IMG/VR virus record: IMGVR_UViG_3300022927_000037
Coordinates: 1 to 46,479 of that record
DNA length: 46,479 bases
Origin: a virus
Reading direction: 5' to 3' (one strand)
Positions 1 to 46,479 of this stretch are shown here, in pieces; position 1 is the stretch's first letter, and each line of letters begins with the position of its first letter. The notes below the pieces were generated by a model. It had not been told where the DNA came from, ran no database searches, and was given only the letters and a program-made list of their open reading frames with translations. The translations under genes and the position numbers were made by a program.

Positions 1-1050
1 ATCGTCTTTAGCACCGGCACGATTGACTTGGGAAACACTCCAAATAGGAATATTGAGTTCTCGGGCAAGTCCTTTAGTGCTAATATAAATATCATCAATT
101 TCTCCCTTCCTATCAGCAGTTCGTTTTTTCGTACCCATTAAGTCAACATAATCAATAATTACCAAATCTGGTTTCATACCTTGATCTGTTACTTTTTGAA
201 TATGTGATTTAACAGTATGAATAGTAGCTTGACCTGTTGGGAATTCCTTAATAACTAATTCACCCTGAAGGTCCTTAATAGCATCTTCTACTTTAGATTT
301 GTGTTTGTCTATAATATTAACTGAAATATTAGTAAAGAAAGCATCATATCGTTTTCCAACATAATTTTCTCCCAATTCTAAGGTATAGTGAAGTACATTA
401 TAACCTAATTTTACAGCAAATCCACCTAATGCTACTAACGACCAAGATTTACCACCTCCTGGATTACCAAATATAAGGCCAAAATCTCCACCTCCGAGAC
501 CTCCTTGAAGTAAATCATTGATTTCACTCCAGGGAGTCGGTATAGGATGTCTGTTGTCTTCTCTATAACGATCTTCGATATCTTTTGTATATTCATGTCC
601 TACATTTTTATCTTGACCCGCTTTTAGTGCGTTATCAATCATTTGACGAATTGAATCATAGTCTCCCGCATTTAAAAAATCTACGCTTGTTAACAACGCC
701 TTTTTTAATTGTTGGTTCTTACAGAAATTAGAAAATTCTTCTTGTACATATTCTAAATCCTCATCTGATGCTTTATAAGCGGCTCTAAGTTGTTCTTTAA
801 TTGATACTTGGAGTACTTCGTTATCAATTTTTTGGAGTTCTACTTTAAGAACATCCATAGAAGGTACTGTGTGGTATTTTTCGTAACTCTTCATTATCTC
901 TTTAATAACCCATTTGTGAGCTTGGTTATCAAAATATTCATCACTTAAAATATCATAAATGTTTACCAAAAACTCTTTATGAGTTAATAATGAAGATAAT
1001 ACTTTAATTTGAAAAGCAGTACCGTATTGTGAAAGATTTATTAATGTCAT
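1..1050 (-). CDS. Replicative DNA helicase, DnaB/T4 gp41 type (C-terminus cut by window edge)
   Basis: This is a hexameric 5'-3' replicative helicase expected to unwind DNA ahead of the phage polymerase. I translated it by hand from the ATG at 1048-1050; 350 codons are open to the window edge, so it is partial. The translation shows a Walker A P-loop (FGNPGGGKSW, about residues 192-201), a Walker B strand (LVIIDYVDLM, about residue 300) and the RecA-fold sensor motif SQVNRAGAKDD near residue 345. This order is that of the DnaB C-terminal ATPase. The first ~170 residues are helical and match the position of the DnaB/gp41 N-terminal domain. It starts 5 bases after the nuclease gene stop and is the last visible gene of the replication block. 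The remaining ~100 or more residues lie outside the window. The family is certain; the gp41 equivalence is by context. Confidence 0.93.
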   Translation of the reverse strand, partial: MTLINLSQYGTAFQIKVLSSLLTHKEFLVNIYDILSDEYFDNQAHKWVIKEIMKSYEKYHTVPSMDVLKVELQKIDNEVLQVSIKEQLRAAYKASDEDLEYVQEEFSNFCKNQQLKKALLTSVDFLNAGDYDSIRQMIDNALKAGQDKNVGHEYTKDIEDRYREDNRHPIPTPWSEINDLLQGGLGGGDFGLIFGNPGGGKSWSLVALGGFAVKLGYNVLHYTLELGENYVGKRYDAFFTNISVNIIDKHKSKVEDAIKDLQGELVIKEFPTGQATIHTVKSHIQKVTDQGMKPDLVIIDYVDLMGTKKRTADRKGEIDDIYISTKGLARELNIPIWSVSQVNRAGAKDD

Positions 1051-1055
1051 GTAAC

Positions 1056-2096
1056 TTATTTATTAAAACTATTTAATGTTTTGAAAATATCCTTGAGCCA
1101 AAAATCAACATTGCGTATCATTTTCCCAATTCCATCTTCGTTATAAAGTCGTAAAAAACCTTCAGGATTCAAACCTAAGTGGGGATGCTCTGAAATAGTT
1201 TCTAAGATTTCTTTATCATTTTCACTTAATAAAGGATTTGATAGGTTCATTAATTTATAATTAGTTTCTAATCTATCAAAATCCTGAATAATTCTAGCAT
1301 AAACAACGTGTTCTTTTAGTTTAGTTTCAGATATTTCAAAAATATCATCCATAGTTAAAGGACGTTCTTTTAGTTCAGGAAACTTTTTAAATATACCTTT
1401 TTCACCTAATCCTTTTATACCTGGGATTTTATCTGAGTTATCTCCTAAAAGTGTTTTATACAGAATAAAGTTTTCAGGTAAAATACCAAATTTATCTTCA
1501 ATGGTTTTTCTTTGATAGAATGTTTTTTCCATAGGGCGATAAATGGTTACATTCTTATCTACTAATTGAAGGAAATCTTTATCGGAGGATACTATAATCA
1601 CCTGTGAATCAAATTTTTTAGGTAATAATTTAGCATAATAAGCTATAATATCATCTGCTTCGGCTTTATCAATAGAAACACTTCTTACAGGAAGACATTT
1701 TAAATAATGAACTAAACGAACTATTTGTTCAATTTTAGAATTATGTTCGTCATCAACGTCCTCAAATATTTCCCAATTGGTAATTCTAGTAGTGTGTCTA
1801 CCTGATTTGTATTCGGGGAGTAGGTTCTTCCGATTTTGGGAAGAAGCTACTCCATCAAATACTACATAAACTGCTGTTGGTTGAATTTGATTAATTAATG
1901 ACCCTAAAGAACGAAGAAAACCTCCTAACCCGCCAATATGAATTCCATTTTCATTAATAAAATTCATCATAGCAAAATTCCTAAAGAATAAATTTAAACC
2001 ATCTATAAATAAAACACGATCGTGCTCATTTAGGGAGGAGGTTTCCTGATCCTCAGTAATATTATTGAGGAGTTTTAAATACTCGTTCTTTTTCAT
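1056..2096 (-). CDS. rnh: 5'-3' exonuclease / RNase H, FEN-PIN family (T4 Rnh-like)
   Basis: This is a structure-specific 5' nuclease that would remove RNA primers and flaps from lagging-strand fragments. The acidic metal-binding residues of the FEN/PIN fold are visible in order: LFIDGLNLFFRNF (Asp32), VVFDGVA (Asp81), KAEADDIIAYYAK (Glu146, Asp148, Asp149), VSSDKDFLQLV (Asp172, Asp174) and LLGDNSDKIPGIKGLGEKG (Asp219, Asp222), the last running into the helix-hairpin-helix DNA-binding element. At 346 residues it has about the size of T4 RNase H (305) and of the 5' nuclease domain of Pol I. It lies between UvsX (2 bases) and the helicase (5 bases), so it is probably co-transcribed with them. 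The phage polymerase here is family A and lacks a fused 5' nuclease, which makes this the likely partner activity. Confidence 0.93.
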   Translation of the reverse strand: MKKNEYLKLLNNITEDQETSSLNEHDRVLFIDGLNLFFRNFAMMNFINENGIHIGGLGGFLRSLGSLINQIQPTAVYVVFDGVASSQNRKNLLPEYKSGRHTTRITNWEIFEDVDDEHNSKIEQIVRLVHYLKCLPVRSVSIDKAEADDIIAYYAKLLPKKFDSQVIIVSSDKDFLQLVDKNVTIYRPMEKTFYQRKTIEDKFGILPENFILYKTLLGDNSDKIPGIKGLGEKGIFKKFPELKERPLTMDDIFEISETKLKEHVVYARIIQDFDRLETNYKLMNLSNPLLSENDKEILETISEHPHLGLNPEGFLRLYNEDGIGKMIRNVDFWLKDIFKTLNSFNK

Positions 2097-2098
2097 GT

Positions 2099-3181
2099 TT
2101 ATTCTGGTTCGTGAGCAAATACATTAGTTGTGTCTTCTGTATTTTCTTCTTCGAAAATATCAAAATCCATTCCACCTAACATTTTGCTCCATTCTGTAGC
2201 GTAAGCACCTTTATAGTCTTTAAGTGCTTTATCTGTGTCTTCAATAAAACCATGAGGCGTCATAATAATACGACCTCGGGTAGTAATACCATTAATGTGA
2301 TTTTTATCAATCTGAAGATTGGTACGTTTAGCAAATTCTACTTGTTTACCATCTTTAATTGCTTTGATTTTATTTGTACCAGCATTAGCAATATTACCAA
2401 ATGTTACAACAAACGTAGCATCATACCACATAGCAAAACCACCTTTATTCATCATTTTAGGTTTACCCATAGGCATTTCTGGTTTTGCTGCCCATACTTT
2501 ATTAACACAAACTAATGTATTAGTATATGGTGATGACTCTTTGCGAGACATTACTACTTTTTGATTAACATTGTTTGAGAATTGAGTTGACATAGCACCC
2601 GCATTCCACTCGTTGTTGTTTTTGTTTGATTTAACAGACATTTCACAAGGAATAGAACCAATCGAATCCCATAGGAACAACAAATCATAAGGTAGATTAC
2701 CTTTCTTTTGTTCATCCATCAAATCAAGGATAAAACCAGCTACATCTTCAATTGTATGTAAGTTTTCTCTATCTACATAAATAAAGTTACCTTCATAGTT
2801 TACAATTTCACCTGTTTCTTCATCCACAATTTCATCAAACTCTAAACCCATTTGTTTAGCATGTTCCCAATTCCACTTCATCTCAGTAACAATAAACACT
2901 GGTAGGACACCTACTTTTTGGGCAGAAACTGCTGCTTCAATAAGTGCGGTAGTTTTTCCAGTATCACTATGTCCCCGAAGTAGACAAATATGCCCAGTAG
3001 GAATACCAGGCACACTTGTAACTTCTTGAAACGCCGGTGAAAGGGGAATCCATTGTTGCGGCTTAAACTTAACACTATTGTTAAGCATTTTCTTCTCCTT
3101 GAATTTATTCAAGTCAAAATTTGCTCTTAATTCAGCGGAGACGGCAGCCGTCAGAGATTCACTCTTTTTCTTTCTTGGCAT
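2099..3181 (-). CDS. uvsX: RecA/UvsX-like recombinase
   Basis: This is a strand-exchange ATPase that would form a filament on single-stranded DNA for recombination-dependent replication and repair. A RecA-type core is visible, with Walker A GHSDTGKTT (residues 70-78), catalytic-region VTEMKWNWEHA (about 98-108) and Walker B LLFLWDSIGS (167-176). The P-loop deviates from the usual RecA sequence but keeps GKT. The length (360) is close to T4 UvsX (391). The N-terminus is strongly basic (MPRKKKSE), and the C-terminus is acidic (EEENTEDTT), as in many recombinases. It follows gp32 by 17 bases, and UvsX works with gp32 in T4, so the order is functionally coherent. No Shine-Dalgarno is visible before the ATG. 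Confidence 0.92.
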   Translation of the reverse strand: MPRKKKSESLTAAVSAELRANFDLNKFKEKKMLNNSVKFKPQQWIPLSPAFQEVTSVPGIPTGHICLLRGHSDTGKTTALIEAAVSAQKVGVLPVFIVTEMKWNWEHAKQMGLEFDEIVDEETGEIVNYEGNFIYVDRENLHTIEDVAGFILDLMDEQKKGNLPYDLLFLWDSIGSIPCEMSVKSNKNNNEWNAGAMSTQFSNNVNQKVVMSRKESSPYTNTLVCVNKVWAAKPEMPMGKPKMMNKGGFAMWYDATFVVTFGNIANAGTNKIKAIKDGKQVEFAKRTNLQIDKNHINGITTRGRIIMTPHGFIEDTDKALKDYKGAYATEWSKMLGGMDFDIFEEENTEDTTNVFAHEPE

Positions 3182-3198
3182 AATAAGTTAATTTTTAA

Positions 3199-4017
3199 TT
3201 AAAATGGTAAATCGTCTTCTTCAAACAACTCATCGAATTTATCTGCTTTAGATTCCTTTTTAACGGGAGTCTTAAGCGTATAATTCTTTTCAGGAGCAAC
3301 AGCAACTGGTTCTTTTTCATCATCAATAATGTCACCTTCTTGTGCTTCATCTTCAGGAGCTAACCACTCTTGAAGTGCTTCCTTCATTTCATCAAATGAA
3401 TAACGCTTAAATACTTCAAGTGGGTTCTTTTGATCTTCCAACATTGCTTCTACAGCATCCGCATCTGAAGATAATACTGATTGTTTCATCGAAGGAGATA
3501 CTGTAGTACGATTGTAAGGGGTACCTGTTGATTCAGGTCCTACTGTGTTTAATTTAATGTCACGACCAGTAGCTACATCAGTAAAATCACCTACTTCCTC
3601 ATCAGCAGCCATTTGTAGGAATGCTTCGTAAATTTCTTTACCAAATTGCCACAATTTAACTCCTTCGCTTTCTTCACCACGTACTACTACAGGAGCAAAG
3701 ATACGCATTTTAGCATCTAGCTTCTTAGCCAAACGCCAGTTATCTTTGTCACTAGTTTGACGTAGTTGTTTTGCGAACTCAGCAATTGGATCTTTTTCAC
3801 CAAAGTTTAGAGGTGAAATCATCGTTTTGTTTCCAATACCGTAGTAGAAAAATACTTCAGTAAATGGGTTTGCTTTGTTGAATTTGTTAGGCACGACACG
3901 TACCGTTTGTTTGCCTACTGAAGGTTTCCAGAACAAACTTTTTCCATTGTTGTTTCCCTGATTGTTGTTTTTGGCCTGAAGGGAATCCAGGCGCTTTTTA
4001 ATTTGGTTTAAATCCAT
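3199..4017 (-). CDS. gp32: Single-stranded DNA-binding protein, T4 gp32-like, without zinc ligands
   Basis: This protein would coat single-stranded DNA and organise the replication and recombination proteins. It has a basic N-terminal segment (MDLNQIKKRLDSLQAK), then the gp32-type core opening SLFWKPSVGKQTVRVVP, aromatic and basic residues of an OB fold (EVFFYYGIGNKTMISP, VKLWQFGKEIYEAFLQ), and a Lys-rich stretch leading to the acidic tail ending EEDDLPF. Acidic tails of this kind mediate partner binding in the family. The 272-residue length compares with 301 in T4. There is no cysteine and no histidine anywhere, so the His-Cys3 zinc site of T4 gp32 is absent. The 57 bases upstream (4018-4074) are the widest gap in the replication block and may hold its own promoter. 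Confidence 0.88.
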   Translation of the reverse strand: MDLNQIKKRLDSLQAKNNNQGNNNGKSLFWKPSVGKQTVRVVPNKFNKANPFTEVFFYYGIGNKTMISPLNFGEKDPIAEFAKQLRQTSDKDNWRLAKKLDAKMRIFAPVVVRGEESEGVKLWQFGKEIYEAFLQMAADEEVGDFTDVATGRDIKLNTVGPESTGTPYNRTTVSPSMKQSVLSSDADAVEAMLEDQKNPLEVFKRYSFDEMKEALQEWLAPEDEAQEGDIIDDEKEPVAVAPEKNYTLKTPVKKESKADKFDELFEEDDLPF

Positions 4018-4074
4018 AACTAATCAAATTTATAATAACATTTAAATATAATAAAACTTTTTAAAAATACCAAC
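4018..4074 (-). promoter_or_regulatory. AT-rich leader of the gp32 gene with a possible Bacteroidota-type -7 box
   Basis: On the coding strand the octamer TAAATTTG (4032 down to 4025) fits the Bacteroidota -7 consensus TAnnTTTG. No convincing -33 TTG element is found at the expected distance, and the start codon would be only a few bases from the transcription start. It is the only substantial gap in the replication block and lacks the AATATTTATAA element seen before structural genes, so an early or middle promoter here is reasonable but weakly supported. Confidence 0.25.
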
Positions 4075-4542
4075 CTAAAGATCAATAATATTGTGAACTT
4101 TTGTATTCAATTGTCTTAGTTCATTGTTCTGGGTTAAGAGAATACAGTTTCTGTAGTGTTGCCAGTCAACTCTAAATTTAGTATCAACTACACCATTATT
4201 AAGAGATTTAATCAATGTATTAAGAGCATTAATTGTATATAAAGTATTGGTATCTTTTTTTCTATGTACGAGGATAGTATTCTCAGGAATACCATTTACA
4301 TTTCCTTGATCAACATTATAAGTAACAACATATTCGCCTGTGCTTTTAATAAAAAGAACAAACATTTTGTTATACATTATATTATATGATCTAGAAATTT
4401 CGTTTACTCGCTCGTCAATGAATTCTTCACTAACGAATGTACAAAATAACTTATTATTCACGTCTATTGTATTTAGGGATCGTTCAAAATCGTATCCCAT
4501 ATACATATGACTAGGTGGTTCTAAAATCGTAATTTCTTCCAT
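4075..4542 (-). CDS. Unrecognised 155-residue protein in the replication block
   Basis: I do not recognise this protein. It begins MEEITILEPPSHMYMGYDFE, has no signal peptide or membrane segment, and has a mixed alpha/beta composition with several short hydrophobic strands (KMFVLFIKSTGEYVVTYNV, residues about 58-76). The start overlaps the end of the Pol A gene by 32 bases, so it is probably translationally coupled to it, and it is followed by gp32. An accessory role in replication, or a displaced polymerase subunit, is possible from position alone. No exonuclease motif (paired DxE and later D) is obvious. The coding status is supported by the uninterrupted frame and the flanking gene packing rather than by homology. 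Confidence 0.75.
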   Translation of the reverse strand: MEEITILEPPSHMYMGYDFERSLNTIDVNNKLFCTFVSEEFIDERVNEISRSYNIMYNKMFVLFIKSTGEYVVTYNVDQGNVNGIPENTILVHRKKDTNTLYTINALNTLIKSLNNGVVDTKFRVDWQHYRNCILLTQNNELRQLNTKVHNIIDL

Positions 4543-5785
4543 AACTGCTTTTTACATTAACTTTATATTTCTTAAAAACTTGTTCAATTTCTTTTATTAA
4601 ATCTTCACTTTCATCTAAATCGAATAAGAACGAATCATAAGTATATAATACTATCTTACTTTTCTTACCTCTTAACAATTTATGTAACTCAATCAATATA
4701 CGAATGTTTGTTGCGGTCTCCAAATTTTGTAAAACATAATTAAATAACTTTTGTGGGTTCATATTATCTAATTCATCCTCATTAAACTGATACCCAGAAA
4801 TTGGAGATTCTATCCACCCATTTTCAGTAAAGTTATCCCACAACTCATCAATATATAATTTAATTTTTTTAAAGTATTCAAGGTGTTCATATTCCTTAAA
4901 AACTCCTCCGTATAGTTGTTTAAACGTTAATTCCTTAGCCTTTTTGTAATCAACACCATACATGCTTGCAAAAGTCTTATGTATATCATCATCACCAAAA
5001 TCAAAGTCGATAAGCTGCCCGCTAAGAGTAGGGTGATAGGCGCTAATATCATATTCCACAAACACATCATTACGAGGAATAAAGCTTTTCCTACAACCGT
5101 TTTCCTTGTTGAGAGCCGCGTAGTTGATACCATCATACTTGTTGGAAGGCCTTGTAGTAAGGGTTTTAAGATTGTAAGAAGTAAATACAAACTCGTCCTG
5201 CGGATCCCTGTCAAAATGTTTTTTGAATTCATCTTTATCTATTTTAATTCCATTACGCTCTATCCCAAAAAATGCTAATGTAGCCCATTTGTTGTAGAAC
5301 TCAAAATGCGGTAATAATACCTCATTAAATTTATGTTTTATGGCGTTATATGTTGTCTCGCTACGCTCGTAATGCTTAACTATGGGCACTATGCGATTCA
5401 AATCTTGTTTACCGCTATAACGCTGTTCTAGAATTGAATGTGCTGCTGTTGGTTCTTGTATATACGTAGGAGAGATTAGGTTAACGTCGAGCAAGCTTTT
5501 TAATGGAAAATAGAATAATGTATCTTTTTTATCTAACGTCCATAACTTTTTTGTTTGTTCTAATAACTCGTTTACCCGCGTTTTACTTACACTTAGTCCC
5601 TCACTATGGTCAACGCATATCATGTAACCCTTAGTATCGTTAGTAGGCCTATAATACACTAAAGATACGTCATTAATAGCAGGATGTTTAGTATGAGATA
5701 CAGGAATTACTTCCATATACGCTTCACTAAAACCTCTATTAATTAAATAACTTATTTGTTCTTCAGTTTCTACTAACCAATACAT
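4511..5785 (-). CDS. polA: Family-A DNA polymerase (Pol I-like) with degenerate exonuclease region
   Basis: This is the likely phage replicase. The C-terminal half carries the three family-A polymerase motifs. Motif A is EYDISAYHPTLSGQLI with metal-binding Asp246. Motif B is KKAKELTFKQLYGG (about 281-294), the O-helix. Motif C is LYTYDSFLFDL with Asp384. The thumb-palm entry IERNGIKID (176-184) and the segment TTRPSNKYDGINYAALN (210-226) align with the Pol I TGRLSS...NLQNIP region. At 424 residues it is far shorter than Klenow (about 605). The first ~160 residues sit where a 3'-5' exonuclease fold would be, but the DxE motif and later catalytic Asp are not apparent, so proofreading is probably lost or supplied in trans. 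T4 itself uses a family-B enzyme; a family-A replicase is known from the distant relative RM378. The start is 6 bases after the preceding gene. Confidence 0.88.
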   Translation of the reverse strand: MYWLVETEEQISYLINRGFSEAYMEVIPVSHTKHPAINDVSLVYYRPTNDTKGYMICVDHSEGLSVSKTRVNELLEQTKKLWTLDKKDTLFYFPLKSLLDVNLISPTYIQEPTAAHSILEQRYSGKQDLNRIVPIVKHYERSETTYNAIKHKFNEVLLPHFEFYNKWATLAFFGIERNGIKIDKDEFKKHFDRDPQDEFVFTSYNLKTLTTRPSNKYDGINYAALNKENGCRKSFIPRNDVFVEYDISAYHPTLSGQLIDFDFGDDDIHKTFASMYGVDYKKAKELTFKQLYGGVFKEYEHLEYFKKIKLYIDELWDNFTENGWIESPISGYQFNEDELDNMNPQKLFNYVLQNLETATNIRILIELHKLLRGKKSKIVLYTYDSFLFDLDESEDLIKEIEQVFKKYKVNVKSSYGRNYDFRTT

Positions 5786-5791
5786 TTAGCA

Positions 5792-6451
5792 CTATTCTTG
5801 ATAGTACTTAATATAATCATTTTTTAGGTAATCTCCAAGTTTTGGGAGTTTTTCTCTTTTAGATTTTAATTCAGTTGTATTTTTATTCACTTTAGCTACT
5901 GTTTGTTTGTCTCCAGTAAGTTGCCAGTCTAAATAAAAAGGTTTATATAATTCCCAAGAGATTTGAGGATTTTGATCTACTAATTTATCGTATTGAATTT
6001 TATTTATTTCAATATACCTAACTTCATTCCTTTTTTTACAAAAATACCTTCTAAATTCTCCATTAGTATAATTTTGAGAAGTAGGGTACATTGGTAAATA
6101 ATACGGAAGCATAGTTTGTTGAGGAGTATCACCTAGTGCCTCGTACATATTAAATAAATAAGGCTTATCTAATAAATCAGGATTAATTTCCGGATCTACA
6201 TCTCCACTTAAAAGAGCAGGATTAACTACATAATCATCTAAATTATCTGAAGCGTTAGGGGAATCTATTTCATTAGTTTTTTGGGGAAATAAATCTAAAT
6301 TAGGTGGGTTTTGGGGAGTTCTACCTGTATATAGTTTTCCAGTAGATACTTTAAAGTAATATCCAACATAGGCTTTCCCATCTGATGTTTCGTATTCAGT
6401 ACCATCAGTATATAGATTTGTTTGTATTTGGGATAGAGGGAAGTATGCCAT
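5792..6451 (-). CDS. Unrecognised 219-residue virion-associated protein, downstream of the baseplate hub gene
   Basis: I do not recognise a named family. The protein opens MAYFPLSQIQTNLYTDGTEY and contains the segment AYVGYYFKVSTGKLYTGRTP (about 27-46), a beta-hairpin-like pattern that appears as an attachment or hinge segment in phage structural proteins. The C-terminal third is basic. The ATG overlaps the stop of the 1127-residue baseplate protein by one base (TAATG), so translation is coupled, and it is the last structural gene before the replication block. A baseplate or fibre-attachment role fits this position, but that is inference. There is no membrane segment or signal peptide. Confidence 0.72.
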   Translation of the reverse strand: MAYFPLSQIQTNLYTDGTEYETSDGKAYVGYYFKVSTGKLYTGRTPQNPPNLDLFPQKTNEIDSPNASDNLDDYVVNPALLSGDVDPEINPDLLDKPYLFNMYEALGDTPQQTMLPYYLPMYPTSQNYTNGEFRRYFCKKRNEVRYIEINKIQYDKLVDQNPQISWELYKPFYLDWQLTGDKQTVAKVNKNTTELKSKREKLPKLGDYLKNDYIKYYQE

Positions 6452-9400
6452 TAGTTGTTAAAATCTGAATTAATAGGTACTGAGATGTTTTTATTTGAAA
6501 ATATAACTTTTCTTTTTTTATTTAAGGTTTCTGTTTTAAGGAGACGGAAAGCAGCATCAAATGCTTTTTTATCAGCTTCATCTAAATCTAAATATAAATT
6601 TTGAATTTGTTTAGAGGCAAACCATTTACCTAATAGTTTAATTGCTTTTTCTTCATCATCATTAATGGTTCCTGTAGCAGGTTCAAATAATTTTCCAGGT
6701 CCTGTTGGGTTTTCATTATCTGTTAGGTTATAAATACTTTGAAGTTTAGTTGCTAATGTTTTAAAAGCATTTGTTGATACTGTTGGGTCAACAGGTATAT
6801 CAGCTTCTTTTAATTTTTGAGGACCTGAGAGTTTTAAAGATTTAAAGAAATTAACAATTTTAGGAGTAGGCATACAGTCTAATTTTCCAGTAGTGATACC
6901 ACAGTGAGTATAATACCCCGGTTTTCCTTTAGACCAGTTTGTTTGTCTCTTTCCACCTTTATCAGGAGGGAATAGGAAATCGTATGTTTTCTTTCCTTCC
7001 CATTTGTATGGAGGTAAAGTAGGATTGTTTTTATATATTTCTTTAAATAATTTTTTCAATGAAGCTAATTGAGCGTCTGTAATTTCTTGGGCGTATGAAA
7101 TACCCCTGTATGTAGTATTTTTACCATTGTAATCTACTAAGTGAGCATTACCTGTTAATTGGTCTTTTCTCATAGGACCATAAGACGACTCAGTAGCATT
7201 TTTTCCATATCCCACATTTTGTAGACTAATACCAATACTTGTTGGATTAGCATTTCCGGCATTGAAGGCTCTAACTCTATCAGGAACAATATGTTCAACA
7301 TGGCCTGCGGCATCTATAACATAATGGTAAGATAATCCTCTTTTATTTAAAGTATCAATAGTTGATTGACCTTTATCTGTTCTTTGCCATCCTGCTGAGT
7401 AATGAAGAACTACTTGGGTTTTATTATATTTTGTTTTGTCATGGCCTCTAGGGTTTAACGCAAATCCACTAGTAATAGTTTTATTAGTCCAACTTGATGG
7501 ATCATCTCCACCTCTAGTTCCACCACCACCAGAACCGCCACCTCCAATACCTTGAGGAGTAGATCCATCAGTTAAATTTGCTTCTTTTCCACTACCAACA
7601 GTTGATCTAGGAATAGCTAAAGTAGTTAAACTAGTAGTCCATTGATTATCATTAATAGTATGTTCTACTCCTTTAATTACAAAACTAATAGAACGTGGAT
7701 AGCTATAAGGTAAAAATTTATTTTCAACTTCAATTTTTTGATAAATTTTTATTCCCGAAAGTCCATCTATTGTTAATCCTAAATCAAAGGGTATAAATCC
7801 TGTTGAAGGAGAGGAAGCATTTTTCTTATCACTATCTTTAACTGCTTTTAATTGATTATATTCAATGAAATTTTTAATAGTACTTTTATAAGAATTAGCA
7901 GCTTCAATATCTAAAGTAGGTTTTTTATTATTGCCATATCCTGTTAATAACTTAACATAATTATTAAAATTATCTTTAGCTACTTTATATTTTTCTTCTA
8001 GATTTTTAACTTTATCTTCTGTAGTAGATTCTTCTCCTTCAGGTTTGGTTTCTTTTCCTGAGTTATTGATTAGATCAGGTTTGATAGCATCAAAGGTTCC
8101 AGCATTAATAGCTGTTAATCCTGTAGCATCATACCCAGGATGAGAACCATCTCTGGTAGCTCCTATTGTAATCATACTAGCTAATTTAGGAGTAATAGTA
8201 GTATTAAATTGGAGATTTTTTACAAAATTAGATTGGGAACCATTATATCCAAAAGTATTAAATTTGGCGGTTGGTTTATCTTCTATTTCTTTTTGTCTAT
8301 CAGGAGATTGAACTTCATCTCTAAATATAACAGTATTTGTAGTATCATCTATATCCGGGGATATGCTATTATAATTACCTGTACATGATTCATATCCTCT
8401 TAATAAAGCATTTAAAAAATCAATTAAAACTACATTTCCTTTATCATCTGCTAAAGTATCTAAAGTTTCTAATATCCATTGGATATTAAAATATACATTT
8501 AATAATCGGCCATGAGTATTATCTCCTACAGTTTTGGTAAAATCTTCAGAACCATACAACGTGGAAAAACCTGTTTTTTCCCCATGTTTCCATTGACTAT
8601 TAAAGTTACAAATACGAGGATCTGTACTTAAGGTTAATGGGGGGAGTAAAATTAATTGTTCCTCAGTATCTAAATCAAAATTAATAAATTTAGCTTTACC
8701 TTTTTTAATTGTAGGGATTAAGTATTCTTCAATATAAAGTAATAAACGTTGAAATAGAACATAATATATAGTAGTACCTTCACCATCGGCAGATTCACCA
8801 ACATATTCAGTTTTTAAAAATGAAATTACTTTTTTTCCATTAATTGTTTTACTTAATTTATTATTTTTATCTAATTTTTTAACATTTTTTCCAAAAAAGT
8901 TTCCTAAGGAATTTTTATCCATATAAGAAATAATTACTTCTTCAGGAGTTTTAGGAATCTCTTCACTATCACCTTCACTTGAATTTGATGATCCTGAGGG
9001 TGCTTGGCTTCCAGATGCTTGGCTTCCAGATACAGGAGGTTTGTTAGATTTCTCCATATCTTGGGGAAGAAGAGTATTGACTTTTAAGGATTCAATTACA
9101 TCACCCATTGATATTAAATCAAGTGAGATTTTATATTGACCCTCAGGAGTAAAAGTCCAAGTAAAATTAGTTACCTTTCCTATTAGGGCATCATAATTGC
9201 CTTCAGATTTTTCTTTATTGCTTTCTATTGTGGATAAAAGACTATCGTATCCTTTATCACGTTTTAAAAAAGAATTTACTATGCTGTAAGGATTATCATG
9301 AGCGAAGGTACCATCATTTTTAACATAATTAGACCATCCCCATTCTAATAACATAAAATAACCTAACTTAATATATAAAGTTTCAATTATTTCAAATTGT

Positions 9401-9834
9401 TGTCTATTATTAGCAATAATTTCTACTTTAGCACTTCGTATAGAACCTCGGTTTTTGTAAGTTATAATAGCATTTTGAATACCCATCATAGGAGATAAAC
9501 CAAATTCTAATCCTCCTAATCCATAAGCACCACTATTATTAATACTTTTATCTCTAGCTATTCCTCTTTTTTGAGTAGATCCACTAGTAGTTCCATTAAA
9601 TAAAATAAATTCTTTAGCTAAATTATTTTCAAATAAACCTAAATTTTTAATAGTTGGATTAGCAATTGTTTGTTCAACATTTACTGAAGATGCTAATTTA
9701 ATCCATGCTGTTTTTGAATTTAAATAAACTAAATCTTCATTACTGCGTAAAGTTTTACCATGAATTTTTTGTCTGGCTTCAACCTGTTTAATTACATATT
9801 CTGGGGTTGGTTCTCCTACTATGTTTTTTGCCAT
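6451..9834 (-). CDS. Large baseplate hub-like protein with C-terminal N-acetylmuramoyl-L-alanine amidase domain
   Basis: At 1127 residues this is probably the baseplate hub or spike component that cuts peptidoglycan during DNA injection. Residues ~1-760 are a beta-rich structural part split by a Ser/Gly-rich linker (SGSQASGSQAPSG, near 270). A second linker (GIGGGGSGGGGTRGG, near 765) precedes an amidase_2/PGRP domain at about 800-985. In that domain LHYSAGW supplies the first zinc His, YHYVIDAAGHVEHIVPD and GISLQNVG follow the family pattern, and THCGITTGKLDC near 981 supplies the second His, a Lys and the zinc Cys. This domain would cleave the amide bond between MurNAc and L-Ala. A ~140-residue tail follows. 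T4 gp5 carries a lysozyme in the equivalent particle position; the amidase replaces it here. It overlaps its downstream neighbour by one base. Confidence 0.85.
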   Translation of the reverse strand: MAKNIVGEPTPEYVIKQVEARQKIHGKTLRSNEDLVYLNSKTAWIKLASSVNVEQTIANPTIKNLGLFENNLAKEFILFNGTTSGSTQKRGIARDKSINNSGAYGLGGLEFGLSPMMGIQNAIITYKNRGSIRSAKVEIIANNRQQFEIIETLYIKLGYFMLLEWGWSNYVKNDGTFAHDNPYSIVNSFLKRDKGYDSLLSTIESNKEKSEGNYDALIGKVTNFTWTFTPEGQYKISLDLISMGDVIESLKVNTLLPQDMEKSNKPPVSGSQASGSQAPSGSSNSSEGDSEEIPKTPEEVIISYMDKNSLGNFFGKNVKKLDKNNKLSKTINGKKVISFLKTEYVGESADGEGTTIYYVLFQRLLLYIEEYLIPTIKKGKAKFINFDLDTEEQLILLPPLTLSTDPRICNFNSQWKHGEKTGFSTLYGSEDFTKTVGDNTHGRLLNVYFNIQWILETLDTLADDKGNVVLIDFLNALLRGYESCTGNYNSISPDIDDTTNTVIFRDEVQSPDRQKEIEDKPTAKFNTFGYNGSQSNFVKNLQFNTTITPKLASMITIGATRDGSHPGYDATGLTAINAGTFDAIKPDLINNSGKETKPEGEESTTEDKVKNLEEKYKVAKDNFNNYVKLLTGYGNNKKPTLDIEAANSYKSTIKNFIEYNQLKAVKDSDKKNASSPSTGFIPFDLGLTIDGLSGIKIYQKIEVENKFLPYSYPRSISFVIKGVEHTINDNQWTTSLTTLAIPRSTVGSGKEANLTDGSTPQGIGGGGSGGGGTRGGDDPSSWTNKTITSGFALNPRGHDKTKYNKTQVVLHYSAGWQRTDKGQSTIDTLNKRGLSYHYVIDAAGHVEHIVPDRVRAFNAGNANPTSIGISLQNVGYGKNATESSYGPMRKDQLTGNAHLVDYNGKNTTYRGISYAQEITDAQLASLKKLFKEIYKNNPTLPPYKWEGKKTYDFLFPPDKGGKRQTNWSKGKPGYYTHCGITTGKLDCMPTPKIVNFFKSLKLSGPQKLKEADIPVDPTVSTNAFKTLATKLQSIYNLTDNENPTGPGKLFEPATGTINDDEEKAIKLLGKWFASKQIQNLYLDLDEADKKAFDAAFRLLKTETLNKKRKVIFSNKNISVPINSDFNN

Positions 9835-9837
9835 AAC

Positions 9838-10140
9838 TTATTGATTTATTGATTCAAACTCTCGTATTACTTCAGCATAGTTATTTGGTATTCTTATTTG
9901 GGTACCTATAGGAATATTTAATGATGATTGATTAGTTACATCAGTATTAGCTATCGAAATAATCCACCATAATGAACTATCTTTATAATACAAATTAGCT
10001 AAAGTATCAAATCTATCCCCCTGTGTAGTATAAACGTAAATATCATCTTCAGATAAAGGAACCTCAGGGTAACGAGATGTAGTATACGCTACCTTTCTTT
10101 TAATTTTTTCTTGGGGTTGTGTTTGATATCTATTTGCCAT
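9838..10140 (-). CDS. Small LysM-containing baseplate protein (gp53-like)
   Basis: This is a 100-residue baseplate component. The core, GDRFDTLANLYYKDSSLWW followed by IISIANTD (about 41-68), matches the pattern of the N-terminal part of T4 baseplate wedge protein gp53, in which an aromatic-rich helix follows a 'time-of-use' Gly-Asp turn. The end (LNIPIGTQIRIPNN) reads like the last strand of a LysM fold. Small LysM proteins of this size join the tube or hub to the wedges in contractile injection systems. The ATG overlaps the stop of the upstream baseplate gene by one base (TAATG), and the hub-amidase gene starts 3 bases after its stop. The exact T4 equivalence is uncertain. Confidence 0.75.
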   Translation of the reverse strand: MANRYQTQPQEKIKRKVAYTTSRYPEVPLSEDDIYVYTTQGDRFDTLANLYYKDSSLWWIISIANTDVTNQSSLNIPIGTQIRIPNNYAEVIREFESINQ

Positions 10141-12404
10141 TAACTATCATAATTATTACCTGCTCCATTACTTAATGCTATATATCTTTGATCTCCATAT
10201 GTGTTAGTATCAGTTAGATCAGCATTACCCATTGGATTAGTTATAGTTTGGATTGAAGGTCTAAAGTTATGAATTGGAGTAAAATTAAATCCTGTTACTC
10301 TTATAATCATAGGTAATTCTTTAACACTAGAATCAAGACCTCCCTCACTATTTATTCCTATTTCATAAGGACTATCATCATTTATACTTAAATTTAATCC
10401 AGTAATAAAACCTGGCTGTTCATAAAAATATCCTCCTACAGTTAATTGAGCTAAATTACCTTTCATATAGCCATTTCCACTATAATCAGGAGCTAAAGAT
10501 GAAGCTAAATAATTTAATTTTTTATACATTGGGATAAGTTCATTTTTTGATTGAGCAGCAACTGTCCAATCTAATGAAACGGTTCTACCAAACCCACCAT
10601 AAGTATAAAATTCTTCTCCTCGTCCTAAATATTTAGTTGGATTCCATGTTGCTGAGTAATTATCTGAAATAGAACCTAAATGGGCTCTAAAATGAATAAA
10701 AGTTTTAAAAGAAGGATCATCATTATCAATAATAGCTATTCTAAATTTAACTAAATCATTTTTAAGTTCTTCATTATCAGTTACAGAAGCTTTTCTATAT
10801 ATAGGCAATGCGTTAACTTTATCTACTGGTCCTTGTCCTGAGCCTGAGGTATAGTTAATTAGGTTTCTAAGGGGGTTTGTAGGAGAATTATAAGCAATTC
10901 TACTACCTCCTGGGCCTTCGATTGATTTATTTTCACTACCTATGTAAGAAGGTGAATTAGAAAGTATTTGTGAATTTGATAAATTTTTTCTAAGTTCAGC
11001 TCTAAAATCTTGTTTTATACCACCATTATATCCTGTTTGGATAGTTTTTTCCTCTATAGCATCGTTTAGTTGGGAGGTTGATAATGTAGAAGGATTAATA
11101 TTTTCACCAGAGGGGTTAAGAGTATTTAGTTGAGCATTAATTGTAGGGGGTGATGATAATGTTCTATATTCCTCTAATATAGGAAATCCATTAGCTGTAC
11201 CAAAATAATCACTAGCATATATGTTTTTTAGGTTTAATAAATTATCAGTATCAATATATTTAGGTAAGTCTCTTTGAGGGGTAGAACCTGTATAAAAATA
11301 AGTAGGACTGGTTGATGCTAGGGCGTTTTTATCTCCTGTTCTATCTTGACCACCTCTAATAATTTGGCCTTCATTATTAACTAAATTATCTAGTAAATTA
11401 GGATCATAATATCCTAATTCTTTAATATAAGCTTCTGTGGCTCCACTTTTAATAATTTGATCTAAGTAATTAGCACCTTGTGTGTTTACAGATCCTGTAT
11501 AGAAGTAAGTTGGGTTAGTTGTTGCTAAAGAGTTAAATTCACCTGTTTGGTCTTGACCACCTCTAATAATTTGGCCTTCATTATTAACTAAATTATCTAG
11601 TAAATTAGGATCATAATATCCTATTCTTCTAATATAATCTATAGTAGCTCCCTCTTTAATAATTTGATCAAGGTAATTTGTTCCTTGGGGTTGATGAGAT
11701 CCACTAGCATTACCATAAAAATAAGTTGGGTTTGATACTGATAAAGGATTATTAGTTCCTGTTCTTTGATCAGCAAATCTAATGTTTGTTTTACCAATAC
11801 CTAAAATAGATCCTGGGCCTCCACCATATGATAAAATATTAGGGCCTACATTAATATCTACTCCTGAAAAATTCCAGTTAGATTGTGATGTTTTATCGGT
11901 AATATTTTGGTAAAGAGATACTAATCTATTTTCTGATTTGGGTTGAGTTGATTTTACTTTGACTCCATATAAATTATCATTATTGGAGTAAGCACCTGTT
12001 AGTTCAAATGGGTTTATACCTTGTTTATTTAAATGACCTCCAAAAGCATTAACACCCGCTTGAGCTAAAGTAGATAATGGTGTATAAATACCTTCATTTA
12101 AAATACCACTAGTTTGGGTGCGATTAGATGTTCTAGATAATAATTGTTGTTTAGCTATAAATAAAATACCACTTGGGGATTTTGTATCAATAAACATTTT
12201 ACCTAAACGTAAAACATCTTCCCCACTATTAGTTACAGCAGTAATTCCCCCTCTTAAGAGGAAATCATTATCTAAAATTCCTAGATTATTTGTCCCTTCA
12301 GGAATAGGAGAAGTAATATATGGTTGTCCACTATTACCACCACCTAACCTGTCTCTCCCAAATCTTAGGGATTTTAGATCAGTTTTGAGGTCTATTAAAG
12401 GCAT
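10140..12404 (-). CDS. Baseplate / tail-tube-initiator structural protein with internal tandem repeat
   Basis: This 754-residue structural protein lies in the baseplate cluster. The C-terminal ~190 residues (from FIHFRAHLGSISDNYSATW to FNFTPIHNFRPSIQ) have the alternating strands of tail-tube-like domains and contain a Gly-Gly-Phe-Gly-Arg turn (YGGFGRTVSLDW). This part probably attaches to the tube end, as T4 gp48 and gp54 do. The middle region has two near-identical 69-residue units and a partial third, each starting PTYFY and containing YYDPNLLDNLVNNEGQIIRG (see the repeat entry). The N-terminal ~200 residues are low-complexity and Gly/Asn/Ser-rich. It starts 3 bases after the preceding small gene. 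A named T4 counterpart cannot be fixed from sequence reading; a fusion of tube-cap and wedge functions is possible. Confidence 0.75.
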   Translation of the reverse strand: MPLIDLKTDLKSLRFGRDRLGGGNSGQPYITSPIPEGTNNLGILDNDFLLRGGITAVTNSGEDVLRLGKMFIDTKSPSGILFIAKQQLLSRTSNRTQTSGILNEGIYTPLSTLAQAGVNAFGGHLNKQGINPFELTGAYSNNDNLYGVKVKSTQPKSENRLVSLYQNITDKTSQSNWNFSGVDINVGPNILSYGGGPGSILGIGKTNIRFADQRTGTNNPLSVSNPTYFYGNASGSHQPQGTNYLDQIIKEGATIDYIRRIGYYDPNLLDNLVNNEGQIIRGGQDQTGEFNSLATTNPTYFYTGSVNTQGANYLDQIIKSGATEAYIKELGYYDPNLLDNLVNNEGQIIRGGQDRTGDKNALASTSPTYFYTGSTPQRDLPKYIDTDNLLNLKNIYASDYFGTANGFPILEEYRTLSSPPTINAQLNTLNPSGENINPSTLSTSQLNDAIEEKTIQTGYNGGIKQDFRAELRKNLSNSQILSNSPSYIGSENKSIEGPGGSRIAYNSPTNPLRNLINYTSGSGQGPVDKVNALPIYRKASVTDNEELKNDLVKFRIAIIDNDDPSFKTFIHFRAHLGSISDNYSATWNPTKYLGRGEEFYTYGGFGRTVSLDWTVAAQSKNELIPMYKKLNYLASSLAPDYSGNGYMKGNLAQLTVGGYFYEQPGFITGLNLSINDDSPYEIGINSEGGLDSSVKELPMIIRVTGFNFTPIHNFRPSIQTITNPMGNADLTDTNTYGDQRYIALSNGAGNNYDS
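11288..11731 (-). repeat. Tandem 207-bp in-frame repeat within the baseplate gene
   Basis: Two complete units and the start of a third lie inside the 754-residue baseplate gene. A 73-base stretch at 11344-11416 recurs without any difference at 11551-11623, an offset of exactly 207 bases (69 codons). The encoded units both contain YYDPNLLDNLVNNEGQIIRG and begin with PTYFY. The flanks have diverged, so the perfect block points to recent duplication or gene conversion. Confidence 0.93.
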
Positions 12405-12407
12405 TTA

Positions 12408-12611
12408 TTAAACTCTACCGCCTTGATTTTCAGGTGCGTTGTCTCTGTAAGTTGATGGTTTTTTACCATCTAGATCTAGTACTGAATCCGAAGCAATAAT
12501 TTGATTATTTGCGTTTACTAGATCACTTTCTTGATCATACTTAGAAGGTGTTGAACCATTTAAAGCAGTTAAGTTTGAACCTTGTGTTTGTAATTTGTCT
12601 AAAAGAGCCAT
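12408..12611 (-). CDS. Small 67-residue virion-type protein, unrecognised
   Basis: This short acidic-to-neutral protein (MALLDKLQTQGSNLTALNGS...) has no domain I can name. The segment LTALNGSTPSKYDQESD and the conserved-looking start MALLDKLQ resemble small structural proteins next to tape-measure genes in related phage genomes, but that is an impression. A clear AATATTTATAA element lies 17 bases upstream of its ATG, so it is probably expressed late and may lead the baseplate transcription unit that continues into the 754-residue gene 3 bases downstream. The frame is intact and the upstream element supports its being a real gene. Confidence 0.7.
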   Translation of the reverse strand: MALLDKLQTQGSNLTALNGSTPSKYDQESDLVNANNQIIASDSVLDLDGKKPSTYRDNAPENQGGRV

Positions 12612-12628
12612 AATTATGTTTATTTTTA

Positions 12629-12639
12629 TTATAAATATT
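12629..12639 (-). promoter_or_regulatory. Putative late promoter element before the small 67-residue gene
   Basis: The coding strand reads AATATTTATAA, 17 bases before the ATG at 12611. It is one of eleven similarly placed copies in the window. Confidence 0.6.
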
Positions 12640-12644
12640 TAATT

Positions 12645-15620
12645 TTATTGAACTTTATAAGTTCCTACAGCCATTGCTGTACCTACTTTAGTTGAATCCA
12701 TGTATACATCACCTCCAGCTTTAACAGCGGATATTAATTCATCAAATTTCCTATAGAATTCATTTAATGGGATTACTGCTTCAGGGCCTGCTTCACCAAC
12801 AATAGCATTTACTGGTTGAGTAACTACACCTCCAGTAGCCATCATTTTAGGAGATTTTTGATTTGCCGATTCTATTTGACTTTCTAACCCAAAAGTTTTA
12901 GATATAGCCTCACCAATTGGTCTAGCACCTACCACATCAGCAATTTGACCAAATAACCATCTACCAGCCATATCACCTAAAGTATAAGCAACACCATTTA
13001 ATATGAAAGCAGGAATACCAGTAGCAGATAATCCAGTTGTTATTGCTGCTGCTCCTATACCTCCTGCTATACCTCCAATTCCTTCAAGAGCTCTTTTACC
13101 GATATCTTGGTATACATCATCTTTAGTACCTCCCTCAGCTACTATAGAAGCAATATCTGAGGCTGTAAATAATCCTTCTATAAGACTACCTATAACAGGA
13201 ATTCTTTTGGCAAATCTACCAAAGTTTTTCCCAATTGCAGGAATTTTGGATTTTAAAGCTTCAATAGGATTTATCTTTTTTGCGAAATTTCCTACGGCTG
13301 AGGCTCCTTTACTGAAGAAATTACCTATTTTTCCAAATCCTCCAGATATTGAGCTTCCTGCTCGGCTAAGTAAACTTCCTGCTCCTTCAGCTGCTATATC
13401 TGTTCCCGCCATCATTGCAGCATCTCCTAAAGCAGAACCACCACCTTCTCCTCCAGTTACACTTGAAATAATTTCAGGAGCCAAATATGAAAGGCCTGTA
13501 GCTAAGGCTCCACCTAGTCCTCTGCCTCTTCTTCCTCTACTTCTGCCTCTTCTGCCTTTTGATGGGGCTTTTACTCTTCTACCTGTTTTAGCATCGTAAT
13601 GGAATTTTCTTCCTCTCTTATCAACACCTGTTTTTGTTCTGCTTCTTTTTCCTTTTCTTCTACCACCACCTTCATCACCGCCATAGTAGCCACCGTCACC
13701 GTCACCGCCACCGCCACCACCTTGTTGGTTGTCAACTATTACGTGCTGAGGATCGCCCATTCTTCCTGATGGTTTTCCTCTAAAGGCATTTATGATACCT
13801 TTACCTACTAAATAAAGAGACCCAGCTGTAGCGACAATACCAGCAAGAACACCTGCCCCACTGAGTAAAGGTTTCAATATTGGGCTTGAAGAAATCGTAT
13901 TAAGTAGCCCTGTAATTTTATCCATTGCATATGATAAAGGGCCTGATGAGAATGAGGTAAATGCGCTTTTTATGTTTTCAATGGAAGTAGCTAATTTTTC
14001 AGAAGCAGCAAGTTCTTGTTCCTGTAATTCTCGGGCTGCAGCTTTGGTAATATTTCGATCTTGAGCTAATTTATCTAATGCTTCTTCTTTTTTTAAGGCT
14101 TCAGCTAATTTTTCAACACTTAAACCAGTAGCATCTGCTATAGCTTGTTTTTGGATTACATTCATTTTTTCAAATTCATGTATTCCTCCTACTTGTTTTA
14201 GAACTTCGGCTGATGCTTCAGCTGATTTTCCTTGGAGAGCTAATTGTCTAGCTTTTTCAAAATTTAAATCTTTACCCGTTAATAATTCCGCCTCTAGTTC
14301 TGCAGTGATTGATTTTTCAAAATCTAATAATCCATTAGATATACCTTTGGTATCATCTAAAGTAAGTCCTAAACGTTTAGCTTGAAATACAGCTTGAGCT
14401 AATGCTTTTGGGTTGTTTCCATAATTAGCAGCAATATCCGCAGATACATTTGCTACTCCTTCTAAGATATCTTTTTGATTAATAAGACCATCTCCTACTT
14501 GTCCTGAAATATTGTAAATATCTTCTTGGGACATTCCAGTTTCAAGAGAAAGTTCGAGTAATTTAGCTGCGGTTTCTGCTTGAAGTCCAGCTCTTTGAGT
14601 TAATGCTGTTTGTGTTTCTAGTTGTTGTGAAGTAAATACAACAGAAGTACCTAAAGAATTATTTAACTGTTGGTTAGCTTCAAGAATTCTTGATTGGGTA
14701 ACAGAGGTTTCTGCAGAGTCTTGAGAAATAACTCGCATTTGTTCCCTAAATTCGTTTGCATTTTTTGTACTAAGGCCTAGATCTTTAACTATTTTTGCAG
14801 TTTGATCACTAGTAGCTAATCCTATTTGTCCTAATGTTTTAAATGTTTTAACAAAGAAAGTTAATTGAACTAAAGGATCATCAATAGCATCCATTAATCC
14901 ATTTTTAATACCTCCAAGTGCCGAACCTAATACTGCATAACTACTGCCTGTACTTTCAGCAGTATTATACATATCTTCCTGAATATCAGCAATGGTTTGA
15001 GAATCAATTCCAATTTTAGAAAGAGTACCTGAGATACCTTTAAAAGCAACTCCAGTAAGACCGATAGTCTTTTCTATTTTTTCTTCTGTTTTAAGACGTG
15101 CTTGTAAAGCTTCATTTCCTTCTGTTAGGATAGAGTATTCTTTTTCAGCTAGGGCTAGTGCTTCTGCTTCTTCTTTTGATAACGTTATTCTTGCCTTTTT
15201 TTTCTCTTTTAATTCAGATATTTGAAGTTTTAAATACTTTTCTTCTGCTCTATTTTTTTTCTCTAAATTTTTAAGTTCTTTTAGACTTAATCTAGAAATC
15301 CCTAATTGATCACTTTCTAGTTTTTCGTAAATGTTTTTAATTTTTCTTAAAGAACGTGTAGCTTTTTTTATTGCTGAATCAGAATCACCTAATCCATTTA
15401 AAACTCCTTCAATTTCTTCTCGAACACCTACAAAACCCTGAGATAATCTGTATGCGTTTTCTCGGGCACGATCTAGGGCACCCTCCATTTGTTCAATAGC
15501 TCGTTGTGTTTTTTCTACATTACTTGTATCAAAAACAGCAGCAGGTTTTTTAGTTATCTTTTCGTATTCCTTACGAAAATCTTCTAACTGCTTTTTTAAA
15601 TCTTTTAAACTATCGGCCAT
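12645..15620 (-). CDS. Tail tape measure protein
   Basis: This 991-residue protein would set tail length and fill the tube lumen before ejection. The first ~190 residues are heptad-rich coiled coil (SLKDLKKQLEDFRKEYEKIT onward). A long helical middle follows, then hydrophobic Gly/Ala segments near 600-625 (LLSGAGVLAGIVATAGSLYLVGKGI split over two windows) and again near 845-890. The C-terminal motif VNAIVGEAGPEAVIPL (about 947-962) is typical of tape measures. The position after tube, sheath and the chaperone-like pair is standard. By the usual 0.15 nm per residue this predicts a tail of about 150 nm. The region 628-705 is odd: a Gly-rich run followed by a strongly basic Arg/Lys/Gly stretch (GRRGRSRGRRGRGLGG). 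It is preceded by a late-type element at 15637-15647. Confidence 0.9.
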   Translation of the reverse strand: MADSLKDLKKQLEDFRKEYEKITKKPAAVFDTSNVEKTQRAIEQMEGALDRARENAYRLSQGFVGVREEIEGVLNGLGDSDSAIKKATRSLRKIKNIYEKLESDQLGISRLSLKELKNLEKKNRAEEKYLKLQISELKEKKKARITLSKEEAEALALAEKEYSILTEGNEALQARLKTEEKIEKTIGLTGVAFKGISGTLSKIGIDSQTIADIQEDMYNTAESTGSSYAVLGSALGGIKNGLMDAIDDPLVQLTFFVKTFKTLGQIGLATSDQTAKIVKDLGLSTKNANEFREQMRVISQDSAETSVTQSRILEANQQLNNSLGTSVVFTSQQLETQTALTQRAGLQAETAAKLLELSLETGMSQEDIYNISGQVGDGLINQKDILEGVANVSADIAANYGNNPKALAQAVFQAKRLGLTLDDTKGISNGLLDFEKSITAELEAELLTGKDLNFEKARQLALQGKSAEASAEVLKQVGGIHEFEKMNVIQKQAIADATGLSVEKLAEALKKEEALDKLAQDRNITKAAARELQEQELAASEKLATSIENIKSAFTSFSSGPLSYAMDKITGLLNTISSSPILKPLLSGAGVLAGIVATAGSLYLVGKGIINAFRGKPSGRMGDPQHVIVDNQQGGGGGGDGDGGYYGGDEGGGRRKGKRSRTKTGVDKRGRKFHYDAKTGRRVKAPSKGRRGRSRGRRGRGLGGALATGLSYLAPEIISSVTGGEGGGSALGDAAMMAGTDIAAEGAGSLLSRAGSSISGGFGKIGNFFSKGASAVGNFAKKINPIEALKSKIPAIGKNFGRFAKRIPVIGSLIEGLFTASDIASIVAEGGTKDDVYQDIGKRALEGIGGIAGGIGAAAITTGLSATGIPAFILNGVAYTLGDMAGRWLFGQIADVVGARPIGEAISKTFGLESQIESANQKSPKMMATGGVVTQPVNAIVGEAGPEAVIPLNEFYRKFDELISAVKAGGDVYMDSTKVGTAMAVGTYKVQ

Positions 15621-15636
15621 ATTATAGTATTATATG

Positions 15637-15647
15637 TTATAAATATT
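15637..15647 (-). promoter_or_regulatory. Putative late promoter element before the tape measure gene
   Basis: The coding strand reads AATATTTATAA, 16 bases before the ATG at 15620. It directly follows the hairpin at 15649-15674. Confidence 0.65.
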
Positions 15648-15674
15648 AAAAGGCGTCATTTTTTTGACGCCTTT
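15648..15674 (-). terminator. Hairpin, possible weak terminator between chaperone-like and tape measure genes
   Basis: A perfect 10-bp stem (15649-15658 pairs with 15665-15674) has a 6-base loop. The stop codon of the 94-residue gene (15656-15658) is inside the stem. The U-tract after it is short because the late promoter element begins immediately, so it may attenuate rather than terminate. Confidence 0.6.
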
Positions 15675-15940
15675 GTAACATAAGAAGGTGGGGTAATTTT
15701 TTTTCTTTCTTGAGCTGCGCTTCGCGCATCTCCCTTTAACCAACTATCTTCAGCAGATGTATCTTGGTTTTGTTTTTTATAATGATCATTTATAAGATTA
15801 AAAGTTAAATTTCTTAACCATATAGGCATATTATAGACAGTATCCCAATCATACCCTCCGTTTCCATAAAATATTACTTCGTGGATTTGTCGAAATAAAT
15901 TAGTTCGATATTTAGAAGTCAGGCCAAAAAAAGGTGGCAT
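15656..15940 (-). CDS. Tail-assembly chaperone-like or baseplate-assembly protein, second of an overlapping pair
   Basis: This is a 94-residue protein starting MPPFFGLTSKYRTNLFRQIH. I chose the ATG at 15938-15940; the frame stays open further upstream, but that extension lies inside the preceding gene and reads as a shadow. The segment EVIFYGNGGYDWDTVYNMPIW (split FYGNGGYDWD / VYNMPIW) is a motif I associate with small proteins paired with T4_baseplate-family proteins. It overlaps the upstream gene by 29 bases in the +1 frame, next to a run of seven T. Two small overlapping genes just before a tape measure are the usual tail-chaperone (gpG/gpGT) arrangement, so it may be made as a separate protein, as a frameshift fusion, or as both. 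The C-terminus is basic. Confidence 0.75.
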   Translation of the reverse strand: MPPFFGLTSKYRTNLFRQIHEVIFYGNGGYDWDTVYNMPIWLRNLTFNLINDHYKKQNQDTSAEDSWLKGDARSAAQERKKITPPSYVTKASKK

Positions 15941-16652
15941 TAATAGGGATTTCGAGGTCCTCCTCCATCCCCTCAATAAATTCATATTGAATTGTTGTAT
16001 TAATGCCTGGGTTAATTTGGTTGTAGTATTCTCTGAATGCTCTAGCATCTTTAGCTAAAAATGCATTATCAACAAAACTCGAAATAGTACTACGTTCTGA
16101 ATCACCATTTACGGAAAGAATCATATGTTTCATACGAGTAGTTAATTCTTTACCTTCATTTTTATTTAACTTTTTATATCCTGCTATTTCTTTTTCAATG
16201 ATACTATCATCCTTTTGAGTTAAAAGTTTAAAAGTGATTTTATTACCTGAGTGAGGTAATTCAAAAGCAAATTCATTTGTACGAGGGGATAAGATTAAAG
16301 ATTCATCTAAGAATTTTTCATTTAATTCTGTTAGATCTGTTGTAATTGATTCGCCCGAATAAGTAAATGTATAATCTTTACCATATCCTAAAATACGAGA
16401 AGCAATAAGAATAGCATCTTTATCACCAATTAATAAATCATCAAAATTAATTTTACTTACAACAAGAGATCTTAGTAATTTATCAATTACTGTGCCCTGT
16501 CGAATATAATTTTGATTTGTAAGAATGTCTTCTTCTTTAGCAGTCATATATTTCATTTCAATCTTTCCTTCTGCTAAAGGAGAACCCTCAGGATAAAGTA
16601 AACCTTTTGAGGGTAATTCTACCGTTTCGGTAGGTAACTTAAATTCGGCCAT
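15912..16652 (-). CDS. T4_baseplate (gp26-like) family protein, probable tail-assembly chaperone or baseplate hub assembly factor
   Basis: This 246-residue protein contains LPSKGLLYPEGSPL, then KIEMKYMTAKEEDILTN and YIRQGTVIDKLLRSL (residues 12-65), the N-terminal signature I associate with the T4 bacteriophage baseplate family (Pfam name T4_baseplate, T4 gp26). The C-terminal half is helical and ends IPINATFFWPDF. It lies between tail tube and tape measure, the position held by gpG-type chaperones in long-tailed phages. Its final codons contain a seven-T run that could allow +1 slippage into the overlapping 94-residue frame. A late-type element lies 29 bases upstream, after a strong terminator hairpin, so this gene probably opens a new transcription unit. 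Confidence 0.8.
   Translation of the reverse strand: MAEFKLPTETVELPSKGLLYPEGSPLAEGKIEMKYMTAKEEDILTNQNYIRQGTVIDKLLRSLVVSKINFDDLLIGDKDAILIASRILGYGKDYTFTYSGESITTDLTELNEKFLDESLILSPRTNEFAFELPHSGNKITFKLLTQKDDSIIEKEIAGYKKLNKNEGKELTTRMKHMILSVNGDSERSTISSFVDNAFLAKDARAFREYYNQINPGINTTIQYEFIEGMEEDLEIPINATFFWPDF
15926..15932 (-). other. Seven-T run at the gene overlap, candidate +1 frameshift site
   Basis: The coding strand reads ACC TTT TTT TGG in the upstream frame. A tRNA-Phe on the second TTT can move forward one base and still pair with TTT, then continue GGC CTG ACT in the downstream frame. A -1 shift meets TGA after two codons, so only +1 (or -2) would give a fusion. Confidence 0.4.
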
Positions 16653-16681
16653 AATTTTTATTTTTAATAACTTTGTTCTAG

Positions 16682-16691
16682 TATAAATATG
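16682..16691 (-). promoter_or_regulatory. Putative late promoter element before the gp26-like gene
   Basis: The coding strand reads CATATTTATA, 29 bases before the ATG at 16652 and 5 bases after the U-tract of the terminator at 16697-16725. Confidence 0.6.
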
Positions 16692-16696
16692 AACAT

Positions 16697-16725
16697 AAAA
16701 AAAGAGCTTGACAAAGCCAAGCTCT
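16697..16725 (-). terminator. Intrinsic terminator after the tail tube gene
   Basis: An 8-bp perfect stem (AGAGCTTG with CAAGCTCT, 16703-16710 and 16718-16725) has a 7-base loop and is followed on the coding strand by six or more T. It lies 27 bases after the tail tube stop codon. Confidence 0.85.
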
Positions 16726-16752
16726 CTTTAAAAGTATTTGAGTTTTCTTTTT

Positions 16753-17241
16753 TTAGAAGTTCAATACACAATAATCTGGTTGTACTTCAACCTGGATATT
16801 AACGGCTGTACCATCATCATCCCAGTTATAATCACCCCAATTGATTGAAGTAATTAAAGCTCCTTTGATCACCCATTCTGAAACAATATCACCTACAGGA
16901 CCTAATACGTTAAATGTTAAATCTTTCTTGTAGAAATCAGAATAACCATCTCTACCTGTTACTGATTCGTGGTGTAATCTTAACCATTCAATGGCAGCTT
17001 GAGCACCTGAAGGAGTAATTGGGTCAAATAATGTAAACTGGATAGTACCCCATGTTGTTTTACCTTTAACAAAACGTTGAACGTTAATATGATTTAAAGG
17101 TACAGTTCCTTGTGATACGTTAACAGCACCTACTTGCTTAAGTAAGTAAGAAGGGAAACCATCAATATACAATACAAATCTATTAGATTGTTTTGGTTCG
17201 AATGCTGTGAAAAATATTTCGTTTGGATCTAATACTGCCAT
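16753..17241 (-). CDS. gp19: Tail tube protein, T4 gp19-like
   Basis: This 162-residue protein would form the inner tube of the contractile tail, through which DNA passes. It has the gp19 pattern: an N-terminal strand after FFTAFEPKQSNRFVLYIDGF (split across 10-30), GKTTWGTIQFTLFDPITPSGA (about 79-99), and a C-terminal pair of strands (SEWVIKGALITSINWGDYNW, about 122-141, then VNIQVEVQPDYCVLNF). The Gly-Ala-Ile/Leu-Ile-Thr strand followed by a W-G-D turn is characteristic of T4 tube proteins (163 residues in T4). It follows the sheath gene, carries its own late-type element 26 bases upstream, and ends before a strong terminator, so a strong independent transcript is likely for this abundant protein. 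Confidence 0.93.
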   Translation of the reverse strand: MAVLDPNEIFFTAFEPKQSNRFVLYIDGFPSYLLKQVGAVNVSQGTVPLNHINVQRFVKGKTTWGTIQFTLFDPITPSGAQAAIEWLRLHHESVTGRDGYSDFYKKDLTFNVLGPVGDIVSEWVIKGALITSINWGDYNWDDDGTAVNIQVEVQPDYCVLNF

Positions 17242-17267
17242 TTTATTTTGCTATTATTTTTATTCTA

Positions 17268-17278
17268 TTATAAATATT
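17268..17278 (-). promoter_or_regulatory. Putative late promoter element before the tail tube gene
   Basis: The coding strand reads AATATTTATAA, 26 bases before the ATG at 17241. Confidence 0.65.
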
Positions 17279-17292
17279 CAACTTTTAATTTC

Positions 17293-19008
17293 TTATGCAG
17301 GGAATGTAGCACCTGTAGGTAAGATGTTAAAGTCGAGGTAAATAAACTCAGCTGTTTTAGTTGGTTGGATAAATATCTGACCAATTAACTGATTTCTGTC
17401 AATCACATCTGGTGTGTTATTTGTATCATCCATGATCACTTTAAACGCATACAAACCTTGTCTTTGTTGAACACTTTCCAAATATGGATTTACTTGTGCT
17501 AAGAAATTATTTCTTGTAGCAATTGTATTTTGTTCAAACACCAAGTTTTGAGCAACTTGTGAAATGTATGATTTAAGTTGAATTAATAATCTTCTAACAT
17601 TTACTCTATCTAAAGCACTTGCTCTAGTTTGTAATGTTTTCTGACCATATACTACAACTCCAGTTCCAGGGAATGTGGCAATTGGGTTTACTTTATTTGT
17701 ATATAAAGTATCTCTATCAGTTGAGTTTAGTTTTTGTTCTGCGCGAATTACTTGTCCTAAACCACCTCTATTAATACCCGCCGGGGCGAACCAAGGCTCA
17801 CTTACACTGTCATTATACGCGTATACACCACCTATAACAGCGGATGCTGGCACCCATACTTGTTTGCCTGTATCTGGGTCAATTACTTGACACCATGGCC
17901 AATATGAAGCAGCGTATGATGTATTTCTTGAAGATGCTTGAGTATTTACTGTAGCAACTGAAGAATTATATGGTACTAAATCTAATACTAATAAACTATC
18001 TCCTCTTACTTGAGTGTTATTAATCATATTAGTACATTGTGAAGTCATTCCTGAGTTAAATAGACCTGGAGCTAATAATACATTAAATACATAATCATCT
18101 TGATTAGATAATAAACTAATCATATCATCATAATCATCAGGAGAAACACCTTGAGTATTATTTGAATCGATATTATCGTAGAAATTAGCAGCTCCAATAA
18201 AATCTCCTGTAGCACTACCAAATGAACCACTTTGGGCTGATGGGATAAATCCTACAAATTCTGGTTTTGCTATTCCATTATTATCGAAATAATTTAATGT
18301 AGCTCCTGGAACAGAATCGATTCTAATATATCTAGAAGCGTTTCTATATGAACCCGTAATTTCTACTTGGTTTTTAGTTGGGTTGTAATTTTCAACTTGA
18401 TCACCAATTACTTTTGAAACAAAGTTATCAGCTTTTGGGTCTAAAGATAACCCAGTCCAAGTTTCTAATACGACTTTATTATTTGTAGTATCATCACCTC
18501 TTCTTACTAAAAGATCAAAAGTACCTGAAGAAGTTGAAGGGTTTGAAATTTCCCATCTAATGTTATCTACAGATCCACTTGCTAGTGATCCTGAAGCATC
18601 TTCAGGTCCTTCACTATTCATTAAAGCTCCTTCACTAATAGTTTTAATAACTAAAGAAGAGGATGTGTTACTACCACTAATTTCATTGTTATCATTTTCG
18701 TCTACACAAGTTGCTGCTGTGTATGAACCTGTAACTACTCTAGCTACTAAAAGAGACTCACCACCATTATTAAAATAGTTGTAAGCAGCGATTGAAGTAA
18801 AGTAAGTGTAAGTGTCACTACCACTATCTACGGTTGTTCCAAATCTAGAAGAATAATCGCTATAAGAAGTAACTACTGTAGGGATTTCTACAGGTCCTTT
18901 TACTGTTGGACCGATGATAGCTGCCCCAACCGTTACGGGTTGTTGGCTAACAAAAGATGAATCATTTTCTCTTGCTAATACACCGGGAGATACTAGAGTT
19001 TCTGCCAT
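17293..19008 (-). CDS. gp18: Contractile tail sheath protein, T4 gp18-like
   Basis: This 571-residue protein would form the contractile sheath around the tube. The N-terminus (MAETLVSPGVLARENDSSF) is the typical sheath start, with the 'SPGV' turn that forms the linker strand. GAAIIGPTVKGPVEIPTVV (about 28-46) and YSSRFGT follow the family pattern. The C-terminal domain has LNSTDRDTLYTNKVNPIATFPGTGVVVYGQKTL (split across 430-465), VNVRRLLIQLKSYISQVAQ (about 471-489) and the final strand FIYLDFNILPTGATFPA, which joins neighbouring subunits in known sheaths. The middle ~200 residues, rich in Ser/Gly/Asn, are the variable protruding domains. The length is a little below T4 gp18 (659). A late element is 23 bases upstream. 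Confidence 0.94.
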   Translation of the reverse strand: MAETLVSPGVLARENDSSFVSQQPVTVGAAIIGPTVKGPVEIPTVVTSYSDYSSRFGTTVDSGSDTYTYFTSIAAYNYFNNGGESLLVARVVTGSYTAATCVDENDNNEISGSNTSSSLVIKTISEGALMNSEGPEDASGSLASGSVDNIRWEISNPSTSSGTFDLLVRRGDDTTNNKVVLETWTGLSLDPKADNFVSKVIGDQVENYNPTKNQVEITGSYRNASRYIRIDSVPGATLNYFDNNGIAKPEFVGFIPSAQSGSFGSATGDFIGAANFYDNIDSNNTQGVSPDDYDDMISLLSNQDDYVFNVLLAPGLFNSGMTSQCTNMINNTQVRGDSLLVLDLVPYNSSVATVNTQASSRNTSYAASYWPWCQVIDPDTGKQVWVPASAVIGGVYAYNDSVSEPWFAPAGINRGGLGQVIRAEQKLNSTDRDTLYTNKVNPIATFPGTGVVVYGQKTLQTRASALDRVNVRRLLIQLKSYISQVAQNLVFEQNTIATRNNFLAQVNPYLESVQQRQGLYAFKVIMDDTNNTPDVIDRNQLIGQIFIQPTKTAEFIYLDFNILPTGATFPA

Positions 19009-19031
19009 TTTGTTATTTTGTTATTGTTTTG

Positions 19032-19042
19032 TTATAAATATA
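19032..19042 (-). promoter_or_regulatory. Putative late promoter element before the tail sheath gene
   Basis: The coding strand reads TATATTTATAA, 23 bases before the ATG at 19008. Confidence 0.6.
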
Positions 19043-19059
19043 TAAAAAGAATTCAAAAA

Positions 19060-19308
19060 TCATCGTTTTACGAATTCACCTGTTTCAATATTTATATTTC
19101 CTTCACCATATTTTTCTTGTAACTTTTGACCAGTATCTTCAGATTTTTTGATCAACATTTGTAACATTTCTGTTAATTTATCTTTTTGTAACTCTAAACT
19201 TTGAATTTCTACTTCAATACTACCAAATTTGGTAATAATATCAGCTCTTTCATTATTCAAATCTTCTAATTGTTGTAACTCTTCTTGTGTTAGAAATATT
19301 TTGTCCAT
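19060..19308 (-). CDS. Small coiled-coil protein upstream of the tail sheath
   Basis: This 82-residue protein is almost entirely predicted coiled coil (QEELQQLEDLNNERADIITK and onward to LIKKSEDTGQKLQEKY, residues 7-66), ending in a short Gly/Asn tail. No family is recognised. It sits between the glycosyltransferase cassette (26 bases upstream) and the tail sheath gene. It may be the last cistron of the cassette transcript or a small structural or assembly protein of the tail. There is no signal peptide or membrane segment. Confidence 0.7.
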   Translation of the reverse strand: MDKIFLTQEELQQLEDLNNERADIITKFGSIEVEIQSLELQKDKLTEMLQMLIKKSEDTGQKLQEKYGEGNINIETGEFVKR

Positions 19309-19334
19309 AATAAATATTAGTTTTTTTATTAAAA

Positions 19335-20528
19335 TTAAAGAACCCTATTAATAGATTCAATTACTCTTTGTGGTGTTATTGTTTTAGTACATTCAAAATG
19401 TCTATCTGTGTCTTTATGATTAGGACACCATTCCCAATCACCAGGATTTAACCATTCTTTATTAAAACATCCTGTACAAACATTTTCATCGTAATTAAAT
19501 ACGCGTTCACAATCTAAAAATTCACTATAGGGTTGGCTAAATCCTGAAATTAGGATTACTTTAGTACCAATAGCCCAGGATAACCAAGATAAACCACTAC
19601 CTACACCAATAAAAGCATCGGCGTATTTAATATCTACCATTCTGTCCTCAATAGGATAATCACCTGTTTTATCAATTACTCCTTTTAAAGTACCTCCTAA
19701 TTTAGAATCATGCCAATCATCACCTAAACGTTCTTTAGTAATCATTACTACTTTATATCCTTGATCTTTCAAATAGTCAACTATTGCTTGCCAACCACCA
19801 GGATAATTCCAATATTTAGCATGTGCTGAAGCATGAGGGGCGATAATTACATATTTACCTTCAATTTGTTGTCCTTTACTAGGAATTGTAATTTTTGGTT
19901 TAACTTCTCGATATTTTAATCCTAATATTTCTGTTGTTGTTTGGCCTAAAGGGTGTTGTTTAAAGTCAATAGGTATTTTATGTTTTACTACTTCTCTATT
20001 TTCATCATAAAACCAACCAATATTATACATAGCATATAAATTAAATACTTCAGTACCTGGTTCTACAAATTCAATTTCTGGGTATTCTTTTTCGAACCAT
20101 TCATTGTGGAAAGTAGATACTATAAGCTCACATTGATGTTTTACTCTAAAATCATTTACATTAGCAAACCAAGCTAATGTATCTCCAATAGCATCAGATT
20201 CTAAATGAATGTATACTCTTTTTCCTTTAGCATTATAATTTTCAGAGAATTCTAATTGGTCTGTTTTTAAATTATATGCTTCTACTCTCCAATCTTTAAA
20301 ATATTTAATATTAGGAGCAGTCCACATATTATTGCTGATAACTGTTTCATAGATAACATCATTGCTTTTTCTATCTATAAATAAAACTCTATATTTACAA
20401 TCTTTATCCCCATTAATATGTAGTTTAGCTCCTCCAATAAAACTAACAGTAAATGTATTTTGAGGTTCTTTAAAAGGTAAATTTAATTGTTTTAAATTAT
20501 TATAGTTATTTATTAAAACTTCTTTCAT
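19335..20528 (-). CDS. Protein O-heptosyltransferase of the TibC/AAH (BAHT) family
   Basis: This protein would transfer an ADP-heptose-type sugar onto serine hydroxyls of a protein. Residues ~25-100 form a beta-strand N-terminal domain like that of TibC. Residues ~104-335 are the GT-B catalytic part with HLESDAIGDTLAWFANV (108-124), LYAMYNIGWFYDENRE (164-179), HASAHAKYWNYPGGWQ (232-247), GVIDKTGDYPIEDRM (283-297) and GVGSGLSWLSWAIGTKV (308-324). The C-terminus carries four cysteines, C351 and C354 (CTGC), C368 (EWCPNH) and C380 (FEC), in the spacing of the iron-binding finger that defines this family in TibC. The enzyme class is known to hyperglycosylate Ser-rich beta-helical autotransporters. 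No autotransporter is present here; the Ser/Thr-rich collagen-like fibres encoded just upstream are the obvious candidate substrate. It overlaps the preceding gene by 4 bases. Confidence 0.85.
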   Translation of the reverse strand: MKEVLINNYNNLKQLNLPFKEPQNTFTVSFIGGAKLHINGDKDCKYRVLFIDRKSNDVIYETVISNNMWTAPNIKYFKDWRVEAYNLKTDQLEFSENYNAKGKRVYIHLESDAIGDTLAWFANVNDFRVKHQCELIVSTFHNEWFEKEYPEIEFVEPGTEVFNLYAMYNIGWFYDENREVVKHKIPIDFKQHPLGQTTTEILGLKYREVKPKITIPSKGQQIEGKYVIIAPHASAHAKYWNYPGGWQAIVDYLKDQGYKVVMITKERLGDDWHDSKLGGTLKGVIDKTGDYPIEDRMVDIKYADAFIGVGSGLSWLSWAIGTKVILISGFSQPYSEFLDCERVFNYDENVCTGCFNKEWLNPGDWEWCPNHKDTDRHFECTKTITPQRVIESINRVL

Positions 20529-21232
20529 ATATCAAATTGTTTATTAAATTCTTTTTTATATCGTAAATCATCTATAAAAGCCTGGCCATAAGGTAAAATA
20601 TTTCCCCTATCAAAGTTGTGGATTTGTAAGTACCATCTCATATTATAATGATATTGATTATGAGGACGTGCTTTAGCTCTTTCAGTACCTAATATTTCAT
20701 TATTCCAAGGATCTTCATTAGGAAACATAATTGACTTTAAATACTCAACATTCCATATAGCAGCATTATGTGTTAATAACCATACGGAGTCTTGTTTCAT
20801 TTTAAGAACTCTATTATTTTTAATAAATTTATCGGTAGGTTCAAAGTCATAACCCCACCAATGTAGTTTTTCATGAATTCGAAGACAATCGGCATTTTCA
20901 TTATCCATAAATTCTATAAATTCAGGCATAATGTCATTAATTGATCTTTCAGGCCACATATCATCACACATTAATAAAACATACTTTGTATTAATTTTAT
21001 CTAAAGCGTAAATTAATTTATTTGAAAAATCATATTTAGTATAATCGGGTTTGTTGATGTTTAAAGGTATAAAGTTTTTATACTCATAATCATAATTTTT
21101 ACTATCAGAAATAACATATATGTCTAAATCAAGACCACTAAGTAATTCCCAACTTAACCCTAATCCTTCCCAACAATTTGAATAACTATCACACGTAGGA
21201 ACTAAAACTGATATTTTATCTTTTAAATTCAT
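20525..21232 (-). CDS. Glycosyltransferase, GT-A fold (GT2-like)
   Basis: This is a 235-residue nucleotide-sugar transferase of the GT-A type. The N-terminal strand KISVLVPTCDSYSNCW (6-21) is the usual nucleotide-binding start, and YVLLMCDDMWPE (84-95) ends in the acidic DD pair that replaces DxD for metal and donor binding. WWGYDF and NAAIWNVEYLKSIMFP (about 166-181) match the acceptor side, with a Trp-containing motif. No membrane segment is present, so it acts in the cytosol. It overlaps both neighbours (17 bases upstream, 4 bases downstream), as in a tightly coupled operon. The donor sugar cannot be told from sequence; extension of a protein-linked glycan is a plausible role in this context. 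Confidence 0.8.
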   Translation of the reverse strand: MNLKDKISVLVPTCDSYSNCWEGLGLSWELLSGLDLDIYVISDSKNYDYEYKNFIPLNINKPDYTKYDFSNKLIYALDKINTKYVLLMCDDMWPERSINDIMPEFIEFMDNENADCLRIHEKLHWWGYDFEPTDKFIKNNRVLKMKQDSVWLLTHNAAIWNVEYLKSIMFPNEDPWNNEILGTERAKARPHNQYHYNMRWYLQIHNFDRGNILPYGQAFIDDLRYKKEFNKQFDI

Positions 21233-22169
21233 TGTAAATATCCATTAATTCTTTTGTTCTATTATACCATGATAATTCTTTACCAGTATTAATTGCTTTT
21301 TCTTTATATAAATCCCAATTTTTTATAATATCTTTTAATCCTTTATCCATTTCAAAAACATCCCGAGGAGCTCTCCAAGCACCATGAAAATCAGTAGCAT
21401 GTTCCCAATTAGCGATAATAGGCAAACCCGCAGCTGCTGCTTCAATCATTGTTAAATTTGGATGTCCTGCTTCTAACATAGTAGGATGAACAAATATATC
21501 ATGGTCATGGTATAATTCTAGTAATTTAGTATTAGGAGTATCAAAAACCAAATTTAGTTTAGGATAATTTAACATCCATAAATGACCATTAAAGAAATTT
21601 TTATTGTTAGAAGGTCCGGCTATGGTAATTTCTAAATCATTCATCATAGCTAACCCTAAACCATAAGTAAATCCCTTTCTATCATATGTTTTATCTCCTC
21701 CTAACCCATTATTAGCTATCATTAATAACTTAGGTTTTTCTGGTTTGGGATGAAAGGGGTTGTTATAAAACTCATCTGTGTTTACACCATGAGGAAAATA
21801 GACACATTTAGGGTGATCAAAATAATCAACTAGCCATTTAGCCGGCATTAGAGAAATTAAAGATCCTTCAATAGCTTTTAAATTTTCTTTATATACATGA
21901 GAATCTTTACCAAAATGTAACACATGATGATCATGTAATTGATAAATGTAAGGAACCCCTCTTTCTCCTAAACCATTTGCTAAATTAGCTACATGGCAAT
22001 GAACAATATCAAAATCATCAGAATTAATATGAGCCGCCATTTTATGGGTAGATTCATGCCCTAAGGCTCTTTGATTTACTTCAAATTCCCAAATAATTTT
22101 TTCAATTGCCCCCCAATTTTTAGGGGGAATACTTAACCCACATCCGGGGTCTACATGGCATATTTTCAT
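21216..22169 (-). CDS. Glycosyltransferase, GT-B fold (GT4-like)
   Basis: This 317-residue retaining-type transferase has two Rossmann-like halves. The N-terminal half opens MKICHVDPGCGLSIPPKNWGA with the Pro/Gly-rich loop found in GT4 enzymes that bind acceptors (the 'GGxER'-like region), then DIVHCHVA and IYQLHDHHV. The C-terminal half has PKLLMIANNG, LEITIAGPS and FVHPTMLEAGHPNLTMIEAA (227-245) with two glutamates nine residues apart (E233, E243) where the family's E-x7-E motif lies, so the spacing is slightly unusual. No membrane segment is present. It overlaps the FkbM gene by 4 bases and the next transferase by 17. Sugar specificity is unknown. Confidence 0.85.
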   Translation of the reverse strand: MKICHVDPGCGLSIPPKNWGAIEKIIWEFEVNQRALGHESTHKMAAHINSDDFDIVHCHVANLANGLGERGVPYIYQLHDHHVLHFGKDSHVYKENLKAIEGSLISLMPAKWLVDYFDHPKCVYFPHGVNTDEFYNNPFHPKPEKPKLLMIANNGLGGDKTYDRKGFTYGLGLAMMNDLEITIAGPSNNKNFFNGHLWMLNYPKLNLVFDTPNTKLLELYHDHDIFVHPTMLEAGHPNLTMIEAAAAGLPIIANWEHATDFHGAWRAPRDVFEMDKGLKDIIKNWDLYKEKAINTGKELSWYNRTKELMDIYNEFKR

Positions 22170-23056
22170 TTTAAAAAGGCTATATTATTCATTCCATTAT
22201 TGTCATCTACCCAAATGTTATACCCATTAAAATGTAAAAAATCTTCTAGTTTTTGGGTATTAATTTTATTTACTTTTTCATAAATAATTACTTTAGGTTT
22301 TTTTATTTTGTCAAAATCTAAAGCCATTATAAGTTGATCATCCATTCCTTCAACATCAATATGTAACCAATCTAAATCATTAAAATTATTTTCTATTAAT
22401 AATTCATTAATCCCTATTGATTCTTTTGTTACTTCATTTACCTTATTAAAAAATTTTAATACATGATCTTTATCAATAGAATTTGTGTGACCAGTATTGT
22501 CTCCTTCTCCTCCTTCGTAAAATTTAACTTGACCTCCGTTAGGAGTAATTAATTTATTTACTAAAGTAATATTTTTATATTTACTATAATGTTTACTTAA
22601 TCTAGAAAAAGCAGATGTTGATGCTTCTACTAATAACAAATTTGAAAAGTTATTTTGGTGAAATAAATGTACCCATTCACCTGATGTTCCATCGTTAGTA
22701 CCAATAGCTACTCCTTTAGTTTTATCTTTTGTAGCACACCATATATCAAAAGCAATTTCTGATTGAGTTCCATGTTCAATGCTATTCCATTTAGTACGTC
22801 CTATCTCTTTTCCTTTAGAAGTTTTAATAATTAAAGTACATCCATCAAACCAATCAAAACTACACCAATGACCTATACCTATTTGATTTTGGTAAATTTC
22901 TTGGTTATTGTAGGTATCTATAATCTCTATTGTAAAAGGTAAATATTCTTTTGGGAGAAAAAATAAAATATCTTTTTTTATTTCAACATACATTTGGGTC
23001 GATGGATGAGAAATATCTTGGGCTTTTTTAAGTTTTATGTCTAAAAACCGATTCAT
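22166..23056 (-). CDS. FkbM-family methyltransferase with an extra N-terminal beta domain
   Basis: This is a SAM-dependent methyltransferase, typically acting on sugar hydroxyls. The catalytic part spans about 112-296, with SAM motif I GVAIGTNDGTSGEWVHLF (115-132), acidic loop LLVEAS (141-146) and the FkbM hallmark DWLHIDVEGMDDQLIMAL near 233-250. The first ~95 residues are a separate beta-rich piece (TIEIIDTYNNQEIYQNQIGIG, split) that looks related in pattern to the N-terminal domain of the O-heptosyltransferase in this cassette and to residues ~573-645 of the large transferase. That similarity is by eye. A role in capping or methylating a fibre glycan fits the neighbours; no experiment is implied. 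The ATG overlaps the upstream stop by one base. Confidence 0.85.
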   Translation of the reverse strand: MNRFLDIKLKKAQDISHPSTQMYVEIKKDILFFLPKEYLPFTIEIIDTYNNQEIYQNQIGIGHWCSFDWFDGCTLIIKTSKGKEIGRTKWNSIEHGTQSEIAFDIWCATKDKTKGVAIGTNDGTSGEWVHLFHQNNFSNLLLVEASTSAFSRLSKHYSKYKNITLVNKLITPNGGQVKFYEGGEGDNTGHTNSIDKDHVLKFFNKVNEVTKESIGINELLIENNFNDLDWLHIDVEGMDDQLIMALDFDKIKKPKVIIYEKVNKINTQKLEDFLHFNGYNIWVDDNNGMNNIAFLK

Positions 23057-25740
23057 TATATTTTTTTATCTCCTTTAATATTAGTTTCACTTACTTTTTT
23101 ATCTATTAAACTATATCCTTTAGCTTGAAATACTAAAGGTTCTTTATAAAATCCTTTAGGTTCTTGTCTAAAATTATTAGTTACCCATAAATCAAAAGCA
23201 TCCCATTTTGAATTATTAATTTTACTATGTACTTCATGAATTTTACTACCTCTAATTAAATAAGCATGAGCATCAGTAAACATTCCAGCATCAATATGAG
23301 TTTCATATTCGTTAAATGTTTCATAATTGTGGGCAAAACTAAAGAAAGTATAGTCTTTTTCTTGAGAAATTTTAATAGCTTCTTTTAATTTATTAACAAA
23401 TTCATTATGGTCAGTTAATAATAAGGCATCACATTCAAAAAATAAATAAGTAGTATTATTATCTGGAGGGCAAGATAAAATAGCATCAGTATGGGCTTTA
23501 AAACAACCATAATGTCCTGGGGCTAGTTTATAGTATCCAGGTTCTAATTGAACATCATTAGGTCTGTTACAAGTATCTTTAGGGGGTAAATCCGTGTAAG
23601 GAGTATTAATAACTTGTGTGTATTCAATTCCATCATATTCACCTAATTTACTAATAGATTCAATAGAGCGTTGTTCTCTTTCTTCTTCAGGTTGAGTTAA
23701 TAAATGTACAATTTTTATTTTTTGATCAGACTCATAATTTGTTCTATCCCCTTTCCACTTAAAACTACCATTATTAGGCATTTTATTTAAGAAATAATCT
23801 TTATTTAAATTAAATACGTGTTCCTTAATAAAATCACCTGTGTTTAAATCGGTAATATGGAATTTTACTATTGTGTTATCATCCAATGAATAAGGAACCA
23901 TATCCCAGAAATAGTATTTACCTGTAACTTCTAAATTTCTATCAATAATTATTTCACCATTTCTTTCTACAGTATATTGAATTAATTTACTTTCTTTAGC
24001 ATTTGAAATTGTAATCCATGGACAGAATCTGCCTGGGACATCTGTAGGAAGGATTGTATAGTATTCAACCATTGAATAATCTTCAAAATCAAAATACTTT
24101 TCGGCATCGGATTCAAATTTTTCTCTAGGCTCAATATGGTTATTTGGGTAATCTTTAAACAAATGATAATACATATTTTCAATACCATTTGATTCAGATC
24201 CACAAGTTACCATTAAATTATCGTAAGCTTGAGCTGATTGAATATCAGGGGTTTGTCTTAATATTGCATTTGGGGTTGCACTAAAGAAATATGTGTAGTA
24301 ACATTTACCTTCTTGTGCTTCAAATTCACCAAAGAATGTATCGTTTGTATTTAAAATTTCTGAAATATAATTAATATAATCTTCGTCTTTTAAAATATAA
24401 TCATAATTAACAAAGTGAAGTTTATTAATACCTAAATTTTTGGCAAATGTTGCTGGGTTTCTAAAACTAGTATAACAAGCGGGTCCGTGATATCTATCAT
24501 TTCCCTCACCCTTTAAATTTAAATAAGTATCATATAAATCTGTATAAAAATTAAAACTAGAATAGAATGTATGTTTAGTTAAAATATTATTTGAATCATA
24601 AAACACATAATCTACCATTTCTTGTAATTCTTTAGGTACAGGAGCATGTGCTGAGATTATTAATTTTCTTCCATCACGTTTTAATGAATTAATACAATCT
24701 TTAGTAGTTTGTACAATAGCATCGGTTACAGGATATGTACATATTACATATGCTTCTTCGGATGGAGTAATAATAGTATTACCTTCTAAGTGTTGTTGGA
24801 TTAATTTTTTATTCTTATCAAGATCATTAAAATCAAGATAATTTACACTAGGATAAGAATCAAAATAATTTTGATATACTTCTAAATTATATAACAATTG
24901 AGGAATTTGATAGGATAATGCTTCACGAATTACTAAGGGCATAGTTTCTTTATCATGATTGCTTCCTCTAGATGTAAATAAAAATAAATCCATTGATTGA
25001 TAAAAATTATCTACATCTGTACGTTCATTCCACCATGTAACATTATCAGGTTTATTTTCCATTAATGGACGCCAATAATGTTCAAAGTTACTTGCTTGAT
25101 TACCTACACAATGAAATTCATATTCAGGAAGCATTTTAGCATATTCAAAAAATTCAGCTTGATTTTTTCTAGGTGTAAATAAACCAATATGTAAAATGTG
25201 TTTTTTATTAGGATCTAATCCTAACTTTTGTAATGCTTTTGTTCGATCAGGACGTTCAATATATTCAATAGGATATTCAACTAATACTTTAGGGATATCA
25301 ATATCTTTATATTGATCAATTTGCCATTGAGATACAAACATAAACATATCTGGGAAGAATTGTTTATTGTCTGTATTAAAAGATGAATCGTGTGATGTTT
25401 CTACAATTTTGTAAGAGCGATCTGTATGGTATACTTGTTCCATTATTTCTCTAGGGAATCCTGCCAACTCGGGGATTTCTTCTAGATGTATAATGTCGGG
25501 TTGAATTTGATCAATTAATGATAAAATTTCAGTTTTGTCTTCTCCTAAAGTGTAAAATTTTTCTTCAGGTAAAAGTGCTTTAATTTTATTTTTAGTAACA
25601 ACTAAAACACCTCCTGTAACGTCAGTCCATTCAACTAAATGAATTTCGTATTCGTTTTTAAGTAATTCTATTTTTTTTGTTAAATATTGAGGTAGACCTC
25701 CAGTAGATAAATGTGGAGCTACACAAAGTAATTTTTTCAT
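23056..25740 (-). CDS. Multidomain glycosyltransferase (GT4 + central GT-like domain + GT25-like C-terminus)
   Basis: At 894 residues this is about twice the size of a usual transferase. Domain 1 (1-325) is a GT-B GT4 enzyme: KLLCVAPHLSTGGLPQYL start, HILHIGLFTPRKNQ (181-194) and ETMPLVIREAL with E-x7-E (E265, E273). Domain 2 (about 330-530) begins YVICTYPVTD and has HFVNYDYILKDEDYI (442-456), suggestive of a GT-A donor site; its family is not recognised. Residues ~573-645 are a beta domain similar in pattern to those in the FkbM and heptosyltransferase proteins. Domain 3 (about 675-850) resembles family GT25: GHYGCFKAHTDAIL (742-755) matches the G-x-x-G-C-x-x-x-H signature and LFFECDALLL (766-775) stands where GT25 has an E-D-D metal motif. 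GT25 includes LPS and collagen galactosyltransferases. It is the first gene of the cassette, with a late-type element 39 bases upstream. Confidence 0.8.
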   Translation of the reverse strand: MKKLLCVAPHLSTGGLPQYLTKKIELLKNEYEIHLVEWTDVTGGVLVVTKNKIKALLPEEKFYTLGEDKTEILSLIDQIQPDIIHLEEIPELAGFPREIMEQVYHTDRSYKIVETSHDSSFNTDNKQFFPDMFMFVSQWQIDQYKDIDIPKVLVEYPIEYIERPDRTKALQKLGLDPNKKHILHIGLFTPRKNQAEFFEYAKMLPEYEFHCVGNQASNFEHYWRPLMENKPDNVTWWNERTDVDNFYQSMDLFLFTSRGSNHDKETMPLVIREALSYQIPQLLYNLEVYQNYFDSYPSVNYLDFNDLDKNKKLIQQHLEGNTIITPSEEAYVICTYPVTDAIVQTTKDCINSLKRDGRKLIISAHAPVPKELQEMVDYVFYDSNNILTKHTFYSSFNFYTDLYDTYLNLKGEGNDRYHGPACYTSFRNPATFAKNLGINKLHFVNYDYILKDEDYINYISEILNTNDTFFGEFEAQEGKCYYTYFFSATPNAILRQTPDIQSAQAYDNLMVTCGSESNGIENMYYHLFKDYPNNHIEPREKFESDAEKYFDFEDYSMVEYYTILPTDVPGRFCPWITISNAKESKLIQYTVERNGEIIIDRNLEVTGKYYFWDMVPYSLDDNTIVKFHITDLNTGDFIKEHVFNLNKDYFLNKMPNNGSFKWKGDRTNYESDQKIKIVHLLTQPEEEREQRSIESISKLGEYDGIEYTQVINTPYTDLPPKDTCNRPNDVQLEPGYYKLAPGHYGCFKAHTDAILSCPPDNNTTYLFFECDALLLTDHNEFVNKLKEAIKISQEKDYTFFSFAHNYETFNEYETHIDAGMFTDAHAYLIRGSKIHEVHSKINNSKWDAFDLWVTNNFRQEPKGFYKEPLVFQAKGYSLIDKKVSETNIKGDKKI

Positions 25741-25779
25741 AAACTAATTTTAAAATTGTAACTAAATATAATAACCTAT

Positions 25780-25790
25780 TAATAAATATC
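25780..25790 (-). promoter_or_regulatory. Putative late promoter element before the glycan cassette
   Basis: The coding strand reads GATATTTATTA, a one-base variant of the shared element, 39 bases before the ATG at 25740. It would drive the five overlapping genes down to 19335. Confidence 0.45.
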
Positions 25791-25795
25791 CAAAT

Positions 25796-25948
25796 TTACT
25801 TATTCTGTTTTAAACGTTCGTTTATTTTTTTAACTTCTTCGGGATCAGTAACTGCTTGAGCAGCTACTAGATCCTCGAGAGAAATTTTTATTATCGGAAT
25901 ACCACTTTCCTCCATTTGTTTTTTAATTTCAGGAGTTATTTTTTTCAT
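25796..25948 (-). CDS. Small 50-residue protein after the giant fibre gene
   Basis: I do not recognise it. I chose the ATG at 25946-25948 (MKKITPEIKKQMEESG) because an upstream ATG in the same frame would overlap the fibre gene by 35 bases; the chosen start lies just after the fibre stop. The product is helical and charged (ITPEIKKQMEESG, then DPEEVKKINERLKQNK). It is probably co-transcribed with the fibre, and a small helper or assembly role is possible, as is a fortuitous frame. Confidence 0.5.
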   Translation of the reverse strand: MKKITPEIKKQMEESGIPIIKISLEDLVAAQAVTDPEEVKKINERLKQNK

Positions 25949-25949
25949 A

Positions 25950-28900
25950 TTATAGGTATCCTGGGAATTGGTAATCTGTTCCACTTACATTAATAATTAA
26001 CCATACATCTGGTGGTCCTAAGAATTCATTAGGAGGTCCTGCACTACCAATTTGTGTATCCGGTGGTCCTACTGGGTTAAGTGCTACCCCTCCACCCGCA
26101 TTATCAACTCTTAATGCGCCAGTTCCTGATGCTGGTTGAATATGTAATGATTGGTTTGTATCTGGGACAGTTGGTCCTAATCCTAGAGTTCTTTGGGAAT
26201 AAAAATAATCATTAATTCCTTCTACAAATTGTAACATTAATACACCACCACAATATATCTGGAATTCATCTAATGTATTAAATCCAATGAATGTATTAGT
26301 ATCACCAGAGTGGTATATACGATTACCTAAATATAAATCTGTAGTAATCTGGGCGTTACCGTTTACATCTAACCTATAAGATGGAGAAGTATCATTAATA
26401 CCTAATCTTGTATTCGTTATATCAGTATATAAGAATGGTACACTTTGTACTGTTGTACTAGAATCAGTTCTAACTAAGTAATTAGGTGAATTAACAAATG
26501 CACCACCACTAATACCACTAGTACCATTAATACTTGTACCTGAAGTACCTGGGGTACCTGATGAACCTGAAGTACCATTAGCACCTGAAGTACCACCAGC
26601 ACCATTTTGTCCACTAGTACCTGATCCACCGGATGAACCTGAAGTTCCTGCTACACCTGAGGTACCTATATTACCACTTGAACCATTAGTACCTGATGTT
26701 CTAGATAATCCTGATTGTCCGTTGTTACCACTTGAACCAGATGATCCTGAAGTACCACTCACACCTGATGTTCTGTTAGCACCATTAACTCCATTAACAC
26801 CATTCGAACCTGATGAACCTGAAGTACCTGATACTCGTGATAATCCGTTTCCTCCATTAACACCATTCGAACCTGAACTTCCTGAAGTACCACTTACAGC
26901 ACTTGTTCTATTAGCACCATTAACTCCAGCAATACCATTTGAACCTGATGATCCTGAAGTACCGGAAACCGCTGATAACCCGTTTCCTCCATTAACACCA
27001 TTGTTACCTGAAGAACCTGAACTTCCTGAAGTACCACTTACAGCACTTGTTCTATTAGCACCGTTAGCTCCAGCAACACCATTTGAACCGGTTGAACCAC
27101 TAGTTCCTGATACACCTGAAGTTCTACTAGCACCGTTAGCTCCGTTGTTACCTGATGAACCTGATGAACCTGTACTACCACTTGTTCCTGATACTCGTGA
27201 TAAACCACTTGTACCATTATTACCTGAAGTACCAAGTGTACCTGAACTACCTGCTGAACCTGAAGTTCTGCTTAATCCTGATTGTCCGTTGTTACCACTT
27301 GAACCTGAAGTACCTGATGAACCACTTGTACGTGATAATCCTGAAGCGCCATTAGCACCGTTATTACCAGATGAACCAGATGAACCTGATGTTCCACTTA
27401 CACCTGATGTTCTATTAGCACCGTTAGCACCATTAACACCGTTTGAACCTGATGAACCTGAAGTACCACTTACAGCACTTGTTCTATTGGCACCATTATT
27501 ACCAGATGTACCTGATGAACCAGTTGAACCTGAGGTACCTGATACTCGTGATAATCCGTTTCCTCCATTATTACCATTTGAACCTGTACTACCTGATGTT
27601 CCACTTACACCTGATGTTCTATTAGCACCATTAGCTCCATTTGAACCACTTGTACCTGTTGAACCACTTGTACGTGATAATCCTGAAGCTCCACTAGCAC
27701 CGTTAATACCTGAAGTACCTGAAGAACCTGAACTTCCTGAAGTACCACTTACAGCACTTGTTCTATTAGCACCATTAGCTCCAGCAACACCATTTGAACC
27801 AGTACTACCTGATGTTCCGCTTACACCTGATGTTCTAGATAAACCATTAGCTCCATTATTACCCGATGTACCTGATGAACCAGTTGAACCTGAAGTACCT
27901 GATAGTCTGGATAATCCACTAGTACCATTGTTACCTGAGGTACCAAGTGTACCACTTGAACCAGCTGAACCTGAGGTTCTAGATAATCCTGATTGTCCGT
28001 TATTACCGCTTGAACCTGTACTACCTGTTGAACCTGAAGTACCTGATACTCGTGATAATCCGTTTCCTCCATTAACACCATTCGAACCTGATGAACCTGA
28101 AGTACCACTTACGGCTGAGGTTCTATTAGCACCATTAGCTCCATTTGAACCTGAACTACCTGAGCTACCACTTGTTCCTGATAATCTGCTTAATCCTGAT
28201 CCTCCGTTGTTACCTGAAGAACCTGTACTACCGCTTGAACCTGATGAACCACTTGTTCTACTTAAAGCCGAAGCTCCATTAGCACCGTTATTACCAGTTG
28301 AACCAGATGAACCTGTACTACCTGAAGTACCACTTACAGCACTTGTTCTATTAGCACCATTAGCACCTGATGTACCTGATGAACCAGTTGAACCTGAGGT
28401 ACCTGATAATCTACTTAATCCACTAGTACCGTTATTACCTGATGTACCTAGTGTACCTGAACTACCGGCTGAACCACTTGTTCTAGATAATCCTGATTGT
28501 CCATTATTACCTGTTGAACCTGTTGAACCAGTTGAACCAGATGTTCCACTTGTTCTACTTAATCCTGATCCTCCGTTAGCACCGTTTGAACCAGCTGAAC
28601 CTGAACTTCCTGAAGTACCACTTACAGCACTTGTTCTATTAGCACCATTAGCACCTGATGAACCAGCTGAACCTGAACTTCCTGAAGTACCAGATAATCT
28701 ACTTAGACCTGATCCTCCATTATTACCATTTGAACCTGTACTACCACTAGAACCAGATGAACCACTTGTTCTACTTAAAGCCGAAGCTCCATTAGCACCG
28801 TTATTACCAGATGAACCTGATGAACCGGTTGAACCTGAAGTACCACTTACGGCTGAAGTTCTATTAGCACCATTTACACCTGCTGAACCTGTACTACCTG

Positions 28901-31900
28901 AAGTACCACTTGTTCTAGATAATCCACTAGTACCGTTATTACCTGAAGTACCAATTGTACCTGAGCTACCAGCTGAACCTGAAGTTCTACTTAGTCCTGA
29001 TTGTCCGTTATTTCCTGAAGAACCTGTTGAACCTGAGCTACCACTTGTACGTGACAATCCTGAAGCTCCGTTAGCACCGTTTGAACCTGCTGAACCTGTA
29101 CTACCTGAAGTACCACTTACAGCTGAAGTTCTGTTAGCACCATTAGCACCGGCTGAGCCTGAAGAACCTGAACTTCCTGAAGTACCAGATAATCTACTTA
29201 GACCTGATCCTCCATTATTACCATTTGAACCGGTTGAACCTGAGCTACCAGCTGAACCTGAAGTTCTGCTTAGTCCTGATCCTCCGTTAGCACCGCTTGA
29301 ACCTGATGAACCGGTTGATCCTGAGGTACCACTTACAGCTGAAGTTCTGTTAGCACCATTAACTCCTGATGAACCTGATGAACCTGTACTACCACTTGTT
29401 CCTGATAGTCTACTTAATCCACTTGTACCATTGTTACCTGAGGTACCAATTGTACCACTTGAACCTGCTGAACCTGAAGTTCTGCTTAGTCCTGATTGTC
29501 CGTTGTTACCACTTGAACCAGTTGAACCTGAACTACCAGCCGAACCTGATGTTCTGCTTAATCCTGATCCTCCGTTAGCACCGTTTGAACCTGATGAACC
29601 AGTTGAACCTGAAGTACCACTTACTGCTGAGGTTTTATTTGCTCCGTTTACACCAGCTGAACCTGCTGAACCTGTACTACCTGAAGTACCACTTACGGCT
29701 GAGGTTCTATTAGCACCATTAACACCATTTGAACCTGATGAACCTGTTGTACCTGATGTAGTACTTACACCACTAGTACCTGCTACACCTGCTGTACCTA
29801 TTGTACCGCTTGAACCTGCTGAACCACTTGTGCGTGATAATCCTGATTGTCCATCATTACCTGAAGAACCTGTTGAACCAGTAGATCCAGATGAACCTGA
29901 ACTTCTGCTTAGACCTGATCCTCCATTAATACCAGCAGAACCTGTACTACCTGAGCTACCACTTGTTCCTGATAATCTGCTTAATCCTGATCCTCCGTTG
30001 TTACCTGAAGAACCTGTTGAACCAGTACTACCTGATGTACCACTTGTGCGTGATAAACCACTAGTACCATTATTACCTGAAGTACCTATTGTACCTGAAG
30101 AACCAGCTGAACCACTCGTACGTGATAATCCACTTTGTCCATTATTACCTGAAGAACCTGTACTACCAGATGAACCTGAACTACCGCTTGAACGTGATAA
30201 TCCACTTCCTCCGTTATTACCATTTGAACCTGCTGAACCTGATGATCCAGATGTACCACTTACTGCTGAAGTTCTATTAGCACCATTAGCACCGGCTGAA
30301 CCAGAAGAACCTGTACTACCTGAAGTACCACTTACTGCTGATGTTCCAGCAATTCCGTTTGTACCTTGTGAACCATTCGAACCAGTTGTTCCTGATGTTG
30401 AACTTAAACCTGAAGTACCTGCTACACCGGCTGTACCAATTGTACCTGAGCTACCAGCTGAACCTGAAGTTCTGCTTAGTCCTGATTGTCCGTTGTTACC
30501 ACTTGAACCAGTTGAACCGGTTGAACCAGATGTTCCACTAGTACGAGAAATTCCTGAAGCGCCATTAGCACCATTTGAACCAGATGAACCAGTTGTACCT
30601 GATGTTGAGCTTATACCACTTGTACCAGCGATTCCATTAGTTCCTTGAGAACCATTACTACCTGTAGTACCTGATGTGTTACTAACACCACTAGTACCGG
30701 CTATACCGTTTGTACCTTGTGAACCATTTGAACCTGTTGTACCACTTGTAGAGCTTTCACCTGAAGTTCCAGCTACACCGGCTGTACCAATTGTACCACT
30801 TGAACCTGCTGAACCTGAAGTTCTAGATAAACCACTTTCTCCATTATTACCTGAAGAACCGGTTGAACCTGTACTACCTGATGAGCCACTTGTACGTGAT
30901 AAACCACTTCCTCCGTTATTACCATTTGAACCTGCTGAACCTGATGATCCAGATGTACCACTTACTGCTGAAGTTCTATTTGCACCGTTAATACCTGCTG
31001 AACCTGAAGAACCTGTTGAACCAGAAGTACCACTTACTGCTGATGTTCCAGCAATTCCGTTTGTACCTTGTGAACCTGAACTACCTGTTGTACCTGAAGT
31101 AGTACTTATACCACTAGTACCTGCTACACCGGCTGTACCAATTGTACCACTTGAACCTGCTGAACCTGAAGTTCTAGATAATCCTGATTGTCCGTCATTT
31201 CCTGAAGAACCTGTACTACCCGTTGAACCTGAGGTTCCTGAAGTATTACTTTCGCCACTAGTACCAGCAACTCCATCAGTTCCTTGAGAACCTGATGAAC
31301 CTGTTGTACCTGATGTTGAACTTATTCCTGAAGTACCTGCGATTCCGTTTGTACCTTGAGAACCGTTACTACCTGTTGTACCAGAAGTATTACTAATACC
31401 ACTTGTGCCTGCAATTCCATTTGTACCTTGTGAACCGTTTGAACCAGTTGTACCTGAGGTAGAGCTTTCACCTGAAGTACCTGCTATACCTGATGTACCA
31501 ATTGTACCGCTTGAACCTGCTGAACCTGAAGTTCTGCTTAGTCCTGATTGTCCGTTATTTCCTGAAGAACCGGTTGAACCTGTTGAACCTGAACTACCGC
31601 TTGAACGTGATAATCCACTTCCTCCGTTATTACCATTTGAACCTGATGAACCTGTACTACCTGAAGTACCACTCACGGCACTTGTTCTATTAGCACCATC
31701 TACACCAGCTGAACCTGATGAACCTGTTGAACCAGAAGTACCACTTACTGCTGATGTTCCAGCTATACCATTTGTACCTTGTGAACCGTTACTACCTGTT
31801 GTACCAGAAGTAGTACTTTCGCCACTTGTTCCAGCTACACCTGAGGTACCAATTGTACCACTTGAGCCAGCTGAACCACTTGTTCTAGATAAACCGCTTT

Positions 31901-34900
31901 CTCCATTATTACCTGAAGAACCTGTACTACCTGTTGAACCTGAACTACCTGAAGTAGTGCTTTCACCTGAAGTACCGGCATCTCCTGAAGAACCTACTGT
32001 ACCTGTAGATCCTGATGTACCACTTGTATTACTTGCACCTGAAGTACCTGCTTCACCTGAACTACCAACTGTACCAGTTGAACCTGAAGTACCTGAAGTA
32101 GCACTTTCACCACTTGTACCAGCAACTCCACTAGTACCAATTGTACCACTTGAACCAGCTGAACCTGAAGTTCTAGATAATCCTGATTGTCCTGCGTTAC
32201 CTGAGGAACCAGTTGAACCTGTACTACCTGATGAACCGCTTGTAGCGCTTTCACCTGACGTACCTGCATCTCCTGTAGTACCTACTGAACCTGCTGAACC
32301 ACTTGTTCCAGAAGTAGCACTTTCACCACTTGTACCCGCAACTCCATCAGTTCCTTGAGAACCATTACTACCTGTTGTGCCTGAGGTTGAGCTTATACCT
32401 GATGTACCGGCAATTCCATTAGTTCCTTGTGAACCATTTGAACCTGTTGTACCTGAGGTACTTGATATACCACTAGTACCTGCTACACCTGCTGTACCTA
32501 TTGTACCGCTTGAACCTGCTGAACCACTTGTACGTGATAATCCGCTTTGTCCATCGTTACCGCTTGAACCTGTACTACCTGTTGAACCACTTGTTCCAGA
32601 AGTAGCGCTTTCACCTGAGGTACCTGCAACTCCATCGGCTCCTTGAGAACCTGATGTACCTGTTGTACCTGATGTTGAGCTTACACCACTAGTACCAGCG
32701 ATTCCATTTGTACCTTGTGAACCATTTGAACCGGTTGTGCCTGAAGTACTTGAAATTCCTGAAGTACCAGCAACTCCATCAGCTCCTTGAGAACCGGCTG
32801 AACCACTTGTACCACTTGTTTCACTATTTCCTGAAGTTCCAGCTACTCCTGAAGTACCTATTGTACCTGAGGAACCAGCTGAACCACTTGTTCTAGATAA
32901 ACCGCTTTCTCCATTATTACCTGAAGAACCTGTCGAACCTGTTGAACCTGAGCTACCACTTGTAGCGCTTTCACCTGAAGTACCAGCAACTCCATCAGTT
33001 CCTTGAGAACCTGATGAACCTGTTGTTCCAGATGTACTGCTTATACCTGAGGTACCTGCGATTCCATTAGTTCCTTGAGAACCATTTGAACCTGTTGTAC
33101 CAGAAGTACTACTAACACCGCTTGTACCTGCAATTCCGTTTGTACCTTGTGAACCGTTTGAACCAGTTGTACCTGAAGTGGAACTTTCACCACTAGTACC
33201 AGCAATTCCACTAGTACCTATTGTACCTGATGAACCCGCTGAACCTGAAGTTCTTGATAATCCGCTTTGTCCCGCATTACCTGAAGAACCTGTTGAACCT
33301 GTTGAACCTGAACTACCTGAAGTAGCACTTTCACCTGAAGTACCATCATCTCCTGAAGAACCTACTGAACCTGTTGAACCTGAAGTACCTGAAGTAGAAC
33401 TTTCACCACTTGTACCAGCAACTCCATCAGCACCTGCACTACCATTTGAACCAGTAGTACCTGATGTGTTACTAACACCACTAGTACCGGCTATACCGTT
33501 TGTACCTTGTGAACCATTTGAACCGGTTGTTCCTGAAGTTGCACTTTCGCCACTAGTACCAGCCACACCTGATGTACCAATTGTACCTGATGAACCAGCT
33601 GAACCTGAAGTTCTTGATAAACCACTTTCTCCATTATTACCTGAAGAACCTGTGCTACCTGTTGAACCGCTTGTTCCAGAAGTAGCGCTTTCACCTGAGG
33701 TACCTGCAACTCCATCGGCTCCTTGAGAACCATTTGAACCTGTTGTACCACTAGTTGATGAAATACCACTTGTACCTGCTATACCGTTTGTACCTTGTGA
33801 ACCGTTACTACCTGTTGTACCTGAGGTACTTGATATACCACTTGTACCAGCAACTCCATCAGCTCCTTGAGAACCGGCTGAACCACTTGTACCACTTGTA
33901 TTACTTTCACCACTTGTTCCTGCTACTCCACTAGTACCAATTGTACCTGATGAACCAGCTGAACCGCTTGTTTCGCTTAATCCTGATTGTCCTGCATTTC
34001 CTGAAGAACCAGTTGAACCAGTTGAACCTGAGCTACCACTTGTAGCACTTTCGCCACTTGTTCCTGCATCTCCTGTAGTACCTACTGAACCTGCTGAACC
34101 TGAAGTACCTGAAGTAGCGCTTACACCACTTGTGCCAGCAACTCCATCAGCTCCTTGAGAACCATTTGAACCTGTTGTACCTGAGGTACTTGAAATTCCT
34201 GAAGTACCAGCAATTCCGTTTGTACCTTGTGAACCATTTGATCCAGTAGTACCTGATGTAGCACTTTCGCCACTTGTTCCTGCGTTTCCACTAGTACCTA
34301 TTGTACCTGAAGAACCTGCAGTACCTGAAGTTCTGCTTAAACCACTTTGTCCATTGTTTCCTGATGAACCGGTACTACCTGTTGAACCAGAAGTTCCTGA
34401 TGTTTTACTTTCACCACTTGTACCAGCAACTCCATCAGCTCCTTGAGAACCATTTGAACCTGTTGTACCTGAGGTGTTAGATACTCCTGAAGTACCTGCT
34501 ACTCCATCAGCACCTGCACTACCATTTGAACCTGTTGTTCCTGATGTAGCGCTTTCACCTGATGTTCCTGCAACTCCATCAGCACCTTGTGAACCGGATG
34601 AACCGCTTGTACCTGATGTTTCACTATTTCCTGAAGTTCCAGCATTACCTGAAGTACCTATTGTACCTGAAGAACCTGCTGAACCACTTGTACGGGATAA
34701 TCCGCTTTGTCCGTTATTACCGCTTGAACCAGTACTACCTGTTGAACCAGAAGTTCCTGATGTTGCACTATCTCCACTAGTTCCAGCATTACCTGAAGAA
34801 CCTACTGTACCTGTTGAGCCACTTGTACCGCTTGTAGCACTTTCTCCACTTGTACCTGCTACTCCATCAGCACCTGCAGAACCGTTAGATCCTGTTGTAC

Positions 34901-37900
34901 CTGAAGTACTAGATACTCCTGAAGTACCAGCAACTCCATCAGCTCCTTGAGAACCATTTGAACCTGTTGTACCACTTGTAGCGCTTTCACCTGAAGTTCC
35001 AGCTACTCCTGAAGTACCTATTGTACCTGAGGAACCAGCTGAACCACTTGTTTCGCTTAATCCTGATTGTCCTGCGTTACCGCTTGAACCTGTGGAACCT
35101 GTTGAACCTGAGGTTCCAGAAGTAGCACTTTCGCCTGAAGTACCTGCTATTCCATCTTCACCTGCACTACCATTTGAACCAGTAGTACCTGATGTGTTAG
35201 AAATTCCACTTGTACCAGCAACTCCATCGGCTCCTTGTGAACCTGAAGTACCTGAGGTACCAGAAGTAGCGCTTATACCACTTGTACCAGCAACACCATC
35301 TTCACCTGAAGAACCTGTGCTACCTGATGTACCACTTGTGTTTGATTCACCTGAAGTACCAGCTACACCGCTTGTGCCGATTGTACCTGAACTACCAGCA
35401 GAACCGCTTGTAGACGATAAACCACTTTGTCCATCATTTCCTGAAGAACCTGTTGAACCTGTACTACCTGATGAACCGCTTGTAGCACTTTCACCTGATG
35501 TACCTGCTATTCCATCGGCTCCTTGAGAACCGTTTGAACCTGTTGTACCACTTGTTGAGGAAATTCCACTTGTACCAGCAACACCATCAGCTCCTTGAGA
35601 ACCGGATGTACCACTTGTACCTGAAGTAGCACTTATACCACTTGTACCAGCAATTCCATCGGCTCCTTGTGAACCTGATGTGCCGCTTGTACCGCTTGTT
35701 TCACTATTTCCAGAAGTTCCAGCTACACCACTTGTACCTATAGTACCTGATGAACCAGCTGAACCTGAAGTTTCGCTTAATCCTGATTGTCCAGCGTTAC
35801 CGCTTGAACCCGTTGAACCGGTTGAGCCTGAGCTACCGCTTGTAGCACTTATACCACTTGTACCAGCAATTCCATCGGCTCCTTGTGAACCTGATGTACC
35901 TGTTGTACCTGATGTTGAACTTATACCTGAGGTACCTGCTATTCCATCAGCTCCTTGTGAACCTGATGTGCCGCTTGTGCCGCTTGTTGAAGAAACTCCG
36001 CTTGTACCTGCTACTCCATCAGCTCCTGAAGAGCCTGATGTACCAGTTGTACCTGAAGTTTCGCTATTTCCTGATGTTCCAGCTACTCCTGAAGTACCTA
36101 TTGTACCACTCGAACCAGCTGAACCACTTGTTTCGCTCAATCCACTTTGTCCTGCATTTCCTGAAGAACCTGTTGAACCTGTTGAACCACTACTTCCTGC
36201 AGTAGCACTTTCACCTGAAGTACCTGCTATACCTGAAGTACCAGAAGTACCATCTTCACCTGATGAACCTGATGTTCCGCTTTCACCTGAAGTACCTGAT
36301 GTTCCTGATTCACCTGAGGTGCCAGCAACTCCTGTTGTACCAGAGGTACCATCTTCGCCTGATGAACCTGATGTTCCGGATTCGCCACTTGTACCAGCAA
36401 CTCCACTAGTACCTATTGTACCTGATGAACCAGCTGAACCACTTGTTTCGCTTAATCCGCTTTGTCCCGCATTACCTGAGGAACCTGTACTACCTGTTGA
36501 GCCTGAACTACCGCTTGTAGCACTTATACCACTTGTACCAGCAACTCCATCAGCTCCTTGAGAGCCTGCTGAACCTGTTGTACCTGAAGTGGCACTTATA
36601 CCTGAGGTACCTGCAACTCCATCAGCTCCTTGAGAACCGTTTGAACCTGTTGTACCACTTGTTGAAGAAACTCCACTAGTACCGGCAATACCATCAGCTC
36701 CTGAGGAACCAGATGTACCTGTTGTACCTGAAGTTTCACTATTTCCTGATGTTCCTGCAACTCCACTAGTACCAATTGTACCGCTTGAACCTGCTGAACC
36801 TGAAGTTTCGCTTAATCCTGATTGTCCTGCGTTACCGCTTGAACCTGTGGAACCTGTTGAACCACTACTTCCTGCAGTAGCACTTTCACCTGAAGTACCT
36901 GCAGCTCCAGTTGTTCCTGAAGTACCATCTTCGCCTGAAGATCCACTTGTACCTGATTCGCCACTTGTGCCTGAAATACCTGATGTTCCTGATTCACCTG
37001 AAGTTCCTGAAGCTCCTGTTGTACCTGATGTGCCATCTTCACCTGATGAACCAGATGTACCTGATTCGCCACTTGTTCCAGCTACTCCTGAAGTACCAAT
37101 TGTACCCGAGCTACCTGCTGAACCTGAAGTTTCGCTTAATCCTGATTGTCCTGCGTTACCTGAGGAACCTGTTGAACCGGTTGAACCTGAACTACCTGAA
37201 GTAGCGCTTATACCACTAGTACCAGCAACTCCATCATTTCCTTGTGAACCAGAAGAACCTGAAGTACCTGATGAACCACTAAATCCACTAATACCATCAT
37301 CTCCAACACTACCATTTGAACCAGTAGTACCTGAAGTAGCACTTATACCTGAGGTACCTGCTACTCCATCAGCTCCTTGAGAACCTGATGTACCGCTTGT
37401 ACCGCTTGTTTCACTATTTCCTGAAGTACCAGCTACACCGCTTGTGCCGATTGTACCTGAACTACCAGCAGAACCTGAGGTTTCACTTAATCCGCTTTGT
37501 CCTGCGTTACCTGAGGAACCAGTTGAACCGGTTGAACCTGAACTACCGCTTGTAGCACTTTCACCACTTGTTCCTGCTATTCCATCTTCGCCTGAAGATC
37601 CACTTGTACCTGATTCACCTGAAGTACCTGCTACTCCAGTTGTACCTGAAGTACCATCAGCTCCTGATGAACCATTTGTTCCAGATTCACCTGAGGTACC
37701 AGCAACTCCAGTTGTTCCTGAAGTACCATCTTCACCAGAAGAACCTGATGTGCCTGATTCACCTGAAGTTCCAGCTACTCCTGAAGTACCAATAGTACCA
37801 CTTGAGCCAGCTGAACCTGATGTTTCACTTAATCCGCTTTGTCCTGCATTTCCTGAAGAACCTGTTGAACCTGTACTACCTGATGAACCGCTTGTAGCGC

Positions 37901-40157
37901 TTTCACCTGAGGTACCTGCAGCTCCAGTTGTTCCTGAGGTACCATCTTCGCCTGAAGATCCACTTGTACCTGATTCACCTGAAGTACCTGAAATACCAGA
38001 TGTACCTGATTCGCCACTTGTGCCTGCTATACCTGAGGTACCTGAAGTACCATCCTCACCTGAAGATCCTGATGTGCCGGATTCGCCTGAAGTGCCAGCT
38101 ACACCGCTTGTACCAATTGTACCACTCGAACCAGCTGAACCACTTGTTTCGCTTAATCCTGATTGTCCTGCATTACCGCTTGAACCCGTTGAACCTGTAC
38201 TACCTGAGGAACCACTTGTAGCACTTTCACCACTTGTTCCTGCTATACCTGAAGTACCTGATGTACCATCTTCACCTGATGAACCAGATGTACCTGATTC
38301 GCCTGAGGTACCAGCAACTCCAGTTGTACCTGAAGTACCATCAGCTCCTGAAGAACCTGATGTACCTGATTCACCTGAGGTACCAGCGGTTCCATCTTCA
38401 CCTGATGAACCAGACGTACCTGACTCACCTGAAGTACCTGCTACACCTGAAGTACCTATCGTACCGGAACTACCTGCTGAACCACTTGTTTCACTTAATC
38501 CTGATTGTCCAGCGTTACCTGAAGAACCAGTTGAACCTGTACTACCAGATGTTCCTGAAGTAACACTTTCACCACTTGTTCCTGCTACTCCAGTTGTTCC
38601 TGAAGTACCATCTTCACCTGATGAACCTGATGTTCCTGATTCGCCTGATGAACCTGATGTTCCTGATTCACCAGAAGAACCTACTGCTCCTGAAGTACCT
38701 GAAGTACCATCAGCACCAGAAGAACCACTTGTTCCTGATTCGCCTGAGGTACCAGCAACTCCAGTTGTTCCTGAGGTACCATCAGCTCCTGAAGAGCCTG
38801 ATGTACCATCAGCTCCTGAAGAGCCTGATGTACCTGATTCGCCTGAGGTACCAGCTACTCCAGTTGTTCCTGAAGTGCCATCCTCACCTGATGAACCACT
38901 TGTACCTGATTCGCCACTTGTTCCAACAGCTCCTGAAGTACCTGATGTGCCATCTTCACCTGAAGATCCACTTGTACCTGACTCACCTGAAGTACCTGCT
39001 ACTCCAGTTGTACCTGATGTACCATCGGCACCAGAAGAACCTGAGGTACCATTTTCACCTGAAGTACCTGATTGTCCTGTTGTACCTGAACTACCTGCTA
39101 AACCTGATGTTCCTGAACTAGCGTTTACATATCCAAATTCTCCTGTAGTTGTATCATAAGTTACAACTGTAATAATATCTTGTTCAGGTAAATCGCTAAT
39201 AGAGAAATCACTTCCTGTAATATGAAGTGAACCTGTTATTTGAGCTGAACCTGTATATGGAAATCCATCTCCTGAACCTCCACCACCACTACCGGATGTT
39301 ATAGTTACTAGTACTCCGTCTGAACCGGAGGTAACTACTTCTACACCGGAACCGGTGAAATTAATATTTGCGTTGTTTTTAGAAACTAAAGAACCACTAT
39401 AATATATATCGGTTTGAACTAAATCATCTAAAAAGTCTCCTATTTCAATTTGATAAGCTGCTGTTTCTTGACCAACATTTAAGTTTTGAATACCTGTAAG
39501 GTTTCTAGTAAATATTGGAGCTAATGATTCTGAGGGAGTTAATGATACAATTGCTGTGTTTTGACCAGATGATTCTAATAATTCATCTCCAGTGTCGGCT
39601 TGAGTACCTTTTTCTCCCCATTTTACATAAATAGAACCTTCAGCACCTGATGGGTTTCTATAAAATACTTCTGAGATTGTATATTTATGGAATCTACCAT
39701 TAATAATATTTTGTCCACTATCAGCAGCTTGACCTAAAATAGCATAAATTGGAGTAGATTCATCAAAATTAGAATCATCACTACCAGTAATATCATTAAA
39801 ATTAATTAATCCTTGAGGATCTGTTAATGAAGCTGAAGGGATAAAATAATCACCTTCCGCTGGGGATATACGGGCTAATGAATTAGTTCCATTAGCTGAT
39901 GGGAAATCTTCTACTGTAATTGTATTGGCTCCTGTATCAACAGCTGTAACGATAGTTGCTGTTGGCATTACTGTGGATGCAATTAATGATTGGCCTACTC
40001 TTATTTCGTCTAATCCAAAGTATCCTGAAACGTTAGCAACGTTTGTAATAGTTTTAGAAGAAGTACTAAAATCACCTGTAATTCTAATATATGAATTACT
40101 TCCATTACCTATAGGGGTGACTGATGAGAGTTTCCCGTAGAAAAGTTGTCTTGCCAT
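25950..40157 (-). CDS. Giant collagen-like tail fibre protein (4735 residues)
   Basis: This is the largest gene of the window and likely a virion fibre. Residues ~1-346 are a non-repetitive beta-rich N-terminal domain (MARQLFYGKLSSVTPIGNGS...), presumably the virion attachment end. It closes with the motif INFTGSGVEVV...GVLVTITSGSG, shared with the neighbouring short fibre. Residues ~347-4549 are almost unbroken Gly-X-Y triplets, mostly GTS, GSS, GST, GAD, GES and GNN, with very few prolines. The C-terminal ~186 residues (from GGAFVNSPNYLVRTD) contain TRLGINDTSPSYRLDVNGN and IYHSGDTNTFIGF, a pattern of phage fibre tips. No S74 self-cleaving chaperone is seen. Single-residue substitutions of the triplet glycine occur regularly. 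It has its own late-type element 37 bases upstream, after a terminator. Fibre function is inference from composition and position. Confidence 0.85.
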   Translation of the reverse strand: MARQLFYGKLSSVTPIGNGSNSYIRITGDFSTSSKTITNVANVSGYFGLDEIRVGQSLIASTVMPTATIVTAVDTGANTITVEDFPSANGTNSLARISPAEGDYFIPSASLTDPQGLINFNDITGSDDSNFDESTPIYAILGQAADSGQNIINGRFHKYTISEVFYRNPSGAEGSIYVKWGEKGTQADTGDELLESSGQNTAIVSLTPSESLAPIFTRNLTGIQNLNVGQETAAYQIEIGDFLDDLVQTDIYYSGSLVSKNNANINFTGSGVEVVTSGSDGVLVTITSGSGGGGSGDGFPYTGSAQITGSLHITGSDFSISDLPEQDIITVVTYDTTTGEFGYVNASSGTSGLAGSSGTTGQSGTSGENGTSGSSGADGTSGTTGVAGTSGESGTSGSSGEDGTSGTSGAVGTSGESGTSGSSGEDGTSGTTGVAGTSGESGTSGSSGADGTSGSSGADGTSGTTGVAGTSGESGTSGSSGADGTSGTSGAVGSSGESGTSGSSGESGTSGSSGEDGTSGTTGVAGTSGESVTSGTSGSTGSTGSSGNAGQSGLSETSGSAGSSGTIGTSGVAGTSGESGTSGSSGEDGTAGTSGESGTSGSSGADGTSGTTGVAGTSGESGTSGSSGEDGTSGTSGIAGTSGESATSGSSGSTGSTGSSGNAGQSGLSETSGSAGSSGTIGTSGVAGTSGESGTSGSSGEDGTSGTSGIAGTSGESGTSGISGTSGESGTSGSSGEDGTSGTTGAAGTSGESATSGSSGSTGSTGSSGNAGQSGLSETSGSAGSSGTIGTSGVAGTSGESGTSGSSGEDGTSGTTGVAGTSGESGTNGSSGADGTSGTTGVAGTSGESGTSGSSGEDGIAGTSGESATSGSSGSTGSTGSSGNAGQSGLSETSGSAGSSGTIGTSGVAGTSGNSETSGTSGTSGSQGADGVAGTSGISATSGTTGSNGSVGDDGISGFSGSSGTSGSSGSQGNDGVAGTSGISATSGSSGSTGSTGSSGNAGQSGLSETSGSAGSSGTIGTSGVAGTSGESGTSGSSGEDGTSGTTGASGTSGESGTSGISGTSGESGTSGSSGEDGTSGTTGAAGTSGESATAGSSGSTGSTGSSGNAGQSGLSETSGSAGSSGTIGTSGVAGTSGNSETSGTTGTSGSSGADGIAGTSGVSSTSGTTGSNGSQGADGVAGTSGISATSGTTGSAGSQGADGVAGTSGISATSGSSGSTGSTGSSGNAGQSGLSETSGSAGSSGTIGTSGVAGTSGESGTSGSSGEDGTSGTTGVAGTSGESGTSGTSGESGTSGSSGEDGTSGTSGIAGTSGESATAGSSGSTGSTGSSGNAGQSGLSETSGSAGSSGTIGTSGVAGTSGNSETSGTTGTSGSSGADGVAGTSGVSSTSGTSGTSGSQGADGIAGTSGISSTSGTTGTSGSQGADGIAGTSGISATSGSSGSTGSTGSSGNAGQSGLSETSGSAGSSGTIGTSGVAGTSGNSETSGTSGTSGSQGADGIAGTSGISATSGTSGTSGSQGADGVAGTSGISSTSGTTGSNGSQGADGIAGTSGESATSGSSGSTGSTGSSGNDGQSGLSSTSGSAGSSGTIGTSGVAGTSGESNTSGTSGSTGSSGEDGVAGTSGISATSGTSGTSGSQGADGVAGTSGISNTSGTTGSNGSAGEDGIAGTSGESATSGTSGSTGSTGSSGNAGQSGLSETSGSAGSSGTIGTSGVAGTSGESATSGTTGSNGSQGADGVAGTSGVSSTSGTTGSNGSAGADGVAGTSGESATSGTSGSTGTVGSSGNAGTSGDSATSGTSGSTGSTGSSGNNGQSGLSRTSGSAGSSGTIGTSGNAGTSGNSETSGTSGSSGSQGADGVAGTSGESATSGTTGSNGSAGADGVAGTSGVSNTSGTTGSNGSQGADGVAGTSGESKTSGTSGSTGSTGSSGNNGQSGLSRTSGTAGSSGTIGTSGNAGTSGESATSGTTGSNGSQGTNGIAGTSGISSTSGTTGSNGSQGADGVAGTSGVSATSGTSGSAGSVGTTGDAGTSGESATSGSSGSTGSTGSSGNAGQSGLSETSGSAGSSGTIGTSGVAGTSGESNTSGTSGSAGSQGADGVAGTSGISSTSGTTGSNGSQGTNGIAGTSGISSTSGTTGSNGSQGADGVAGTSGESATSGTSGSTGSTGSSGNNGESGLSRTSGSAGSSGTIGTSGVAGTSGESATSGTTGSNGSQGTNGIAGTSGVSNTSGTTGSNGSAGADGVAGTSGESSTSGTSGSTGSVGSSGDDGTSGESATSGSSGSTGSTGSSGNAGQSGLSRTSGSAGSSGTIGTSGIAGTSGESSTSGTTGSNGSQGTNGIAGTSGVSSTSGTTGSNGSQGTNGIAGTSGISSTSGTTGSSGSQGTDGVAGTSGESATSGSSGSTGSTGSSGNNGESGLSRTSGSAGSSGTIGTSGVAGTSGNSETSGTSGSAGSQGADGVAGTSGISSTSGTTGSNGSQGTNGIAGTSGVSSTSGTTGTSGSQGADGVAGTSGESATSGTSGSTGSTGSSGNDGQSGLSRTSGSAGSSGTIGTAGVAGTSGISSTSGTTGSNGSQGTNGIAGTSGISSTSGTTGSNGSQGTDGVAGTSGESATSGTSGSAGSVGTTGDAGTSGESATSGSSGSTGSTGSSGNAGQSGLSRTSGSAGSSGTIGTSGVAGTSGESATSGTSGSTGTVGSSGEAGTSGASNTSGTSGSTGTVGSSGDAGTSGESTTSGSSGSTGSTGSSGNNGESGLSRTSGSAGSSGTIGTSGVAGTSGESTTSGTTGSNGSQGTNGIAGTSAVSGTSGSTGSSGSAGVDGANRTSAVSGTSGSTGSSGSNGNNGGSGLSRSSGSSGSTGSTGSSGNNGQSGLSRTSGSAGSSGTIGTSGIAGTSGESSTSGTTGSNGSQGTNGIAGTSGISNTSGTTGSNGSQGTNGIAGTSGISSTSGTTGSSGSQGTDGVAGTSGESNTSGTSGSTGSTGSSGNDGQSGLSRTSGSAGSSGTIGTAGVAGTSGISTTSGTTGSSGSQGTNGIAGTSAVSGTSGSTGSSGSAGINGANRTSAVSGTSGSSGSAGSNGNNGGSGLSRTSGSSGSTGSTGSSGNNGESGLSRTSGSAGSSGTIGTAGVAGTSGESSTSGTTGSNGSQGTNGIAGTSGVSNTSGTTGSNGSQGTNGIAGTSGISSTSGTTGSSGSNGANGASGISRTSGTSGSTGSTGSSGNNGQSGLSRTSGSAGSSGTIGTAGVAGTSGLSSTSGTTGSNGSQGTNGIAGTSAVSGTSGSTGSSGSAGANGANRTSAVSGTSGSSGSAGSNGNNGGSGLSRSSGSSGSSGSTGSSGNNGQSGLSRTSGSAGSSGTIGTSGNNGTSGLSRTSGTSGSTGSTGSSGNNGGSGLSRLSGTSGSSGSTGSAGINGGSGLSRSSGSSGSTGSTGSSGNDGQSGLSRTSGSAGSSGTIGTAGVAGTSGVSTTSGTTGSSGSNGVNGANRTSAVSGTSGSTGSAGSAGVNGANKTSAVSGTSGSTGSSGSNGANGGSGLSRTSGSAGSSGSTGSSGNNGQSGLSRTSGSAGSSGTIGTSGNNGTSGLSRLSGTSGSTGSSGSSGVNGANRTSAVSGTSGSTGSSGSSGANGGSGLSRTSGSAGSSGSTGSNGNNGGSGLSRLSGTSGSSGSSGSAGANGANRTSAVSGTSGSTGSAGSNGANGASGLSRTSGSSGSTGSSGNNGQSGLSRTSGSAGSSGTIGTSGNNGTSGLSRTSGTSGSTGSAGVNGANRTSAVSGTSGSTGSSGSSGNNGANGASALSRTSGSSGSSGSTGSNGNNGGSGLSRLSGTSGSSGSAGSSGANGANRTSAVSGTSGSSGSAGSNGANGGSGLSRTSGTSGSTGSTGSTGNNGQSGLSRTSGSAGSSGTLGTSGNNGTSGLSRLSGTSGSTGSSGTSGANGANRTSAVSGTSGSTGSSGSTGNNGANGASALSRTSGSSGSSGSTGSSGNNGGSGLSRLSGTSGSSGSSGSNGANGANRTSAVSGTSGSSGSNGVNGGNGLSRVSGTSGSTGSTGSSGNNGQSGLSRTSGSAGSSGTLGTSGNNGTSGLSRLSGTSGSTGSSGTSGNNGANGLSRTSGVSGTSGSTGSNGVAGANGANRTSAVSGTSGSSGSSGTSGINGASGASGLSRTSGSTGTSGSNGANGANRTSGVSGTSGSTGSNGNNGGNGLSRVSGTSGSTGSSGTSGNNGANRTSAVSGTSGSSGSNGVNGANGANRTSGVSGTSGSSGSSGNNGANGASGLSRTSGSSGTSGSSGNNGQSGLSRTSGSAGSSGTLGTSGNNGTSGLSRVSGTSGSTGSSGSSGNNGANGASRTSGVSGTSGSTGSNGVAGANGANRTSAVSGTSGSSGSSGNNGVNGGNGLSAVSGTSGSSGSNGIAGVNGANRTSAVSGTSGSSGSNGVNGGNGLSRVSGTSGSSGSNGVNGVNGANRTSGVSGTSGSSGSSGNNGQSGLSRTSGTNGSSGNIGTSGVAGTSGSSGGSGTSGQNGAGGTSGANGTSGSSGTPGTSGTSINGTSGISGGAFVNSPNYLVRTDSSTTVQSVPFLYTDITNTRLGINDTSPSYRLDVNGNAQITTDLYLGNRIYHSGDTNTFIGFNTLDEFQIYCGGVLMLQFVEGINDYFYSQRTLGLGPTVPDTNQSLHIQPASGTGALRVDNAGGGVALNPVGPPDTQIGSAGPPNEFLGPPDVWLIINVSGTDYQFPGYL
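26509..39120 (-). repeat. Collagen-like Gly-X-Y coding repeat, about 1400 triplets in ~30 longer modules
   Basis: This 12.6-kb block encodes GXY triplets. Superimposed is a longer module marked by GSTGSTGSSGNAGQSGLS followed by E/R/S-TS, then GSAGSSGTIGTSG; I counted roughly thirty copies by eye, about 130 residues apart on average. Copies keep the amino-acid order but vary at third codon positions. The opposite strand is open over long stretches purely because of this codon pattern. Confidence 0.93.
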
Positions 40158-40194
40158 TTATACTAGTATCTTTAAATCAATTTGAATATTCATA

Positions 40195-40205
40195 TAATAA
40201 ATATG
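40195..40205 (-). promoter_or_regulatory. Putative late promoter element before the giant fibre gene
   Basis: The coding strand reads CATATTTATTA, 37 bases before the ATG at 40157 and 2 bases after the terminator U-tract at 40208-40214. Confidence 0.5.
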
Positions 40206-40207
40206 AT

Positions 40208-40233
40208 AAAAAAAGCCCCAATAATGGGGCTTT
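40208..40233 (-). terminator. Intrinsic terminator between the two collagen-like fibre genes
   Basis: An 8-bp stem (AAAGCCCC at 40212-40219 with GGGGCTTT at 40226-40233) has a 6-base loop and is followed on the coding strand by seven T. It is 21 bases past the stop of the short fibre gene. Confidence 0.88.
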
Positions 40234-40254
40234 AAAAATTATTTTTTATTTTTT

Positions 40255-42039
40255 TTAAAATTGTAAAGTATACAATACATCTCCAAATACATCTAAACCT
40301 CCACTTAATGAATATACATTATGGTTAGTAGTTGTACTAAAAGATAATGTAGCACTACCTACTTTACTTGAGGTAGCTCCACTAACATCATAAAAATCAA
40401 ATGAAGCAGGGACTCTAGAATTTAATGAATTATTTTTACCAGCACCATTTGTAATCGAATTAGAAGGAACCGTAACAGTAATACTACTATCCTCCATTTG
40501 ATCTAAAAATACTACCATTGATATTAATTGAGCATTACCTGCTGAAGGAGAAACAATTGTTAAAGCTGTATTAGTTAAACTAGAAACATCAAATGCAGGA
40601 ATGTAAGCACCTTCTGTACCACTAGTACCACCTGAGTTTGCTACTGTTAAAGTAAAAGAATTCACATTAGGTACAGTTTGGATTTCTAAATATGAGTAAT
40701 CTTCACTCATGTTTCTAATTACTACAAAATCACCAGCTGATAATCCATGTGCTGTATGAGTAACTGTTAGTGTAGTTGATGAACGAGACCATGTTAATCC
40801 TCCTTCTACATTACCTGAGGATAATAGTTGTGCTCTTTTATTTCCACTAGATACTTCATATCTAACTACTGGGTTGTATGATGCACCACCACCTGCTCCA
40901 TCAGCACCTGAAGATCCTGATGTACCGGGGGCACCAGCAGCTCCTGTCGCTCCTGAAGAGCCTGAAGAACCTGATGTCCCTGCAGCACCTGCAGCACCGG
41001 TTTCACCACTTGAGCCTGAGGTACCATTAGCACCTGATGAACCTGAAGTACCTGGGTTACCTGTAGCTCCGTCTTCTCCGCTTGAACCTGAAGTACCATT
41101 AGCACCTGATGAACCTGAAGTACCTGGGTTACCTGTAGCTCCGTCTTCACCTGAAGAACCTGAAGTACCTGGGTTACCTTGAATACCTTGTTCACCTGAA
41201 GAACCTGAAGTGCCATCGGCACCTGAAGATCCTGATGTACCTGGATTACCTGTAGCTCCATCAGCACCAGATGAACCTGATGTACCATCGGCACCTGAAG
41301 AACCTGATGTACCATCGGCACCTGAAGAACCTGATGTACCTGATTCGCCTGAAGAGCCTGATGTACCTGATTCGCCTGAAGAGCCTGATGTACCTGATTC
41401 GCCTGAAGAGCCTGATGTACCATCGGCGCCTGAAGAACCACTTGTACCTGGGGCACCAGCAGCTCCTGTTGCTCCTGAAGAACCTGATGTACCATCAGCA
41501 CCAGAAGAACCTGAAGTACCATTAGCTCCTGAAGAACCTGAAGTACCTGACTCACCTGAAGAACCACTTGTACCTGGGGCACCAGCAGCTCCTGTAGCTC
41601 CTGAAGAACCACTTGTTCCATCAGCACCTGAGGATCCTGAAGTACCATCGGCGCCTGAAGAACCACTTGTTCCTGTAGCACCATCAGCTCCAGAAGAACC
41701 TGAAGTACCATTAGCTCCTGAAGAACCTGAAGAACCAGAACCTGAAGCAGATCCTGTTACAAAAGTAAATGTGGCTACACCACCTGAGATTCCTATAGAT
41801 TCTACTGCTGAACCACTAAAGTTAAGTGTACTAGCACTTCCTACAGATGAACCATCATTCTGAATTGGGATTAAAGATGAACCACCTCCGGAACCGGAAG
41901 CTGCTGGGTATACATTACCATCTGAATCTTTAATATATAGTCTACCTCCGTCGCCTTCTTCGGTAAAAAAAGCAACCGATCCTGATGCTGGGACGGTTAC
42001 GCTTCCTGAGGGTGTAAGTTTTGAATTTATTTGAGCCAC
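40255..42039 (-). CDS. Short collagen-like fibre protein (594 residues)
   Basis: A second fibre protein lies directly upstream of the giant one. Residues 1-99 are an N-terminal head with VAFFTEEGDGGRLYIKDSDG (about 22-41) and the motif LNFSGSAVESIGISGGVATF just before the repeats. Residues ~100-385 are Gly-X-Y triplets (GTS, GSS, GAD, GAN, with occasional GAP and GNP and one GEQGIQGNPG run). Residues ~386-594 are a globular beta-rich tip (TWSRSSTTLTVTHTAHGLSA, VVFLDQMEDSSITVTVPSN). It starts with GTG, as the frame has no suitable ATG, and AGAAGAA precedes it. A late-type element is 18 bases upstream. Collagen-like stalks are common in phage fibres; this one is of ordinary size. Confidence 0.87.
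   Translation of the reverse strand: MAQINSKLTPSGSVTVPASGSVAFFTEEGDGGRLYIKDSDGNVYPAASGSGGGSSLIPIQNDGSSVGSASTLNFSGSAVESIGISGGVATFTFVTGSASGSGSSGSSGANGTSGSSGADGATGTSGSSGADGTSGSSGADGTSGSSGATGAAGAPGTSGSSGESGTSGSSGANGTSGSSGADGTSGSSGATGAAGAPGTSGSSGADGTSGSSGESGTSGSSGESGTSGSSGESGTSGSSGADGTSGSSGADGTSGSSGADGATGNPGTSGSSGADGTSGSSGEQGIQGNPGTSGSSGEDGATGNPGTSGSSGANGTSGSSGEDGATGNPGTSGSSGANGTSGSSGETGAAGAAGTSGSSGSSGATGAAGAPGTSGSSGADGAGGGASYNPVVRYEVSSGNKRAQLLSSGNVEGGLTWSRSSTTLTVTHTAHGLSAGDFVVIRNMSEDYSYLEIQTVPNVNSFTLTVANSGGTSGTEGAYIPAFDVSSLTNTALTIVSPSAGNAQLISMVVFLDQMEDSSITVTVPSNSITNGAGKNNSLNSRVPASFDFYDVSGATSSKVGSATLSFSTTTNHNVYSLSGGLDVFGDVLYTLQF
40885..41742 (-). repeat. Collagen-like Gly-X-Y repeat of the short fibre
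   Basis: About 95 consecutive GXY triplets, dominated by GTSGSSG, with a few Pro in GAPG and GNPG. The repeat vocabulary (GTS, GSS, GAD, GES) is shared with the N-terminal part of the giant fibre, so the two arrays probably have a common origin. Confidence 0.9.
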
Positions 42040-42057
42040 GTTCTTCTAATATTTTAT

Positions 42058-42068
42058 TTATAAATATT
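42058..42068 (-). promoter_or_regulatory. Putative late promoter element before the short fibre gene
   Basis: The coding strand reads AATATTTATAA, 18 bases before the GTG at 42039. Confidence 0.65.
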
Positions 42069-42075
42069 TAACTTT

Positions 42076-42390
42076 TTATTGAAGTTCAGTTCCTAATACT
42101 AAATATCCATTATTAATTAAAGTACCTTCATTTGTAAAAGTACTTTCAATTTGAATTAATCCATGGGTGTATAAAGGAGGTTGAACTCCGTTTACTTGTT
42201 CTCCTGCTTTTATTGTAACTAATCCTCCTTCTAAAATATAAAAGTCGTAACCAACTAATTGTTGATTTGGTTCAACTGTTAAAGTTTCTCCAGCTTGTAT
42301 AACACGAGGTAGTCGCCCAACATTAGTAGCACTTACATTGGAAGCAAATGCTGTTACTGCTACTTGATCTAAAAATCTTACTTGTGCCAT
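42076..42390 (-). CDS. Small beta-rich virion-type protein, possibly fibre-associated
   Basis: This 104-residue protein has an alternating strand pattern and turns rich in Asn/Gly at the end (ESTFTNEGTLINNGYLVLG, about 82-100), which resembles one rung of a right-handed beta-helix. It also has an Ala/Val-rich start (MAQVRFLDQVAVTAFASN). No named family is recognised. Its position between gp15 and the fibre genes, and a late-type element 19 bases upstream, suggest a structural protein such as a fibre-attachment or tip piece. Confidence 0.65.
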   Translation of the reverse strand: MAQVRFLDQVAVTAFASNVSATNVGRLPRVIQAGETLTVEPNQQLVGYDFYILEGGLVTIKAGEQVNGVQPPLYTHGLIQIESTFTNEGTLINNGYLVLGTELQ

Positions 42391-42408
42391 TTAATGAGGG
42401 TTTGTCTG

Positions 42409-42419
42409 ATATAAATATG
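42409..42419 (-). promoter_or_regulatory. Putative late promoter element before the small beta-rich gene
   Basis: The coding strand reads CATATTTATAT, a variant of the shared element, 18 to 19 bases before the ATG at 42390. Confidence 0.55.
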
Positions 42420-42441
42420 TAAATATTTTGTTTCCGTTAAA

Positions 42442-43362
42442 TTATCTTCTATCTTTTCTATTAGGGTCTGGGAGTTCATTGGTTTCAATTCTATCTCCTT
42501 TTTGTATACCTTCATAAAATCCTGGGGGTGTATCTGTTTCCATAGAAAATATAATTTTTGATTTTTCTGTGTATTTTTCTATACCATTTAAATCGCGTTG
42601 TAGTATTTCAGGAACTACATATCCTTTTAATTTAATTGAAAAACTACTTCTAACTATTCTTTCATTATCTGTTTGCATTTCTGTTTGAAAAGCAAAAGAA
42701 TCAATTGTAGCTTTAAATTTAAATCTTTCAGGATCTCCCCAATATGCATCTGAAGCGTATTGAATAGATTCTACTACTTTATTTAGTTGTTCTACATAAT
42801 ATGTAAATATTACACAATCATAATTTAAAGTTAAATAATCAGGTACTGCTGAAGCGTAAAATTGTTTAGCAGGAACTCTATTATTTAATACTGCAAATTG
42901 ATCATATGCGTTTTTTTTATCATATTTTTTAGTAAAAACATTAAAATTATTAGGATTATTAGCATCTAATTTATTTGTTAAACTTCTATCTTTTTCTAAA
43001 CTAGTCCTTTTAATCATAATTAAAGGAGCCATTATCTTACCTTTAATATCTCTGTAGTATCCATCTTTTTGGTATGATTTCCATTTTTCAGGAGCACCAT
43101 ATATTACAGGTACAGGTAATCTTTCTCCATTTTGATATACTGAAGGTTGGATTACATTTTTAAAGTAATAAAATACAGCTTCATCTAAATCTTGAATACC
43201 AATATTAAAAGGTTTTACATTATCCCCTCTAAATGATTGTCTATTACCCCTATTTTCAGGAGCTGAGGCTAAATTAGGATTGCCCGATTCCTTATCATAA
43301 GGAATATGTTGATCAATACTGATCTCTTTTTGTGTTTTTGGGATGGGTTTTCTTTCAGCCAT
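42442..43362 (-). CDS. gp15: Tail sheath stabiliser / tail completion protein, T4 gp15-like
   Basis: This 306-residue protein would cap the tail and join it to the neck. The gp15 pattern is visible: GERLPVPVIYGAPEKW (about 79-94, T4 has the similar IRVPITYASKEHF), then APLIMIKRTSLEKDRSL, and the strand CVIFTYYVEQLNKVVESIQY (about 180-199) matching the T4 segment LSIFTRYEDDMFQIVEQI. It ends with FSIKLKGYVVPE, matching T4 LTFEVNGWMYPP. The N-terminus is a disordered basic-acidic tail (MAERKPIPKTQKEISIDQ). It overlaps the gp14-like stop by one base. The order gp13-gp14-gp15 is the same as in T4. Confidence 0.85.
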   Translation of the reverse strand: MAERKPIPKTQKEISIDQHIPYDKESGNPNLASAPENRGNRQSFRGDNVKPFNIGIQDLDEAVFYYFKNVIQPSVYQNGERLPVPVIYGAPEKWKSYQKDGYYRDIKGKIMAPLIMIKRTSLEKDRSLTNKLDANNPNNFNVFTKKYDKKNAYDQFAVLNNRVPAKQFYASAVPDYLTLNYDCVIFTYYVEQLNKVVESIQYASDAYWGDPERFKFKATIDSFAFQTEMQTDNERIVRSSFSIKLKGYVVPEILQRDLNGIEKYTEKSKIIFSMETDTPPGFYEGIQKGDRIETNELPDPNRKDRR

Positions 43363-43925
43363 TATAATCGTTGTCTTTGAATATTATATCTATCTCCAGG
43401 AACGTAATGAGTTTGACATATAATAGAAATTGAAGAACCAAAATTTGCTAAATCCGTTTCTAATGGATTATTTCCTTCATCATCTAAGAAAGGATAATCA
43501 GGATTTTTACCTACAAAAAATTGGTTAGCATTCGTATTATCTACCTCATAATACCCATTTTGATACATTATAACATCTCCTACTTCAGGAACTAAATTAG
43601 CTCCATATACATTATCTGGTTGGTTATCTATACATGGATTTTTACCTAATAAATCATCACGTAAAAATTTAAATGTAATACCCCATTGAAAGTCTACACC
43701 TAAATCACTTTCAGGGTATTCTTGATCTTGTCTTTCAATTAAACAATTTAATATTACAGGATCAAAGAAATATCTACCATCAGCAGCTTCACCATACATA
43801 TTAACTTTGGTTTCGGCTAAACGGTATTTATAGTAAATACATTCTTGGGAAATAATGTTACCCATTAGTTCCCTATTAATGGTTCTAAATAAACTTATAT
43901 CTCTTGCCTCTCCGTATAATGCCAT
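43362..43925 (-). CDS. gp14: Neck protein, T4 gp14-like
   Basis: This 187-residue neck component would help close the filled head and make the tail-joining site. The order of motifs fits T4 gp14: an N-terminal ECIYYKYRLAETKVNMYGE (about 28-46, T4 VECYYVPREYVSPDLIFGE), VDFQWGITFKFLRDDLLG, then GDVIMYQNGYYEVDNTNANQ (about 116-135; T4 GDLIYFPMDNSLFEINWVE) and QFFVGKNPDYPF. It lacks the long C-terminal extension of T4 (256 residues). It starts one base after the gp13-like stop and overlaps gp15 by one base, so the three are translated as a unit. Confidence 0.85.
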   Translation of the reverse strand: MALYGEARDISLFRTINRELMGNIISQECIYYKYRLAETKVNMYGEAADGRYFFDPVILNCLIERQDQEYPESDLGVDFQWGITFKFLRDDLLGKNPCIDNQPDNVYGANLVPEVGDVIMYQNGYYEVDNTNANQFFVGKNPDYPFLDDEGNNPLETDLANFGSSISIICQTHYVPGDRYNIQRQRL

Positions 43926-43926
43926 A

Positions 43927-45099
43927 TTATCCTATAAAAATTGTCATTGGTACCTCTCCTAATTCACTATTACGAGCTACCGATTCTGCTTGTCTTCTTT
44001 CAAGTAGTGATTGACGTGATGTAGATTCAAAATATTCTCTTAATCTATCAATTAATTTATTTTTATCTGCTTCTGCTGAAGATAATAAATCTGCTTGGTT
44101 TAATGTTATTTCAGCTCCTGGGATTGGTACCTGAGTATATTTACCCCTAACATATCCTAAAATTTCTTTTACTAATGCTAAAGTATATTCAAATATCCAA
44201 GCTCTACCAACTGAATTGATACCATTGTAATCCATATTTCTAAATGGAACTTGTGATATATTAGATATAGCATTAGGATCTACATCTACTGAAGCACAAG
44301 CTTCATCTGATTTTAACATATATTCAAACCATAAATTACATCCATCATCATCTCTACCAGGAACAGGGAATATTCTTAATTTATTATTAATTAATTGGAA
44401 AGTATAGTTAGATAATCTAACATCATTTGACATCTCAATAGCTTGAATAGTTTGCATATCGTAGCTAAGAGGCATCATCAAGAAGTTATCTCCGAATCCA
44501 TATCCACCACCCATAAAAGCAAAAGCAGCTGCATCACCATCAAATCCAAATCCCGCAGCATATGGAGTATACATTTCATCTATAGCAGGAGGTCCTTGAT
44601 AAAATATTCTCATTATTTCAACATCACTGCCTGTTAAACCTTGAGAAGTAGCCCAAGCATCTAAATCATAATCTTGGATACTTGAAGTTAACACTACAGA
44701 ACCACTGTACCAATCTACATTACCTCCTACCCCAGCCCAAGTACCATATTGTTCTGAAAGGTCTACTATTCTTTGTAGATTAGGGGTTATAATTGCATTT
44801 TGTAAATCGACATTAGTATTTTCATAAGAATACGGAGTGCCTTCTAATGTTAAAAATTCTTCTCTTTGTTTATATGCAAATAATTCATTAGCATATACTG
44901 TTACTGCTTCTTCAAAGGCAGCATAAAAATTTATATCTTGTAATTCAACGTTTTCAATAGGATATCCTAAACGTAAAGCACAAAAATTTGCTACTTTATC
45001 TGCATCTTTTTGAAAGTCAGAATCATAATCGTAAAAACCAAATGGAGTATCTCCAGGGTGGAATGATGATGATCCAGGCCAAATAGGAATGTTTGCCAT
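43927..45099 (-). CDS. gp13: Neck protein, T4 gp13-like
   Basis: This 390-residue protein is the likely head-completion neck protein. I start it at the ATG at 45097-45099 (MANIPIWPGSSSFHPGD). An upstream ATG in frame would add 13 residues, but that extension is encoded by the terminator and promoter sequence, so it is not credible. Visible features are an N-terminal helical region (DADKVANFCALRLGYPIENV), a Gly/Phe/Met-rich loop near 205-230, KLRIFPVPGRDDDG and the helical C-terminus GRAWIFEYTLALVKEILGYV followed by ESTSRQSLLERRQAE, a pattern I associate with this neck family. The T4 counterpart is 309 residues. Its place just before the gp14-like and gp15-like genes supports the call. Confidence 0.78.
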   Translation of the reverse strand: MANIPIWPGSSSFHPGDTPFGFYDYDSDFQKDADKVANFCALRLGYPIENVELQDINFYAAFEEAVTVYANELFAYKQREEFLTLEGTPYSYENTNVDLQNAIITPNLQRIVDLSEQYGTWAGVGGNVDWYSGSVVLTSSIQDYDLDAWATSQGLTGSDVEIMRIFYQGPPAIDEMYTPYAAGFGFDGDAAAFAFMGGGYGFGDNFLMMPLSYDMQTIQAIEMSNDVRLSNYTFQLINNKLRIFPVPGRDDDGCNLWFEYMLKSDEACASVDVDPNAISNISQVPFRNMDYNGINSVGRAWIFEYTLALVKEILGYVRGKYTQVPIPGAEITLNQADLLSSAEADKNKLIDRLREYFESTSRQSLLERRQAESVARNSELGEVPMTIFIG

Positions 45100-45109
45100 A
45101 ATGTTTTGG

Positions 45110-45120
45110 TTATAAATATG
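45110..45120 (-). promoter_or_regulatory. Putative late promoter element before the neck genes
   Basis: The coding strand reads TCATATTTATA(A), only 10 bases before the ATG at 45099 and directly after the terminator U-tract at 45121-45128. It would drive the gp13-gp14-gp15 unit. Confidence 0.6.
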
Positions 45121-45151
45121 AAAAAAAAGGGCTCCCAATTAGGAACCCTTT
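45121..45151 (-). terminator. Intrinsic terminator after the 172-residue virion protein gene
   Basis: A 10-bp stem including one G-U pair on the RNA (45126-45135 with 45142-45151) has a 6-base loop and a U-tract from 45121-45128. It is 18 bases past the stop at 45170. Confidence 0.85.
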
Positions 45152-45169
45152 ATTTTAGTATTATATTTA

Positions 45170-45688
45170 TTAAGATGATGCTACTACATATTCAATTTGG
45201 ATACTACCAGTATAATCAGTATCAGTACCATCACCTGCCATAGCCTTAATTTCATTCATGTAAACTAATGATCCTGATACTACTGAGGGTACATCAAAAG
45301 CATCATTAGCTAAAATAAGAGATTTACCTGGTTCTACTTTAAATGTAACAGATTCTGCATTTGTTTTAACACAAAATATACTTGCAAATTTATCACTATC
45401 TTTTAAATTAGTAATTCTAACATATTTTACATCAGAATTAACAAACGATCCAGGAGTAAGTTCTTCTTTTGAATCTACAAACCCAATAATACCTATACCA
45501 TTTTCAGTAAGTGAACCACTCCATTGGTAATCAATTACTTCAGTTCTAGTAACATAATTTTTAATACCGCATACTGTAAATGAATTAAATGATTCTTGAA
45601 CATTGTAATTAGGAAGAATAATAGATTCTTGAATAATTACTTCTAAACATCCAGTAGGTGGGGTTTTAGGGGAACAATTAGTAGCCAT
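45170..45688 (-). CDS. Unrecognised 172-residue beta-rich virion-type protein
   Basis: No named family is recognised. The product is beta-rich and has the pattern VKYVRITNLKDSDKFASIF (about 89-107) followed by VTFKVEPGKSLILANDAFD (about 115-133). This strand-turn-strand arrangement with 'PGKS' resembles small structural or decoration proteins in marine phage genomes, but the resemblance is general. It has five cysteines, two near the N-terminus (NCSPKTPPTGC). It forms its own transcription unit: a late-type element 16 bases upstream and a strong terminator after it, as for an abundant virion protein. A head decoration or fibre role is possible. Confidence 0.7.
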   Translation of the reverse strand: MATNCSPKTPPTGCLEVIIQESIILPNYNVQESFNSFTVCGIKNYVTRTEVIDYQWSGSLTENGIGIIGFVDSKEELTPGSFVNSDVKYVRITNLKDSDKFASIFCVKTNAESVTFKVEPGKSLILANDAFDVPSVVSGSLVYMNEIKAMAGDGTDTDYTGSIQIEYVVASS

Positions 45689-45704
45689 TTTATTAGGTTT
45701 TTAG

Positions 45705-45715
45705 TTATAAATATT
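45705..45715 (-). promoter_or_regulatory. Putative late promoter element before the 172-residue gene
   Basis: The coding strand reads AATATTTATAA, 16 bases before the ATG at 45688. Confidence 0.65.
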
Positions 45716-45735
45716 AAAAAAAGATGGACTAATTA

Positions 45736-46470
45736 CTATTTTTTAGATCTTCCACTTGAACCTGAGGAACCCGTAGTTATTCCTTTTTCAGCTGCTTCTT
45801 CATAGATATCTAATAAATCATCTACAATTGGATCTCTGTGATTTTGGAATAATGTAACTCCTAACATATTTTTTACTTTACGTGCTGCTGTATATAAAAA
45901 TCTAAATCCTGAATCACGTTTTGATTTTAAATCTACTTGATGATCATCACCACATATAATCATTTTACTTCGTAAACCAATACGAGTAACAATCATTTCC
46001 ATTTGTTCATGTGTAACGTTTTGGGCTTCATCTACGATAATACAACTATCAAGGAAAGTTCTACCACGCATAAAAGATACAGGTACAATTTCAATTTTTC
46101 CTTCTTCAATACATTTTTCGATTTTTTCTTTATCATATAAAGCATACATATTTTGATAGATAGGTTGTACCCATGGGTCCATTTTTTCTCTTAGATCACC
46201 AGGTAAGAAACCAATATCTTCTTTTGATACTGTAGGTCTTGTAATAATAATTTTTTCGTATTGTCTTCTAAATAGACCGTCTAATGCAATTTGACATGCT
46301 AACATTGTTTTCCCAGAACCAGCCTTACCTGCTAGCAAAGTAAGTGTGTTTTCTAATATTTTAGCTTTCGCTTCTTTTTGTTCTTCGTTTAAAGTTATTT
46401 TAAATTTAATAGGGTTTTTCACTATTCTTTTTTGTCTAAATACCTCGTCGGTATGAACTTTTGATGCCAT
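45736..46470 (-). CDS. phoH: PhoH-like P-loop ATPase
   Basis: This 244-residue PhoH-family ATPase has Walker A LLAGKAGSGKTMLACQIALD (43-62), the PhoH segment IIITRPTVSKEDIGFLPGD (74-92), Walker B SCIIVDEAQNVTHEQ (about 141-155), and sensor GDDHQVDLKS. PhoH genes are frequent in marine and T4-like phages; the function is still unsettled, with RNA helicase or nuclease-associated roles proposed for relatives. The length matches stand-alone phage PhoH. The C-terminus ends in a Ser/Gly tail (GSSGSSGRSKK). The ATG lies 9 bases from the window edge, so the upstream region cannot be read. It lies 47 bases upstream of the 172-residue gene. Confidence 0.93.
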   Translation of the reverse strand: MASKVHTDEVFRQKRIVKNPIKFKITLNEEQKEAKAKILENTLTLLAGKAGSGKTMLACQIALDGLFRRQYEKIIITRPTVSKEDIGFLPGDLREKMDPWVQPIYQNMYALYDKEKIEKCIEEGKIEIVPVSFMRGRTFLDSCIIVDEAQNVTHEQMEMIVTRIGLRSKMIICGDDHQVDLKSKRDSGFRFLYTAARKVKNMLGVTLFQNHRDPIVDDLLDIYEEAAEKGITTGSSGSSGRSKK

Positions 46471-46479
46471 TTTCTTTTT

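Follow-up and report, generated by a model that had tools for sequence, protein, structure and literature searches.

Phage-encoded transferases glycosylate virion proteins in mycobacteriophages, and the locus described here would resemble that system in the decoration of the virion by the phage's own transferases. The hosts, transferases and acceptors differ, however, and to our knowledge no collagen-like fibre module takes part in mycobacteriophage virion glycosylation. Among bacterial proteins, BclA carries glycans that include methylated sugars, and we know of no TibC-type enzyme in the BclA system. BclA of Bacillus spores is, like the fibres considered here, a collagen-like surface protein associated with glycans (PMC8968730), but it is cellular and is served by other enzymes. 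In Mimivirus collagen, the glycan acceptor is hydroxylysine. According to the account of Luther et al. 2011 given in PMC8968730, this collagen is modified by a viral lysyl hydroxylase/glycosyltransferase. The present locus shares with it the encoding of a collagen-like protein together with candidate modifying enzymes. However, Mimivirus is a giant virus of amoebae, no lysyl hydroxylase family was found among the scanned proteins of the window (the whole 46,479-nucleotide stretch analysed), Lys makes up only 0.2% of the long fibre, and the acceptor here is probably Ser.

The TibC/AAH enzymes are dodecamers that transfer heptose from ADP-heptose to Ser. The known TibC glycosylates Ser, not Thr, its known acceptors are β-helical autotransporters, and known enzymes of this family are often encoded next to their autotransporter substrate (PMC4358343). 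The locus resembles the TibC/AAH heptosyltransferases (BAHT, TIGR04414) with TibA/AIDA-I in that the enzyme gene adjoins that of a candidate substrate which is Ser-rich, repetitive and surface-exposed. It differs in being phage-borne, in having a collagen-like fibre as the partner instead of an autotransporter, and in the further transferases and methyltransferase alongside. In the open literature, which leaves out most subscription papers, we found no phage system built in this way, and the preliminary description was aware of none.

Locus layout and the two collagen-like fibres

The source virus is a tailed phage whose hosts are probably flavobacteria. Both fibres, the enzyme genes and the tail sheath gene are open reading frames on the minus strand, and their order is exactly that of the preliminary description: two fibres of 594 and 4,735 residues, five overlapping enzyme genes (neighbours share 1–17 bases), and then the sheath (17293..19008; PHROG tail sheath, E = 6e-76). 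Between the cassette and the sheath lies the gene of a conserved 82-aa protein (19060..19308, minus strand), which relatives lacking the cassette have too.

The 594-aa fibre (40255..42039, GTG start) is Ser/Thr-rich and contains 95 uninterrupted perfect GXY triplets (aa 102–386), scoring 135.2 bits against the Pfam Collagen model (cut-off 27.2). The 4,735-aa fibre (25950..40157) holds one three-residue register across 4,194 residues (aa 349–4542), a region with 1,228 Ser and 642 Thr in which Pro is practically absent. The length of this tract alone excludes a chance origin of the GXY pattern. Gly occupies the first position in 88% of the 1,398 in-register triplets and is replaced by R, A, S, E or N, mostly with Thr-Ser following, in 170. 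Of the 169 spacings between replacements, 120 are exactly 24 residues, which makes the tract a 24-residue super-repeat with Gly exchanged in roughly one triplet out of eight. The collagen-like nature claimed for both fibres therefore stands in full for the shorter one; the longer one has the GXY register but in interrupted form, its perfect runs reaching at most 61 triplets. The 24-residue period is not part of the preliminary description. The longest exact DNA repeat in the gene is only 77 bp, so assembly collapse is no obvious worry.

Enzymes of the cassette

The 397-aa product of the last cassette gene (19335..20528) is a homologue of the TibC/AAH-type protein O-heptosyltransferases, as had been claimed. 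It scores 314.7 bits against the TIGR04414 equivalog (curated cut-off 200), a model matched by all 30 of its aligned relatives, and also exceeds the Pfam cut-off for Glyco_transf_9 (32 bits). The TibC structures 4rap/4rb4 align to its residues 22–395 (E = 5e-54). Based on the residue roles established for TibC (PMC4358343), the catalytic base D110 corresponds to D116, and the sugar-binding residues K230, R286 and W305 correspond to K238, R296 and W315. These residues are invariant in the 30 relatives, as are the four Cys matching the iron finger (C351, C354, C368 and C380). The fourth sugar-binding residue, T226, is conservatively changed to S234 in all relatives, and P300, which determines donor stereoselectivity, is Gly. 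A neighbouring autotransporter, which is a usual but not strictly defining trait of the family, is absent, and the neighbour is the phage fibre. No heptose-7-phosphate kinase scored above the curated cut-off in 100 genomes of the family of a Winogradskyella MAG, nor did any sampled genome of that family carry either HldE domain above the cut-off, with models that both also catch generic relatives. The transferred sugar may therefore not be heptose, and heptose as the donor sugar is uncertain.

The first cassette gene (23056..25740) encodes an 894-aa enzyme with a GT4 domain (about residues 1–325; 44.7 bits, above the Pfam cut-off), an α/β domain (329–548), a β-sandwich (555–662) and a GT25-like domain (674–884). 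The enzyme had no meaningful match to solved structures by sequence. Its structural model matches human COLGALT1 (9evk, E = 2.9e-10; 9evj, E = 7e-10) with whole-chain TM-scores of 0.18/0.30 and an rmsd of 23, so that only parts of the two proteins can superpose. Pfam GT25 (PF01755), a family that includes LPS enzymes too, is matched by 14 of 16 aligned C-terminal domains of the enzyme family (best 1.9e-5), and relative L036 scores 24.3 bits (cut-off 24), whereas the C-terminal domain of the 894-aa enzyme itself matches no Pfam family. The modelled fold and these relatives suggest that the domain is GT25-like and similar to COLGALT1. This domain did not figure in the preliminary description.

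The remaining genes encode an FkbM-family methyltransferase with an N-terminal β domain (22166..23056; PF05050, 36.2 bits, cut-off 22.7; fold matches include FkbM 2py6), a GT-B glycosyltransferase (21216..22169; Glycos_transf_1, 28.1 bits, above the Pfam cut-off) and a 235-aa probable GT-A-type glycosyltransferase (20525..21232). The families assigned earlier are borne out by scores above cut-offs, except for the GT-A, which matches the TIGR04440 glycosyltransferase model weakly (23.1 bits, cut-off 70). Comparison with relatives qualifies the five-gene cassette: its core consists of the multidomain glycosyltransferase, the GT-B and the TibC-type enzyme, and the accessories, FkbM and the GT-A in this phage, are variable, with carbamoyltransferase, epimerase or other transferases found elsewhere. 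A TibC-like N-terminal β domain common to the FkbM, GT9 and 894-aa proteins was also considered and is unproven; profile comparison gave at most 13% probability (controls up to ~4%), and among the matches listed, the FkbM model matched only methyltransferases and other unrelated folds.

Cassette, fibre and enzyme type among relatives

Relatives were surveyed using the tail sheath gene as a cassette-independent marker. As predicted in the preliminary description, long GXY fibres and TibC-like genes co-occur: a GXY fibre lies within 6.5 kb of the cassette in 55 of 58 informative cassette clusters, and 30 of the 31 sheath-ascertained clusters without a cassette have no GXY fibre. In a second, rearranged lineage, the major capsid gene adjoins the cassette, which even there faces a fibre, encoded on the opposite strand. 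The cultured phage Mel-JY01 and a 735-kb phage encode the TibC-type enzyme fused to a glycosyltransferase, with the fibre close by. In relative L014, a GIS/GLS collagen occurs but the cassette is absent. In the one clear exception in the other direction (L030), the fibre that precedes the cassette is Ser-rich but not of the GXY type; this fibre and that of L029 matched no known family, including the strand-loop-strand acceptor model. A scan with the fibre C-terminal domain returned only five loci, two of which were re-finds of a contig pair already in the sample, and thus provides no independent ascertainment. The preliminary description had named a cassette without a Ser/Thr-rich fibre, accompanied by LPS or nucleobase-modification genes, as evidence against fibre decoration. 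Among the ORFs examined next to the cassette, none was recognised as an LPS-export or nucleobase-modification gene. Five clusters combine the cassette with Ser/Thr-poor, Pro-type fibres; one of the five has a Ser/Thr-rich fibre as well.

Among related phages, the kind of modifying enzyme varies in step with fibre chemistry, over few independent switches. A prolyl-hydroxylase-like gene occurs in 17 of 18 clusters with Ser/Thr-poor, Pro-containing GXY fibres and in none of the 50 in which Ser/Thr-rich, Pro-free fibres accompany the glycosyltransferase cassette. Shared ancestry inflates these raw numbers, and only independent switches on the sheath tree count: four for the prolyl hydroxylase and Pro fibre and about three for the cassette and Ser/Thr fibre, all in agreement (p 0.125–0.25). 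The prolyl-hydroxylase counterpart is absent from the earlier reading of the locus.

Proposed function and alternatives

Given the observed gene content, the enzyme families, the linkage to fibres and the way enzyme type varies with fibre composition, we consider it likely that the locus belongs to a T4-like myophage and forms a module of a fibre and its finishing enzymes, in which the cassette O-glycosylates the giant Ser/Thr-rich collagen-like fibre. The scheme that follows is a proposal throughout, from the glycosylation itself and the role of the fibre as acceptor to the sequence of steps, the choice of sugar, the triple-helical structure and any advantage gained. The late operon would produce a giant Ser/Thr-rich, tail-associated fibre together with the O-glycosylating enzymes encoded on the same strand, which would act in the host cytoplasm. 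The TibC-type enzyme would most likely place the first sugar on Ser of GXS/GSX triplets, and the glycan would be extended by the GT-B and by the three-domain transferase with its GT4 and GT25-like parts. The accessory enzymes, here the FkbM methyltransferase and GT-A, would then decorate it. Such a coat may shield, hydrate and stiffen the presumed helix, which contains no proline and is without the customary stabilisation by Pro/Hyp; it may also offer a variable surface.

The structural part of this proposal has one serious, if unlikely, rival, which is compatible with fibre glycosylation: the fibre may adopt a non-collagen Gly-rich fold, such as a polyglycine-II bundle or a β structure, with sugars serving adhesion or solubility. 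The replaced Gly residues and near-absence of Pro in the long fibre are consistent with such a fold, as are the β-helical acceptors of TibC (PMC4358343) and the L030 locus, where a repeat fibre of non-GXY type accompanies the cassette. The unbroken triplets and Pfam Collagen score of the 594-aa fibre and the single register of the long one argue for collagen instead, and the Pro-type GXY fibres of relatives accompany a prolyl-hydroxylase-like gene, as collagen would.

It is improbable that the cassette glycosylates a virion protein other than the fibre, for instance the sheath or major capsid protein, although it adjoins the gene of the former here and of the latter in the second lineage, and mycobacteriophage enzymes set a precedent. 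The common neighbour across contexts is the fibre, not the sheath or capsid; about thirty clusters of sheath relatives lack the cassette, and the accessory enzyme type follows fibre composition. Quite improbable, too, is a role in altering the LPS or capsule of the host, blocking superinfection or changing serotype, with the fibre as a mere neighbour. GT-B/GT4/GT2 and FkbM enzymes often form part of LPS and O-antigen clusters, and weak Pfam/NCBIfam similarity to LPS heptosyltransferases exists, but the key enzyme with its iron finger scores as a protein O-heptosyltransferase far above the LPS heptosyltransferase models. Its gene lies in a late structural operon and stays tied to a fibre through rearrangement. 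Sheath relatives that lack a fibre and have a fully readable upstream region showed no cassette, and the neighbouring ORFs examined included no recognisable flippase, polymerase or acyltransferase. Hitchhiking in a hypervariable receptor-binding locus that gathers glycan genes is very improbable: accessories and large-enzyme domains are shuffled among relatives and switches on the sheath tree are few, but the core gene order is preserved in most relatives, every informative independent switch pairs the enzyme class with matching fibre chemistry, and the TibC-type enzyme is found fused to other cassette enzymes.

If the cassette does glycosylate the fibre, protein O-heptosyltransferase-type enzymes extend to phage virions, and sugars may stabilise a proline-less collagen helix in a natural system. 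A broader possibility, which we advance tentatively, is that the phages exchange fibre-chemistry modules: a Ser/Thr-rich, Pro-free GXY fibre paired with an O-glycosylating cassette (TibC-type and GT25-like enzymes), or a Pro fibre with a prolyl-hydroxylase-like enzyme, both sets occurring with both fibres. In these micrometre-long phage collagens, the glycan would take over the stabilising role of hydroxyproline. Hydroxylation and glycosylation would then be two alternative post-translational solutions matched to the fibre sequence in close relatives. Fibre glycosylation can be tested now in the cultured phage Mel-JY01. With the rise of 0.286 nm per residue of the collagen triple helix, the 1,398 triplets of the 4,735-aa fibre would span ~1.2 micrometres if fully extended as a triple helix, which is many times the length of a phage tail.

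Fibres and cassette in the window

From the genomic comparisons we infer, in line with the main interpretation of the preliminary description, which is well supported at this level, that the cassette of five overlapping genes most likely glycosylates the adjoining collagen-like fibre. The fibres and the cassette beside them had been correctly observed, and the coordinates of all their genes, which lie on the minus strand, were reproduced. The window, 46,479 bases long and a complete IMG/VR record, comes from the structural part of a T4-like myophage genome; the sheath, PhoH, gp32, a DnaB-like helicase, and a 5'-3' exonuclease were recognizable, and a tube-like gp19 weakly so. The same gene order was found in metagenome-assembled genome (MAG) contigs of Winogradskyella and another flavobacterium, and the closest isolate by sheath is Flavobacterium phage immuto, which together suggest a flavobacterial host.

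The 594-aa fibre contains 95 perfect GXY triplets, with Ser and Thr filling 60% of the X and Y positions. In the 4,735-aa fibre (25950-40157), residues 349-4542 include 1,228 Ser and 642 Thr, and Pro is almost absent. The protein keeps a single GXY register over all 1,398 triplets, yet the tract is not a plain one: in 170 of these, Arg, Ala, Ser, Glu, or Asn takes the place of Gly, usually in the form xTS. The spacing of these replacements is exactly 24 residues in 120 of 169 cases, forming a super-repeat at every eighth triplet, and the sites may possibly represent a kink, a charge band, or an enzyme recognition site. The 24-residue spacing is also dominant in several, though not all, relatives with Ser/Thr-rich fibres (e.g., the loci L163 and L198). 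Exact DNA repeats in the gene are at most 77 bp.

Linkage and covariation with fibre chemistry

Relatives were gathered via the sheath, the TibC-type enzyme, the 894-aa enzyme, a prolyl-hydroxylase-like gene, the fibre C-terminal domain, genomes, and annotated phages, and loci sharing 1.2 kb at 95% identity were collapsed into clusters. A GXY fibre lies within 6.5 kb of the cassette in 55 of 58 informative clusters, as the proposed co-occurrence predicts. Of the other three, L030 carries a Ser-rich non-GXY fibre and L135 short GXY segments, and the L209 contig starts too near the cassette. Among sheath-ascertained clusters without a cassette, a GXY fibre is missing from 30; the remaining one, L014, has a GIS/GLS-type fibre. 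This collagen-like fibre (L014:3-3518) adjoins the sheath and constitutes a third fibre chemistry.

The arrangement varies. A second lineage has its cassette after the major capsid gene, facing a Ser/Thr-rich fibre encoded on the other strand. In the cultured Microcystis phage Mel-JY01 (L081/L326, PP395634.1, both record ends), the fibre gene crosses the record start and yields a 1,788-codon open frame once the ends are joined; this frame, with its collagen-like tract, is only partly annotated. A nearby 1,226-aa protein annotated as "methyltransferase FkbM" joins the TibC-type enzyme to a GT4 and to a region resembling methyltransferases. A 735-kb phage has a fusion of the GT-B with the TibC-type enzyme, and here a divergently oriented fibre gene adjoins the 894-aa homologue. 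A TibC-type enzyme stands alone, with no fibre, in L084 (LR756504.1, 20001-21062), a 636-kb record labelled "uncultured phage" that may be a mis-assigned bacterial contig; the genes around the enzyme look cellular by eye (fructose-1,6-bisphosphatase-like and sigma-factor-like).

Between fibre and cassette, some relatives carry a prolyl-hydroxylase-type 2OG-Fe(II) oxygenase (PF13640, 51.5 bits) and often a DUF6445 gene; their GXY fibres are Ser/Thr-poor and of the GPQ/GPT/GYQ type. The oxygenase gene lies downstream of such Pro-containing fibres in L131 (656-1249), L165, L170, L192, L198, L208, and L211-L234, and a GXY fibre precedes it in 31 of 38 loci, counted among relatives of 43% or higher identity for which 2 kb of upstream sequence was visible. 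Searching with the hydroxylase also retrieved many phages with Pro-type fibres and no cassette. A Ser/Thr-rich fibre with the cassette and without the hydroxylase was found in 49 clusters, plus one mixed; a Ser/Thr-poor Pro fibre with the hydroxylase and without the cassette in 11, with L233 similar and L222 intermediate; and both enzyme sets in five. L198 combines both enzyme sets with two fibres, one per type, and L196, a truncated cassette locus, has a Pro fibre and no hydroxylase. Fisher tests of fibre class against the hydroxylase gene gave p = 4e-15 for the full set and 1.6e-6 for the clusters with a cassette, both overstated owing to shared ancestry. In a sheath tree built from 80 rows, four of four independent pairs agree for the hydroxylase with the Pro fibre, and about three of three for the Ser/Thr fibre where the cassette differs (three further pairs show no difference); none is opposite in either case (p = 0.125-0.25). 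In the nearest kin of the window on this tree (L164, L198, L165, and L192), fibre type and hydroxylase differ together. To our knowledge, this joint variation of fibre type and modifying enzyme has not been described, and a search of the open-access literature returned no comparable case.

Cassette enzymes, acceptor, and sugar

The 894-aa enzyme comprises GT4, an alpha/beta domain, a beta-sandwich, and a C-terminal domain, the last being GT25-like in 14 of 16 aligned relatives (above the cut-off in L036). Human COLGALT1 was among the best structural matches to a model of the whole protein. In the window, this domain is of the ECDALL version (23056-23733). Close relatives (L085 and L163) have ~90% identical N-terminal parts, whereas their C-terminal versions are only ~41% identical to it; the domains thus appear to have been exchanged, and such exchange could alter sugar specificity.

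Both the family's own cut-off and its residues, whose roles are known (PMC4358343), identify the 397-aa enzyme as a TibC/AAH homologue. Because TibC modifies Ser and not Thr (PMC4358343), the likelier acceptor in the fibre is Ser, which occupies half of the Y positions.

The transferred sugar is possibly heptose. In the family of the Winogradskyella MAG, neither a heptose-7-phosphate kinase domain (0/100 genomes) nor the second HldE domain (0/60) scored above the cut-off. Four cassette-bearing phage records encode a short kinase (among them compact proteins at L342:4143-4895 and L345:5128-5919); the best match of the two scanned was the heptose-7-phosphate kinase model, at 118-126 bits, well below the cut-off of 345. 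Other sugar-nucleotide genes (rmlC-like, epimerases, and PseF-like) accompany these kinase-like genes.

FkbM and GT-A genes are present in few relatives; others have different FkbM methyltransferases, a carbamoyltransferase, an epimerase, or GT2 enzymes. The carbamoyltransferase lies inside or beside the cassette in several lineages (L118:421-2058, Carbam_trans_C 185 bits; L129, L149, and L184-L190).

Follow-up and report, generated by a model that had tools for sequence, protein, structure and literature searches.

An O-heptosyltransferase gene of the Aah/TibC branch lies among the late tail genes of a 46,479-nucleotide viral stretch (IMG/VR record IMGVR_UViG_3300022927_000037, positions 1 to 46,479; referred to as the window), and its product probably heptosylates serines of the phage's own collagen-like fibre by using an NDP-heptose as donor. 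The 397-residue protein is best described as the phage form of a known enzyme whose substrate is probably new.

Gene arrangement

The window record, a viral fragment of 46 kb, carries T4-like genes for replication and structure. The genes around the enzyme are given in the order in which they stand in the row:

40255..42039 (minus strand): second collagen-like fibre, 594 aa, GTG start (PF01391, E 6e-40; PHROG tail fibre, E 1.7e-47)
25950..40157 (minus strand): giant collagen-like tail fibre, 4735 aa (PF01391, 1242 bits; PHROG tail fibre families)
23056..25740 (minus strand): GT4-type glycosyltransferase with a large C-terminal part, 894 aa (PF00534, E 1.4e-11)
22166..23056 (minus strand): FkbM-type methyltransferase, 296 aa (PF05050, E 8.5e-9)
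21216..22169 (minus strand): probable GT4-type glycosyltransferase, 317 aa (PF00534, E 1.7e-6)
20525..21232 (minus strand): probable glycosyltransferase, 235 aa (weak TIGR04440 match, E 5e-5, under the cut-off)
19335..20528 (minus strand): Aah/TibC-type O-heptosyltransferase, 397 aa (TIGR04414 and predicted structure), with an N-terminal beta barrel, a GT-B catalytic domain and a four-cysteine finger
19060..19308 (minus strand): small conserved protein, 82 aa (conserved order)
17293..19008 (minus strand): contractile tail sheath (PF04984, E 6e-12; phrog_23, E 6e-76)
16753..17241 (minus strand): tail tube (phrog_4542, E 8e-26)

A few bases are shared between the enzyme gene and the next gene, and the 235-aa glycosyltransferase gene overlaps both of its neighbours; with such overlaps or direct contacts among the enzyme genes, the row resembles a single operon. 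The order fibre, glycosyltransferase, glycosyltransferase, enzyme, 82-aa protein and sheath is common to the relatives: the 894-aa and 317-aa glycosyltransferases are conserved partners in the neighbourhood, the latter in the same order, and the 82-aa protein stands between enzyme and sheath in most cases. An open frame of 1308 aa opposite the fibre gene (26722-30648, plus strand) is most likely a by-product of the fibre repeats.

Family and fold of the enzyme

The protein had been taken in an earlier note, made from the sequence of the window, for a TibC-like enzyme with a beta N-terminus, an assignment to be given up if the family HMM matched poorly. The match to TIGR04414, the Aah/TibC model, was strong (314.7 bits, E 7.8e-94; curated cut-off 200 bits), which together with the open reading frame itself excludes chance or a reading-frame artefact as its source; the plus strand at 19335-20528 carries no open frame. 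The motif SDAIGDTLAW, also named in that note, occupies residues 111-120. Among PDB sequences searched with phmmer, TibC was the only match (E 5e-54, enzyme residues 22-395).

Structure prediction against TibC, which the note had proposed as a check, gave the same assignment. The model, built with AlphaFold2 on an alignment of 60 phage relatives (pLDDT 93.7), matched TibC (4rap) best among solved structures (Z 40.2, rmsd 2.4, 358 residues, model residues 23-397), and this match spans the N-terminal barrel too. The full-length fold is common to the phage enzyme and to TibC/Aah (TIGR04414; PDB 4rap, 4rb4) at an identity of about 30%. The next PDB entry other than TibC reached Z 19.8, and other GT9 enzymes, including the LPS heptosyltransferases, reached Z 17-20 over the catalytic part alone; WaaC/WaaF (GT9, PF01075) share the GT-B catalytic fold at Z 17-18 only and lack the N-terminal barrel.

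The match of the enzyme to PF01075, the LPS heptosyltransferase family, exceeds its cut-off, and this distant kinship (WaaC and heptosyltransferase II folds at Z 17-18), the several glycosyltransferases in a row and the fact that some phage glycosyltransferases act in this way would agree with a cluster that alters the LPS core or capsule of the host during infection, for example to block superinfection. We regard such a role as improbable: the TibC-type barrel, which lies outside the coverage of the LPS enzymes, and the finger are present, the TIGR04414 score is far above that of any LPS model, and the gene is placed with the late tail genes and close to the fibre.

No match to PF03797 (autotransporter) or PF16168 (AIDA) was obtained in the window record or in 41 other enzyme-bearing virus records, in line with the note's statement that no autotransporter is encoded in the window. 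The two bacterial genes that were checked adjoin AIDA or autotransporter genes. Bacterial autotransporter heptosyltransferases (BAHT) have a partner autotransporter, whereas the phage enzyme has none; it is therefore placed in enzyme family TIGR04414 and not among the BAHT in the narrow sense.

Active site, finger and thumb

TibC activity requires an aspartate, a lysine, an arginine and a tryptophan, and the cysteines of TibC are required for iron binding and activity (PMC4358343). In the alignment, D110, K230, R286 and W305 of TibC correspond to D116, K238, R296 and W315 of the phage enzyme. The finger cysteines had been located correctly (C351, C354, C368 and C380) and align with Cys-339, 342, 358 and 370 of TibC, which makes the finger a putative iron-binding site. 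The catalytic Asp, Lys and Trp and the four cysteines are invariant in 48 viral representatives, and the cysteines also in eight bacterial ones.

Departures from TibC were found at T226, which is S234 in the phage enzyme, and at the stereoselectivity residue Pro-300, which is a glycine (G310). At the adenine-contacting position R286, most other viral members, all of them in branches outside that of the window, have Val, Ile, Leu, Thr or Ala, and nucleotide specificity may differ there. The change at Pro-300 and the loss of Arg-286 would favour a viral branch of the same fold, still with a protein substrate, that has drifted to an NDP-sugar other than heptose. This appears quite unlikely, given that Arg-296, Lys-238 and Trp-315 are kept in the window and that HldE-like genes adjoin the enzyme gene in other phages.

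The thumb of TibC, a beta-hairpin with a hydrophobic tip, joins dimers into a dodecamer. Its Phe-Val tip is not kept in the phage enzyme; in the branch of the window the segment is longer and has a predicted helix (residues 271-277), and in most of the other viral members it is short and of the type DGYMGN. The thumb that builds the TibC dodecamer is, according to the model, remodelled in the phage enzyme, and with the tip lost the oligomer state may differ.

Collagen-like fibres and their link to the enzyme

The 4735-aa fibre contains at least 1208 Gly-X-Y triplets and comprises 1285 Ser, 698 Thr and only 27 Pro; within the triplets, Ser occupies 389 X and 629 Y positions. TibC itself glycosylates serine, not threonine. 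Enzyme-associated fibres in the relatives are likewise mostly Ser/Thr-rich and nearly proline-free. Four enzyme loci that at first seemed to be without such a fibre (L009, L014, L015 and L199) were dismissed as exceptions when it was found further upstream. A second, Gln/Pro-rich collagen-like fibre of GPQ type follows the Ser/Thr-rich one in L009 (1-2958), L014 and L483 (1044-3599).

The association was analysed in a control set in which relatives picked by the tail sheath alone were pooled with loci found by the enzyme (39 non-redundant loci). A collagen-like gene was present in all 18 sheath-sharing loci with the enzyme, as against 2 of 21 without it (Fisher p 3e-9, relatedness ignored); three of the 18 were reclassified as positive once their whole contigs had been read, and L391, a locus with the enzyme, was excluded. 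On whole contigs, the counts at the Pfam cut-off were 10/10 with and 0/20 without the enzyme. Shared ancestry among the loci weakens the Fisher test. On the sheath tree, the enzyme and collagen traits each change at least eight times; supported branches provide only three independent differing pairs, all in the expected direction and too few for significance. The link may therefore partly reflect one cassette inherited whole, and joint gain and loss of such a cassette, the simplest alternative, would still suggest a functional unit.

The enzyme-collagen pattern recurs in another lineage, that of the isolated Microcystis phage Mel-JY01, where a collagen-like frame is followed closely downstream by a glycosyltransferase-methyltransferase-enzyme fusion of 1226 aa. 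This frame (about 1771 aa) runs across the two ends of the record (PP395634, L489; L082:2-3049) and was missed in the annotation, antisense frames having been entered instead, and the fusion with the TibC-like part is annotated only as "methyltransferase FkbM".

In one viral branch of the enzyme no collagen-like gene was found nearby; a Ser/Thr-rich tail protein of 2000-2500 aa adjoins the enzyme gene instead, and many members carry an HldE-like pair. The persistence of the enzyme there would suit an Aah/TibC-type enzyme whose substrate is a different phage protein, for example of the baseplate, the sheath or a non-collagen fibre, with the collagen-like fibre as a mere neighbour. This seems unlikely, since in the branch of the window the fibre is present in every enzyme contig that was checked whole and is nearly absent without the enzyme. 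The idea in the earlier note of a collagen-like fibre as substrate is supported by gene linkage; the 4735-aa fibre is the proposed substrate and the 594-aa fibre a possible second one.

Putative genes for the heptose donor

On 43 contigs of another phage branch than that of the window, many of them close kin, an HldE-C-like nucleotidyltransferase gene follows the enzyme gene within 0-4 bases or with a short overlap, and an HldE-N-like kinase gene is usually next; L167:11161-12277 is an example of the pair directly after a TibC-like gene. On four more contigs the pair stands 0.3-0.4 kb from the enzyme gene. Immediately past the pair, a Ser-rich collagen-like gene runs convergently in L097, L101, L113 and L117, so that enzyme, donor genes and fibre stand together. 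The best models for the pair were rfaE_dom_II (95.6 bits) and rfaE_dom_I (91.4 bits), both below their curated cut-offs, and it is a possible phage supply of ADP-heptose. Its position beside the enzyme gene points to an NDP-heptose donor.

No HldE-like pair was detected on contigs of the window's branch, except for an end fragment on one contig, and the donor would there come from the host or from DNA beyond the contigs. In a 636-kb phage (LR756504; L258), 27 kb separate the TibC-like gene from a gene (430182-430640) for a GmhA-type isomerase over the curated cut-off.

Viruses have been reported to encode functional NDP-heptose enzymes (PMC11461863). HldE-like kinase and nucleotidyltransferase genes are known in phages (phrog_7878), cyanophages included, and a pair of this type adjoins the TibC-like gene in one branch. 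No TibC-like gene was detectable in the kinase-bearing records GU071095 and KU686194 or in 30 other cyanophage and marine records, whereas the window has a TibC-like gene without the kinase. Some of those records with the HldE-N-like kinase also have a nucleotidyltransferase. Such kinases in phages without a detectable TibC-like gene, like the sub-cut-off scores of the HldE-like pair, count against the reading of fibre heptosylation.

Distribution and phylogeny

Relatives were found on 163 viral stretches in one scan and on 300 in a second scan started from another branch; only four records of annotated phages contain one. Genomes over the cut-off numbered 7 of 349 for Pseudomonadota and 1 of 345 for Bacteroidota, and the contig of the single Bacteroidota match has the phage gene order. 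In the tree, viral and bacterial proteins lie on separate sides with moderate supports (76-78), the viral enzymes forming a group apart from the bacterial TibC/Aah proteins with a support of 78. A recent gain from a host chromosome was considered and is not supported by the tree separation and the one phage-like Bacteroidota match. A Bacteroidota host is suggested by kin of the sheath and of PhoH in Flavobacterium phage immuto. Two contigs (L085 and L086) from bins assigned to Winogradskyella and Flavobacteriales genomes show the gene order of the phages and probably represent phage DNA in these bins. Of two flavobacterial bins, one showed HldE-C over the cut-off and the other did not.

Aah/TibC-named phage proteins and an HldE-like PHROG are already present in public databases. 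One of these, A0A6J5SVC1 from an uncultured Caudovirales phage, shares 40% identity with the enzyme of the window (rmsd 2.2) and is longer (924 aa versus 397 aa); no paper on its function was found in the open literature. A search of open, non-subscription papers likewise returned none that joins phage TibC-like or HldE-like genes to collagen-like fibres.

Proposed mechanism and implications

From the family, the fold, the conserved residues and the gene linkage we infer a course that comprises sugar, substrate, iron, timing and benefit to the phage. The donor would be an NDP-activated heptose, most likely ADP-heptose, supplied by the host in the window's branch and by the phage's own HldE-like kinase and nucleotidyltransferase in another. 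Asp-116 would act as the base, the phosphate would be held by Lys-238, and adenine and heptose by Arg-296 and Trp-315; the four-cysteine finger would bind iron and aid dimerisation of the enzyme. Either ahead of virion assembly or in its course, serines in the Gly-X-Y repeats of the collagen-like fibres that the phage itself encodes would receive heptose on their hydroxyl groups, and the neighbouring glycosyltransferases and the FkbM methyltransferase might lengthen and cap the sugar. As the enzyme travels with a giant serine-rich collagen-like fibre, these phages probably sugar-coat their own fibres. The shape of the acceptor counts against this reading: TibC acts on beta-helices, which differ in form from a collagen triple helix. 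With several glycosyltransferases in the locus, another of them could be the one that acts on the fibre.

In animals, hydroxyproline serves the collagen triple helix, and glycosylated collagens gave rise to the idea that sugar stabilises a triple helix without hydroxyproline. Tentatively, and with some doubt, the giant near-proline-free fibres might have their serines heavily heptosylated by a dedicated enzyme, the sugar taking over the role of hydroxyproline in the triple helix, with some phages supplying the activated heptose themselves.

If heptosylation of the fibre is true, protein O-heptosylation would extend beyond bacterial adhesins to a virus and to a collagen-like fold. It would offer a testable role for the NDP-heptose enzymes of viruses (PMC11461863) and would explain the presence of Ser/Thr-rich, proline-poor collagen-like fibres in some phage lineages.
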